A DNA stretch of 64,000 nucleotides, taken from the NCBI GenBank assembly GCA_021018995.1, contig CM037595.1, positions 96,747,491-96,811,490 on the forward strand, written 5' to 3'. Position 1 is the stretch's first letter. Every line of letters begins with the position of its first letter. This document shows positions 1 through 64,000 of this stretch, piece after piece. Below the pieces are notes generated by a model. That model was not told the DNA's origin. It did not search any database and saw only the letters and a program-made list of their open reading frames with translations. The DNA comes from Chloranthus sessilifolius (lineage: Eukaryota; Streptophyta; Magnoliopsida; Chloranthales; Chloranthaceae). The translations under genes and the position numbers were made by a program.

Positions 1-750
1 ATAATTTGGACTGAAATTTCAGTTATTTCGGCCAAAATTTTGATCCGTGTTAGGGATTGTTTTTGTTCTTTGGAATTGTTTAAAGTCATCTATGTGGATC
101 GACATCGTCTTTGCCAATACTATACTATAGAAGATTAGTGCACTTGCGAGTAACACATTAAAATTAACAACAATTATGTAAAAAATATAACATTTTCAAT
201 AATATATTTAGTAATTTTGTCCATTATATTTTGTAATTGAATTTTGTAATTGTTTTCATTTTCTAATTTTTTTTTTTAATGTAAACAACTCAATGGATAT
301 GTGGCTTAAATTATGTTAAATAGATTCCAGGCTCATCATTGGCCCGACCCGCATGAAATTGGCCCTTATAACTTTCGGGGTAGGTTTATGTCGCGTTGGG
401 TTGGGTTTGAAAATGTCAACCCGGCACAATCGTGCCCGACCCAATTTTCTAGACAAGCCTTTCCTTAAGTTCGACATAATCGGCTCGCTTTCAGACAACA
501 ATTAGGGTTTTTGTGAAAATAATTGTTTGCCTTGCATTAGACGATGGAGATCGTTTTTCGGCCCAATCTTTTATATAATTTCTTAAATCATGGCTCACCT
601 ATCAAACGATCAGATGTTAATTCCATGTGGCACACATCCCAAAAATTACATGAGAACCCTTTCTCATGGTATGCCCATGATCATAATCATTTTTTAATTA
701 TGTATGCCATGTGTAATCAACATTTGACTGTGTGATAGGTGACATTATCT
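1..750. other. AT-rich intergenic DNA, no gene
   Basis: No coding signal was found. Bases 1-50 look like the end of a dispersed repeat rich in GAAATTT and CCAAAATTTTG motifs, which recurs near 5103, 15232, 21845, 43830 and 63300. Bases 330-470 hold GGCCCGACCC/GGGTTGGGTTT-type words typical of plant hAT MITE interiors, but no paired ends could be placed. Confidence 0.4.
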
Positions 751-1703
751 AAGGGGATGTTTGGAAAAAGTTGGTAAAGTGGAGTAAACTAGAGTAAAGT
801 TATCAACTTTTTATTCCACTTTACCATGATTTATTAATCTAGTAAATGCAAGAATCCTAGGTTTTACCGCATTTATCATAGTTTGGATAGCCATTTTGAT
901 ACTTGGAAAAGTAGCACTTGTGTGTATTTGATGCATCTGTATATTATCGTCTATTGTGCACACAAAAGTTTGATTTGAATATGTGTGTCGTGTGGAACTA
1001 AAATATAACCATTTGATATGGTTCGCCCATGATCTCAAGATCCGTCGTATGGAAGATTGGGACAAAAAGTGCTCTCCACCGCCTAATTCAAAGTAGTCAA
1101 TGGTTTTCAGGTCACTTGGAATATGTGTCACATGATTTTCATTTCACTATGCCGTGTGAAACAAAAAGTTAACTGTTCGACGGTACGCCTATGGTCTCAA
1201 CTCTCAAGATCCATGGTGTGAAAGATTGGGACTAAAAGCGATCTCCACCATCCCATTCAAAGCAATCAATGGTTTTTTGGGTCACTTTGAATATGTGCCA
1301 TGTGGAACCACAATTTGACCAGTTGATGGTTCCCAATGATCACAAGATTCATCGCATGGAAGATTGAGACAAAAAATGATCTCCATCATCCGATTAAAAG
1401 CAATTAATGATTTTTGCTATGGGTACCCTCAAAGATAGATTCATTCAATGGCTGGAGACAACATTTTTAATGAAATGTTATAACTCAATTTTACTACCTG
1501 ACTTTATCTCAAACCTCTAAAACAGATAGGGAAGGGGGGTCATATTTTACCTGAAAAATGAAGTAAGAAGTTGGTTATTTTTATACTAGATTTTACACCT
1601 TCTAAAATATTGTCAAACAATTATAAGAAGAATAAAGTGAAATACTCCGTTTTACTTTAGTGCGTTTTATCATAAAATGCTTAAATCCAAATAGACCCCA
1701 AAG
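751..1703. mobile_element. hAT-like nonautonomous DNA element (composite)
   Basis: The left end reads AAGGGGATGTTTGGA. The right end, reverse-complemented, reads TTTGGGGTCTATTTGGA, which is the GGGG..TTTGG type of terminus common in plant hAT MITEs. No convincing 8-bp target duplication was found. The interior holds the triplicated block at about 985-1430, so this is probably a composite of two repeats. No transposase is encoded. Confidence 0.45.
985..1430. repeat. About 150-bp block in three diverged tandem copies
   Basis: Three consecutive segments begin near 1011, 1165 and 1310. Each carries the order: (gat)GGTnCGCC-like word, ATGATCTCAAGATCC, GAAGATTGGGAC, AAnnnATCTCCACC, TTCAAAGCAATCAATGG. 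The same core recurs singly or as fold-back pairs at about 3600-3870, 10790-11000, 11180-11300, 13648-14054, 36094-36500 and 42315-42475. It is therefore a dispersed MITE family amplified in tandem here. Confidence 0.7.
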
Positions 1704-1748
1704 ATCGGTTGTAAAAATCTTCATCCTTTGATTCAAAATTGTCAATGC

Positions 1749-1983
1749 ACCAAAGATGCATTAGCCCAGTTGGTAACCTCCCTCAATTATGAGGGAGGAA
1801 GTCGTGGATTCAATACTCGTCATCCCCTTGTTTCCCACCTTTGTTTTTACAAGTTGCGGGTTGGGTTCTGTTAGTTAACCGTCAGATGCTCTCTCACGCT
1901 GCACCTCAACTGTCATATATACATGTGTGGCTACTCCTCAATTCTTGAGACTATTTCAACCTAATTGACCATATCAAAAAAGC
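1749..1983 (+). mobile_element. tRNA-derived SINE with 9-bp TSD
   Basis: A perfect RNA polymerase III A box (TAGCCCAGTTGG) lies at 1762-1773, with a weaker B-box-like word (GGATTCAATAC) about 35 bp downstream. The unit ends in an A-rich tail (ATCAAAAAAGC). It is flanked by the direct repeat TGTCAATGC at 1740-1748 and 1984-1992. Length is about 235 bp, typical of plant SINEs. The degenerate B box suggests it is inactive. Confidence 0.7.
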
Positions 1984-2209
1984 TGTCAATGCGTGAAAAA
2001 ACTGAAGTTGTGGACGCGGAATCTTCAACTGGAAATATCGGTACCCTTCCACAAATGGGACCACAAAGTATCTTCTTTCTTTAAAACTTTAAAACCCAAC
2101 TGCCATATTTGTTCATTTCCACAATGGGACCGGGACGCAAAAGGCACCGAGAACAACAATTATGATGGTCTTCCAAGAGAGTGATTGGGTGATTTAGTAT
2201 TAATTAGAA

Positions 2210-2565
2210 AAAGGATAAAGCGTACCAGTATTAAAGTTATGATACCATGTGGGGCAGATTGTGATCAAATTCTACATTTTCCAAGTGACGATCTATGATT
2301 GGAAAATGTTTTATTCAAAGAACCATACCTATAAGTAAATGTTAATCATTCGGTTGGCAAACTTTAACATCCACCATTAAACTAAGAACAATGATTAATA
2401 AGAGAGCCCACAAATAAGATGGTTCAAACCTCTCATAAAATGTGATTTTTACGCCCATGGCCCTTCAACATGTGATCTATCATTCTAAGTGTGAATTATC
2501 TACATTTTAGATGTTTACTGGTATAAGATCATTTAAATACCAGTGTTTAAATGACGATCACGAGA
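2210..2565. repeat. MITE-like dispersed repeat, related to 12785-13195
   Basis: This stretch contains GGTATAAGATCATTTAAATACC, CAAGTGACGATCTATGATTG-like words and AATCATTnGGTTGG segments. The same words recur with inverted ends at 12785-13195. Boundaries and TSD could not be set here. No coding capacity is seen. Confidence 0.35.
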
Positions 2566-2654
2566 GTCTGGTCTTTATAAACAATTTTGCAGGCAATTAA
2601 TATGGCGCAATGTGACTGACTGCATACATAGTGGGGCCCAAACATTGTATTCAA

Positions 2655-3156
2655 TAGGCTCTCAATGGGCCGGCCTGGCCCGGATTTTGGGCCGTACCTA
2701 GCCCGGTATCCAGATCGAACTAAACATGTTGCAACCTGGATCAATTTGGGCCGGGCTTTGATTGAGTATTCCAACACTCGGCCCGTATATATATATGTCA
2801 TTTTTAAAGTTATAATTTTATTTTTTTTTCAATTAAATATATTTACTTAAATACCCTAAGATTAAATATTGTCCGTTATAATTATTATGCAACCGTTGTC
2901 AGTTATAATTATTGTACAACAAATTAAAATAAAATATTTGAATAAAAGTATGTACCAACCTCTATAATGTTAATATAATTATTTAATATTCTTTAAACTT
3001 TTATTTTAAAAAAAAATAATTAAAGTCCAACCAAATTTTATTAGAAAAATAGTCAAACTAAATTTTATTATAAAAAAAAGTAGAAACCCAGCCTGGCTTG
3101 TTAGGGCACCGGGTTGAACCCCAGCCGAACCGTAATCCGGCCCATTGAGAACCCTA
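2655..3156. mobile_element. hAT-type MITE, TAGGCTCTCAATGGGCC ends
   Basis: The left terminus is TAGGCTCTCAATGGGCCGG. The right terminus reverse-complemented is TAGGGTTCTCAATGGGCCGG. The interior is AT-rich and noncoding, flanked by GC-rich subterminal CCCGG repeats. The layout matches the larger relative at 4064-4901 and the elements at 25526-25889 and 52449-53097. No clear 8-bp duplication remains, so it is probably an old insertion. Confidence 0.65.
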
Positions 3157-3599
3157 ATAGCAGTCACATCGTGCCACATAATGCTCGCAAAATTATCTAT
3201 CAAAAATTGTCCACCGTTTATAATTTTTCTTGTCGGTACCTAATGCCTCTTCTAATCAACGACCCAGTCGAGATCAGACAACAATTCAAAGCCATTTTCG
3301 ATCGTACTTTGACGAGCCGTCTAAACGGCCACTTCAACGAATGGGATGGATATTATTTTATCCTGTTCTTTAAAAAAACCCAACGACCATATATTGTGGG
3401 TATTCATTTTCCCAACAAATGCGATGTGAAAGCATTTATAACAAGAATAATGATGATCTCTTGCTAGTGGGTATTCATTAAAAAAAAAAAAACTAAAAAT
3501 TAAAAACAAATCTTCCTCGTGGGTAATTTAAAATTAATTAGGAAAAAGGTTAGCAAAATATGTTAAAAGATCTGGTCTCCCATCTCATCAATCAATGCT
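3157..3599. other. Noncoding spacer
   Basis: Short open frames exist, but none matches a known family or shows coding bias. An A tract lies at 3480-3492. Nothing further is recognised. Confidence 0.4.
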
Positions 3600-3870
3600 T
3601 TTTCAGGTGAAAATTGTTAACTGCCTTGAATCAAGTGATTCTTTTTCCACCCAATCTTACACAAAACTATATTTAGATCATGATCAGACGGTTAGATATT
3701 GATTTTACATGACACATCCCCATTGTGAGCCATGAGAGGACTTATCAAGTTTTCATAGGTGAATTATGATCTAAACATCAAATCTATAAAAGATTGGACT
3801 GAAAAATAATCTCCATCATCTGATTCAAGGCAATCAACAATTTTTGTCGATATGAGCAAATGCCAATATC
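3600..3870. repeat. Fold-back copy of the GATCTTGAGATCATG MITE family
   Basis: The left side (AACTGCCTTGAATCAAGTGATTC near 3620) pairs with the right side (GATTCAAGGCAATCAACAA near 3820) as an imperfect inverted repeat of about 250 bp. Core words are shared with 36094-36500, which has clear ends. No TSD was identified here. Confidence 0.5.
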
Positions 3871-4063
3871 CTTGAAAAAAATCTATATTAACGACTTGTT
3901 GGGCAGCAGTGGAATACCAAAGTTCCACTTTTTCACCATAGATGTAAACTATGTTTTCATTTGCACATCAATCCAAGTGGTCTAATTGATAACCCATCAT
4001 GTGCATGTATCTTTTTGAAATGGTTAGTCAACACATCTATGTGATTGCTTGATATGCATGGAA

Positions 4064-4901
4064 TAGGGCTCTCAATGAGCCGGATTAGGGTCAGGTTGGG
4101 ATTCAATCCGGTTCTAACTCACTCAGGCCAGGTTCTCAATTTTTTCTGCCCGGCCCTAACCCGAGCTACGATGTACTCAGCCCAAACCCGGCTCCTACTG
4201 GACCAAGCCGGACTGGGGTGTTTTTCCGATCTTTTTTTCAATTATTTTTTTTTTTAATAAAATTTGGTTGAGCTATTTTTTAGGGCTAATTTTTCTAATA
4301 AATTTAGATTGGGTTGTTTTTTTTCTAATAAAAGTTTGAAGAAAGTTAAAATTTTAATTAACTAATTATATTACTATTATAGAAGCTAGGTACATGATTT
4401 TATTTAAATATTTTATTTTAATTTGTTGCACAATGGTTATAACGGATAACGGTTACTTGAAAATCTATTAACAAGCTATCCAAGTTGGATGGCTAAAAAG
4501 CTATGCAACGGTTGCTTGAAAATAAATTAAACTATCCAATTTGTCCAACCAAAAAATATATGCTCAAAGTTATTGCGCCTTTAACTTAAATGCCCCAAGT
4601 TTAAACTGTTCAACTGTTTATTTTCATGGCATTTAAGTAAATCATATTTAAGTATTTAACTATATAAAAAAAATTATAATTTTAAAAATATAAGTATAAT
4701 ATATATATATATATATAATATCCGGGGTGGGTGTGGGCCGGATATTGCAACACTCAACCCAAGCCCGGCCCAGATTTGTCCGAGTTGTAACATGCTTAGT
4801 CCGGTCCGAATACTCGGCTGGGCTTGCTTAATAAAAAATACCACTTTTATGGACCGGGTGCGGGCCAAAAATCGGGCTGGCCCGGCCCATTGAGAGCCCT
4901 A
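4064..4901. mobile_element. hAT-type nonautonomous element, 838 bp
   Basis: The left end is TAGGGCTCTCAATGAGCCGG. The right end reverse-complemented is TAGGGCTCTCAATGGGCCGG, a 19/20 match. Subterminal GC-rich GGCCCGG words surround an AT-rich, ORF-free interior with a (TA)n tract at 4698-4717. Flanks GCATGGAA and GGACAGAA agree at only 5 of 8 positions, so the TSD has decayed. Confidence 0.75.
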
Positions 4902-5383
4902 GGACAGAATTTCATGCATTAAAAGTCCGTGCACATTAAGCAATCACAAAGACGTGTGTACTGATGTGTGGACACTCATTGTAGACTAACTCTAATCAAA
5001 TTTAGAGTGCATAAATTAATGTGTCTACTTCTTCCAAAAGATTGCTAACTCTATATGAACTAGCACTTAAATGACCTGGATTAATGAAAAATGTGTCGCA
5101 TGCATGGTTCAAAATTTCAGCCGATAATTCAAATTATCTGCTAAATTGTTTCGGTTTTGGTCCCCACCGAAACAAAATTTTGAACCGAAATTTTGGTCAA
5201 AAAATATATGTAGGGAAAGTTTTTTATCGAAATTTCAATTCAAATTTTTAATTTTGGTCATGCCCAAAGTGAAATCATTATTTTGATACTTGATCAAATG
5301 TCCTAAAAGTGAGACTGCATGGCTCAAATCTCTAATAGATAGTTACGCCCCATCACCATCTATCTAATATAACATAAATTGAT
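4902..5383. repeat. Spacer with a CATGGTTCAAAATTT repeat fragment
   Basis: Bases 5103 to about 5275 begin with CATGGTTCAAAATTTCAG and carry ACCGAAATTTTGGTC-type words, like the complete hAT MITE at 15232-15389. The rest is unrecognised AT-rich DNA. TTGAT at 5379-5383 is the target duplication of the LTR element that follows. Confidence 0.5.
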
Positions 5384-5755
5384 TGTTAGATTTTTGTGGT
5401 CAACACCTTAACCCATCTTTGGGTTTTCATTAAAACCTGGGTTGGACCTTTGACCATACGTATCTCGTGGTGATAGGAAATAGTTTCCTAATATAAGTGA
5501 TATGTCTCCACTCTCTTTCCTTGATAGGTTAGAAAAGAGAGATGGCTATATAAGGAGATCATCTTCCCCTTCTCCTTTAACCATAGCTCATTCCCATCTA
5601 AAAGCTAAACTTAGAGAGGATTCTCTAACAGAGATCATCGTTTTTCATCAAAGAGATCGCTAGGCGACCCGATAATAAATATAAGGTACGCATATTCTTA
5701 AAAAGGTATATTTTGATCGTGTGATTTGAGCCTAGATCCGTAGAAAATTCTATCA
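5384..5755 (+). repeat. 5' LTR of gag-only element (372 bp)
   Basis: Starts TGTTAGATTTTTGTGG and ends AATTCTATCA, giving canonical TG...CA. It contains a likely TATA box (GGCTATATAAGGAG near 5546). The 3' LTR matches along its length apart from a short insertion/replacement near the middle. Confidence 0.9.
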
Positions 5756-5757
5756 AT

Positions 5758-5769
5758 TGGTATCAGAGC
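5758..5769 (+). other. Primer binding site (tRNA-iMet)
   Basis: TGGTATCAGAGC lies two bases after the 5' LTR. It is the standard plant LTR-retrotransposon site complementary to the 3' end of initiator tRNA-Met. Confidence 0.9.
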
Positions 5770-8195
5770 AACGTTGGCTTAATCCCATGATCAATCCTTA
5801 TGAAGAAATCTTGATGTCCATCCGTCTTAAATGAAATTTTTTTTAATGCTAAATTCGAAAAATAATTCCTTGACATCGATTAGATCTAAGTCCTTTTGGG
5901 CTAAGAGTAAGATTTGACTTTTCTCACTTGCATCATGAAGGAGGTGCGGCATCTGAGCCGTTGAATATTGTACATGGCTTTTGTGTTAAGCTATCGAGGC
6001 CATCGTAATCCGTTACAGTCAAATTTTCACAAGATTTGGTGATTTATAGTTGAACTTTCTTGAGACGGGTGGCTCAGATAGTCCGATGTCATACCGCCGG
6101 ATGATTCTGGCAGGACGATCTGTTAATCCTGCTTTTGTTTTGATTTTGGTGCGGATTACTTGTAAAATGCATTTAGTTTCGAAAGATATGTGTGAGTTTA
6201 TAGTAATTACTTCTTGCTTATTACAGATATTCTAGAACGATTGGTATAAAGACATATAGTTATAAATCTCATAGATATCTAATATATGTGCGTCTTATTA
6301 GTAATATTAGCTTTATATTTATTTATTTGTTTTTTTTTGGTAAAGAGACAAAGAGGAGAGCAAAAGAAGAAATAGTGGGTTTTTTTTTTTCTATTCTTTT
6401 TTTTTGGAAGGAAGCTTTAATGGGGGAGGGTTTTCTAGTGTTATATAAATGAGAGTTTATGTGAGAATCAACGTGGAAACGAAAGAGAACTTATTTTTAG
6501 TAACTTTTTATAAAGTTAGATCTATGTTTTTCTTCCCTAAAGAAGACGACTACAAAAGAGGAGAGTGGTTTCATTTTTGGTGTAGGATTCTCTTTTCTAT
6601 ATGTCTTGATGACCCAACCCAGGTCGACCCAGACTGACCCGACTCGGTCCATGGATCTACATAAGCTCATAACTCAACCCGATTTGTGACACGGCCAGGC
6701 CTGTGACACGGCCCATGTTTTATGTCCCGATTCGGCCCGTTAGAGATGACCCGTTTATCCTTAAGGCCCATTTTGACTCGTATTATTTATTATTCTTTTT
6801 GGGTCATTTTTTGGCTATTTATAGGTCCGATTTTCGAACATTATATATGGATTTTGACTTTCTCGGGCATTCCGAATATGTTATTGAGATCTATTTTTTT
6901 AAAGGAGTTCTCTATTGTGACTTTTTCATGACCTGACGTCATTTTGATTATTTTTAATCGAACAATTATTGTGTTTTTAATTAAAGTTGAGTTTTGTGAG
7001 AAAATATAGGATTCAATATTAAAGCTTGTGCTCTAACACCAACACTGATACTTACATAATGTTACCCATGATTATTAATTTTGGCACTTACCCACCACAT
7101 GAGTTAGATTTGGCTATTTGGAATGATTCTTCTGCCCAACGGTGATTATTTTTTCTAATGTCGTGATTTTTATAAATGAAGTTTGTTTTTGTTTGATTGT
7201 TCTTAACATATCATATCCGATTCAAAGTAAATATCATGTGTATTTTTCTATGCTTTATTTTCGATGTTGACTAGATGTGACATGCATGCCCACATAATCA
7301 TAGTTTAATGATTATAGATAATTTGTTCACTTAATGCATGTGTATCTTATAACTGTTTGATTTTGACTAATTTGTTCATCAATTGTAATGTGTGGTATTG
7401 ATTTATCTTTCAAAAGTAAATTAGTGAGCAAGACGTGTATATATCTGGAAATGAGTTTTTAAAACCTTGAATCAGACTTGATATGGTTGAACAAAATTTA
7501 GGTCGTACCTTAGGGATCAAGGTAGACTGGTAAAACGATTGTTCGAGAGTACATAGCTGAAATAGGCCGAGGTCTGCCCAAAAGTGACCACCTATGTAGG
7601 TTGCGTGACTTTTGAATCTTGATACTTCTGTCTCATTAAGATCGGGTTAGCACATGCTTCTATGAGATTTTTTAACCTCTAACCAAAGCTGATTTAAAAT
7701 TTTTATATAAGTATGGTGAATAGAATAGTCATAAGTGTATTATGGAGAAAAGGACAATATTTCTGGCCAAAGCTGATAGAGAGTCTGGGTCAAACATACG
7801 ACACAAGTGATTAGGTCTATGCATGTTTCTCAAACACGATTTTGAGAAACAAACTGCATGTTAAAGTTTCTGCCCAATGGTGATACTAAGACATGGCAAC
7901 TGGTTGTCCAAAAGAGTGAAAGTTGTTTATAGTTGACACCAAATTAATTCAGATTTTGATCCTAAATCAGAATTTAAATCTTCGAAGAATAGTTAGTGAC
8001 ATATTTTCATAATTCACGGTGAACATTTAGTGACATATGATTATAACGTAATCTTTGAGGACATATGATCATGATGTATTCTAATTAAATCGTTAGTAGT
8101 ATATAGTTAAAGTGGTTGATAAAAATTTATATGCATAATCGGCATATTTCTTTATTTTGCTAGTGATATGCAATGTTTTATTTTTATATAGAGCC

Positions 8196-8999
8196 ATGGA
8201 CGGATCTATTATTCATAAGCAACTAGCAAGTGCTGAGTCTCTAGACGACTCCAATTATTCATCGTGGCGTATGACCATTAATATATCATTAGGATATATG
8301 AACTATGATTTTGTCCTTACTGAGGATAAACCTCCCACACCCACTACGAGTTCTACAGAATTAGAGAAGAACTATTTTGCTAAATGAGAGAAAGCTAATC
8401 GTATGGTTATAATGATAATCTGTTCATCAATTAATTAGACTCTTAGAGGTGGGTTGAATCCTACAGCAACGGTAAAAGAACTCTTAAAAAATATTAAAGA
8501 TCAGTTTGAGGGTACGCGAAAGTCTCTAGAGTACTCTTATCTTACACAATTAGTTAACATGAGATATGATGGAAATGGAAGTGTGCGTGAGCACATTTTA
8601 AATATGTCAAAGTATTCTATAGGACTAAGGGAACAAGGGACTGCTTTTAGTGATATTTAGTTATTCACTTAGTTGTCTATTCGCTTCCGTCTTCATTTGA
8701 TACTTTTAAGATAAACTATAATGCTCAAGAGACAAAGTGAGACCTTAACTAATTAATTTCACTATGTGTGACCGAGGAAGAGCGTTTGAAAGCGGCTAAA
8801 GTTGAGTTTGCACATCTGGCGGTGAGTGGGTCAAGTCGGAAGATTTTTAAAAAGAATCATAATCAGAACTTTAATCGAAAGCAAGGTGGAGCAGAAAATT
8901 TAAATAAGAAAGTCAAACCTGAAAATTTAGAATGTTGGCACTGCAAGAAAATGAGATATCTTCGGAAGGATTGCTATATATTTAAAGATCGGTTGAAAT
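8196..8999 (+). pseudogene. Decayed Copia-type gag
   Basis: The reading frame starts at the ATG at 8196 (MDGSIIHKQLASAESLDDSN) and runs through three in-phase pieces separated by stop codons near 8385, 8435 and 8658. The first piece has the conserved N-terminal gag pattern (L-D-D-S-N-Y-x-x-W). The second has the UBN2-like region (KELLKNIKDQFEG, then YLTQLVNMRYDG). The last has basic residues and a CCHC zinc knuckle, CWHCKKMRYLRKDC. In that knuckle the usual Gly-His pair is replaced by Arg-Tyr, so zinc binding should be lost. Length is about 268 codons, normal for a Copia gag. The element cannot make a working capsid and would depend on another element. Confidence 0.75.
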
Positions 9000-9866
9000 A
9001 GGTCAAAGGAGGAACATCTCAACCAGAGAAGCCGTCTTAGCCCGAGAAGTCCTAGAACTGAAATCACGCTTCCGTCGTTTATTTATTTATTTATTTTTGC
9101 AAGACATTAATTAGTACTTTGACATTTATTTTGATAGACTTGGTTTGCGTAAGTTTAATTAAATGATTATAAATAGTTTAGATTAAGTTAATCTTGTTGT
9201 TCATTGATTATTATTATGGATGGCCAAATCAGTGAGAGATAACTCGCTTGGACTGACGAATTTTAAAAAAAATATATATTGTGACTGACTCATCATATAA
9301 AATTGTGCACGTGCTATTAAGAATATATGTGATTATACTTTATTCATTCGTATGAGGATTTTATCACATGGCAAAGTGGTGAGGTTGCACCTCATTATGT
9401 CTGGATTTTGCTTGGGTTAGATGTGATTAGGCACCACATCGGTAAACCTTCTTTCTGTTAGATTGGTGACGTGAGTCACAGGTAGGGAGCCAGTAAGATA
9501 TCAGAAAGACATACCCTGGGGTATGAAGTTGGACAAATATAGGAACAACATATGTGTGTGTTGCCTGATATCACTAAGTAAAGACTTAAGTCCATTAATG
9601 ATGCTATTTTTGTGACCATGAATTGTCTAGTGTCAATTCGTAAGATGAAATACTGTGTGCGCCATAATCCTTTACTGGTATTATTATTGAATTTAGGGGA
9701 TTGTTATGAAGCATTGAGGTAGTCGGGGGTCAATGATTTTTCAAAAAAAATATATAGATATAATGGATGATTATCTGCTTTTCAAAGTTAGTCAACCCAG
9801 AGAGTCGTTTTAAAAAAAATAAAAAATTATGTTTAGATGAGTTAAGGTGCAGACCAAGTGAGAGAC

Positions 9867-10264
9867 TGTTAGATTTTTGTGGTCAATATCTTAACCCATC
9901 TTTGGGTTTTCATTAAAACATGGGTTGGACTTTTGACTACACGTATCTCGTGGCGATAGGAAGTAGTTTCCTAATATAAGTGATATGTCTCTACTCTCTT
10001 TTCTTGATGGGTTAGGAAAGAGAGGTGGCTATATAAAGAGACCACCGTCACCTCTTCCTCTAACCCTAGTTCATTCTCATCTAGAGGCTAAACTTAGAGA
10101 ATACGAGAGGTAACGTGGGCTCAAATTTTCTGGCAGAGATCATCATTTTTCATCAGGGAGATCGCTGACGCGACGACCTGATAATAAATACAAGGTACCC
10201 ATATTCTTAAAAAAGTATATTTTGATCGTATGATTCGAGCCTAGATCCGTAAAAAATTCTATTA
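9867..10264 (+). repeat. 3' LTR of gag-only element (398 bp)
   Basis: Begins TGTTAGATTTTTGTGG after a purine-rich tract. It ends AATTCTATTA, one base different from the canonical CA. It carries about 25 extra bases relative to the 5' LTR near 10100-10130. Followed by the duplicated TTGAT. Confidence 0.88.
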
Positions 10265-10269
10265 TTGAT

Positions 10270-12784
10270 ATCATATATAAGTCATATATGACTTCTATGA
10301 ATATTTCACTTTTTTATTATAATTACGAATCTTTCCTTTTTACCGGGCTCGAGGCAGATATTTTTAATGGTGATCATGGAAGTCAAAGAATCGTTAGAAT
10401 CATATGGTCATAAGGAAAATAATATCAAAACGTTGTGCAAGGGTAGTTATTTGAGCTTCTCTTTTGCTCCAACATGGATCTCTTTTATGTGTAGTATCAC
10501 AACTCTTCGCTTCTTCTATTTTGATGGAAAGCTTTTTTAAGTGATAAAATTATTCTTTACTTACTTTATGGTAGTTATCTCTTTTGTAAAATTGTTTTAA
10601 GACTTAGTTCGGCATAAGTCATGAGCATAATTTTTTTATTTTACTTCCCATGGGATAAGTAAAAAAAACAAAAAAACCATGGGATGAGGTTCAAAAATGA
10701 AAATTTTCAACCCTTGTATTTTTCATTTTTACCTACCTTTGACACAAATAAAACCAACGGATTGGTTATTTTATGATGCTGCTAAACCACCTGAAAATAT
10801 GCAAACAGTCTTCAATCATCCAATTTGTGCGGTCATAGTGGAGTTGAATCTAATGATTGAAACAAGTTTTTATCCTATTTTTTTACACAATTGATCTTAA
10901 GATCATCTGCATACCATCAATTGATGAACTTTTGAATTCGCATGACACAAATCCTATAAAAATGACTCAAAAATCACGTGCCACAAAATCACGCTCAAAC
11001 GTAATTTAAGATTAATTTTGAGATATGTACAATGTGAAAACACCATCTAACCTTTGACGGTAGTAGCTTATACGTTAAAGATTTTGCTTTGTGCCAATCT
11101 TTTTGACTTGGGATCTTTTGATATTGGCTTTAAAATCGAGGGCCTTGATGGTCATCGCATATATATTTGATCACGACCTTTGATTTTTGCCACATGATCT
11201 TTTGATCATTGTCAATTGATTTGACTCAAATGATAGAAATCGTTTTTTACCCTATCTTCCACATAAAGGATCTTAAGACTATGGGGGTGCGCTCAAATGA
11301 AAAATAATCTCCGATAAAATTCAACAATCAAACTATTTTAATATATAAATTCCAAGTGAATGTAAGGGTGCAAAGATTACGAGTAAATTAACTCTCTTAA
11401 GATTTTAGCTTGATGGTGGGTGGAAAAAGTTTTCATCTAAATTTTTTCAAAAAACTCAATAAAGCATGCCCAAAGAGTTGGAGAACGCTAGAAAATAATT
11501 TTTTGGGTAAAAAAATAAAATTTTACGGTATTTTATAAAGCCCATATTACCTAATTGGCTCTAATTAAAGTATCAAAATTGATATTAATCTCGAGTATTG
11601 ATTTGTCCAAAACTAATACGCCTCAGTTGAAATGTATCATCCTATTCAAAGAAAGAAAAACTCTATGTTAGACATATTGGCAGATATTCAAGATGTATCA
11701 GCCGATACGGATATAGGACCGTATCGACCGACACGATATTAGATATCTGAGTTGAGATATTAATATGTTGTTGAAAATTTGATACGTATCATAGATATAT
11801 ATCAGTATCGTCCAAATTTTGATACTTTGGCTCAAAGTAATAAAACTGCTCTGTACTTTATTTGTAGAGATTTTGTGCTGTGACGGAGAGCACGAAGCGG
11901 GCTGCATCACTTATATTTTATATAAGTGGATACCTTTCATCAGTATCACATTGACACGTGGATAATAATTCATATGTATTGCTCCGGCTCCAGTTTCCTT
12001 ATAAAAAGACAAAAACGTTATTGCAATATAAAATAGTTTTCATTGGGAGAATCAAAAAACACGGAAAAAAGCCGTAGCTGTAGACGTGTGCGTTGAATAA
12101 TATATTTAATTACAGGTTACGTAAGTGGTTCTTTTGACTTTCATTTGAGCACTATAAACATATATGAGAATAGCAACTCTGGCTGCTATTCTCCAATCCA
12201 TATCACGTATTATTAGTATAATTTATCAATTGTACTTAATTATAGAAGCAGGAATTTGAATTACTGGGATTCTTCCGGAACAAGTGTCACTTTCTTTACT
12301 TATTATTTAGTCTGTTACGGAAAAAATGACAAAACTTTGTAAATTGTGCTCATATAATTCACGTCTAATTAATCACGTGGCACATCTTTTGTGTGATCTG
12401 AGGATCTATTTGGCAACGCTCCCGGTCCACTCCACACGCTCTGTCAATACACTCCTGCTTGGAGTGGATTTCGTAACAACGTTAGGAGGTGACGAGGAGT
12501 TGGGAGTTGTGGGGCCACCGTGGAGTTGCTCTAGTCTCAGTTTTGTCATAGCGGTTATAAAATGCTCCGGCGTAGAGTTGGTGGGGAGCAATCAGGGTGC
12601 TGGCACACACATGGACGTGAGTACGTCTCAAAATCAAATCCAACCTAAATTATCGAAGTGGCAGTTCTAATCGGGAGCTAGATTAAGCCCAAAACTACTC
12701 ATTGGAGAATTTCGGACTTTTTCAAATCTATGAATTCTAATTCAAACCATTGTGCGTATCTTTTGAATGGGACCGACTCTCCTA
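10270..12784. other. Intergenic DNA with MITE fragments, no gene
   Basis: Two partial copies of the GATCTTGAGATCATG family lie at about 10790-11000 and 11180-11300. A block of GATACG/TATCGG words lies at 11690-11830, resembling the MITE at 26255-26469. The 114-codon frame at 12326-12670 is GC-richer than its surroundings but matches nothing known. The start near 12405 (ATCTATTTGGCAACGCTC) resembles a hAT terminus with no right partner found. Confidence 0.4.
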
Positions 12785-13195
12785 ACTGTCATTTAAACAC
12801 TAAAATGGTGTTTAAATGATCTTATATTATTAATGGTATAAGATGTGGTTGATCCGAACTGTCAAAGTGAACGATCTTAGATTGAAATGCAACAAGCCCA
12901 TAAATGATGTTGGGGAGATTTAAACCACCCAATCATTTGACTCTAATATCAATCATTGTTTTTATTTTCAATGGCTAATATTATAGGTCATCAATTGTAT
13001 GGTTCACATCCACTTATTGGCTTGTTTTAGTAGGCTGAGACATTTTCTAATGATAGATTGTCACTTCGAAAATTTAGATTGATCATGAATGTGTGTCACA
13101 GGACATAATGATAAATCACACTTCAATGATATGAGATAAAAAGTGACATTTTAATGGTGTAAGATTATTTAAACATTATTTGATATTTAATTATA
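12785..13195. mobile_element. MITE with long imperfect TIRs
   Basis: The left arm (ATTTAAACACTAAAATGGTG, then TTTAAATGATCTTAT) pairs with the reverse complement of the right arm (TTTAAATAATCTTACACCATT). The interior repeats words found at 2210-2565. Ends and TSD are uncertain. No ORF of note. Confidence 0.45.
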
Positions 13196-13647
13196 GATAA
13201 GGAGCCGTTAGATGGTTTTTGGCCTCTGGGTTGGTGTGGATTTTTGTTTGAGATATGTTTGAATGATGGAGTTTAAGTTAGGCCACTTAGCTAGATAAAA
13301 AATGGGCCTTATAAATTGTAAATCTGAGCTGTCATAGGCCCTATTTGTACATCTCAGCCAAAGTTGTTTGAAGCCCATAAGGAAGTTCAATTTGATGGTT
13401 TATAGCTTAAAATGGCGAAGTTTTATTAAGAGGCCACACAGACTTTGCTAGTGATTCCTAATCACATGTGATAAAAAATCACATTAATGTAAGGGTCGGG
13501 GTGCATTCTAAGGCTCCACTAATTAGAAAACTGGGCCATGGTTTTGATTCCACCCTACATATTTGTAAAATCAAATCCTCCACGAATCTTGTGGTGTAGA
13601 TGAATTCGTTTAAGCCAAAAGACCACACCGAGATTCATACGCTAAAA

Positions 13648-14054
13648 GGATACCTGTATTTATATCCACCGAATTTTTAAAGGCACCATTAGTTGAAAAT
13701 TATTAATTGCCTTAAATAAAATAATGAAAATCATTTTTTGTCCCAATCTTTAACAATTAGAGCTTGAGATCATGAGTGTACCATCAAGCGACAATTTTTT
13801 ATTTCACATGATCCACATCACAATAAAAGTGACCAAAAAATTATATTGGACATAATGCGTGCCACATGGTTTATCCGTTCAACTTTTTGGAATTTGTGCC
13901 ATATTGAATCAAACACTGACCATTTGATCAACATTATGATCGATTATATGAAAGACTAGAACGAAAAACAATGTCCATTATATTATTCAAAGCAGAAAAT
14001 GGTTTTTCAGCTGTGGTGCCATTAGAGATTGGGTGGGTGCAAATACAGGTACCC
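13648..14054. mobile_element. Long-TIR fold-back MITE (same family as 36094-36500)
   Basis: The left end GGATACCTGTATTTATATCC pairs with the reverse complement of the right end, GGGTACCTGTATTTGCACCC. The interior is an imperfect palindrome carrying the GATCTTGAGATCATG core twice in opposite orientation. A duplicated target could not be confirmed. Confidence 0.6.
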
Positions 14055-15231
14055 TGTTTTAAAATGTGATATTGACCAGAGTTATTTGATACGTTTGGCA
14101 TACAGGTCACATTAATTGCTTATTTAAAAATAATTAAAACATCATTAAGTCCAGATTCTTTGGAGAGGTTTTTTTTTCCTTTCCATAAAAAATGAGTTCA
14201 GATGCACTTGACTGGCATATTAACAATCCATTACCATTCGTTTTGCAGTTTCGTTGACCATAGCTACATGTCATACCGATCTCATATTGGACCGTTGAGA
14301 TCGTTCTTCGATTGGTAAGATATGGGCTATGATCCATCCAAGGGTTGACCCTTAATCAAAAGAAGACCAATTGTATGATAATAATTCCATACACATTTTC
14401 CTATGTATATAGAAAAAACAAGGGATCCTACTACGTTGAAATGGACCAGATCCATGGTTTGCCGGTCTGATCTGGCAAAATCTAAGAAGAGATTTTTTAG
14501 ATTTACCTTCAATAATGGTGGATTTGAGAATAGAGTTTAAGGGTATTCTCTAATCTAATGCCGTTCAATTTTACAGATATCAGGTACGAGATGCAAGATC
14601 TTCGGCCTCTTTTTATTTCCTTTTAAAGTCAGAGTTAATACACCTAAATTACCTAATACAGTGTAGTCAACGAAACAAATGGCCTTGGATTGGAGACACC
14701 ACTTAATAAATAAATTTATGTCTGAGAAGAAAGAAAAGGTAATAATCGTCACATTCAAGGGTAACAGTGAGACTTCAATATGAAAATTAAAAAGATAAAG
14801 GATCTTTACTCGGTTCACGAGTAAAAAGGAAGTTAGTTCTCCGTCTGACTCCCAGGTTCCGGATTCGAACCTTCGAACCAGGGCTGAATCTTGCCATCTA
14901 GTCTTTCACTCTAGCGCGTATATGCTTTGGTACTTTGAATACTCGAGATGGTTTTCGATGTTGAGCTCAACCACTGTACTTAGTGATACCATCATCTATT
15001 ATTTTTCATTTGAAAAGAAGTTGATTAATTTTTTACGACTTTTCTTTTTTATTTAAGCTTGAGACCAACATTAATTGAGTAACCGTAAACGTCAAGCAGC
15101 CATGCATTCATTTGAATGGAATTCAACTCAAATTGATCACGATTAAATGATTAAAATCATCTAGTCAAGGGTTTGCACAAGTTTTTTTGTAAATGGGATA
15201 AGACATGTAGCTCAATTGAAAAATGGTTCAA
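14055..15231. other. Intergenic DNA, no gene recognised
   Basis: Short frames on the - strand at 14134-14818 show no known motif. The word GGATTCGAACC at 14871-14881 is a B box on the - strand, but no matching A box or TSD was found, so a SINE is not claimed. Confidence 0.4.
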
Positions 15232-15389
15232 AATTTTGGATTTCGTTAGAGTAAGCCGAAATTTTGAATTTCTGTTTCAACCGAAAACTATAGCTCGGAC
15301 CGAAATATTATGAAATCATAGTTTTTCCTTTTGGTTTTGATGGGGACCGAAAATAGAAACCAGATTTCGGCCTAAAATTTTGAACCATG
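15232..15389. mobile_element. Short hAT-type MITE (158 bp), CATGGTTCAAAATTTT ends
   Basis: The left end is (A)ATGGTTCAAAATTTTGG. The right end reverse-complemented is CATGGTTCAAAATTTTAGG. Flanks AATTGAAA (15224-15231) and AATGGAAA (15390-15397) match at 7 of 8 positions, the TSD length expected for hAT elements. Related fragments occur at 1-50 and 5103-5275. Confidence 0.75.
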
Positions 15390-16229
15390 AATGGAAAGGT
15401 TCATGATGATTCACACCTTGAGGTTGCAAGTTCAACCACAACCTTAAAATAGAGAAAATTGTTAAAGGGTTGTTTACCAAATGGTTGAAATTGTTAAATT
15501 AGCTTCGATTATATGATTGAAATCCTTCCATTAGAATAATTTTTAAGCCTATTCCAACCATATGATCATTTTCCTCTTGTAATGTTTGAGTCCGACACAA
15601 GTGATATGAGTACATAAAAAAAAAAAAAAAAAAACTTATGAGTATCACAAATAAAGTAAAAAAAATATTGAACATCATTTGAGGTATTCATAACTCCAAA
15701 ACTACCCCAACTAGATGAGATAAAGTTGTAAATGGTAGAAGTTTATAAAAACTTAGGTTGCGTATGACATAACTCCCTATTAGCACCTATCATAATAGAG
15801 TTCACCTGCTTTAGTAAGTTTCTATCATCTTTGTTAATATCCCGCTACTTGCTTTAGTAGATATCCATTTTCCTTAATAACTCATTGCATAGCAAAATTT
15901 ACCTATTTAATAGTTTTACTCACTCATTTGTTTTAATAGAGAGTTAGTAGAGAATAGAGAAATTGCTGGTAGAGCATGTAAATCCTTATATACAGGGAGT
16001 TAGAAAAGAAAATGAGAACCAACTAAAGCAGACGAACTTTGGCGTGACAGGGGCTAACAATGAACTATGCCATGCAGCATTAGTGGTTATGAACCATAGA
16101 TTCATCAAGCTAACAGAAATCAAGTTTCTCTCAATGATGATCCTCCTCATCTATAATGTTCCACTAAATTGTGCGGCCAAAAAACTCACCTATAACTGCC
16201 TTAATATATGCGCTTAGCAAGTAATGTTT
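15390..16229. other. Distal upstream region of the kinase gene
   Basis: AT-rich and unique-looking, with a poly-A tract at about 15617-15634. The 84-codon frame at 15963-16217 shows no known motif. Distal promoter sequence is likely here, but no element can be singled out. Confidence 0.35.
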
Positions 16230-16640
16230 TACTAAAGAATAAAGAAAAAAATTGTACTAAAGACATAGAACGACGCTGATGTAGACAGAAACCGGGCTCG
16301 TTTGAGAGAGCTCTTCTTCCCCACAGCGCCGACGCCGTGTTTCAGGTCCGAAATATTGGACGTTACCGAAACTCCCGCGCTCTGCGCATAGATTCTCAAA
16401 TTACAAATAGATATATCGGATCTTACCATTTTACCCCTTTCCTCTATCATTTAATTACAAAAATACTTTCTCTCCTATTTGTTCACTCCTCGTTTATTAT
16501 TTCCTTCTTCCCATTTGACGTTACCTCACCAGAGATCTTCATCCCGCCGAGCGGACAACCAGATCCGATCCGATAAACTGGCCCGATATATCGCTTATGC
16601 CTCTGTAACCTGTTCCAGCTCGTGACGTCCGTAGCAAGCG
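16230..16640 (+). promoter_or_regulatory. Probable core promoter and 5' UTR of the CRK gene
   Basis: GC and CpG content rise sharply from about 16270 into exon 1, as is common at plant gene starts. This stretch is pyrimidine-rich (16430-16520) and leads to the start codon at 16641 in an AGCG-ATGG context. No unambiguous TATA box or transcription start can be assigned, so the extent is an estimate. Confidence 0.35.
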
Positions 16641-17126
16641 ATGGGGCAGTGCTACGGCAAGAACATTTCCGTCCAAGGAGACGGCGTCGAATACCCTCAG
16701 TCACCGTTACCGGCGGGTAACGGCGCCGTCAACGTGCCGTCAGTTAGGAACACGCCTGCTCACTCGTCTGTGACGAGCCCATGGGCTGCGAGTCCGTTAC
16801 CGACGGGAGTGTCACCGTCTCCGGCGAGGTCAACACCCCGGAGATTTTTCCGGCGGCCGTTTCCGCCGCCGTCGCCGGCCAAGCACATAAAGGCATCGCT
16901 GGCGAAGCGGCAGGGGCTACCGAAGGAGGGGCCGATACCGGAGGAGGGGGGCGACTCGGAGCGGGCGCTTGATAAGAGTTTCGGGTACGGGAAAAATTTC
17001 GGTGCCAAGTATGAGTTGGGGAAGGAGGTTGGGCGGGGGCATTTTGGGCATACGTGTTCGGGGAGGGCTCGGAAGGGAGAGATCAAAGGGCAGCCCGTTG
17101 CTGTTAAGATCATCTCGAAGCTTAAG
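16641..17126 (+). CDS. CRK: CRK exon 1 (residues 1-162)
   Basis: Start codon at 16641, first in-frame ATG with the family-typical MGQCYGKN. Encodes the Pro/Ser-rich N-terminus and the ATP loop through [11 protein letters not shown]. Donor GTGAGC at 17127; phase 0. It is much more GC-rich than the flanking DNA, which creates spurious open frames on both strands. Confidence 0.95.
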
Positions 17127-20100
17127 GTGAGCTGTTTTTCTTTTTCTTTGGAAGCATTATTTTGTGATTTGTCGATTTTTTTGTGTGCATGTTCGTTGTG
17201 TTGTGCGGATCGAATAAGGGTGTTAGGAATTTGATTCAGTTTGTTTGTTTATTCATTGAAAGTGATTTGGGTGGAGTTGATTTTGATTTTGGACATAGTT
17301 ATAAGAGGGGTATTTTGTTAAGGATCTAGCCAATACACTATAAAGCAAGCACCTCGCCGTTGGATAGTTTAGCCCTTATTTTTGAATATATATATTTTTG
17401 ATAATCTGGGTATCCGGGCCTCTTAGAGCACCCGCCTAATCCCAGGGCCTAATCCCAGGGAACATGTGCATCCCAAATTCAGTACATGCCGGGTCAGCAC
17501 ATGATATAAATCCCTAGGGTGGCCTCCAGAGGGGGAGGGGATTCGAACTCAGGTCTCCTGCTTTTGGAAGCAGGTACCTGGCCAGCTTCCCTAACCCCTT
17601 GAGGTTTAGTTTAGCCCTTATTACTTTAGGGCCGTAATACCCCATCAAGCTCCCTGGGTCCCCACCAAGCTTGGAGCTGAGGCCTGGTGGTCTCAACTGT
17701 TGCAGCTTTCACTCTTATCCTTTTTTGCTAGGGCTTAACTTGAGACATGGGTTTGGCTTTGCTGCTTGATACCATTTGTCAAGGACCTAGCCAATATACC
17801 AAAAGCACTTGGGCATTAATAGATTGGAAAGTTAAGCTCTTTGTAACATATTATGTGTTAATATCTCGATTTAAAGGAGTAAGAGACAATGGGTATAGAA
17901 CGTCAAAGGAGATGAAAGCTCCTTTTTTTATAAATTATTTTCTACATGAATATATATATATATATATAGGGAGCCGGTTAGGTCCTCCAATGGAGGACGG
18001 TCACTGTCCTCCAAGATTCTCATGGAGCTCAATGTGGCATCCAAAACACTGTTTGGGTGCCACGTGGAGCACAAGTGGACGGTATAGATCAATATTAAAA
18101 AAAAAGAAATTGAAAAAAACTTTTTAAACCCACAAGTCAATGTTTGACGGGTTTCATTGATCCACATTTAACGGTTCAAAAAACATACGGTGGAGATGGG
18201 TTTTCAAATTTTTTTTTTTCACAAAGATGATCTAAGCAATGCACCCGAGCTCCACGTGGCATCGAAACAATATGTTGGCTGCCACGTGGAGCTCCACGTG
18301 GAAGCTTGGAGGACGGTGACCGTCCTCCCATGGAGGACGGAGGCCTTTTCCATATATATATATATAAAGTTTTCAGAGCAAAGTTGCTTGGTTCATGCCA
18401 GTTCATTCTACTTGGTTTGCAGTAGTTTGCACATCATGGGTATTAGAACCGAGTTGGTAACTTTGGTTCAGTGTCAATGTGTGTGTGTGTGTTTGGTAAC
18501 TAGTGCACCAAAATTTACTGCTGTAATTAATGCCCATTGGCTCAGATGCTTTTTTAGTTAGCAACATGTTAGGCTTCAAGTGACAAAGTGCTCGCGCAAT
18601 ATGTCGGTTCTTCCTCTGTTACATTTTCTTATTCAGTAGAGACCTGCATATGGCTTCTTTGATCAAGTGAGTGCAGAATTTAGGCCCTCTTTGGCAACCC
18701 TTTTCCAAAAAACACTTTTCAGGTGCTATAAAAAGGTGTGCAACATGTTGTGTCTCAAAAAGATCTATCACATACTGAAAATGTGTTGTGTGAGAAGCAA
18801 CATGAGTCAGCTTCTCAACACAACACCATTTTCAGTTAGAGGTGGCCAGATATTTGGGTGAAATCTGCTTCTCAACCAACATTTTTCCCTTGAAAAAGTG
18901 CTTTGTGGAAAAGGGTTGCCAAACAGGGGCTTATGGATTTAGAAGAAGAGAAAGCCAAACCAGAGAATAGATAGGACTGGAATATAAAAAAATCCACTAC
19001 AACAATAAAGGGCTATCATCATTTTTTTTAATCATAAAGAGCTACTATCAACACCAACATTTTTTTAACATGGCCTGGTAGCCTGTCTTTAGATGAATAT
19101 TTGAATTCAGATTGCTAAGAAACTGAAGAGCAGATATCATACAGTATCTCCTGGGATCTGGAGAACAACCACTACCAAAGAGGAGCCTCTTTCTTGATTT
19201 CGATGTGATTACATAGAGGAAATCACCCTCAATGCAAACCATCTCTTTATGATATCTTGTCCAATATTGCTAAGGAAGGTGACTCCCTCCTGATATCCAA
19301 TCAGCCCCATGCAAATTGGGCAATTATTGACTAATCTATCAACGCATGACTATAAAACAGCCTAATGCCTCTATTTTCTATATTTAGCAACCTACATGAC
19401 TTTCTCTTCCTCATTAGCCTATCTACCAAACCTCAATTTCTATTGTAGTCTGCAAATGATGACTAATTTGCTCATCCCTAGTGCCTCTATTTTTTCTTTA
19501 TTTTGTTTGACTTTTGTATTGCTTGTTGCAAGCTAGTTACTGCTTTTGTCCCATCAACTGCAAGCTTTATATCCAGCTCTGCAGAATGTGGAGCCAGCTG
19601 AGACTTTCTCTAGTAATTGAAGGTGTGGAGAAAAAGCATACTGGATTCGAAGATGTCTCCAGAGAGCCATTTGTGGCTGACGGTGGCATGGAGATGATTT
19701 TTCTCTGTTTGTTTCCAAACTCCAAAAAGTTCCCTGAAGTGTCACACTCTAAAGAATGAATTTGACTGAGATCTCCTTCATGCATGCTGAAGAAATTAGT
19801 CTGTTTTTAACTTCTGTAGAAAACTAAAACAAGTTTTCTGGGATATGTGCACTTATATTCAGCTACTCTACAGGTAAACTGGTGGAAACCTGTGGCTAGG
19901 GTATCCTTTGTTAATAAGCGTCCTGCTGGTGTATACTAATCAATAAAAAAGTGTCCTGCTGGTGCATTCAAGAGCTGTTGTTATAAAATATTAGTCACTG
20001 CCCACTTCTCTTTTTGTTTTTGGTTGTTTTTTATTGATCATTTTTTTGGTGATGCAAGGGTTTGGTTACTTCCATTAATTTAATTGAAACTGTGTACTGT

Positions 20101-20755
20101 TCTCATTGTTTTGGATGGATTTCACATTAACATAAACTATTAGGATGCTAAATGAATTTTTTATTGACAGATGACAACTGCGATATCGATTGAAGATGTT
20201 CGTAGGGAGGTGAAAATCTTGAAAGCTTTATCTGGGCATAAAAATCTGGTCAAATTTCATGATGCATGTGAGGATGCCAATAACGTCTACATAGTCATGG
20301 AGTATGCTCTTACCCAATTTGCTTGAAACCTATTTATCGACGATATTTCTTTACTATCAACAAATTTTTTAGGACTGTTGCAAATTTTTAAGCTGATAGA
20401 AATGATTAGCATCGGTTCAGATTCTAAGTCCGACATTTGATCATAAGTTTATTTCCTATTTGTTTTTTTTTCTCAAATTTTTGTGTTATTTGTCTAAAAA
20501 TTTTCAGATTTGATTGATTGAATTACATTACTGAAACATTTTTCATTGCATCAGTTACTTTGGTGATCAATGATGAGTTTCTTTTTGGAAAATTTTGTTC
20601 AAGATTGTTATAGTAATTTGGTATGATTCCCATCGTAATTTTCTGAAGTTTCTTTGTTGATTAGATTGTGCGAAGGTGGGGAGCTATTAGATAGAATTTT
20701 ATCCAGGTAAACATGACTTGTCTGTTTTGTCAATAGTTTAATACATGTGTTGATG

Positions 20756-20789
<34 letters not shown>

Positions 20790-22190
20790 CAGATTGAGCG
20801 CAGGGGATAGGCATCTGGACGCAGCCCTGGAGGGCTGCACCTGGAAGCCATATCACATGCCACCTGGCATGTGACACCCAAAACAACACCCGTTTCGGGT
20901 TGTCCAGCCATGTAGCATGTGGTTTTAAAAAAAATAATTTTTTGACTTTTTTTGTCCTGATTTTATGAGTCAAGGATAAGATAACCCTCAAACAACTTGG
21001 TGCATTGAATTTGGGCACCTTTGACCACATATCTAATACTGGATATGCATTGGATTGTGCCCAAAATTTTTGAATGCACCTGATCGTTCTTATCCAAGTT
21101 GCGGTGTCAACCGATCCTCTATCAGATCAAGCAAAGATTTCATTGAAGTAGTATGTTGTTGTGCATTTGTTGTAGAGGTGGAAGATACACAGAGGAGGAT
21201 GCAAAAGCCATTGTTGTGCAAATTTTAAGTGTAGTTGCCTTTTGTCATCTTCAAGGCGTTGTGCATCGTGATTTGAAACCCGAGGTCTGCATTTTTTTAG
21301 CATTAATGATTCCACTTATTCCTACGAGAAAGAAATGGTTCTTTATAAATTTCTGTGCATAAAAAACTTGTCTAACTGTTGACACCTTATGCTCTGGACT
21401 GCTCAACAGAATTTTCTCTTCACCACTAGAGATGAAGATGCTCCAATGAAGCTTATTGATTTTGGTCTTTCTGACTTCATCAGACCAGGTAAAAGTTCAT
21501 TGACCATCTTTAGTACTCTCATATTTTATCTTGTAGTGCAGTATTTAAGAATCTTCCTGCATCACTATTGAATATCTCAAAGCAACAGAAATCATGAATC
21601 AATTGACCACACCGTGTTATCCTTCTTGTATACCTACAATCCTTATTGGAAGATGATTGCCATTGTCTTTACTTTCAGTTTCACTCACTTTTTGAAGTCA
21701 CATAGTCATGGGCACTTGATTCTCGAGCTCTTTGCATTGGGCTGCTTGAACTTAATTTTGGTGGTAGAAGTTGTGGATAATAATATTGGGCACTTTAGTG
21801 CTGGTGGTTTCATGAAGCTAAGTGGTGCTGACCAGCATAGTTACGAAATTCGTCGAAATTCAAAAATACAGGGTTCACAAAACTTTTGCTGAAAATTTCG
21901 GCCATTTTGGTAATTTCCCTTAAGTTTTTTGGTGAAATTTCCTTTTTTCGGTTTTTTTCTTTTCCAGTTTTTTTGGTTTATATTGAAGAAAACAACAAAA
22001 TTACTTTTAAATTAAGCTATCCCTTTACCTTTGAGCCTCCCCCCACTGTTTGTATTATATGTCTTTCTCTTTATGTAAGTGGGTGCATGAGTGTAAATGG
22101 GTGTGTCAATGATATTTTATAAGTGATATAAATACTAATAATAGAAGGGGATTGAGGAACAAAAACTCAAATCCTAATTTCTCCCTCCCT

Positions 22191-22229
<39 letters not shown>

Positions 22230-25200
22230 TCCTCTTCCTCACCTAACCCTAACTCTAATCCCACTTCACTAAATCTGACATGGTATCAGAGCGGGACTGA
22301 TCATGTGCTTCTTCTCTGGTGTGCTGACATCACCACTGACCTGCTGACGTCATCTCTGCCCAATCACGTATTCCTGAGATATATAAATCTGTGCAGCAGA
22401 TCAAGGAGTTGTTTCTCCAGGTAGCTGTTTCTGCAGGGAGTTGTTCCGCAGGTAGTTGTTTCTGCAGGGAGCTGTTTCAGCAGTGCATACAGTTGTGGTT
22501 ATCCGCTGTGTTGCCTACAAGATGTTTGTTGATTTGATTCCGAGATTTTTGTTACTCTCTTTTGTTGAGAGTTGCCTAGAGTTTCTTACAAGATGTTTGT
22601 TGATTTGATTATGTGCTTTTTGTTACTCTCATTTGTTGAGATCGCTATGTAGACAACTTTAGTATTCAGGTATCTCAATTGTGGAGGAAAATCAAGTTGT
22701 GATTGGTGGTAGATATATTGCCAGTGTTGATAAGAAAGGTGGTGATGGCTCTGCACATGCATATGTTTCTTCGTGTACTTCATGGATTGTTGACTCTAGT
22801 GCTACCGATCATATGATAGGAATGTCTCCTTTGTCCCAAGTTCGTGTTGCAGATGGATCTCTTGTTCCAATGTCATGTTTGTGTTGCAGATGGATCTCTT
22901 GTTCCAATGTCATGTTTGTGTTGCAGATGGATCTCTTGTTCCAAGGTAGTTTTGTCTCCCATAACCAATGTCATGTTCGTGTTGCAGATGGATCTCTTGT
23001 TCCTGCTATTGGTAGAGGGATTGTCCAAGCTGGTTCTCCCTCCTTACTCTCTACGTTATTTGTTTTGAAAATGTCTACCAGTCTATTTAAAAATCAAAAT
23101 TGCATTGTTAACTTCTTTTCTTCTTACGGTGTCTTTCAAGATCTGTCAAGGGGAAAGGTTATTGGTCGTGACTGAGAAGATAGAGGACTCAAATATTTGA
23201 AGGACAAAGAAATCATGAAAATCAAAGGGTTCAAAGATCTGTATTTGCTGCAGCTACGTCCATTGGAGAGACTGAATTGTGGCATTCATGTTGTGCTCAT
23301 GTGCCTTTACCACGACTAAAGATTTTATTCCCACAAAAGTTAAAGATGGCTGATAGTATCCCCTTTAAGTGTGAAGTGTGTGAACTCTCGAAGCACACTC
23401 GGGTTCCCTATCCTCCTAGTCGGAGTCGGAGTAATAGTCCTTTTGAAGTTGTTTATTCTGATGAGTCGGTTCCATCTCTAGCCACTTCTATATAGGGTTT
23501 TGTTATTTCGTATCCTTTATTGATGATTATACCCGCCTCACTACAATATGCATGATGAAAATCAAAGATAAAGTTGCTTATATTTTTCCGGTTTACCATA
23601 AACTCATTCAAAATCAGTTCAATGCCTCCATAAAGTCTCTTCGCTCTGATAATGAGAGAATATTCTTCTCATCTCCTCTAGTCCTACCTCCAAAACCATG
23701 AGATTGAGTGATAGGCATTATGCCCCTACACCCCTCAACAAAATGGGGTAGTCAAAAGGAAGAACCACCATATCTTGGAAGGTGCTTGGGCCCTATTGAT
23801 TGGAAGGATGTTTCAAGAAATTTGTTGAGTAAAGCGGTTCTCACGACATGCTTTCTCATTAATTAAATGCCTACACCTATTCTTCAGGGAAAGTCTCCTC
23901 AAAGCATGTTAACATCTTTAACGCCTCTTTTTTTGTTCCTCTTAAGAGTCTTTGGTTGTTTAGCCTTTGCTCAATTCCCGAAATCAGTCTCGACAAATTA
24001 GATCCCCAAGCTGTCTAGTGTATCTTTGTTGGGTACCCTCAATCACAAAAAGCTGTATGATCCTAATACTAGGAGGAGGTTTGTGTCTATGGATGTCACC
24101 TTTTTTGAGAATGCCCCCGTCACGAAACTTCAAGGGGAGAATGTGATACGGGAAGAAAGTCCTGGTGTGCTTCCCATCGTGTATGTAGAAAAGGGTGTTG
24201 AAGTAGTTAAAGATCATGAAAAGGAGAGTGAAGGGGCTATTGAGGAGCAACTTTAATTTGATAGATATGGAAAAAGACAAGTTTTTGTGAGGAAGAATTT
24301 TAAGGAAACTCAGGTTCAAAAGGAGCCTACATCTCAGGTCACAGAAGTACATGAAGAGCCTTCATCTCAAGTCGCCGACCATGAACCTTCTCTAGAGACG
24401 GATCCTCCTAGTGATCTTGGCCTTCCCATCAGTCGGCGAAAAAGTACTAGCATCATATTGAAAAGTTTGTCTTTTGTAAAGGTTTTTCTACTTCTCATTA
24501 TTCTTTTGTGTCTTCTCTTGATTCTATTACTACTCCAACCACTATTTATATTGCTTTGTCTCGGCCAATGTGGAGAGAGGCTATGATTCAAGAGATGAGG
24601 GCGTTGAAGCATAACAAAACATGGGATGTTGTTGACTTACTTGAGGGTACATAAAATGTGGGATACAAGTGGGTTTACACAGTGAAGTACATGCCAGATG
24701 GTTCAGTGGAAAGGTACAAGGCTAGATTGGTAGCAAAAGGAATCACTCAAACTCAGGGAGTTGATTACCAAGAAATGTTTGCTCCACTTGCAAAAGTTAA
24801 CACTGTCAGGGTCCTGTTATCCTTAGCTGCTTATAGGGGTTGGCCTCTGTCACAGTTGGATGTGAAGAATGCATTTCTTCATGTGATTTGAAGGAGGAAG
24901 TTTATTTAGCACTCCCGCCTAGCTTTGTCAAACAACGGAAGACCAAGAAAGTGTGCAAGCTACCCAAGTCTATCTACGGGCTAAGGCAATCTCCTCGTGC
25001 ATGGTTCTAAAAATTCAATGATGCCATTATGAGATGTGGATACATGAGAAGCCACTATGATCACACTCTCTTTGTGAAGAGAGGGATATGAACTACTGCT
25101 CTACTAGTATATTTTGATGATATGATCATCATTGGGGAGAACAATGATGAAATTCTCCGATTGAAGTGCTGAGTCAAATTTCGAGATAAAAGCTTAGGGC

Positions 25201-28200
25201 CCCTGAAATATTTGCTTGGAATTGCAGTAGCAAAGTCTAAGAAGGGGATTGCATGTTACAAAGAAAGTATAATTTGAATTTATTGCATGAAACATGTATG
25301 TTGGGATGCAAGAACAATGATGAAATTCTCCGATTGAAGTGCTGAGTCAAATTTCGAGATAAAAGGCTTAGGGCCCCTGAAATATTTCCTTGGAATTGAA
25401 GTAGCAAAGTCTAAGAAGGGGATTGCATGTCACAAAGAAAGTATAATTTGAATTTATTGCATGAAACATGTATGTTGGGATGCAAGCCGGCTATTAATCC
25501 CATTGAACAAAACCATCAACTGAATTAGGGCTGTCAATTGGTAGGGTCAAAATTTTGGCTGCCCAATAAGAAGATTGCAAATGTCTGATTCGACCATATG
25601 GTGCACCTGACCCAACCCGACCTAATGGTGGACCCAAGTCGACCCGACCAGAAAACCTGACCCGTAAAAAACCCAACCGATTCGGTAAAAATTCCCTATT
25701 TTTTATACTTTTCCATATAAAATATCGAGTCAGGTCCGACCTGACCGAACACAACTTCTTCGTAGACCGAACCTTACTCGACCCGAAGGTCGGGTTGGAT
25801 TTCTCATGCCGCTCGACTCGCCAAATCATGTTATGTGCCCGACCCGGTAAACTATCGGATCGGGTTGACTCGACCCGTTGACAGCCCTAGGCTGATTGGA
25901 GAGGGGGGTGAACTCTTCAAGGATCCGCACATGTACCAGAGGCTTGTGGGAAACATATTTATCTGACCATGAACCGGCCTGACATTGCATACGCAGCTAG
26001 TGTAGTGTCAGTACATGCACTCACCACAGAGTGTACATATTGTTGCAGTGCATCAGATCCGATAGTTTACCGGGTCGGGCACATAACATGATTTGGCGAG
26101 TCGAGCGGCATGAGAAATCCAACCCGATAGATATTGATTGACCGAAATTGGGCCAAGAGTCTTGATGATAGAAGATCCACTATTGGATATTGCACTTTCT
26201 TTGGAGGAAACTTGGTAACATGAAAATCTAAGAAGCAACACGTGGTATCAAACTCATGGGTTAAACTATCGTCCGGAATTGAAACGTATCCGTTTTGGGG
26301 GTCGCCGATACGGTACATTCAAGGTATCATATCGGTGCCTCCCATACCAAATAGCAAAATACCAGACGATACATACCAATGTATCGTCTGGAACTGATAT
26401 GTATCGTCCGGTACGTATCGGTTTTGGAGTTGGACGATACGTACCGATTTTCCGAATTTTTGACCCATGATCAAACTCTTTGTGCAGAGGGGTAGTACAG
26501 AGCCATGCCTCAAGGGCTACAGAAGGATTGTGGTTGAAGCACATTTTGGCCGATTTGAAATTAATGCTAATTTGCCCATGATTCTCTATGGGGATAATGA
26601 AGCCCTCACGATATTGCAAAGAATGAAAGAACGAAGCACATTGAAGTGGATTGTCACTTCATCAAAGAGAAGGTTGAGTGTAATGAGATTAGCATTCCTC
26701 AAATTTGATCAGAAAATCAGCTTGCTAATATCCTTACAATTGGGGTTGGAGGAAATAGATTGAATGAAATCACCTCCAAGTTGGGCATGATAGACATTTA
26801 TCCTCCAACTTGAGGGAAAGTGTTGGGTGTGTGGTGTGTCTATAGGATTTAATATTAAGTTGGTGTGTGAGTATTATTTCTTTTTCTCTTTATGTAAGTG
26901 GTTGCATGAGTGTAAATGAGTGTCAACAATTGTTTGTAAGTGATATAAATACTAATAATAGAAGGGGATTGAGTAACAAAAACTCAATCCTAATTGCTTC
27001 ACCTCTCTCTCTTCTTCTTTTTCCTCACTTAACCATAATCTCCCTTCACTAAATCTGACACCAGTACTCTTGTATTCCAACTTACCCTTAGTTGATATGG
27101 AATGAGCACATGAGATATCAAAGGTTTTCTACCTGTTCATTAGCATCCTATTACGTATTTCGGCCACACCATTTTGTTGTGGTGTATAGGCCATAGTCAA
27201 GTGACATATAATACTACATTTACTACAAAAATCTTTCAATTAATCAAATGTAAACTCTCCTCCTCTATCTGTTCTTAAAACTTTAATCTGTCTACCTAAT
27301 TGCCTTTTGTATTCCTTAAATGTATCTAAGGCTTCAGACTTATTACTAATTAAATACACATACCCAAACCTTGAATAATCACGTAAAAATGTGTTGAAAT
27401 ATTTTTTATTTCTATGTATTTTGACACTATATGGACCACAAATATTTGAGTAAACTATCCTTAACAATTTAGTGGTTCTTTCTCCCTTGGGAAATGGTTT
27501 TCTAGTCATTTTTCCTCACAAACAGTTTTTACATGTATCAAATTCTACTTTATCCATATCGGGTATTATTCTTTTACCTCCTAACCTTTTCATCTTATCT
27601 TTACCTATATGCTCTAATCTAAGGTGCCACATATATGCATCAATTGTAAAGCAACAATTAATATAATCAGAACTAAGAGTACTTTAATGAGATTTCTCAG
27701 CTTTGATTACATCAAGAATAGATTTTCCTCTCGAGTCAAATGCCCCCAAGCAAATATATGATTGTTGATGCGGGATGGAAACCCTAAAATGCGTGCATGA
27801 TGATTTCATGGATTTTGCCAAAATGAAAATAAGATTAAATCAACCTTAATTGCAAAATTATCTTAATACCTTAGGGTTTTGAGAATTCTGAAAGGTAGAT
27901 CACGCGAGATCTGGATAGGGTCCAGTCCGATGCGCAAGTCCCGTTAGCTTTACAACAATATTGGGCCTAGAGATAGAACTCTAGCTTTCCAGGCTTGGGC
28001 ATTCGTCGTTAATCCGATGTAGAGTTGCTAGTTCTCACTAGGGTTGTGAGATTGGGTAAATTTAAGGCTCAGGCGAAAACTAGGGTTTTGGTTGAATTAG
28101 GGTTTTAGAATAGATGAACAAAATAGATCAAGGTTTGTAAGACAAAAAAGAGATAGGCAGATAGAAAAGGGTAATAACAGATAAAGAAGATGATAAATGA

Positions 28201-31200
28201 GAATCACTCCCTTGGCCTCACACCAAACCCATAACGGGGAAGAAGAATCTCTCCATTCAAGCAAAAGCTCATTCAATATATCCAAAAACTAAATAAATTG
28301 TGTTTGCAAGCCTCTCTAAATAGGCAACCAACTAATAACTTGAATTAAAAGAGTCCTTAAATAATAAAAGACTAAAAAAGGTAAATTTTCGCAGAAAATA
28401 AAATTTTTGTCTCTGGGTGGAAGTCTCCATGGACGTCCGTCCTGGAGGTCACGGATGTCTGTCGCCTACGGAGCCCAGAATCACGGATGTTTGTGATGGT
28501 CATGGATGTCCGTTGCGCATCAAACAGTGGGGTCTCCAATTTCCGGACATCCGTCCAGATCCTACGGACGTCCGTCGCCTGATGAAGGCTTGTGCGTCAT
28601 TTTCTCCTTTGAAGCTGTAGTACTCGGGCTTCCTCTTCCTTTCTTTCGACGCCGGTAGAACCGATGTGGTCTAAAACCGGTGTCCATGTATTCGGCGTCC
28701 CCGTCAATTGTGCTTCCCCATTGGCACTTTCATGGACTGAATGTACTTCAAACCCTTTTTGGACCAAGAGGGGGGCAAATATTATTTTGCTTCTCACACC
28801 CGACATATAATACACATCTGTCAATACAAGGGCCCCGTCACAAACCAGCGTACAAGTTCCCACACCTAAAACATCTGAATAAGTGCTGTTACCCATGTAG
28901 ATTCGCTTCTCCCCGGCTTTGAATTCAGTAAAGGTTTCCAATAGATCCTTTGAGTTTGCAGTATGTCGATTTGCCCCAGTGTCAATTTGTGTGAACAAAC
29001 ACTCAGATAACACGCATACCATCTCATGCCTGCTGCTTCCGCTTCCTCCACCTTTATAATTATTCTGCGTCTTTTCCCTTAGGCTTATCTGGTCTATTCT
29101 TATGGTGAAATAACTTTCTTTCCCTTATTTTTAAAATGCCTGTTTTTTCTCGTATATTTTCCTGCGAACTTATAATCCATCTTGGATTGATCTTGAGCTA
29201 GCATTTAATTCATTTTTCTTATGAATCATGTACTCTTTTTCTAATGCTTGCTTTAAAGGAAGATCCATCATGTTGACGGCTGCAGCATTTGCCCTCAGAG
29301 CCGTTGCAACCATTGCCCATGATTGAGGCAAGCTACTAAGCATCTTAGATACTTGCATTCTCTCACCGATAGGGTTGCCAACTGCTTCAAGATCTCGTGC
29401 CATGATCTCTATACGATTCACATGCTCTACCACATTATCCCCTTCTTCCATTTTAAACGTCTTATACTGTTAAAGAAGCAATTGTATGTAGGCCTCAGAA
29501 ATAGTATCATATTTCTTTGCAAATGCTTCCATCATTAGTTTTGTGGTTTTATAAACCTCAACTTCGATCAACTCATTTTACATAAATGTTAGGATAGATG
29601 TTTTGGAATTTATCTTCTTCAAATTTATCATACACCTTCAGCTCCTCATTAGTTGATTTATCGGTTATAACAGGTGGGTCTGATTTTACGACAGTAAACA
29701 CTCATGAATAAGAAGGTATTCAACTTTTCTACTCCATATGTCGTAATTTAGGCCATTGAAAGCTCACCCATGACTATACTACGAGTCATATTTGATAACA
29801 TTTTCTAACCAATTTAAAATAAATAATAATGGGTGATAAAGAACTGACAAAATAGCTTTAAGAGTACCGTTTAGTGTGCAAGAAGAGCCTTTATCTCTGA
29901 CCTGGTTGCTTTGGTGCTCCTGATTGCGAACAAAATAACACTGATGTGTTCGCCTCATTCGTAGAAAATCATAGGCGCAAATGGATATCACCAATATATG
30001 AAATGTGATACACAATTGTCAAGTGTTTGTCAAACATTATAGCAAATAATATGGACGATATGACTTGGCTCGGCTTCAGTGGGCTAGCCTTTGATTGGCT
30101 TGAGTAACTTTTAATATCTTGGCAACACCAAGGCCAAAACAAAATCAATAAAGTAAAAAGAATCTTTGAGTAGTATTCTGTTACTTTTTGCTAAGATAAA
30201 AATGGAATTTAAGACCTTTTGAAGCCCCCCTCTTGCCTATATTTTTCTCTAGGGAACTTCAAAAAAAAAAAAAGGAAAATCAAAATACTCTGCAACTTCT
30301 TACGCCGAGAGCCCCTTATTCAACCACAAAAATATTTTCCGTTTTCTTAGATGTTGGTGCTGCTAATCATTGATTGAAGACGATTAGAGATTAACGGCAT
30401 GGTGTGCAACTGTGATGGCCTTCGATGATCCGTGGCTCCGACGATCAGTTGGTCAGGCGTTTGTGATGCCAATAACAATGCCCTCAGTAACAGTGGATTC
30501 AAATACACAACCAGTGCCAACTGGATGGTCATATCTGTTTTCGCGATAAAAATTGATCGACTGAAGTTGTGTTGATTGCCCGATGACGCTGCGGGGACAA
30601 GCGATCGATGGGGCAGTGTTCGTTGCCGATTGGATTGGCGTTAGATGGCTTTGTTGATGGGGCAGTGTGCGTTGCCGATTGGATTGGCGTTAGATGGGCT
30701 TGTTGGTGGGGCAGTGTGCGTTGCCCATGGCGAAATAGCGACATTCCGTTGATGTGCAATTCTGATGCTCTGATACCAGTGATGGTTATAAAAATGAGCG
30801 TACTGATTGATCAATAGAGAGCGAATGCCGAGAGGCTGGCGATCTCCGATCCATAGCGTTTTCTCACAACCGTGGTAAGCACCGATTTCCTGTAGTTCCT
30901 AGTGCCTTCTTCATAGGGTTTCATCCCCTATTTATATCCTTCCAATCAGTTTTATTCAATGATCGGATATGATATTGAATCGGTTAAAACGGCCCTCCAT
31001 AATCGATAGGTTGCTTGGCGATTGTTCGGTTGGGAGACGTTTTGGTTTGAAATTCTGTGTGTTCGTTTGAGTTCACTTGCATGTGCCAACACTCAACCGT
31101 CCCCCCCGCCCACATGCACAATAGAAATATTGCCAAAAACGAAATTTATTACTATGCTGGCTACCATATTAAGCTGAAATAGGCTTCCCAGCTCTCTGCT

Positions 31201-34200
31201 GCCAAAGCCTTTGGCTGGTAGTTTCAAAATTCAGTCATGGACAGTGTGCTCACCATTATAGATGTGCAGATCAATTATTAGAAATATTAGCTTATCAATA
31301 TATTGTGTTTGGTATACGGATTGGGGATGCAGGATAACTTGATAAGGGTGGTTATGCTTTGAAAAATTCTTTTACCTGTGGGACTCTGGCAATTGATGAT
31401 ATAGCTCACCGTCGTAGGTAAAGAGCTCGAGTATCTCATGGAATAGGCACTAATATTTTTAAATATCAACAGAAAATAACATCTGAAGGAAGAACAATGG
31501 AGGAATTGCCTGTACTTATCCAACCCCATCCCCAGGTAGGGGGGAAATTTTGATATTCTATGAAGCATTTGCGGTCTCAAAGGAATTACATTAAATTGGT
31601 GCTCCTCAAACGATAAAGCAAATGAAAGAAACCTTCGTATAAATATGTTTCATCATGTTTCGATAAGCCCAGCCATAGCTTAGTTGGTTTCACTATGATT
31701 TCTTGCATGCAAGTGAGGCTATTTTGAGTGACACCTTGATGAGTTTTTAGCCAGATAAACGTAGGATCATATGGAGGAAGTCGAGGTCCTGAGGGATCCA
31801 TAAATTTAAATGGTCTTTGTCAACGTATAAAGCAAATGAAAGAAACCTGCTTAAGGTTGAAAACTTTTTCAACATTTTTTTAAGCGCAAACTTACCTTGG
31901 TTGCTTTTAGTAGAAGCTGTTTTTGTGAAAACTAGGATATTTTCATTACCCTTAGATGAGTCTTGAGCCTGGTAGATGGCATCCGGACTAGGCCTGGCTA
32001 AGTAATAACTCCAATCATTAAGTTTTGAAACTTGGTCCAATAATTTCCACAAGTTTGTACTTCACTATTTCGGCAGGGTATACTGGACCACATCCAGAAG
32101 CAATGGATTCAATATTCATCTGAAAGTAAATTTCAATACAACAGTTAGAATTTTCAATTGGGCCCACCCTGTTCATTAAAATTCTCCAGAACTACGGCAT
32201 ATCTTCCAAATAGTTTATGAATTCTTATTTCGGCATTCCGTCAGAAAATAATTTGCTCTTATGAATAATACTGTTCTACTTATATGGTAGTTCATTAGTC
32301 TTTTAGTGAGAAATTTCTATCTTTTTTTTCGTGCAGATGAAAGATTGAACGACATTGTTGGCAGTGCATACTATGTTGCACCTGAAGTTCTCCATAGATC
32401 ATACAGTATGGAAGCAGATATTTGGAGTGTTGGAGTTATAACGTATATCTTATTGTGCGGAAGCAGACCATTCTGGGCACGAACAGAATCAGGAATTTTT
32501 CGTGCTGTGCTTAGAGCTGATCCTAACTTTGATGACGCACCGTGGCCTCTGGTATCCGTAGATGCTAAGGATTTTGTGAAAAGGCTTTTGAATAAGGACC
32601 ACCGGAAGAGAATGACTGCTACCCAAGCTTTGGGTAAGTTGTTGACTCCATTGCTTGGTTCTTGGAGATCTTCAATATTAATAAACCAGTCATCGATTAG
32701 CTGGTTTTTCATTTGCTTTGTGCAATTTTTATTTTTCTTTAATTTTCCTTTCTTTAACATTTAACATTTATATATGTTGGGGTTGGACAATGGGGATACC
32801 TAGGGTTAAGTATCTGCTGCATTGATCATTTAGATATGGCTTATGTTGATTTGTATGATTGCAGCTCACCCATGGTTGCGAGATGAGCAGTGTCCAGCCC
32901 CTCTTGATATATTAATCTACAAGTTGGTTAAATCGTACCTTCGTGCCACACCTTTGAAACGTGCAGCCTTAAAGGTTCCATTCACTTCTTTATTAGTCAT
33001 GTATATAAATGCATAAAATGTCATGGAATATCTTTTTATCATCTGTTTTAACTTATATTTAACCATTTGTCATTTCTTATCATCTTTGCTACATTTACCT
33101 TTCCATTAATCTCTGGTTTTATTTTAATGGTTCTTATTTGATTGAACTTCTCTTTTATTTTAGTTGTAATGCTAGTACAATGGGCTTCAGCCTTAGGTAA
33201 GGGTGATCAACCTGCTAATAAATCAAATGGCCGGGAGAGGATATGGGGTGGCCTACTGACAGTCCACTCTTGGCACTATGACAATCTGCTCAAGAATGGC
33301 ATAGATCCGTAATATCCCCCTTACTGGTTAGAGCCTTCTTTACTTTAATTTGGACATTCAGATTTTTTAATTTGCCACAGGAAAATTTTATTGGAGTTTT
33401 GGCAAGTTTCTGACAGTACTTCACTGAAACTGCAGCAAACATTTGATCATCGACTGCCTTCTGTCAAGTGGTAATTCATTTGAAAAAACAGCAAATTATT
33501 CATTATGTTTCCCTGATGATATGCCTTATCCAGAAGAATGGAGTAGAAATTGCCATCTTGGCTTGTGGACCCGGTTCGTAACCCTTCTTGGGTGTTTAAC
33601 TGGAGCCCTTGATCAATCTCCCTACTGCCTCTTGCTGCCTTCCCAAATGGAGTAAAAATTTCTCAAAATATTATATCATAAGATAGAAAATGGTTCTCCC
33701 CAGTTTAGTGAAGACAATTTGGCGGCAACTGCATGTAGTGAAATATGAGCGAAGGTTGTCCTTGAGAGAAATAATCGATGCATTTGATTTCTAGTACGAA
33801 GTGGCAACTTCGAAAAATAAGATAACAAACTTTCGAAGGGTTTGAAGTCACAAAATGGGTATGCTTTGACATGCGAAGTTTGAAGAATGCTCTTTTATCC
33901 AGAAGTGGTCTTAGGTTAAATTTTTTATCGATGATGTCACTGATTCGAAGTGCAAAGTCATATGTTATAAGACGAAATCCACGATATTTTGAGAAGTATA
34001 TTGTGTGTTTGAGGACCAATTCGAACGTCAAGACGGTCTTCCGGAGTAGTACAAGCCTATTCATGTAGTTTCAACTACCAAGACATAGAAGGGAATCAAG
34101 CTCAGCAAGTGGAAGTTCACGTCATCATTTAAGAGCATTGATAATTTGAACTTGTATGGTTCTGCCAATAGTTCGTTTGTAACTGATTGGTCAGAATAGT

Positions 34201-35336
34201 CAGGGGTTTGTTGGAAGTACAGTTGAGGTTGCGACACTTCGTTGTTTAAAATTGTAAGAGTTTGTTACATACACAGATGGGTATACATGTGGAGAAGTTT
34301 GGTTGGTTAGAAGTAAAAGTGGAGTTCTGTTTATTCGTTGATGGCAGGAAAGGATATATGATACTGACCGTCTGTCACCTCATCTTGTTAAAGGTTTGGC
34401 ACACGAAGGGCTTTGAATGAATGGGAACTCAACAAGTGGTGAGTTCTCGTTGGTATTATTCCCCTATATAAGCTAGTCGATGATGTAAGAAGCAGTGGAT
34501 GGAAAAGGAATACAAAATAATAGTAAAAAGTAGATGGTTCGATCAGACTGTCTTAAATTGGTCATGTATGTAAACCACTCAAGTGCTTCTTGTAAAAATT
34601 CGTGGATGTGCTTCCCTTGCAATTACAACCAATGATTCCTTTAGTATTGGATACCCCCACTCCTTTTGCCTTCGAACTGAGCTTTATGCAAAGTTCAACA
34701 GTGCTGACTTTGTCCTTTTCGTCTGCTGTAAGCCCGAAGGGTCGAATCAGCAACTCCATCCCTAGTTCTTGGGCAGCTTGTCAGCACATTGGTTGAAGGG
34801 CGTATCATAGAATAGTATCATTATCTTAAAAAATCATGATACAGAAACAAGATCCTCGCATTTGGTAGCCAGTATGCCGTCATTGTATATTCATCATTTC
34901 TTAGACTCTAGAATTTTTTTTTCCTCATTCAATATCTCTTCTATCATGATATATGCGTTCTTCTCCTCTCTTTTATAATCATACATGAATGGTAGAAAAT
35001 TTACCATGTTAAACAAGCATGCCAATTATATGCATGCTTGTAATAAACTCTTTTTGAGCCAATGCAGCAAATCAAAGAGGCGTAGCGAGAGGCTAAGGAA
35101 AAGAAAAATTAAAGCAAAACAAAACCTAATGAAGGGTAAAAAAGGGAAAAATTAAAAAAAAAAAGAAAAAAAAGGAGGTATCTCTAAGGTGGCCAAATTT
35201 GTCAAATCGTGTATCATAATCAAGAATTTTTGTAGTGTGTATCATATCGTATCAAGCATCGTATGATACATTAGATTTTTATAAATATGTAGGAAAAAAA
35301 TATAAATATATCGAAAATCTAAAAATAAGAAAATAA

Positions 35337-35412
<76 letters not shown>

Positions 35413-38400
35413 ACAATCTATGATCATTTTTGAAAAATTAAATGTCGAAGAGACACATTCTATTATTTGTCACATTAGAAATTAGAATTTATATCAAATA
35501 ATTGAACAAAACAAAACAAAACAATTCATTGGATTGATTTATGAAGTGGAGATAAACTTTTCAACTTTCCACTATATAAGAAGAAACCCTGCACAAGTAT
35601 AAGTATGGTGCAAGTGCTATTGTATACTTGTATTATACATTTACATGATAGGTGTCTTTCAATTCCCAACTTCTACTCACAAAATCTTATCCATGTTTCT
35701 TGATATTACCAGTTTGTAATCCCAGAATTTTAAAAACAAATGTAAAAGCAAATCTTGAGTCTTCATTCTTCATTCCTTAGCATTTAAATTATCATTTATT
35801 TCTTATTTGTCATGCTCCTCATAGACATTTGCCTCTTCTTTCTTTATTCTTGCTTGTTCTTTTTTTTTTTTGTAATTTTTTTTCTTGAGATTAGAGTTGG
35901 GATAAATAAGGGTTAATTTTTTAAACAACAAATTTTTTATAATCGAAATCGCATGTATCGTTCTTATCGTGTACCGCAACGTATTGTATCATGTATCGTT
36001 AGACACGGTTAAAAAAGGATACACATCATAGATACGAATCGCTTTCTATAATATCGTATATCGTATTGCGATTGTATCGTGTACCATAGGATAGAGTACC
36101 TTTAAATCCAACCACCAAATCTTTGAGTTCACCCACGCTGAAACACATTGACTTGGTAGAATCAGATGCTCGAGATCGTTTATCCTCCCAATCTTTCACA
36201 CGATGGATCTTGAGATCATGGGCCTTCCATTAGATGGTTAGTGTTTTATTTCTCGTGGCACACATCTAAGAAAAACAACCTTAACATCACGTGCACGCTC
36301 AAAATTGATTTTAAGGTCACTTTTTTGGGTGTGTACCACATGAAATAAAAAACCAACCGTCTGATGGTACGATCATGTTCTCAAGATCCTTTGTATGAAA
36401 GATTGGGACCATAAACAATCTCCATTGTTTGATTCAATATAATCAATGTGTTTCAGCATGGGTGAACTCAAAGAATTGGTGGATGGATTTAAAGGTACTG
36501 CATAAGATATTGACAAGCATGCTCTACAGACCCAACTACCAAGAAGCGAAGGACAAACATCATCAACATAAAGCTTCCATAATCACATCAGATTCAAATC
36601 TGGAGTATGAAACCTCTTTTTAGACACCTGTATATCATGTCCCTTCGAAATTTCCTAGATAATAGCGATAGGGAGCGCCTTCCAGAGGATGGTCATTTTT
36701 CCTTCGAAACCATGGTTGTCAAGTCGATTCGATTTACGATTTGAATCGTATCGTGCCCCTAACGATTCAAATCGAACCCCCAAATTGCAAATGGACCAAA
36801 TCAACCCAGAATCGATCGAATTGTACGATTCAATGTGGTCCTGCAAGCCACGTCAAAATGGCTTGCGGGACCCACAAAATCTTTTTTTTTTTTTTGCTTT
36901 TTTTCTTTACAAAAATACCCCTAAGGAGTTTTAAAAACACTTTAGGGTTATTTATTGCCCTAGTGAAGTTTTAAAAACACTTCTTTTAAGAGGGATTTGG
37001 TCTTTGTGGTTTTTTTTAGGGCAAATATTATATTCTTAATATCTTCTTCATCCCTCAACGAAATCGAAATCCATTTTTTTGTTCGTCTTATACGTTAAAA
37101 TAGAAGCTTCCACACTCAAATTTTCAAGGGATCAGTGCCTCTATCATAATTTAGACATTAAAAGTATATCTAATGCTATTTAATGTTAGTTTTTTAATAT
37201 ATTTTTCTATTTACGTTCACATAAAAGCATGTATGCATTCATGCTTTTTTGTTTGTGGATATTGGATAGTTCTCTATGATTTTTTTTTTTTGATACTTTC
37301 ATAGGGATTCTCATGTAGTAGATGTGGATAAACTTTTTGTTATTGACTTGCGAAGTTACAAATATAAAGGACAAACGATGAAATATTGAAATGAATATAG
37401 GTTTTTGACCTTTTAGTGATTCAAATGTGTTAGAAATGGTTATTTTATATGCTAAAATTTTCCTATTTTTTTCGGGGTTTTTATATATTTTTTTCAAAAA
37501 AATCGATTGAACCTTACGATTTATGAATCGATTCAAAATTTCAGGAATTCGATTTACGATCCGATTGACGAGTTGACAACCTTGTTGGAAACATTCACTG
37601 GCTAGCCAACCAAGACCAAAGCACATGCTGTCCTAAACAATTGCTAACCATGAAGCAGGATCTGAAACCATTCCAAATATTACTCGCGAACTCACATCTA
37701 GAAAGAGATGCTCAATTGATTTCTCCTCTGTCCCACAAAAGTTACACTCCATGGGCACATCCATTCCTGTTTTACACAATTGGACACACGTTTGAACTTT
37801 ACCCCATGCCACTCCCACACAATTACCTTGGCTCTATGAGGGATCCCAAATTTCCAAATCCCAGGCCACGGTTGGTCTACTACTTAAAAACCCCTTGAAA
37901 GACTTGACTGAAAAGAATCCCTTTTTCTCTAAATTCTACACCCTTTCATCCTAGCTATCGCTACGTGGCCCATCCACTCATCTCACCAATGAATCCTGTG
38001 AACTCCACTATTTCATCCTCCTTTAGGCGCCTTCTAGTCCACCTCCACGCTCATTCCCATCCAATATTCAGCTCCTGTTGCACTTTTACATACAGCCGGG
38101 TTGTATATCAACTTAAATCTCACACTCAACGAGACACCTCCACAACTGATCCTGTCAAAAACTTAACTCTATGTCCTGATCCTATGTTATGGCAAACGCT
38201 CATCAAACTTCTTTCGAACTCTGTAGATGCCCCTCCACTCCACCAACCTTTCTTCCTCTAGGTTCCCCAATCGACCATCCATGACTCTCTCTGCCATGTT
38301 TTTCCACCTCTACATGCTTCTAATCAACTCTTTCTCTTGAAATCACTTACAAATATCCTTCCACTATGGAGGGCTGAAAATGTAGATCCTGGAAGCTTAG

Positions 38401-41400
38401 TGGATTCATTTGGACGGGCTATCTTCACCAATGTTGACCTAGATGTTCATCATGTCTGCAGTGTTCTGATATGTTTGTCTCCGCCCTTCTCACATGCAAT
38501 ATCATCTCTCTTTTCATCTCATTCATTTGTGCAGCTATTATTTTCTTGATACCTGTAATTAGTTATTGGGAAACTGATGCAGTAGATATCGAATCACGTG
38601 ATTTTCTACACACAAATGAGTGCAGCCACCATCAAAGAAATAAAAGGGGAGCATGTCTCAAACCCAAGAGCAGTAGCGTTAACATTTTATCATATAATCA
38701 AGTCACTTTGCAGAAACTTAAAAATCTCTATCCTAACTAATTTAATAAAATGATAACTAATAACTCCTACGACAATGATAATGATACCCCTAAATACACA
38801 AATTCTTGCAAAAACGTTACACCTTTCTTGTATTTTAGCCATAACTCAAAATTTCTAGGATCGTGTAATTGTGGGTTTGTTGGAAAGCTAACTCGAAGAC
38901 TTTCAAATGGTATGATTTTTTTGATATTTTGACATTTTGACATCGTTTGAACTTTCAATGAAACTGAACTTTTAGTTGAGGGGTGTTGTTGTCTCTTTGT
39001 TATACGCCATAACAGTCTCCTCAGTTTAACATATATTAAAAGCTTTTTTCCCTCCATGAACAATTTTATATCAAGGGCTTTTCTCGCTAAAGACAGCCAT
39101 GTCCTCTGTAGCAACTCCATGAAAAACTCTTAACCATGGTGGTGCTCCATATTATTTAATTCTCAATACTTAGTTATGTGTCAATCTTACAGCAATCGAT
39201 TATTTAGAACTTTGCAATTGCATAGATATGTGTCCATCTGAGAACGATCAACCATTCAATTTCAAAATTTCTTGTATTTTTAGTTTCTAAAGATTGTTTT
39301 TCTATGTTAATGCAGGCTCTATCAAAAGCTTTAACAGAAGACGAGCTCCTGTACCTTAGGTCTCAGTTTAAGCTCTTGGAACCAAATAGAGATGGGCTTG
39401 TCTCCCTTGAAAACTTTAGAATGGTTAGTTGGTGCTGTAATTTTTGAATTTCTAAGTCACCTTTTCCCCCATGAGATGCAGTAGATGGTTTGAGCTAGGG
39501 TGTTGCTTACGCTTCTGGTATTTACTTGGCACTGCCATCAATAAGAAAAACCATAAAATCAATTCTTTGAGCAAACCGGATTGCCAGACCAACACCAATA
39601 AGGAAAACCATAAAATCAATTCTTTGAGCAAACTGGACTGCCAGATCAAACTGGACTGCCAGACCAACCGGTTCCGGTTGAACTGCCTGGTTCGGTCTGG
39701 TTTTCAAAATATTTCTTCTAAGTCATACATATCATCTATTGGCTATATGCTTAGGGTCTCTTTTGATCATTGACGTTTGGCCCAAACTATGCAGGCTCTC
39801 ATGCGAAATGCAACAGATGCGATGAAGGAGTCGAGAGTTCCTGACATTTTAAATGCAGTATGGCATCCAATTCACTTTCTAATAGTTTGAATCCCTTCTG
39901 TTTAGAAACTTTCATCATATCTTCACCTTATTCCTTAATAGAGTGTTTGTGAAATCTCTTAATTCTCTAGTTTGGTGCTATGAATTACATGGCATAGAAT
40001 GTTGAAGAATGCATGGTGGATATGTACTATACGCTGGTTGCCTACTATAACAGTAGTGTCTTTTTAATTTATCATGTAGAAACCATTAAATGGAATAATT
40101 TATATTACTCACTATACTGTTGCTTGAATCACATATTGCAGTTTACTTATTCATATTAATATGAATTGGCATTGCAATAATTGCTTATATGTAGAAGTCA
40201 CTGCTAGATGATGCTGGCACTGTTCTGTTTATGTTTTTACGAAATAGCAAGTGGGTTTCAATTCTCATCTCTAGTGCTGTTTTATCTCTTCTCCTAATAA
40301 AATAATTTCAATAATTTACGTAGTAGTCTTCAATCTAGATATCACTTGGGGTGCTCAAATCCCAAACAATGGTGCTAATGTGCAAAATGTTTATGATGGA
40401 TGCTGATGTGCAATAATTTCCAAAATTTTTATTCATGTTATTGAAAGAATATTTAAAATAAAATAAAGTTAGAATTTTTTTTGAAAATTTCATACAAGAA
40501 TACTGTTCTATATATTATCTCAAATAAATGTTCAAAAATCTTCCCACCTTATGCTCCAAATGAGGGAATCACTGAGTCCACTTTTTGAACAGAGTTCCTA
40601 GCATTTGCGGCTAGTGTGGTGGATCCTTTTGTTTGCTTCCATTTTTAGGTAGTTTTCCATTATTACCAATTCCCTGCGACTTATCAAGCTTCTTGCATGA
40701 TAGGGGCAAACTGGTGAAACCTAGTTAGTCGGAGTTCGGAATAAGTCAGCGTGGAAAAAATTTGTAAAGTCAGGGAAAGATTGAGAAAAGAATCTGGAAT
40801 TTATATTAATAATTATAAAAAATATATATTCCATTTCTTTCTTCTTCTCTTTCACCGACCGAACTTGTGTTGAAAAGAGATGAGAGGGGTAGACTTACGG
40901 CTTTAAAGTTTTAATACATTTTTTTTCAGAGTTAAACCGTGTTGCGACTTTTTAAATAAGTAGCGTTAAATCATGATGTTTGCGATCAATTCAAAATGTC
41001 TCGATTTTTTCAATAAGTCGCAGTTTATTCATTTGATTGGGCCCCGGGGGGGGGGGGGGTGTGTCTTCCTTCTCACCATCTCCATTTGATTACTTAGACT
41101 TTAAGGCGACTGAGGGATGTTCTTCTTGATGGAGGAATGATGACGATCTAAGGGAGACATGCTCAAAGTTGGGTGTATATTATTTGTGGATGCATTGATG
41201 GGATGCAAGTGCATTTTCTTGACTTGAATTGAGAGAGCCTACCAATTGGAAGATGCCGGATTCAAGGATTAAATTTTCCAAGAGGGGACCCAAAGAGGTT
41301 TTAAAGTTGGCCTCGTCCATTAACTACGACCATGGCAGTCAAGGCGTTGCCATGGCGACGGATTTCGCCATATGAACTGAAATGACGAAACCTTTGAAAT

Positions 41401-41416
41401 GGCGTCTCAATATTCG

Positions 41417-41473
<57 letters not shown>

Positions 41474-44400
41474 TTATATTTTAATAATTATATAATTATA
41501 AGTTATAATACTTATAAGTTATATATATAACTTAACAATAACTTATATTATTATAAGTTATAATTTAATAACTTATAATCTCATATAAAAAGGGGTTCTA
41601 GGGCAGCGAAAAAACAGGTCCTCGACTCAACTCCTCTGCTCAGTGTCTCTCCTTAGTGCAAAAACAGGTACGCAATATTTTTTTTCTCCTCTCTCTCTCT
41701 CGGTTCTCTCACAGGCTGTGTTTTTTTTTTTTTTTTCTCTCAATCTCGTCGTTCTCTCCCTCGCCTCCCTTTCTTCTCTCTCTCTCTCTCTCGCCTCCCT
41801 TTCTCCCCCCCTTTCTCCGTTTTTCTATGTATTTTTCTGTGTATTTTTCTGTTTTTCTATTTTCTTTTGATCTTTTCTGCGTGTTTTTGTGTTTTTGTGT
41901 TTTTTTTTTTCATAATTTATTCTATATACATATATTTTTTCTGTTTTTATATATTTTTTTTCTACTTTTTTTTTTCCTATTTTTTTTGTCTGCTTAAATT
42001 TTTTTTTTTTTTTTGTCGGGGCTTGATTCTTGAAACTAAGTACAACTGAACCCATTCATTGCTTTGAGGGGGCAACAAAGATAATTTTTTGTTTGTATTT
42101 TTCTGTGTGTTTTTTCTATTTTTTTTTTTTTCATAATTTATTCTATATACATATATTTTATCCGTTTTTATATTATTTTTATTTCTGTTTTTTTTTTTCC
42201 TGTTTTTTTGTCTGCTTTTAAATTTTTTTTGGTTTGTCGGGGCTTGATTCTTGAAACTAAGTACAACTGAACCCATTGACTGCTTTGAGGGGACAACAAA
42301 GATCAGTTTTTGTTCCAACCTTTCCGACATTTGATCTTGAGATCATTAGAATATTATCATTCATCAGATGGTCAGTTTTTCATCCCAAAAATTAATCTGT
42401 GAGCATGTGTGCCACATGGAGTCAAAAACTGATCGTGGGATAATATGCCCATGATCTCAGGATCAGTTCATATTTATACATATGAATTAAAAATAGTAAA
42501 AAACTAAAAAAAATATATTAATGATTAATAATTAAATAAATAATTATTAATATTTAAAAAAAAAATATATAAATGGCGTCGCCATGGCATGACGAGCCTC
42601 TTTGCCATGACCTCGTCACAACTCTTTAACTACCTTGACTACGACAGATGATCGACTAGTGATGACAGTGGGGAAGGTAGGTGAGTTACATATGATTGTG
42701 ATGTATCAGTGGCAGTCTCTATTGTTTGTTGTAACAATGAAAATTTTGAGTTTAAATATTTGGGGCCTTGTACCGATCTACATAGAGTGATAGCGGAAAT
42801 GAATAAAGCAGCCACTGTCCTATTTCAAGAGTCTAAAATTAACTTACGTAGTGACAGTGTTGCTAGGTCCTTGTAGGGAGGGAAACAATGTTCGCGGGAT
42901 GTTATGGATGTCATGGGGCCAAAGTGAGAACAACTGTGCTTTGAGGCTCTATTATATTTACGAAGTCCGATGTTTGGATTGGGAGGTTTTTCTAATTGTT
43001 GCATTCATATCCTGTTATAATGGTTTTAAGAGGGGCTAGTTTTGGTGGTGTATACTCCGTGGAAATTGGATCTTTGTGAAGACTTATGGAAGAAGTTGAA
43101 TGTGTTAGGTGAAAGTGGAATAAAATTTGAATGCAATTTGATTCACACATGAGAAAAAGGTGTTGTATCACTTCTAACAACAAAGGTTTCAGTGAGTTTG
43201 TGGATCAACAAATGTGATTGATGTTTCCTCTCAAAGGGGCAGCTACCTTCACTTAGCCAAGTAGTTAAGCTCACCTAATAGTAACACATCTTGATAGGTT
43301 TCATAATATCAAGGAGTGTGTATCCCACTTTCCTTTTGTATCTTGAAGCTTCTTTCGTGTTCAAATTCAAATCACACTCTCCCTTTCTCAATGCGAAACT
43401 GGAAGTTAGGGTTTGAATTACTTTTCCGATTTAAATTGATTTGATTGGAATTCCATTTAAGCTGATGTGGAATTCAATTTGATAGGCTTCTGAATACTAA
43501 GGAGTGTCGATCTCAATTTCCATGTCGATGAAAATGCTTGTAGAATCAATAGGGTTTGTTGTGGTGGGAGTTGGCATGTCAGGTGCTTCTTTTGGAGATT
43601 GCTTGATCTAAATTTTGGTGGGCTTTATACTGTACAAATTTGAGCTTATCGCTTTGCATCCGAAAACCTCCAAATCGATTTGGGATTTCATTGTTCAAGA
43701 CATAGTGACCGAGCGTAGATTTTTTAAAAAGCTGCTATTTAATCGGTTTGGGATTTCATTGGTGACCTATTGTGATTTAATCGTGACTTTTTTAGTTAAC
43801 GATTAAATCGCAGAAGTTGTATTTTTCCCGAATTTTTACCGATTTTTCCAATTTTTTTGTTTTCGCTAAAATTATATATATTTTTAATAAATTTTATTTT
43901 TTCTTTAAATTTTCGAATTTTGCCGAAATTTTCCCAAGCCAGTTTTTTCCAGAGCCCCAACTTGGTCACTTTGGTTCGAAACTTGATAAAGATACCACTA
44001 CCTTTACTTAAACCCTCTCTTGCTAGGATTCCTATATGCGCAATGTCTTTTTAGTCAAATGTTATGAAGTAGCGGTGGAGGTTTTAGAAGATACGTTTAC
44101 AAGATTCCACTAAAATAGGGTCAAGAAGTTTAAAAATAGAATAAATAAAAATTAGTAAAGTGGGAAGAAGCTGTAAATAAAAGATTCAAAGTGATGTGAA
44201 TTTGCATGATCGTAGGTTGGGGGTGGGGGAGGGTAATAAGGGTTTATAGCAATGTTTTAAAAACCAGACCTGATGGCGAATTGACAAGGGCATCGGTTTG
44301 GTTAGACCGGGTTGGACTGGGTCGATTCAAAAATAAATATTTGTTTAAACAAATAAATCATTCTTTGATTATATAATATTTAATTTTAATATAATTTTTT

Positions 44401-47400
44401 TAGAAAATTTAAAACTTTAAAAATTATAATAAATAATATATTTACTATTTCCTAATTCATTTAAAAAACCTTTTTTTATCCAAAATGATGCGGACATCTA
44501 ACCCTTCAAATTGTACGAGAAGCGCAAGAAGAGACCGAAACAATTTGTGCTTCATGTAGCACTTTAAATGACTAGTTGAAGACTCTGTGTGCATGTGCAA
44601 CATCATAGAAGACCCCACATTGGGAAGATGTGCACACGAGATGGATTCAGATCGTTGTGTTATCACTTTCCACGATTGGATCTACATCATTCTTCATTTC
44701 AGCTGTTGGATCTTCACTGTTCGTCATTCACACTGTTTGATCGTTGTTTTACTACATTTTCATTGTTGGATCGTTGATCGCATGATGGACCGTTGCTAGA
44801 TTTATTTGGATGGTTGATCCCATGGTGGATTTTTATTTTGGTTCAATAGTTTACATAGGATGCATTTATTTTATTTAAGTGTTTCACTTAGGTCATAGGA
44901 GTTGTGTACATACATGTGGCAAATGACTACTTAAAATTTTCACTTTCAGCCTCCGAAAAATGTTCATATCTTCTTCAATACTCATCAGTATTGGGTGTTT
45001 TTTGTCTCGTGGGAAACCTACTTCAATAAACTTTCAAATAAGACCAATTTCGCTTCAATTCTGACGTCGTTTGATACTTCAAAACTGGCCATATATAAAA
45101 AAAAGACGGGATTGGAAGTTAAGTTATCTGTGACCATGCAATTAGAGGCTTTTAATGGATAGTTGAGGTATTTGTTTTTAATATTAGAATTTTTTAAAAG
45201 TTTGCTTTAAATATTCTTATGTAATTATTATTATTATTATTATTATGATATTGTATTATGTTTTTGAATGTTGAAAGAAAAAGAGATTCTTGTTATTTTC
45301 TTCTCCGAGATGGGTTTGGTATGAGGTCAATGATTCTTCTTGGTATTTTCTCTTGTTTTCTTGTCCTACGTGGAAGGTAAATAAAATTTTAATTTTTGTT
45401 GATGAACATTGAATTTTCTTTTATTTTATTATCTAGAAGAGATGAGCTTTTCTATGAATATGAAATTTACCCTGCTTAAAATTAAAATCAGCTTTGTTTG
45501 AACCTATCCTTCTTCCAAACCTAGAATGGAATTGAAAGAAGCCCTCATGGGATGTTGGTTGATGCCCTAGGCTAGTGAAAATCAAGATCGATCACTAGAC
45601 TCCTTGTTTCCAAGATTAGAAGGGACCACATTGCCGAATTGGAACCTTAATCAAATTTGGCATAATTACTATTATGAGATTCTTTAATTTTTTTTAATGA
45701 AATCCAAGACTTTATTTATATAATTTATTGTCACAAATATAACTTTTAATTTCTTCCATTGAAATTAGATTTCAGTGTTTGGTCCTGCATCAACTTTGGT
45801 ATCGGAGCAATAGGTTCTAGTTTAGGACATTTAAGTTTAGGTTTATGTTCATTTAATTTTCAGATTTTCATTTAGGGTTGCATATAGATCTTTTTTTCTC
45901 TTTTATATTTCAAACCTTTGCTGAATATTTTTTTTTCAAACCACGGTAAAATACGTTTGCAAAAAAAAAACTTGTATGTTCCTTTTTAATTCTTGTAAAG
46001 TTATTTGCAGAGTCTTCATAACTTTTGGGTTGCATATTTTAAGATTCGTTTAGGTTCTATGCGAATTTTTGGGTTGCATATTTTAGGACTTATTTAGGGT
46101 CACCAAATGGACAATTGTCAGATTCTCGCTCTCCTCGAGGAACGTGAGACTGTACAACGTACATAGAAGTGAATAATTAAGGATTAACTACCCGTGGGGA
46201 GGAGATGCACGAACCATAAATGGAGAGGCTAGTGGAAACTATAATGGTCGAGATTAATGTTACTTGATTCGCGGGTTTGCTCGGTTCGAATTTTTGTTCG
46301 TACTTTGCAATTCGCTACATCCAAGCGAATCCAATTCGCTAAGGGTAGGATGAGTTTTAAATAAAAATAAAAAAATAAAAAATATTTTACTTAAATTATT
46401 AATATGTATAAATTTTACTTTTACGATATGTAAAAGTAAAACTAACATAATGCATAAGCAACATGGAGGAACCATTGGTTATGCGTGTGACGCTTGTCCC
46501 AGGAGAACTGGGTTCGAGTCTTGTGTCAGTTTTTGCTTCATTATATTAGGAAAAAGTCATGTGTGGCTGGTTCGCCTAACTTGCGGGAACCGAACGCGAA
46601 TCAGTTTGTGATTTGTAGGGTAACTCAATGAATTAGGTAACCCTGGTTGGGATAAGGATAGGGATAGGAGGAGAGGCTTCCTGAGCCGGAGCACTCGGCT
46701 TTTTTTTATAGGTAAGCTGGGCTCTAACCTGCGACCTTGAGGTTGCAATATTGTCAACCTTCCATTGTGCTATAGGCACAAGCCCTACCAATACTTTGAG
46801 TGGTATGACATGTCTGAGGAGCATCAGATCATATTAGCTAAGATGAAGTTAGTAGGCCAAGCCAGGCTTTTCTGGATCAATGTGGAGTGCCTGCGTGAAA
46901 AGCCGAGTGCCAATTCATCACCCATTGGGAGGACATGAAAGAAAGACTAGCCAAAAAGTAAGTTTCTCTGGCCTATTATCACCGGTTACTAGACCTATGG
47001 CAGAAACTTCGCCAAGGAAGAATGTGTGTCACTGATTGTATTAGATAGTTTGAGGAATATATTATGGGAAGCAATGTAAGAGAGGATCCACAAGTACCTT
47101 TCTAGATTTGGAACGGGCCTCCGTCCAGAATTATAGAAAGAACTGATCCCTTATACCGTCCACACTCTTGAGGAATATTACTTTATAATGTAAGAGTTGG
47201 AATGTTATTTGAAGATGCAAATGGGTAGGCGTTTTGTTTCCAATGGCTTTGGTCGTAGGTCCACTTTCTCTAAGTGAGACCTAATGTAGGGAGTCAACTA
47301 CCGAAAAACTTGCACAGTACTCCAGCAAATTCAAAGATTGATAAGGGAAAGAGAGTAAGTGGTGAAGGTTCCAAGTGTGGTGGCCAGACTATGTGCTACA

Positions 47401-50265
47401 AGTGTAATGGCTTTGTACATTATGAATGTCCCACTAGAAATCTTGCTATGCATTTGTTGATCGAACAAGAAAATGAACTAGAGCTGGGAGAGTGGGAGGA
47501 GAAAGTCTATGAGCTTGACATTATAGCAGTGATGAAGAGGGCGATGAAAATGAGAGAAACCTAGTATGTGTTAGGAAGGTCTCCTACCCTGTTCAGGAGG
47601 GTAATACCTCACGCGCATTGGTAGTTAAATGTGCGTTATCACAACAAAAGGAGAGTGATGACTGGCGTAGGGATAACATCTTTTATACCTGTCTAATATA
47701 GAGGGAAGAATTGTAAGGTCAGGAGATGGCAAAAGTTGTACCAATGTCGTATCATCCAGGACAGTTTCATGTCTTAGTCTCACATGTGGCCCATTCTCGA
47801 CCCTATCGAGCTCCGTGGCTCGACTCATCAATTCATGTTTCTCAGAGGTGCTACGTACTAATCCAGTTTGCTTCATATAAAGACACCTTGTGGTTCAATG
47901 TTGTGCCTATGGACGGAGGCCATATTATTTCGGAAGACCATGGTTATATGATATGGATGTGACACTATTCAGGTGATCGGATGTGTGTTCTTTTCTACAC
48001 TACAGTAAGAAGATGAAGTTGAATTCTCTACATCTTGGAGCACCAACAGTTAAAAAGGGAAACCCAGGTAAGAGCGATAATGAAAAGGATTGTAAGTTTG
48101 ATGCCATTCACACTATTAGTCCCTTTGAGTTTGAGAAAGAGGTGAGGATGAGAGCGTCAATTACGTTCTCGTCACAGTTGACTCTCGTGTTGAGTATTAG
48201 CTAGAGATGGAACCACTCAGACTTCCTAGGAATATCAGGAAGCACAACTCCATTTTTTGTGGCAATAGACTATTTTTCTAAACTGGCCCATTTTATCCCG
48301 TGTTTCAAATCCTCTGATGCAAGTCACATTGCTAAATTATTTTCGAGGAGGTTATTCGTCTTCGCGGGTTGCCTAAAACCATTATGTCTAGTCGAGATGT
48401 CAAACTTGTTAATTACTTTTGAGAGATACTTTGGCATATAATGGGAACTAGGCTGCAGTTTTCTTCACCTTATTACCCACAAGCCGATAGGCAAACTGAA
48501 GTTGTGAATAGAAGTTTGGGAAATCTCATACGTTGTCTTGTTGGTGATCATATTAGGAGTATTAAAGAATCTGTAAGATTACGTGGATGTGGTAGAGATT
48601 AGGATCTTAAGATTAGGTTTATCTTTTATCACGTGGAAACCGTATTGCAGTTATTTTATCATTCATGTAAATGTGGTAAAATTACCTATCTGTAAAAGTC
48701 TATTTGTAGACTCAAAAGGTTAGTAGAGAAATTACAAGATCTTCTACAATGTAGTCTCCCGTGTTCGATCGTCTCCCTCTTTAATCTTCTTCTTGACTTT
48801 AGTACTTGGTTTTATTAAAACTCTTCTATGATAAGAGTGTTTTGATTTTCTACACGGTATTAGAGCCGTGATCGGCTCCAATCTTGCGATCAGGCCAGCC
48901 GTGATCCTGGCTCCTACCTTCATGCTTCTGCGTTCCATTGTCCTTGTTTTTCTTCTCAAGCCATCCACATCTTTGATCCCTCTCTCATTCTCATCATAAA
49001 CGCAAAGATCTCGTTATTATTTTTATTTTTTAAAACTCATCTCTACGAAAATTTGCAAGAGATCCAATTCGTCTTCAGTTTCTTATGGGAGAGATCATGA
49101 CAAACTTGATCTAGTGGGCCACTGGCTCCGACAGACTCTAAGATGAGATAGTGATGGACCTCACAAGACATGCGGTGACCACCAACAAGCACGATGGGAG
49201 GTTTTTCTACAGTTTATTAGCAATATCGATTATCATGAAGATCAAAGGCTATTTTTTTTAACCAATCACATGTTCCTTTTCAAAGGAGCATGCGATTGCG
49301 GGAGGGTAATAGAGAATTTGTCAGATTATGTGGATGTGGAAAATATTAGGATCTTAAGATTAGGTTTATCTTTATCACGTGGAAATTGTATTGTAGTTAT
49401 TTTATCATTCGTATAAACGTGGTAAATCACCTATCTGTAAAAGTCTATTTATAGACTCAAAAATTAGTAGAGAAATTACAAGATTTTCTACAATGTTTCC
49501 CTTGTTCTATCGTCTCTCTTTAATCTTCTTCTCTTAGAATTTGGTTTTAATAAAACTCTTCGATGATAAGAGTGCTTAGATTTTTTACAAGGAGTTGGGA
49601 TTCAAACAGTCTTGCCTGTAGCAGAGTTTGCATATAATAATTCAGCCAATAGGACATTAGGCATGAGTCCATTTGAGGTAGTGAATGAGTACTAGCCTAG
49701 AGCACTAATAGATCTCATCCCTATGTCAGCTACCCCATTGGTAATCAGAGTTCGTATATGCATTTGTATGCCACATTCATGAGTTGCATGCCGAAATTAA
49801 AAGGAAAATAACTTGAGCAATGAAAATTTTAAATTTTATACTGATTCTCACAGAAAAGAAGTTGCAAGCACGTAGTGCTGGACCCTTCAAGATTTTGAAA
49901 CGAGTTGGTCCTCATGCGTATGCTCTAGATCTTCCACTTGACATGGGCATCAATGGGATATTAATATGGAAGACTTTGATCCATTTCTAGGTTCGACAAT
50001 TATTCCCACCAACCCATTCCTTTATTCTTTTGCACTTGAACTACATATCTTTGCCTCTCCCACCTAAGGGTCTTACACTCACATACATGTCTCTATCTTT
50101 TATTTGCATGTTGAAGGGTTTGGGTTTCCCCTTATATTACATCCATATGGTTAAGTTTAGGGCAACCAATTTAGGATTAGGGTTAGGTAGGATAGGAAAG
50201 AGGAAGAAGAAGAGAGATGGGAAAAGGTAGGGTTGAGTCAATAATACTCGTACCCATTTTCTATT

Positions 50266-50332
<67 letters not shown>

Positions 50333-53300
50333 AATACAATATGTTATTGACACCCCCAATTATACTAGCACACCCACATTTGCATTAAAGGAACTCACAC
50401 ACCTACTTATGATAAAACTTACATGTACCAACAATATGTACATCATTGAAAGAAGAAAATATAATAACTTAATGTGAGCTCATCTCAGGAACCAAAACGA
50501 GGAGCGAGTATGTCCCAATGCCTTAGTAGAGAGTCCACCCAAATGAGCTCTTGCGTAAGCTTCCTTTTCCCCGTGTCACTGGTCATGCTTTGAGTTTTTG
50601 ATGATAACTTTAATAGATAGTTCCCTTGAACTATGAGAGATTCTTGTAGAAATGTTCCATCCATCTGGAATTAATTCCAACCAGCTCATGTATGATGTAC
50701 TCGGATTCCATCATGCCTTTTGCAATGCACATTTACACCTTGATGTATCACAATATGGTTACTCCATCATATAAATGTCCATCTGCTAGTGGATGCGTTA
50801 TCACCAATATTTCCTTCCTAATCTCCGTAGGAAAGAACTTCAAAGAGAAATGATAAGTTGACATAAACCAATCCAAGGTCTTTGTGGTGCATTACCTTGA
50901 TCATTACCTTTCAATATTCAATACCATTCATAGAGAATTGGTTTTCACCAATTTCATGGGCTATTTATTGGCTTCATAGATTTCAAAAAAATAAAAGTAC
51001 CTTTACCATTGAATTAAATATCAAATGTATGCATTTATCATTCCTTCATTTGGTTAAGAGTGGAATGATGCCATTAATTAAATGAAGATGAGAAAAAATG
51101 TATACCATCTAAGGGTGTCTTACACCCGCAATACAAAATATATAATTTTCTTTATGTACCGAATATACAAGAGTTATAGATTCTTGCACCTTTGCTGCAA
51201 AACGAATAACCCTTATACTAGTAAAGTATGATCATCTTCCTTTTAAAATAAAATTTGCATCCAATGCTATGTAGTAAAGCAAAAATACATAAGATGCTAG
51301 AGAGAATCTAAAGAACTCTTTTATAATAGATAGAGATCACCCTGAAGATCAAAGGTCGACTTAATCTTAGCAATGTTGGGCAATGGATTGCGTCATCCAT
51401 AATATTATAAATATTATAGGGTGAAACTGAGATTGAAGCAATGTCTTGTTTGTAGTTACTTGCTTTGTAACCTTAAATCAAGTCATGATTTCTGATCTTT
51501 TGCTCAAATAAGCCCGATCATATCGATTTCATTGGCCTTACCATATTTTGGTTACCTAATGATAATGCTCGATTTTATTTGGAATGATGAAATAATTAAA
51601 AAATTACATACCTTAGATGTTGACCAAATTGTTTCTTCTTACCATTAGCGGGGAAGGAAGGCTTTTTCAACACACCTCTTGTATACGTATTTCTCCAATC
51701 CTTTTGGTACTTGAAGAGCTTGGAGCCCTCAATTATTTTTGTTGACAAAGAAATTGAGAATCCCATAGGGCTATGTAATGGCCTTTCGTATTATTATCCG
51801 TAGCTTTTTGTTGCTGTTGACCAACAACTTTAGAAGCGAAGGCACCGACAATTGGTACCAATTGCTGCAATGTGTAGTCTATGAAAATACTCTTCAAATG
51901 AGTGTTCTCCTCAATCATCCGATCCTTATTAGTCATCGTAGACGAAATTTACATTGTGTGAGACTCTTGAAACATTAACCGTAAAACCAACTAGGAAGGA
52001 GAATGATAGTTTTGAACTGTTATAATTGTTAACGTTCGAAGCACTGTATCTTTCAATCTGTTGGTCAGATTAAGATGATTTCGAAACGGAAAATATAAAG
52101 AACAAAGAGATCTCAAAGACCGTATAGTCTGTTCTCAGATTAAATGATCATAATTAAATATATTTCAGAAAATTTGCCTTGCAGGCCTGGTCATATTTTT
52201 ACCTGACATCAGAACAATCTAGCTTTTCTACTCAACAAAATGATATGAAATTTTGTGTAGAGAACTCAGACTAGATGATAAACCACCATAAAATGTTATA
52301 AAATCATCCGATAAGTATAAGCTTACTAAATAATCATTATATAGCTATACAAAAACTAAATTTGAATTCCTTCGACAACAATTAAGCCCGTGAATAACTA
52401 TTTTTCAACTACAAATGAGCTCAAATTTTTAGCGAAGGAAGAAGATATTCGGGCTCTCAACCAGCCAAGCCAGCTCAGAAGCTTGCTAGACTCGGCTCGA
52501 AAAAATGAGCTTGCAAGTACCTTCAGCTCGGCTCGCAAGCCAACTATGAGTTGAGAGCTCGTTTGTAATCAAGCTGACCACAAGCTAGGTAGGCTGTAGC
52601 TGGGCTCTATATATAATATGCATTTTTAAATATATATAATATATAATATTATATGTAATACCTTAAATAACTAAAATAGCCTAAAAAGTAACCGTCAGAA
52701 GCTTTTTAACGATTTAGGATATTTTAGTAAACTAATAAACACTTTCCTCAATCTACCTATAAATACCTAAATCTCTTGGCTCAAGCTCTAATTGCTAATT
52801 TTCATCTTTCTCTACGACTCTTGTCATGCTAATTTCTATGAAAAATACTTTGATTAGAATACTAGAAGTTTTAATTATTTAGATATAAATAAATTAAAAA
52901 TGGAATAAAAGAGATAAAGATAATAAGAAATAAATCCAAAAAGAAAAGAAAAGCATATTTCTAGGCTCGAGTTCGGCTCGAGCTCGATAGACCTGAGCTA
53001 GAGCTTAATAGTTTTAGGCTTGAGTATAAAAGAGCTCGGATCGAATATAAAAGAACCAATTTCAAGCTAACCCTAACTCGGTTCGTTGAGAGCCCTAGCA
53101 AACATGTATCAAAATCTTTACAAAAAATTGACAGTTTTTTCTGATGAGAATAAATATATTCGAAATATAAAGTTTAGAGATAGAAGAAACCAAAGTTGCT
53201 GGAAAATCAACCTTTTTCATTAAATATCTTCAAGATATCCCCATATAAGCTTGATGCATATACTTGGAAAAGTCCCCCCCCTTGCTGGAGGGGAATGAGA

Positions 53301-55474
53301 TACACTTGCAGTGTCAATTCATTGACGGACTCATAAGTTTAAAACAAAATGCCTATCCTAAGAAGGGCAAGGAAGATACTAAGGATGAAATGTGAGCCAA
53401 AAGCTTAGGAACAATAGCAAGTGCTCTTGATGGGGACATCAGAACTAAAGCACCATTTACCATGTACAGAAGGCGCAAAAAAACCCAAGGCGCTTCGGAC
53501 ATAATGGATTGGCGATTGAAGGGAATACGTGGGTGCCACATGTGAGAGAAAGAATGCGCTCATGGAAGGAGTGAATGGAAGCAAAGAAGGAAGAAAGGTA
53601 GGAGAATCGACTATCTGTCCAAACTTGCCCGAGCGAGCTCTATTCTCGCTCTAGCGAGATCATATAGAGAGGCCCCAAAAATAATCTGGAGACGTAGTTT
53701 GAACTTGCCCGAGCGAGTTCCAATCTTGCTCGAGCCAGAGTGTAGATCCAGACTCGCTCGAGGGAGTCCAGATCTCGCTCAAGCGAGATTGCGCATGGAT
53801 ATTGGTTTTAGATGCGACTTTTGAGTTTTAGTTTCCTTTTTAGACTTGGAGTCTTTCTATTTTTGTTTGGTATGCTTTGTTAGAGTTTCTTAAGCTATAA
53901 GTATAATTTTGTAAAGCCAATTAAACACTTAGATTGATTACTGAATGCTTTGAATTAAATTTCAAACTTGAGAGAGCGAATCTTCTTCCCCATGGGGGTT
54001 GGTGCGAGGCCAACTAATATATCCTTCTTATCCACTTTTATCTCTTGATTACGTGTAAGTGAATTTGTTACGTTGTATCTTTTGATCCTGAATTAACATC
54101 GTAAGTTCGCTTGTTCGATCTTTCTTGTTTCTAAACCGAAGATCGTTCTAAGTCCTACATGCGAGGTTTTTTGTTTTGACCCTTATAATTACAATTACGT
54201 TCAATCCCTTTCGTTTATTGTTTAGTGTGGAGTTGAAAGAATCCATCATTGGTTTCGTTCAATGCCCTAGACTGTCGGAGGTCTAGTTCATTCATCAGAA
54301 CCCTAGTCTTCTAAATCCTAGAGGGAACGTACTACGAATATTAACACTAATTTGAGTTATTCTAAATTGCTAGATTAGGAGTTCTTTTATTTTCTTTGTT
54401 AATTTGCGTGGGAAATTATTGCTCTAATTGTTTGTGTTAATTTAAAATTAATCTAAGCCCAAATCATATTAGGTTAGTGTTTCTTTTCCTGCATCAGCTC
54501 TCCTCCTAGTAATAGAAGGTCTTCTTTAAACTTCTTAATTACTTTAACCAACCACCCATGTTAGATATTTATAAACTTTTCATGACCCCTTCACATCCTC
54601 CTCATTTTCCAAGGTAGCTAATCTTGGTGGTACCAAATGAAATAAATGTGGAGGAGTTTCAAGATAGTCATAAATGACTTTAAATTCATGCATTTTAAAG
54701 TTGTTATGAAATTTTAATAGCCACAATGCCATTTTTAGGATGAAATGTATTTTGCATGTACACGATGATGTATTAAAACCTTTTGCATGAGAAAATAATA
54801 ACTATAATGACTTTCATAAAGCGTGGGTAACGATATGGTGCAACTCATCTCTCATATATGCTCAAGATGAATGATCCATATCAAATCATGAATTAGTAAG
54901 CTTAATCTCATCCCATTGACCAGCTGGGGAGTCCCTCGGATCTAACCAGGCCAATCTCAAACATGCACAAACCATTTTATCTAGCCTAGGGGGTCCCTCG
55001 GATGTGGGATTTATACATGTTCCTGAACAACTAGGATTTGATCGATAACATGGTAGTGTGTCCAATGTTCTGAAAATCGCTCGGGGTGACTGCCTGGGCG
55101 GTTCGGGCCCCTAGGTGCCCCAATTTAGGCCTGGGTGGTCTCCGGGGCACACCGGATTTGGAGCGCCCGCCCAGGCGGCCTCCCCGGACCTGCCCTTGGC
55201 CACCCGAACCACCCCAGACCCGCTGGGTCGCCCCAGCCCCCAATTTTTTTATTTTTTAATTATCTCCTTTGTTTTTCTTCTTTTTTCCTCAGTTTTTTTT
55301 CTTCTAAGGTTTTTTTTTTCTTCTTCCTCTACTTTTCTTCTTCTCCTTTCTCAGTTTTTTATGATCTTGCACAACACTTTTTTTCAGCAACTGAGCAGTG
55401 AGCACAACTTTTTTTTTGTTCTTCTTGTCTTTTTTTTCTTCCTCCTATTCTGGCAAGTGACACACACACACACA

Positions 55475-55512
<38 letters not shown>

Positions 55513-58500
55513 CATACATAGAGGCCGCCGGGATCTTGGGGCGCCCGCCCGGGCGTCACCTAGCGATTTCCGCTCGAACCCACCCAACGATTTTAAGAAC
55601 ACTGAGTGTGTCTTATTTTTTTATGACACTAAGTGCAATATGTCGGGCCCCTAGGCACTGCCTTTGTCTGAGAGTCCCAATTCTATCCCAGTGGAGGTTG
55701 TGGGCGGTGGCCAACTATTAAAACGTGGGTGCATTAAACCCAAGCATTCGTGTTCGGTGGTTCATTTTGGGAGACGTGCTTGGCGAAATCATTCTCATTG
55801 TATAATCATTAAGCGTTAAACACAACCTCCCCAAAAGCGCCAAGTCTTTATTTTACGGAGTAACATGCTACCTAGGCAATGGAAAGCCCGGTTAGGCAGG
55901 GTCATATCCAACGTGCGTTTTCACCAACGCGATCCAATACTAAAGCCTAATTTATGGATTTTGTTTGGCTCGACTGTTAAATTGCCCAATCTTTTATGAA
56001 CTGGCCATTTCAAAAAATTTCCAAAGCTCATCCATTTAAATGATTTAATATAAGGTTGGAAACCCATCATATTTCCTAAATTAAACTTTAATTCGGAAAT
56101 CCACCATTTCTTCCAAACAAAGGTAGCTATTTCTTTAGTTCAAAATTATATCCAAATTTAGTAAAATCCTTTTAAGAAACTCACCGAACTTAGTTTGGTG
56201 GGTGTCACTAGAGCTTATTTGGACTGTGAATTGGATAGTTTTTTGTTGACAGTAAATGACGCTGATTTAAAAATCAGACCAGACCTGCCTATCCAACCGG
56301 GTTGACCAGAACATGCGCTTTCACCAACTCGATCTAATACTAAAACCTATTTTATGGGTTTTATTTGGTTTTACTGTTCAACCACAGTTTTTTTTATGAA
56401 ACACCAGTTCAGTTGGTTTGCAAAAAACTGGGCTGATTCAAATAAACGCTTTGCTTATTTAAGAAAAAGTATAAATATATACATTTTTGGAAAGTTTTGC
56501 AAAGTTCATCAATATAAATTATTTAATATAAAGTTAGAAACCCATCAAAATTGAGCTTTTTGTGAATTTAAATTTTAAATTTGGAAATGCACTGTTCCTT
56601 CCAAATAAAGATTTATTTCTAAAGTTTAAAATTATATCTAAATTTTGTAAAATCCTTTTAAGGAACTCACCTAGCTTAGTTTGGTGGGTTTCCTAGCAAA
56701 TTAATTAACAAAATTAGAAAAGTTCTAATTTCGTTAGATTTGTTATGTTAAATTTCAAACATGTTTTTCACCATTTTTTATTTAAAAAATACTTGAAAAA
56801 CTATTAATAAGCTAATACAATACGATGATTGTATTACCTTAAAGATGATGAATAAATCAAAGATTTTTAGGAGATGCACATAAAATAGCTTAATGGGTTT
56901 CTTAGCAAATCAACATACTAAACTAGAGACTTAATTTAACTAGAACTCTATAAAAAAGGAAATTTAATATATTTTTATATTTATTATTTTCGGATAAAAA
57001 ATATCAAAACTAAAATAATTTTTTTTTAAATAGGTAAGTTGTTCAATTTATTATTATTGGGATATTATAAAATTAAATAAAATACTTTTATCTAAGTTCC
57101 AATTTTAATAATAAGGTACTGTTTGGTAATTTGTCCACCATTGATCTATTTCCTTGGATCTTCTCCCACAAGCCAGAGGAGCGAGAAGCTCAATACTGTT
57201 GACTAGTTGTATTCCACAGCAGAGAAACGATGCATTGTTGACAATTTCCAAGTTGAGTGCTTTAGTGGTGAAGCACTGTGTTATTTTGATCACGGTATCA
57301 AACTCAGTATCGGATATCGGTGCATCTTGGACCGATACATATCGGCCGATATGGATACGGTATTGCCGATGCTGTATCGGTTGAATTTTTCTTTTTGAAA
57401 CAGAAACAAAAAAAAAACCTAGTATCGGTCAGTTTCGGCCGATACTGACCGATACTGGTCAGATACTGATACTGCTACCAATAACACCCCGATACCTGTA
57501 TCGAGGTGGTATCGATATTAGTTCTTGACGAAACTGATACGTATTGGGCTCTTCCGAGTTTTAATGCCATGATATGATACCTTTTTATGAGATATTTGTT
57601 CATACTACTTCATCTAAGTGTTGTATTTTGCAGAGCTACTTCACAGTGGTAATCTCCCTGGAGTCAAAATTGTAGTGAATATGGTTTTGAAAGAGCAAAT
57701 GACATATGCCTGAATGTTATGGTGGGGGTAGTTTGTCGTTCACTGTGGAAATTTGTTCTGGGAGCTTGAGGGCGCAAATAACTATATCTTTAATGAAGTT
57801 AATTTCTGAGAATATTTTATTTATTGTTTGCTTGGTTTCACTATATTTAATAAGAATTTATTTTCTTTTTCTCTCTTCTCAAATAATTATATTGTTTATC
57901 AAGTGAGCTTTCATCATTATCACTGCCTTGTCCCATCTATTGGGGGTAGGCTTATCAAGTGAGCTTTCTTACCACTTTCAAAACATAAGTTTAAATTAGA
58001 GTGGAACATATAAAGCCCGGAATCTAAGATCAAGGAACCATGATCAAATGATCAGGATTGAGTGCTTTTGAATGAACAATCATGATAAAGTGAGCAAGAT
58101 TGAGTTACCACGAATGTCGTGGTTAGGTTTAGTTCTCTCTCTCTCTCTCCCCGAGGTGATCTTATCTCTCTCCCCGAGGTGATCTTACAAAGGAAGATTA
58201 AGAAGTAGAAGAAAGAGGAAGAGGAACAAGTGAAGTGGAAGAAGAGAAAATTGGAGAAAAATGAGAGAGAATTAAATCTTAATGGGCAATATCAAAGACC
58301 TGATAAGAGATTAATTAGGGTCCATGATACAAAGTGTCACGTGAACCATTGTTAGCAAGAGCAGAAAATGCAAAGGGGTTTTAATGCACTATCACGTGAT
58401 TAATCAATCGATCATGTGTAGCCTGATAAGGGTCAATGAGGTATGTGGTTGGCTTGTGGGTTATGAAAGAAGATTTGGTGAAGATTCATGAAATCTATTT

Positions 58501-61500
58501 ATGTCAAGGTTTAGAATCTCGGTATCGGTCTGTGGCGCTACCGAGACATCGTCTTGGGTATTGCTGATACAAACTTCGTGTCAGTGATACATCGAAAAAG
58601 GGGCCCAAAACTAAATCATTTAAAATTTTTATAAAATATAATGTATTTTATATAGGGCCTAAGACACCTGTATTTTTCGTCTTGTGCCCTTCCGATACTG
58701 AGTGGTATCGTCCGTTATGTCCCGGTACCAGAGAAGTTTTTGAACTGTGAGTTCGTTAACTTTGTTTTATTCACATGATTATTTGTAATAAGGTCCTATT
58801 AATTAGGAGATTTAGTAGAGGCGAGATTTTTCTTTAAGAAAAATAACATAAAGTTTAAGTGAGCTATTTTATGGCTTTAAGTCTACTTAGTTCCTAGTTT
58901 AATTAATGTCCTACTTTTTCAAGGATTTTATAGGTTTAGAGTTGATTAGAAAGATGGGTATTAGGGGCAAGAACTTGTGACAAAATAAGAGTGGGGAGAA
59001 ATCAACATGACATGAGTGGTAACTCCCTCATTAATTTGATCTTTTATCTTTAATAGCATGTGATTCGCGGGTGTGTTAAAGAGTTATAAATCTTATTTAA
59101 ATAGGGAAATATGTATTCAAGGGATTTAGTACCTTTTGCGTACTCCTTTATTTCATTCTACAAATGGTTTATGATTTATTTTTAACGAATAAGACTCTTC
59201 AAGAGCTTTGAAAATCGAGATTCCTATAGTGAAAATCGTGTGTTTATTTCATCATCACCATCACAGCCTTTTCCCATCTATTCGGGGTCGGCTTAGCGAG
59301 TCCTTTTACTCCACCCGAGTCTGAGTTAGATGCGCCCTTTGTGTATTTGATCAATTAAGTACGTTGATTACATTTACATGTTTTAATTCCTTCTTTGTGT
59401 TGTTATCTTCCTCTTTTACCTACTCGACCCGTCTCTCTCTCTCTCTCTCCCTCACAAAATGTCAACTTACTATGGTCACTGCCAAACATTTGTACAACCC
59501 GTTTAGTTTATAATAGTGTTAGCCAAACAATCGATAAAGAATATCCAAATAATGTATATTTTGAATTGATGTAACTGAGCCATCGGTGAGATACCACTCT
59601 AAAAGAGCTAGAATTCTAACCTTGTGTCAGGACCTATGGGCCGGGGGGCAGTCTCAGGTATTCGCAGTGTAATATTAAACGCACATATTTATGCATCCAA
59701 ACTGGTTGGATCAATTAGGTACGTTGATTACATGTTTTAATTCCTTCTTTATGTTATCTTCCTCGTTTACCTACAGTGCCCGTCTCTCTCTCCCTCACAA
59801 AATGTGAACTTAATATGGTCACAGCCAAACATTTTGTACGACACGTTTAGTTTGTAATAGTGTTAGCCAAACAACCGATAAAGAATATCCAAATAATGTA
59901 AATTTTTTCCCGACTTAACCGAGTCATCAGTGAGACACCACTCTAGAAGAGCTAGAATTCTAACCTTGTGTCGGGACCTATGGGCCAAGGGGCAGTCTCA
60001 GGTATTCTCAGTATAATATTAAATGCACATATTTATGCATCCAAACTGGTCCTTGTTAGGTCTTAAGAAAGGTCATATTAGGCCAAAAGACTTCCTATAT
60101 TGGACTGTTTTGGCTTTTATTAAGTTGCTGTTATTAACAGATTTTAAGAAGGGGAATGACAGAGTTGGGAAATATGGAAATACTTGATGTCAAAGAATAT
60201 TTGTTAGATTATAAATTAGGTGGTTTAGGAGGTCTCAGGTCAAAGACTTCATTGAATTATATAGCAGGGAGATTTGGAATGTCTTAGCCTCTTAGGTGAT
60301 TTAAATTAAGAGAAATCATTTGCTTTTTTTTCTCGTTTATTCTATGTTTTGCTTCACTAGAATTGAAAATTAATTGTTTGATTTGCAACTTCAATTGCTT
60401 TTGCATGGATTATAGTAGTAGGATTTGCATCGCCAAATTGTTGAGAATCCACAAAATTTATGCTCATAGATATCTTTGCTTTGTTTGCTCCCAAACCATC
60501 ACTTTAGTTCTCACGGCACTATTTTGAGAGTGAGCATTGAATACTAATATGTGAGTGTGTGCATGTGAGATTAAAAATCATTTGATATTTAAAATTGTAA
60601 GTAGCTTGTTCTGGAATCTCATGGGGGTTAGATGCGTTGGTCATGGAAGTGGAGGTCCCGAGTTCAAGTTGTCCCCTTGATGCCACCCCACGGGATTTAT
60701 CCTGGCGTGTGTGGGAAGGGGGACCACAGGATTTATCCCGTTCTAACCTGGCGTGTGTGGGAAGGGGGACCACAGGATTTATCCCGTTATAACCTGATGT
60801 GTGTGGGAAGGGGGCCACAAGCCCGAGGGATGAGTTGGATCTGACCCGTCTGGATAACCCGTCATCAGGAAAAAAGGAAAGAAATAGAGTAGCTTATTCT
60901 GACCGGTCCCTTGAAAATTACTTGAGTATTGTGAGGTACTGTCCATGCCTAAATCGGATCATTAATAATTTTTTATTCAGTTGTTTTTGTTTTACAGTAT
61001 GTTATTTATCTGACAACTAGCATTTGTTATTACACATTAGGAAATATATATCTCATTTAATATTATAGTGTTAATCTAACTTTTTGTCCGAGGGTAGACA
61101 ATCTATTACTATAAATTGGAGATACTACTGGCTGCTGCCTTCATATCGGACACAGCAAACTTATTGATTAAACAATAATCACTGATAAAGCTGTGTTAAC
61201 GACGTGGCTATGCTTTGTGTCCAATAATAAATGGGGTTCATGTGATGTCAATAGCCCCAGATTATGGAAATATTGGAATCATCCTGCCTTCTCTTCTTTA
61301 TCTGTTTCCTTGGTATTAGGTACCCACCTGAGCACCAACAGCGGCACTCATGTCAATCTCCCAATGCCACCATTGGGGAATGCCCATACATTATTGAATG
61401 CCAAATTTGTGGAAGGTTGGAGAAGTATATTTTCACTGATTTGCATGCTAATAGTTAGCTGGGCACTTCCCGAGACTTGACCATTTGGTAAGGAGATTGA

Positions 61501-62051
61501 CCCGAGTGCCGTTGCTGGTACTCAGGTTGCATACCTAATACCAACTCTTTTTCTGTTATTTTTACTGTCTCAGCCTGTTTGCATCTCTAGAGTTCTAATA
61601 AATTTGCCTGTTGTTGTTGCTCCTGCTACCCGTAAATAATCACTTTTTTGCATGGTTTTCATCCCAGATGGATCAGCTCTCTTATAGGAAGATGGATTTT
61701 GAAGAATTCTGTGCAGCTGCGATCAGCCCATATCAGCTGGAGGCGCTTGAAGGGTGGGAGCTGATTGCCAGTACAGCTTTTGAATACTTCGAAGAGGAGG
61801 GAAACCGAGCTATCTCGGTTGAGGAATTGGCTCGGGTAAGGATAGTACATTGGCTAGAGATATCAAATATATTGTTTTTTAAACACAACAAAACCTGATT
61901 ATGTTTGCAGGAAATGGGCCTCAGTTCAACGGCTCACTCGATTCTCCGCGATTGGATCAGACATTCTGATGGGAAGCTCAGTTTCCTCGGTTATACTAAA
62001 TTTTTGCATGGTGTGACGATAAGAAGCTCAAACACAAGACATCTGCAGTAG
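16641..62051 (+). CDS. CRK: CDPK-related protein kinase (CRK), complete 11-exon gene
   Basis: This is a Ser/Thr kinase of the plant CDPK/SnRK superfamily. CRKs resemble calcium-dependent kinases but have degenerate EF-hands, and they respond to calmodulin in the members studied. Eleven exons join in phase to 577 codons, normal family length. Gly2 and Cys4 of MGQC fit N-myristoylation and palmitoylation, so membrane attachment is expected. Residues 5-120 are a Pro/Ser-rich variable region. The kinase domain (about 124-385) has the glycine loop G131-x-G133-x-x-G136, Lys156, Glu175, HRDLKPEN (250-257), DFG (273-275) and APE (297-299), all intact. A basic amphipathic stretch (about 399-420) is the likely autoinhibitory/calmodulin-binding site. 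Loops at 440-451 and 517-528 resemble EF-hands but begin with Glu instead of Asp. All introns are GT-AG. The coding span is 45.4 kb, about 96% intron, full of transposons. The sequence looks functional; expression is unknown. Confidence 0.95.
17381..17607 (-). mobile_element. tRNA-derived SINE with 15-bp TSD
   Basis: The 15-bp direct repeat AGTTTAGCCCTTATT occurs at 17366-17380 and 17608-17622 and exactly bounds the unit. On the - strand it carries an A box (TAGGGAAGCTGG, about 17582-17593) and a B box (AGTTCGAATCC, 17539-17549). It ends in an A-rich tail (ATCAAAAATATATATATTC) next to the left repeat. This is a textbook SINE, inserted antisense to the host kinase gene. The perfect TSD suggests a fairly recent insertion. 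Confidence 0.9.
17969..18351. mobile_element. MITE bounded by (TA)n on both sides, with four G-boxes
   Basis: (TA)9 precedes the left end at 17951-17968, and a (AT)7-like tract follows the right end at 18352-18366. The left end GGGAGCCGGTTAGGTCCTCC, continuing with GGAGGACGGTCACTGTCCTCC, pairs with the right end reverse complement, in which GGAGGACGGTCACCGTCCTCC is the nearest match. The interior has four CACGTG G-boxes (18061, 18253, 18283, 18295), the last two inside a perfect 20-bp palindrome. Insertion within a TA microsatellite resembles the rice Micron class. No coding capacity. Confidence 0.75.
18681..18933. mobile_element. hAT-like MITE, TTTGGCAACCCTTTTCC ends
   Basis: The left end TAGGCCCTCTTTGGCAACCC pairs with the right end reverse complement TAAGCCCCTGTTTGGCAACC. 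Both continue into a matching CTTTTCC..AA.CACTTTTCA arm of about 45 bp. The interior contains further inverted words (GTTGTGTCTC / GAGAAGCAACATG). TSD is ambiguous. Confidence 0.75.
20171..20301 (+). CDS. CRK: CRK exon 2 (residues 163-206)
   Basis: Acceptor TTGACAG, donor GTATGC. Encodes [20 protein letters not shown] and onward. Glu175 is the helix-C glutamate that pairs with Lys156. Ends two bases into codon 206. Confidence 0.95.
20302..20664 (+). other. CRK intron 2 (363 bp)
   Basis: GTATGC...GATTAG. AT-rich; nothing else recognised. Confidence 0.9.
20665..20706 (+). CDS. CRK: CRK exon 3 (residues 206-220)
   Basis: A 42-nt microexon-sized segment encoding [13 protein letters not shown], the hinge and start of the C-lobe. 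Acceptor GATTAG, donor GTAAAC. It is too short to appear as an independent open frame and was found from the protein family and splice phase. Confidence 0.93.
20707..21175 (+). other. CRK intron 3 (469 bp) with TA tract and MITE-like sequence
   Basis: GTAAAC...TGTAG. A (TA)n tract at 20759-20786 is followed by a MITE-like block up to about 21125 with self-complementary words (GGACGCAGCCCTGGAGGGCTGC, TGCCACCTGGCATG). Only weak terminal inverted repeats were found. Its position next to (TA)n resembles the MITE in intron 1. Confidence 0.55.
21176..21284 (+). CDS. CRK: CRK exon 4 (residues 220-256)
   Basis: Encodes [20 protein letters not shown] and the catalytic loop VVHRDLKPE. Acceptor TGTAG; donor GTCTGC is a weak match to the consensus, but the phase and protein continuity with exon 5 are exact. 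Confidence 0.94.
21410..21488 (+). CDS. CRK: CRK exon 5 (residues 257-283)
   Basis: Acceptor CAACAG, donor GTAAAA; intron 4 is 125 bp. Encodes [20 protein letters not shown]: catalytic-loop Asn257 and the metal-binding DFG at 273-275. Confidence 0.95.
22281..22292 (+). other. Primer binding site (tRNA-iMet) of + strand Copia
   Basis: TGGTATCAGAGC directly abuts the LTR end AAATCTGACA. Confidence 0.9.
22681..23175 (+). pseudogene. Copia protease remnant with internal 37-bp repeats
   Basis: The frame carries [12 protein letters not shown], the Copia aspartic-protease active site, normally D-S-G-A; here Gly has become Ser, so catalysis should be lost. The coding block [11 protein letters not shown] then repeats: the 37-bp unit beginning GTGTTGCAGATGGATC starts at 22844, 22881 and 22918, and again at 22979. 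Since 37 is not a multiple of three, each extra copy shifts the frame. Confidence 0.8.
23268..24260 (+). pseudogene. Copia GAG-pre-integrase and integrase remnant
   Basis: [16 protein letters not shown] and [16 protein letters not shown] are the pre-integrase H-x-C-C zinc region. The core follows in other frames (FIDDYTRL, then LRSDNE near 23640). The tail [20 protein letters not shown] at 24055-24110 is the connection to reverse transcriptase. Frameshifts and stops throughout. Confidence 0.85.
24586..25483 (+). pseudogene. Copia reverse transcriptase remnant with 173-bp duplication
   Basis: [40 protein letters not shown] and [12 protein letters not shown] at 24658-24885 are diagnostic Copia RT motifs. 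After a stop, [13 protein letters not shown] and the catalytic-site region [10 protein letters not shown] follow, where the usual Y-V-D-D is altered. Bases 25138-25310 are repeated in tandem at 25311-25483 with few differences. Confidence 0.88.
25526..25889. mobile_element. hAT-type MITE inside Copia RT
   Basis: Ends TAGGGCTGTCAATTGGTAGG and, reverse-complemented, TAGGGCTGTCAACGGGTCGA. The interior is rich in CGACCCGACC words. Flanks AACTGAAT and GGCTGATT share 5 of 8 bases. The interruption falls in the Copia polyprotein between PIEQNHQL and [12 protein letters not shown], which are normally near neighbours. A relative lies at about 62877-63221. Confidence 0.85.
25890..26812 (+). pseudogene. 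Copia RNase H region remnant
   Basis: [15 protein letters not shown], then [18 protein letters not shown] near 26160-26218, and [12 protein letters not shown] with final LGMIDIYPP near 26650-26812 are Copia RNase H landmarks in shifting frames. Interrupted by an inverted 71-bp segment (26056-26126) and a MITE (26255-26469). The stop is followed by the purine-rich GAGGGAAAG tract just before the 3' LTR. Confidence 0.85.
26255..26469. mobile_element. 215-bp hAT-type MITE, perfect 8-bp TSD
   Basis: Ends CATGGGTTAAA...TTTTGACCCATG form the terminal inverted repeat. ATCAAACT occurs at 26247-26254 and 26470-26477. The interior is filled with GATACGTATCG-type words also seen at 11690-11830, 35195-36080, 57290-57560 and 58510-58745, which are probably relatives. 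Confidence 0.85.
26821..27060 (+). repeat. 3' LTR of + strand Copia (240 bp)
   Basis: TGTTGGGTGTGTGGTG...AAATCTGACA, preceded by the purine tract GAGGGAAAG. It abuts directly the interior of the - strand Copia element at 27061. Confidence 0.9.
27061..27760 (-). pseudogene. Copia pre-integrase and integrase remnant, - strand
   Basis: On the - strand: [20 protein letters not shown] (pre-integrase HHCC region), then [40 protein letters not shown] and [13 protein letters not shown]. Further left is [12 protein letters not shown], the conserved integrase D-D-35-E neighbourhood. Broken by stops. Truncated at 27061. Confidence 0.88.
27766..28706 (-). mobile_element. Solo LTR (941 bp), Gypsy-type, inside the - strand Copia
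   Basis: Perfect 5-bp duplication ATTGT at 27761-27765 and 28707-28711. Read on the - strand the LTR starts TGACGGGGACGCCG and ends CCATCCCGCATCA. Near its start (28420-28590 on the + strand) lies a cluster of GGACGTCCGT-type palindromic words. It belongs to the same family as the solo LTR at 53428-54496. It splits the Copia protease/pre-integrase frame exactly at the duplication. Confidence 0.9.
28712..29022 (-). pseudogene. Copia protease region remnant, - strand
   Basis: [20 protein letters not shown] carries the protease active site D-T-G-A (intact triad), and [21 protein letters not shown] the downstream conserved segment, followed by [16 protein letters not shown]. The frame is lost where the solo LTR begins. 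Confidence 0.85.
29170..29790 (-). pseudogene. Copia gag remnant, - strand
   Basis: The 93-codon frame at 29170-29451 has [20 protein letters not shown] and [17 protein letters not shown], the conserved Copia gag (UBN2) centre. Upstream gag sequence to about 29790 is present with stops. No intact zinc knuckle was located between gag and protease. Confidence 0.8.
30605..30730. repeat. 49-bp tandem repeat, 2.5 copies, in Copia leader
   Basis: The unit beginning GATGGGGCAGTGTKCGTTGCC starts at 30607, 30656 and 30705 with few changes. It lies between gag and the primer site of the - strand Copia, in its untranslated leader. Confidence 0.85.
30767..30778 (-). other. Primer binding site (tRNA-iMet) of - strand Copia
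   Basis: The + strand GCTCTGATACCA is the reverse complement of TGGTATCAGAGC, one base from the LTR end. Confidence 0.9.
30780..31091 (-). repeat. 5' LTR of - strand Copia (312 bp)
   Basis: On the - strand it begins TGTTGGCACATGCAAG and ends CTCATTTTTATAACCATCA, next to the primer site. A TATA-like GGATATAAATAG lies inside. No second copy is present in the window. Confidence 0.85.
32337..32633 (+). CDS. CRK: CRK exon 6 (residues 283-382)
   Basis: Acceptor GTGCAG, donor GTAAGT. Encodes [20 protein letters not shown] (activation segment and APE), [20 protein letters not shown] and [20 protein letters not shown], the C-lobe. It lies almost 11 kb from exon 5, yet phase and sequence join exactly. 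Confidence 0.96.
32865..32974 (+). CDS. CRK: CRK exon 7 (residues 382-418)
   Basis: Encodes [20 protein letters not shown] and [17 protein letters not shown]: end of the kinase domain and the basic amphipathic junction segment. Intron 6 is 231 bp. Donor GTTCCA is weak, but it is the only GT that preserves phase with exon 8. Confidence 0.94.
35353..35409. repeat. (TA)n microsatellite
   Basis: About 28 uninterrupted TA units preceded by (TG)n at 35338-35352. Confidence 0.95.
36094..36500. mobile_element. Long-TIR MITE, Mutator-like, 9-bp TSD
   Basis: A fold-back element of 407 bp. The left arm (AGTACCTTTAAATCCAACC, continuing CTTTGAGTTCACCCACGCTG) pairs with the right arm reverse complement (AGTACCTTTAAATCCATCC, CTTTGAGTTCACCCATGCTG), and pairing continues inward. 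Flanks CATAGGATA (36085-36093) and CATAAGATA (36501-36509) match at 8 of 9. Long TIRs with a 9-bp duplication are the hallmark of Mutator-like MITEs. This copy defines the ends of the GATCTTGAGATCATG family. Confidence 0.8.
36655..38560 (-). pseudogene. LINE ORF2 C-terminal remnant, - strand
   Basis: On the - strand, 38250-37870 encodes GSGHRVKFL and then [14 protein letters not shown] in broken frames, the conserved post-RT segment of plant L1 ORF2. The frame 37818-37633 has [18 protein letters not shown], the zf-RVT zinc-binding domain (C-x2-C...H...), normally ending in a third Cys where this copy has Val. The protein signal then jumps across the hAT insertion (36711-37584) to [15 protein letters not shown] at 36709-36660. 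The region to 38560 probably belongs to it but is weak. It is a 5'-truncated, dead LINE. Confidence 0.75.
36711..37584. mobile_element. hAT-type element (874 bp) inside LINE
   Basis: Ends CATGGTTGTCAAGTCG and, reverse-complemented, CAAGGTTGTCAACTCG. Flanks TTCGAAAC (36703-36710) and TTGGAAAC (37585-37592) match at 7 of 8. Subterminal words GATTCGATTTACGATT recur at both ends. Interior is AT-rich, with no transposase. Confidence 0.85.
39316..39423 (+). CDS. CRK: CRK exon 8 (residues 419-454)
   Basis: Encodes [20 protein letters not shown] and the first EF-hand-like loop (440-451), where Glu replaces the leading Asp and the last ligand is Asn, so calcium binding is doubtful. Acceptor ATGCAG, donor GTTAGT. 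Confidence 0.95.
39541..39650. repeat. 57-bp tandem duplication in intron 8
   Basis: The word AACCATAAAATCAATTCTTT with surrounding bases starts at about 39548 and again at 39605. The following CTGGACTGCCAGA words also repeat. Intron 8 is otherwise 371 bp of plain AT-rich DNA. Confidence 0.8.
39795..39857 (+). CDS. CRK: CRK exon 9 (residues 455-475)
   Basis: 63 nt encoding [20 protein letters not shown] plus Ala, a conserved CRK segment between EF-hand-like units. Acceptor ATGCAG, donor GTATGG. Too short for an ORF scan; placed by family homology and phase. Confidence 0.94.
41331..42637. mobile_element. hAT-type element (1,307 bp) with perfect 8-bp TSD
   Basis: ACTACGAC occurs at 41323-41330 and 42638-42645. 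Ends are CATGGCAGTCAAGG and, reverse-complemented, CAAGGTAGTTAAAG, giving the CA...TG termini usual for hAT. GCCATGGCGACG subterminal words occur at both ends. The interior holds (TA)n at 41419-41468, CT-rich DNA, a 221-bp tandem duplication and a fragment of the GATCTTGAGATCATG family. No transposase. Confidence 0.8.
41890..42315. repeat. 221-bp tandem duplication inside the hAT element
   Basis: CATAATTTATTCTATATACA begins at 41911 and 42132. GTCGGGGCTTGATTCTTGAA and ACTAAGTACAACTGAACCC follow at the same spacing in both copies. Confidence 0.85.
42720..43260 (+). pseudogene. LINE endonuclease remnant, + strand
   Basis: Broken frames encode [11 protein letters not shown] near 42738, LFQESKI near 42820, a GG-rich MLWMSW segment near 42900, [19 protein letters not shown] at 43045-43100 and a SKGAATFT segment near 43230. 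In this order they are the landmarks of the L1-type apurinic endonuclease domain of plant ORF2. Stops and frameshifts abound, and RT is absent. The DNA left of the hAT element (about 41060-41330) probably belongs to the same LINE. Confidence 0.55.
45797..45808 (+). other. Primer binding site of Gypsy element
   Basis: TGGTATCGGAGC, one base different from the tRNA-iMet complement, four bases after the LTR end CA. Confidence 0.8.
46265..46603. mobile_element. TIR-flanked insertion in Gypsy leader/gag
   Basis: Left end TGATTCGCGGGTTTGCTCGG pairs with the right end reverse complement TGATTCGCGTTCGGTTCCCG. A B-box-like GGGTTCGAGTCTT at 46510 hints at a SINE fragment inside. TSD not confirmed. Confidence 0.5.
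46690..46790 (-). mobile_element. Probable tRNA-derived SINE, - strand
   Basis: On the - strand, TAGCACAATGGA (A box, 11 of 12) is followed about 35 bases on by GGTTAGAGCCC (B box, 10 of 11). An A-rich tail corresponds to the T run at 46699-46706. TSD not identified. Confidence 0.5.
46790..47564 (+). pseudogene. Gypsy gag remnant with shortened zinc knuckle
   Basis: Broken frames encode [20 protein letters not shown] near 46820, [20 protein letters not shown] near 47115-47180 and, in an open frame at 47274-47564, the nucleocapsid segment [17 protein letters not shown]. The knuckle is C-x2-C-x4-H-x2-C; the usual spacing is x4 before the last Cys, so two residues are lost. Confidence 0.75.
47600..48060 (+). 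pseudogene. Gypsy protease region remnant
   Basis: The 78-codon frame at 47726-47962 contains [20 protein letters not shown] and [20 protein letters not shown], which align with the conserved segment after the retropepsin fold (usual wording ...VVPMDAGHILLGRPW.YD). The catalytic triad is not visible. Confidence 0.65.
48241..50000 (+). pseudogene. Gypsy integrase remnant, split by TRIM-like element
   Basis: [36 protein letters not shown] and a Q-x-GQTEVVN-like HPQ motif (degraded) at 48241-48520 are the integrase core. After the insertion (48560-49589), [20 protein letters not shown] at 49629-49688 and [20 protein letters not shown] at 49875-49940 are the core end and C-terminal domain. Stops and one frameshift. 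No chromodomain visible. Confidence 0.82.
48560..49589 (+). mobile_element. TRIM-like LTR element (1,030 bp) with TA...CA ends
   Basis: LTRs at 48560-48854 and 49307-49589 are highly similar. Both begin TA (TATTAAAGAATCTG / TAATAGAGAATTTG) and end TCTACA/TTTACA. AGGAG is duplicated at 48555-48559 and 49590-49594. The primer site CGGTATTAGAGC (48855-48866) matches the tRNA-iMet complement at 10 of 12. The purine tract GCGGGAGGG ends at 49306, touching the 3' LTR. The 452-bp interior has no protein. It splits the Gypsy integrase exactly at the duplication. Confidence 0.9.
50271..50330. repeat. (TA)n microsatellite
   Basis: About 29 TA units, uninterrupted. Confidence 0.95.
50331..52448. other. 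Unrecognised intronic DNA
   Basis: A - strand frame at 51733-51936 ([20 protein letters not shown]...) has a helical, Gln-rich look like accessory transposon proteins, but no family can be named. Nothing else is identified. Confidence 0.3.
52449..53097. mobile_element. hAT-type MITE, GGGCTCTCAAC ends
   Basis: Left end TCGGGCTCTCAACCAGCC pairs with right end reverse complement TAGGGCTCTCAACGAACC. Subterminal CTCGGCTCG/CGAGCTCG words. Same class as 2655-3156 and 4064-4901. Flanks GAAGATAT and GCAAACAT agree at 5 of 8. Confidence 0.7.
53428..54496 (+). mobile_element. Solo LTR (1,069 bp), Gypsy-type
   Basis: Perfect 5-bp duplication GCTCT at 53423-53427 and 54497-54501. Starts TGATGGGGACATC and ends TTTTCCTGCATCA. 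Bases 53615-53790 hold a cluster of CGAGCGAG/CTCGCTCGAG palindromic words. The same start, end and layout occur in the solo LTR at 27766-28706. It represents LTR-LTR recombination that deleted a full element. Confidence 0.9.
55063..55604. mobile_element. hAT-type element (542 bp), perfect 8-bp TSD
   Basis: AGTGTGTC occurs at 55055-55062 and 55605-55612. Ends CAATGTTCTGAAAATCGC and, reverse-complemented, CAGTGTTCTTAAAATCGT. GC-rich subterminal GCGCCCGCC words occur on both sides, with CT-rich and (CA)n(TA)n DNA (55460-55505) between. No transposase. Confidence 0.9.
55899..56692. repeat. Approximately 395-bp direct duplication, diverged
   Basis: Bases 55899-56211 and 56303-56692 carry the same ordered words: CGNTTTCACCAAC, AATACTAAA, TTTAATATAAGTTRGAAACCCATC, AAAATTATATC, AAAATCCTTTTAAGRAACTCACC, TTAGTTTGGTGGGT. 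The copies have drifted considerably. Confidence 0.75.
57913..57960 (+). repeat. SINE 3'-domain-like word (first copy)
   Basis: GCCTTGTCCCATCTATTGGGGGTAGGCT resembles the GGGGTCGGCT-containing 3' domain shared by many angiosperm SINEs (known as the Angio-domain). A second copy lies at 59265-59300 (CCCATCTATTCGGGGTCGGC). No complete SINE was delimited around either. Confidence 0.45.
59349..60050. repeat. 360-bp tandem duplication
   Basis: Unit 1 starts GATCAATTAAGTACGTTG at 59349; unit 2 starts GATCAATTAGGTACGTTG at 59709. Both end TATGCATCCAAACTGGT (59706, 60050). The copies are very similar apart from small indels, so the duplication is fairly recent. Confidence 0.92.
60614..60887 (+). mobile_element. 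SINE with 14-bp TSD and internal 46-bp VNTR
   Basis: Flanks AGTAGCTTGTTCTG (60600-60613) and AGTAGCTTATTCTG (60888-60901) match at 13 of 14. An A box (TTAGATGCGTTGG) lies at about 60629, with a B-box-like GAGTTCAAGTTG at 60659. The A-rich tail AAAAAAGGAAAGAAA lies just before the right repeat. Inside, a 46-bp unit starting CCTGGCGTGTGTGGG begins at 60701, 60747 and 60793. Confidence 0.85.
61668..61835 (+). CDS. CRK: CRK exon 10 (residues 476-531)
   Basis: Encodes [20 protein letters not shown] and the EF-hand-like loop [12 protein letters not shown] (517-528). Acceptor ATCCCAG, donor GTAAGG. It is 21.8 kb from exon 9 but joins in phase with perfect family continuity. Confidence 0.96.
61911..62051 (+). 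CDS. CRK: CRK exon 11 (residues 532-577 and stop)
   Basis: Encodes [20 protein letters not shown] then [20 protein letters not shown] and the stop TAG at 62049-62051. The C-terminus is typical for CRKs. Intron 10 is only 75 bp. Confidence 0.96.
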
Positions 62052-62740
62052 TTTTTGAAGTCGGGGCATTAAATCATTTCTGAAATATATATGGGTTCGA
62101 TTGAGTTCGCTAGATTTTCGGAGAGCAAATTGGTGTTTGTAGGGAGACCAGATAAGTTGAGCTTTCTCCATATTCTTTAAATAGTTTCATTTATATTATA
62201 ATATTGAAAATTGTTAAAAAAATTGAATTATATACAGAGAAGAGAGAGAGAGAGATATATAAATTGCATTGATCGATGAATTCTGACCATATGATGAACC
62301 CAATCCGAATTCTCCTTAGGGAGTTGCTAAGTGAATGACCAACACCACAAAAATTGTATTGATCGATGAATCCTGATCATATGATGAACACCTTTTTTAG
62401 TCAAATTAGGATTGTTTCCCATGTTCTATGTGATTTTCACATCGATGGTTGATCCGATGGTAAGGATTGTTTTTCTGATGCAATTTCTATTGTAGTCGGG
62501 CGGGCATTTTATGTGGACGATCGGAAATGGCTATATACAAATAACATATGTAATTTATGGATGGTCCATAGACCATCAGGGTTTCAAGGTGTCTCCAGTT
62601 TTGGGAGGATGATATGAACTTAAGATTGAGAGAGGTTTAAGAAACTGATCTAAGGACATATGAGAACGAAGGTGATATATCATATATTGTATCGTACTAG
62701 AATAACATAATAGTTTTCTTAAGGGTGAACAACTCAAAAT
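62052..62740 (+). other. CRK 3' UTR and downstream spacer
   Basis: AT-rich sequence follows the stop. A near-upstream poly(A) signal of AATAAA form is not present; A/T-rich candidates lie at 62170-62225, but the cleavage site cannot be set. GA-rich microsatellite at 62237-62254. Confidence 0.4.
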
Positions 62741-62838
62741 CCAAAAGGGTAATACAAACTGAAGCTAATGCTCCACAATATCTTCACCTCCAAAAGGGTA
62801 ATACAAACTGAAGCTAATGCTCCACAATATCTTCACCT
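62741..62838. repeat. Perfect 49-bp tandem duplication
   Basis: Bases 62741-62789 and 62790-62838 are identical by eye (starting CCAAAAGGGTAATACAAAC). Confidence 0.95.
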
Positions 62839-62876
62839 CAATCTATTCATTCTCCAACCTATCTGGCTGGCAACTG

Positions 62877-63221
62877 GTTGGTTCGACCCGATACTCAGCC
62901 TGTCCGATTCAGATATTTTACGTGGTCGGGTGAATAAACTCGAACAGTCTATGCGGGTGAGGCATGAGACATCTGACCCGACCTTTAGATTGGGTTGACT
63001 AAGAGGTCAGGTCAGTCCGACCCTATATTATATATAAATATGTATCATGGAAAATAGGGGTTTCTATTCGGTCAAGTTTTCGGGTCGGGGTCAGGTTTTC
63101 AGGTCGGGTGCATCATCAGTTCGGGTCGGGGCTGGTGCAACACTAGGTCAGGTCAGGTTTATGCCATTTTCTTATTTGGGCAGCCAAAATTTTGGCCCTA
63201 CCTGATCCATTGACAGCCCTA
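62877..63221. mobile_element. hAT-type MITE fragment, same family as 25526-25889
   Basis: The right end reverse-complemented reads TAGGGCTGTCAATGGATCAG, then GGCCAAAATTTTGGCTGCCC, matching the left end of the element at 25526. The opposite terminus is missing; the fragment starts abruptly after unique sequence. Confidence 0.75.
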
Positions 63222-63582
63222 CTTTATCTAAAGCAACACTTATCTCCGACTTTGAATCATACTCACAAAATTCGCCCTTTGTTTTGAAAAATTCATGAAT
63301 TTAAGTTTCTGCAAATTAGTTCTGAATTATTCGTGATTTTTTAATTTAAAAAGTGCGTTTTTAAAAGTTCTCAAAGAATTCATGAATAATTCCCAATTTT
63401 TTCAATTTTTTTTTTGTAATTTTAAATGTTTTTCAAAATTTATATATTTTTGTCTCCGATTTTTCCTCTGAATAATTCTCTGAACTTGACAGATTTTTTC
63501 AAATTTTAACCTCGTTGAATTATTGCTGAACCCCAACTTGGTGACTATGCTTTGAATTGATAGAAGAACATGCTAATATCCT

Positions 63583-64000
63583 TAGGCCCCGTTTGGATCC
63601 TGTGACTTCTTAAATCAGAATTTGTTTGTCAGTAATTTTGGTTGTGAATTATTGTCTATTTGGGTAACATTTGGACTTTCTAGTGACTAATAAATTTAGC
63701 GTCTGAAACTCCTAACGACTCATTTGTCTACTATGTGATGGTGTTGAAGAGATGTATAGTAATAGTGGAAAAGGTGGTGGTGATGTGGTTGTGCGGCAGT
63801 GTTGGTATGTGGTTGTTTGGTAGTGGAGGAGGTGTTGGTATGTGGTTGTTTGGTAATGGAGGAGGTGGGGGTGGCGTGACAGTGGTGGACATATGGTGGA
63901 GAAGGTGGTGTGGAGGAAGTTGTAGTGGCGCTGGTGGTGGTGATAGGGAGGAGGAGGTTGTGGTGGTACTGGTGGTGAGTGGAGGAAGTTGGGGTGATGG
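63583..64000. mobile_element. Left part of a hAT-like MITE with GGT-rich interior, cut by window end
   Basis: TAGGCCCCGTTTGGATCC at 63583 is a common hAT MITE terminus. Bases 63760-64000 are dominated by GGTGGT/GGAGG/TGTGGTTGT words with a 36-bp repeat (GTTGGTATGTGGTTGTTTGG at 63800 and 63834). The right end is outside the window. Confidence 0.55.

Follow-up and report, generated by a model that had tools for sequence, protein, structure and literature searches.

An intact CRK3-type kinase gene with long, transposon-bearing introns in Chloranthus sessilifolius, and a CACTA family carrying copies of its 3' end

The 64,000-bp stretch of Chloranthus sessilifolius DNA analysed here (the window; C12:96747491-96811490, in a genome of 2.17 Gb and 32 contigs) very probably holds a working CRK3-type gene that is spliced across long introns and whose 3' end has been copied into a CACTA family of transposable elements. 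Judged from its sequence, this is a complete and constrained kinase gene occupying one locus. It consists of 11 exons on the plus strand, with 1,734 coding bases (577 codons plus TAG) within 45,411 bp; an earlier sequence-only reading had given the same figures, and the exon sums agree with them. All ten introns of the model, built from the window DNA, have GT-AG borders, and the exons are free of stops, frameshifts and broken splice dinucleotides. When the CRK3 protein of Tasmannia lanceolata (P0001) was aligned with the window, all 11 exons were matched, in order and on the plus strand, with E values from 2e-75 (exon 1) to 3e-4 (exon 3, of 14 residues). The sole additional match at E<=1 lies at 63.8-64.0 kb on the minus strand (E 0.04). 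Such an ordered alignment through eleven exons is far beyond chance, and together with the gene model it upholds the earlier view of ten GT-AG introns and no damaged exon. The exons, in window coordinates, are:

16641..17126, plus strand: CRK exon 1, with the start codon, the N-terminal variable region and the start of the kinase domain (E 2e-75 to P0001)
20171..20301, plus strand: CRK exon 2 (gene model, P0001 alignment)
20665..20706, plus strand: CRK exon 3, 14 residues (E 3e-4; supported by frame and order)
21176..21284, plus strand: CRK exon 4, carrying the HRDLKPE motif (P0001 alignment)
21410..21488, plus strand: CRK exon 5, carrying the DFG motif (P0001 alignment)
32337..32633, plus strand: CRK exon 6 (gene model, P0001 alignment)
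32865..32974, plus strand: CRK exon 7 (P0001 alignment), followed by the weak donor AAG/GTTCCA
39316..39423, plus strand: CRK exon 8 (gene model, P0001 alignment)
39795..39857, plus strand: CRK exon 9 (P0001 alignment), followed by the weak donor GCA/GTATGG
61668..61835, plus strand: CRK exon 10 (gene model, P0001 alignment)
61911..62051, plus strand: CRK exon 11, including the stop codon (gene model, P0001 alignment)

The closest full-length relatives of the encoded protein, among the best 120 of 7,914, are CDPK-related kinase 3 proteins, with 86% identity to those of T. lanceolata and Magnolia sinica and 82-84% to those of Aristolochia. The kinase domain (PF00069) scores 242.4 bits over 263 of 263 Pfam positions, and the catalytic motifs VAVK, HRDLKPEN, DFG and APE are intact. 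CRKs are described as having degenerate EF-hands that lack the D-x-D motif (available text of PMC11989534); inspection by eye revealed no D-x-D within residues 419-577, and the EF-hand_7 score (29.8 bits) is slightly below the cut-off of 30, as expected because CRKs have degenerate EF-hands. According to the same text, an N-terminal G-x-x-x-S/T myristoylation motif is found in some CRKs and does not define them. The N-terminus of the window protein, MGQCYGK, has G2 and C4, with G at residue 6 in place of S/T. The nearest solved chain is 9vhu, calcium-dependent protein kinase 3 (E 1.2e-104). In its full-length homology, kinase domain and degenerate EF-hands the protein resembles the Arabidopsis CRK3/CRK4/CRK6 clade, and the predicted product would be a 577-residue membrane-anchored kinase with no need for calcium. 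Ten introns are also listed in the HbCRK rows of PMC5221434, as far as that source is available, whose text speaks of 11.

Conservation was counted against 114 of the 120 relatives (six being set aside for unusual length), with near-invariant positions defined as those conserved in at least 98%. The window protein keeps all 246 such positions, including the 45 encoded by exons 8-11, and only 6 of its 577 residues are unseen in all 114 relatives. Gaps relative to most relatives are confined to the variable exon 1, and at each of the ten exon junctions 118-120 of the 120 proteins align without a gap in the neighbouring five residues. A CRK3 tree places the protein, though not firmly, close to those of Magnolia, Tasmannia and other magnoliids; its end branch is 0.11, those of Magnolia, Tasmannia and one Nymphaea being 0.08. 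The intact CRK kinase gene of the sequence-only reading is thus confirmed by near-invariant positions kept throughout and exons in order, and comparison with related CRK proteins, which it had proposed, gave the ordered exons and continuous junctions described above. It had also expected most annotation pipelines to break such a gene into several models, against which the full-length CRK3 proteins on record for M. sinica and Tasmannia speak mildly. That the gene has recently died is extremely improbable: length alone would point that way, nothing else of the kind having been found, and the undamaged exons and the constraint throughout the protein argue against it.

Because the protein is intact and constrained, we infer that the gene is faithfully spliced. 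It would be transcribed across all introns, with the ordinary spliceosome joining the ten GT-AG pairs and the silenced transposons of introns 5 and 9 being read through, as in other plants. Arabidopsis IBM2 and EDM2 sustain transcription through silenced transposons in genes (available text of PMC10241880), and machinery of this type, suppressing early polyadenylation, would probably assist such read-through, which seems to us the most likely mechanism. Of the 9 positions of the consensus MAG/GTRAGT, 4 are matched by the donors of introns 2 and 9 and 5 by the donors of introns 4 and 7; within the gene, an equal or better score is reached by 72% of all GT at the 4/9 level and by 38% at the 5/9 level. 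The borders of the weak-donor introns are therefore fixed by protein continuity and not by donor strength. These weak donors, including that of the 21.8-kb intron 9, count against full splicing, and the exons could be present only in truncated transcripts. It is conceivable that the gene mostly yields shortened transcripts ending at transposon polyadenylation sites in intron 5 or 9, as documented for Arabidopsis intronic transposons when silencing or IBM2/EDM2 fails (same source), and the weak donors of introns 7 and 9 would fit such an outcome. We consider it improbable, since exons 8-11 are conserved like the rest of the protein, and their conservation needs a full-length product to matter.

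As far as its sequence tells, the length of the gene comes from its introns, at least three of which are partly old transposon. Introns 5, 7 and 9 together measure 38,999 bp, in agreement with the 39.0 kb reported before:

21489..32336, plus strand: intron 5, 10,848 bp, with two Ty1/copia elements inside
22052..27060, plus strand: decayed Ty1/copia element with gag_pre-integrase and RVT_2 domains
27243..29469, minus strand: second decayed copia element, with gag, protease-region and integrase pieces
32975..39315, plus strand: intron 7, 6,341 bp, with a single marginal LINE-type zf-RVT piece
39858..61667, plus strand: intron 9, 21,810 bp, consisting in parts of old dispersed repeats

Open segments of at least 60 aa from these three introns were compared with Pfam. 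In intron 5, where 10 of 50 segments were tested, eight match Ty1/copia-type domains, four of them above the curated cut-off. The plus-strand copia element is bounded by repeats at 22052-22280 and 26871-27060 that are 74.7% identical, and directly after the left one, at 22281, stands the primer-binding-site-like sequence TGGTATCAGAGC, which we take to be a common primer-binding site. No convincing target-site duplication was found around this element, and no long-terminal-repeat pair around the minus-strand one. Intron 5 also contains a perfect 72-bp inverted repeat (25790-25861 / 26056-26127) and, inside the copia RT region, a tandem duplication of 174 bp (25138-25486, 97.7%).

Nine of 27 segments of intron 7 were tested, and a zf-RVT match was obtained at 37636-37833 on the minus strand (27.4 bits; cut-off 27.5). 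The 42 of 78 segments tested from intron 9 yielded no Pfam transposon domain, the few matches being to unrelated families and all below cut-offs. DNA repeat searches of this intron, covering 45700-48500 and 50500-54500, identified old dispersed repeats at 45.7-48.5, about 52.5-53.1 and 53.4-54.5 kb, with main matches 69-88% identical. The part at 46.8-48.5 kb has at least dozens of genomic matches (main rows 69-79%) and that at 53.4-54.5 kb is likewise repetitive (72-88%, a lower bound); with 40 candidates scored, the copy lists of the intron-9 repeats give minimum numbers. The part at 50.5-52.4 kb was without a match in this search. A gypsy element suspected by eye at 46.7-48.4 kb from zinc-knuckle- and integrase-like segments was dropped after giving no Pfam match at E 10; one of the suspected segments had no homologue in our search, and no long-terminal-repeat pair was found around the intron-9 repeat. 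The earlier description of all three introns as packed with dead retrotransposons therefore holds for intron 5, is marginal for intron 7 and is not borne out by transposon domains in the tested segments of intron 9, though repeats are present there. A tandem duplication of about 350 bp (59346-60050, 85.6%) was also observed in intron 9.

The length of the gene had been presented as remarkable, a view which is not supported. A CRK3-like paralogue at C3:147491563-147594204 would span about 102.6 kb if its four collinear matches form one gene; 4 of 11 exons were located (L010, L012, L035-L038), with exon 1 placed at 147491563, exon 6 at 147533182, exon 7 at 147533725 and exon 10 reaching 147594204. 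In Chloranthales, magnoliids and gymnosperms, genes lengthened by transposons are described in print as common (PMC8626473, PMC10487979, PMC9364684, each in its available part). In Chloranthus, 876 of 2,184 orthologues are longer than 20 kb, RNA support having been required for an intron to be accepted (available text of PMC8626473). MSH1 reaches 805,861 bp, with an intron of up to 101,025 bp, and is longer than 50 kb in 34 species (PMC10487979, in part); in Magnolia biondii introns average about 2.8 kb, some of them being exceptionally long (PMC7917104, in part), and the accessible portion of a gymnosperm review states that transcript accuracy seems little affected by very long introns (PMC9364684). 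The CRK gene shares with such long genes, MSH1 among them, conserved exons and very long, retrotransposon-holding introns; set against these sources, it differs in nothing of kind, and 45 kb with a 21.8-kb intron lies inside the published range. The Medicago CRK genes, in contrast, are given as 4.1-6.7 kb in the available text of PMC7864493, against 45.4 kb here. The gene is thus one more clear example of exons remaining intact as introns grow by transposons, useful as an annotation test and not surprising.

A protein search gave the first sign of dispersed copies, finding additional exon-10 copies without the remaining gene. The DNA concerned is the following:

61238..62160, plus strand: captured CRK segment, comprising the end of intron 9, exon 10, intron 10, exon 11 and the start of the 3' UTR
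61310..61547, no strand assigned: short repeat with inverted ends, in intron 9 shortly before exon 10 and within the captured segment (23 further matches, 72-79%)

A DNA search with this segment returned 61 rows, including the window itself. Apart from the C3 paralogue (77% identical), 17 rows, counted as 15 copies, are 85-94% identical to the window, one copy on C2 and one on C8 each being split in two, on C8 with 12 kb between the pieces; another 23 rows cover only the short repeat at about 61310-61547 and 19 are short. Nine of the 15 copies end at one base, window position 62005, and therefore share a common deletion and form a subfamily. Since introns are retained in the copies, capture took place at the DNA level; it would have occurred at the window locus, the copies then spreading by transposition.

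Six copies were fetched. Their identity to the window amounts to 90.5-95.8% in exon 10 and 90.6-94.3% in the stretch from intron 9, so that exon and intron do not differ and no sign of constraint is seen. Changes among the copies, summed over pairs, number 49, 50 and 80 at codon positions 1, 2 and 3. Three of the six have stops in exon 10 and a fourth has lost a codon, and all six retain the splice dinucleotides, acceptor and donor, that border exon 10. From these sequences the examined copies appear to decay neutrally. Their distances to the window (0.057-0.094) correspond to very roughly 19-31 million years if one applies the rate given in the available text of PMC8626473, 1.51e-9 per site and year. 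Two copies, L029 and L030, differ by only 0.004 (0.4%) in the captured segment, and movement was therefore recent at least once.

The existence of scattered copies of exons 10-11 makes a displaced copy a real possibility, and hence that exons 10-11, or 6-11, of the window come from another gene or a stray copy lying 21.8 kb downstream by chance. Several observations make this very improbable. Exon 10 of the window has no residue unseen in the 114 relatives, as against two to six in each of five copies (L033, with the lost codon, was left out of this comparison). Homology of the six fetched copies around exon 10 ends within 61238-62160, the other shared pieces being unrelated repeats; a stray transposon copy in the window was excluded on these two grounds. 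In the C3 paralogue, too, exon 10 follows exon 7 at a distance of some 60 kb. When six blocks of exons were set against 120 proteins of CRK3 type and 120 of CRK5 type, a CRK3-type protein scored best for every block, including that of exons 10-11, CRK3-set medians exceeded CRK5-set medians, and the first CRK5-type protein stood at ranks 121, 121, 119, 120, 115 and 121 of 240. Exons 6-11 are therefore not from another kind of CRK. Blocks alone cannot tell adjacent CRK3 copies apart, and the P0001 alignment revealed no duplicate CRK exon within the window. The second locus for exons 6-11 that the sequence-only reading had itself raised thus finds no support in the blocks or in the contiguity of 118-120 of 120 relatives across the exon junctions, and a two-locus origin was rejected in favour of a single gene.

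Elements carrying the segment were followed to both ends at 3 of the 15 loci:

C4:95982815-95992890: C4 element, 10,076 bp, starting with CACTACAAAATAAAGG and ending with CTTATTTTTTGTAGTG; flanks GTG/GTG
C6:97193409-97201268: C6 element, 7,860 bp, with exact CACTACAAAA ends; flanks GTA/GTA
C1:116632655-116641033: C1 element, 8,379 bp, with one mismatch at each end; flanks GTA/TTA

Terminal repeats CACTACAAAA...TTTTGTAGTG stand on both sides of the CRK segment at the three loci and are exact in the C4 and C6 elements. The target-site duplication of the CACTA superfamily is taken here to be 3 bp, and perfect 3-bp duplications flank two of the three elements (GTG in C4, GTA in C6). Duplications of 5 nt are mentioned for CACTA elements of rice and maize in the available text of PMC8903248. 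Four copies, L030 among them, have a common right terminus and different flanks. On this sequence evidence the CRK 3' segment is carried by a Pack-CACTA family, a known kind of element. That the scattered copies arose instead by segmental duplication or by another vehicle, such as a Helitron or LTR element, is unlikely. Both ends are known at few loci, and the mixing of several gene pieces is Helitron-like; this is opposed by the CACTA repeats at every locus where both ends are known, the perfect duplications at two of them and the right terminus shared by copies with different flanks. A Helitron vehicle was in fact dropped once the CACTA ends appeared.

The putative Pack-CACTA elements hold further gene pieces, all oriented as the CRK piece: a NAP exon in the C4 and C1 elements (28.4 and 27.4 bits, just below the cut-off of 28.6), a boron-transporter exon in the C1 element (E 1.6e-15 to BOR1) and an RTF1 Plus-3 exon, which scores 67.6 bits in L033 and has homologous DNA in the C6 element (L029; 16.9 bits). 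Two loci with CRK and RTF1 pieces, L033 and L034 (C8:81443667-81453166 and C5:81979514-81989013), have a different CACTA-like terminus, CACTACAAAATCTGTGTC in reverse; given this different right-end inverted repeat, two or more CACTA types may have taken part. The left end of this element type was searched for and not found. Its terminal repeat also occurs inside the C6 element, and the elements are therefore composite. The C8 copy is interrupted by about 12 kb that include a Ty3-type gag. No transposase was detected among the few open segments of the copies run against Pfam.

As in Pack-CACTA and other Pack-TYPE elements and in soybean Tgm-Express1 (PMC8903248, PMC1947982, PMC13317346, each in its available part), the present elements are CACTA elements, presumably non-autonomous, with several host-gene pieces whose introns are kept. 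They differ in their host and in their cargo (CRK3, NAP, boron transporter and RTF1), and none of them was seen inside a host-gene intron. A limited literature search found no published CACTA capture of a CRK gene. It is possible, if on balance doubtful, that the family moves, or recently moved, splice-ready last exons of CRK3 together with the NAP, boron-transporter and RTF1 pieces, and that insertions into introns in sense orientation could equip other proteins with a CRK3 C-terminus or act back on the parent gene through small RNAs. Of greater importance than the gene itself are the scattered copies of exons 10-11: they would confuse CRK3 annotation and RNA mapping in the source species, and they provide a dated, multi-copy case of CACTA gene-fragment capture in an early-branching flowering-plant lineage.

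Some further repeats were observed in the window. Foldback repeats (long imperfect palindromes) lie at 36095-36499, 17955-18366 and 13651-14055, with a reverse match of 65% between 13651-14055 and 36093-36497, and pieces related to them are present in L038 and L040. Upstream of the CRK gene, a repeat pair at 5381-5765 and 9864-10273 is 82.7% identical and has TGGTATCAGAGC at 5758; the stretch 5381-10273 is probably an LTR element.
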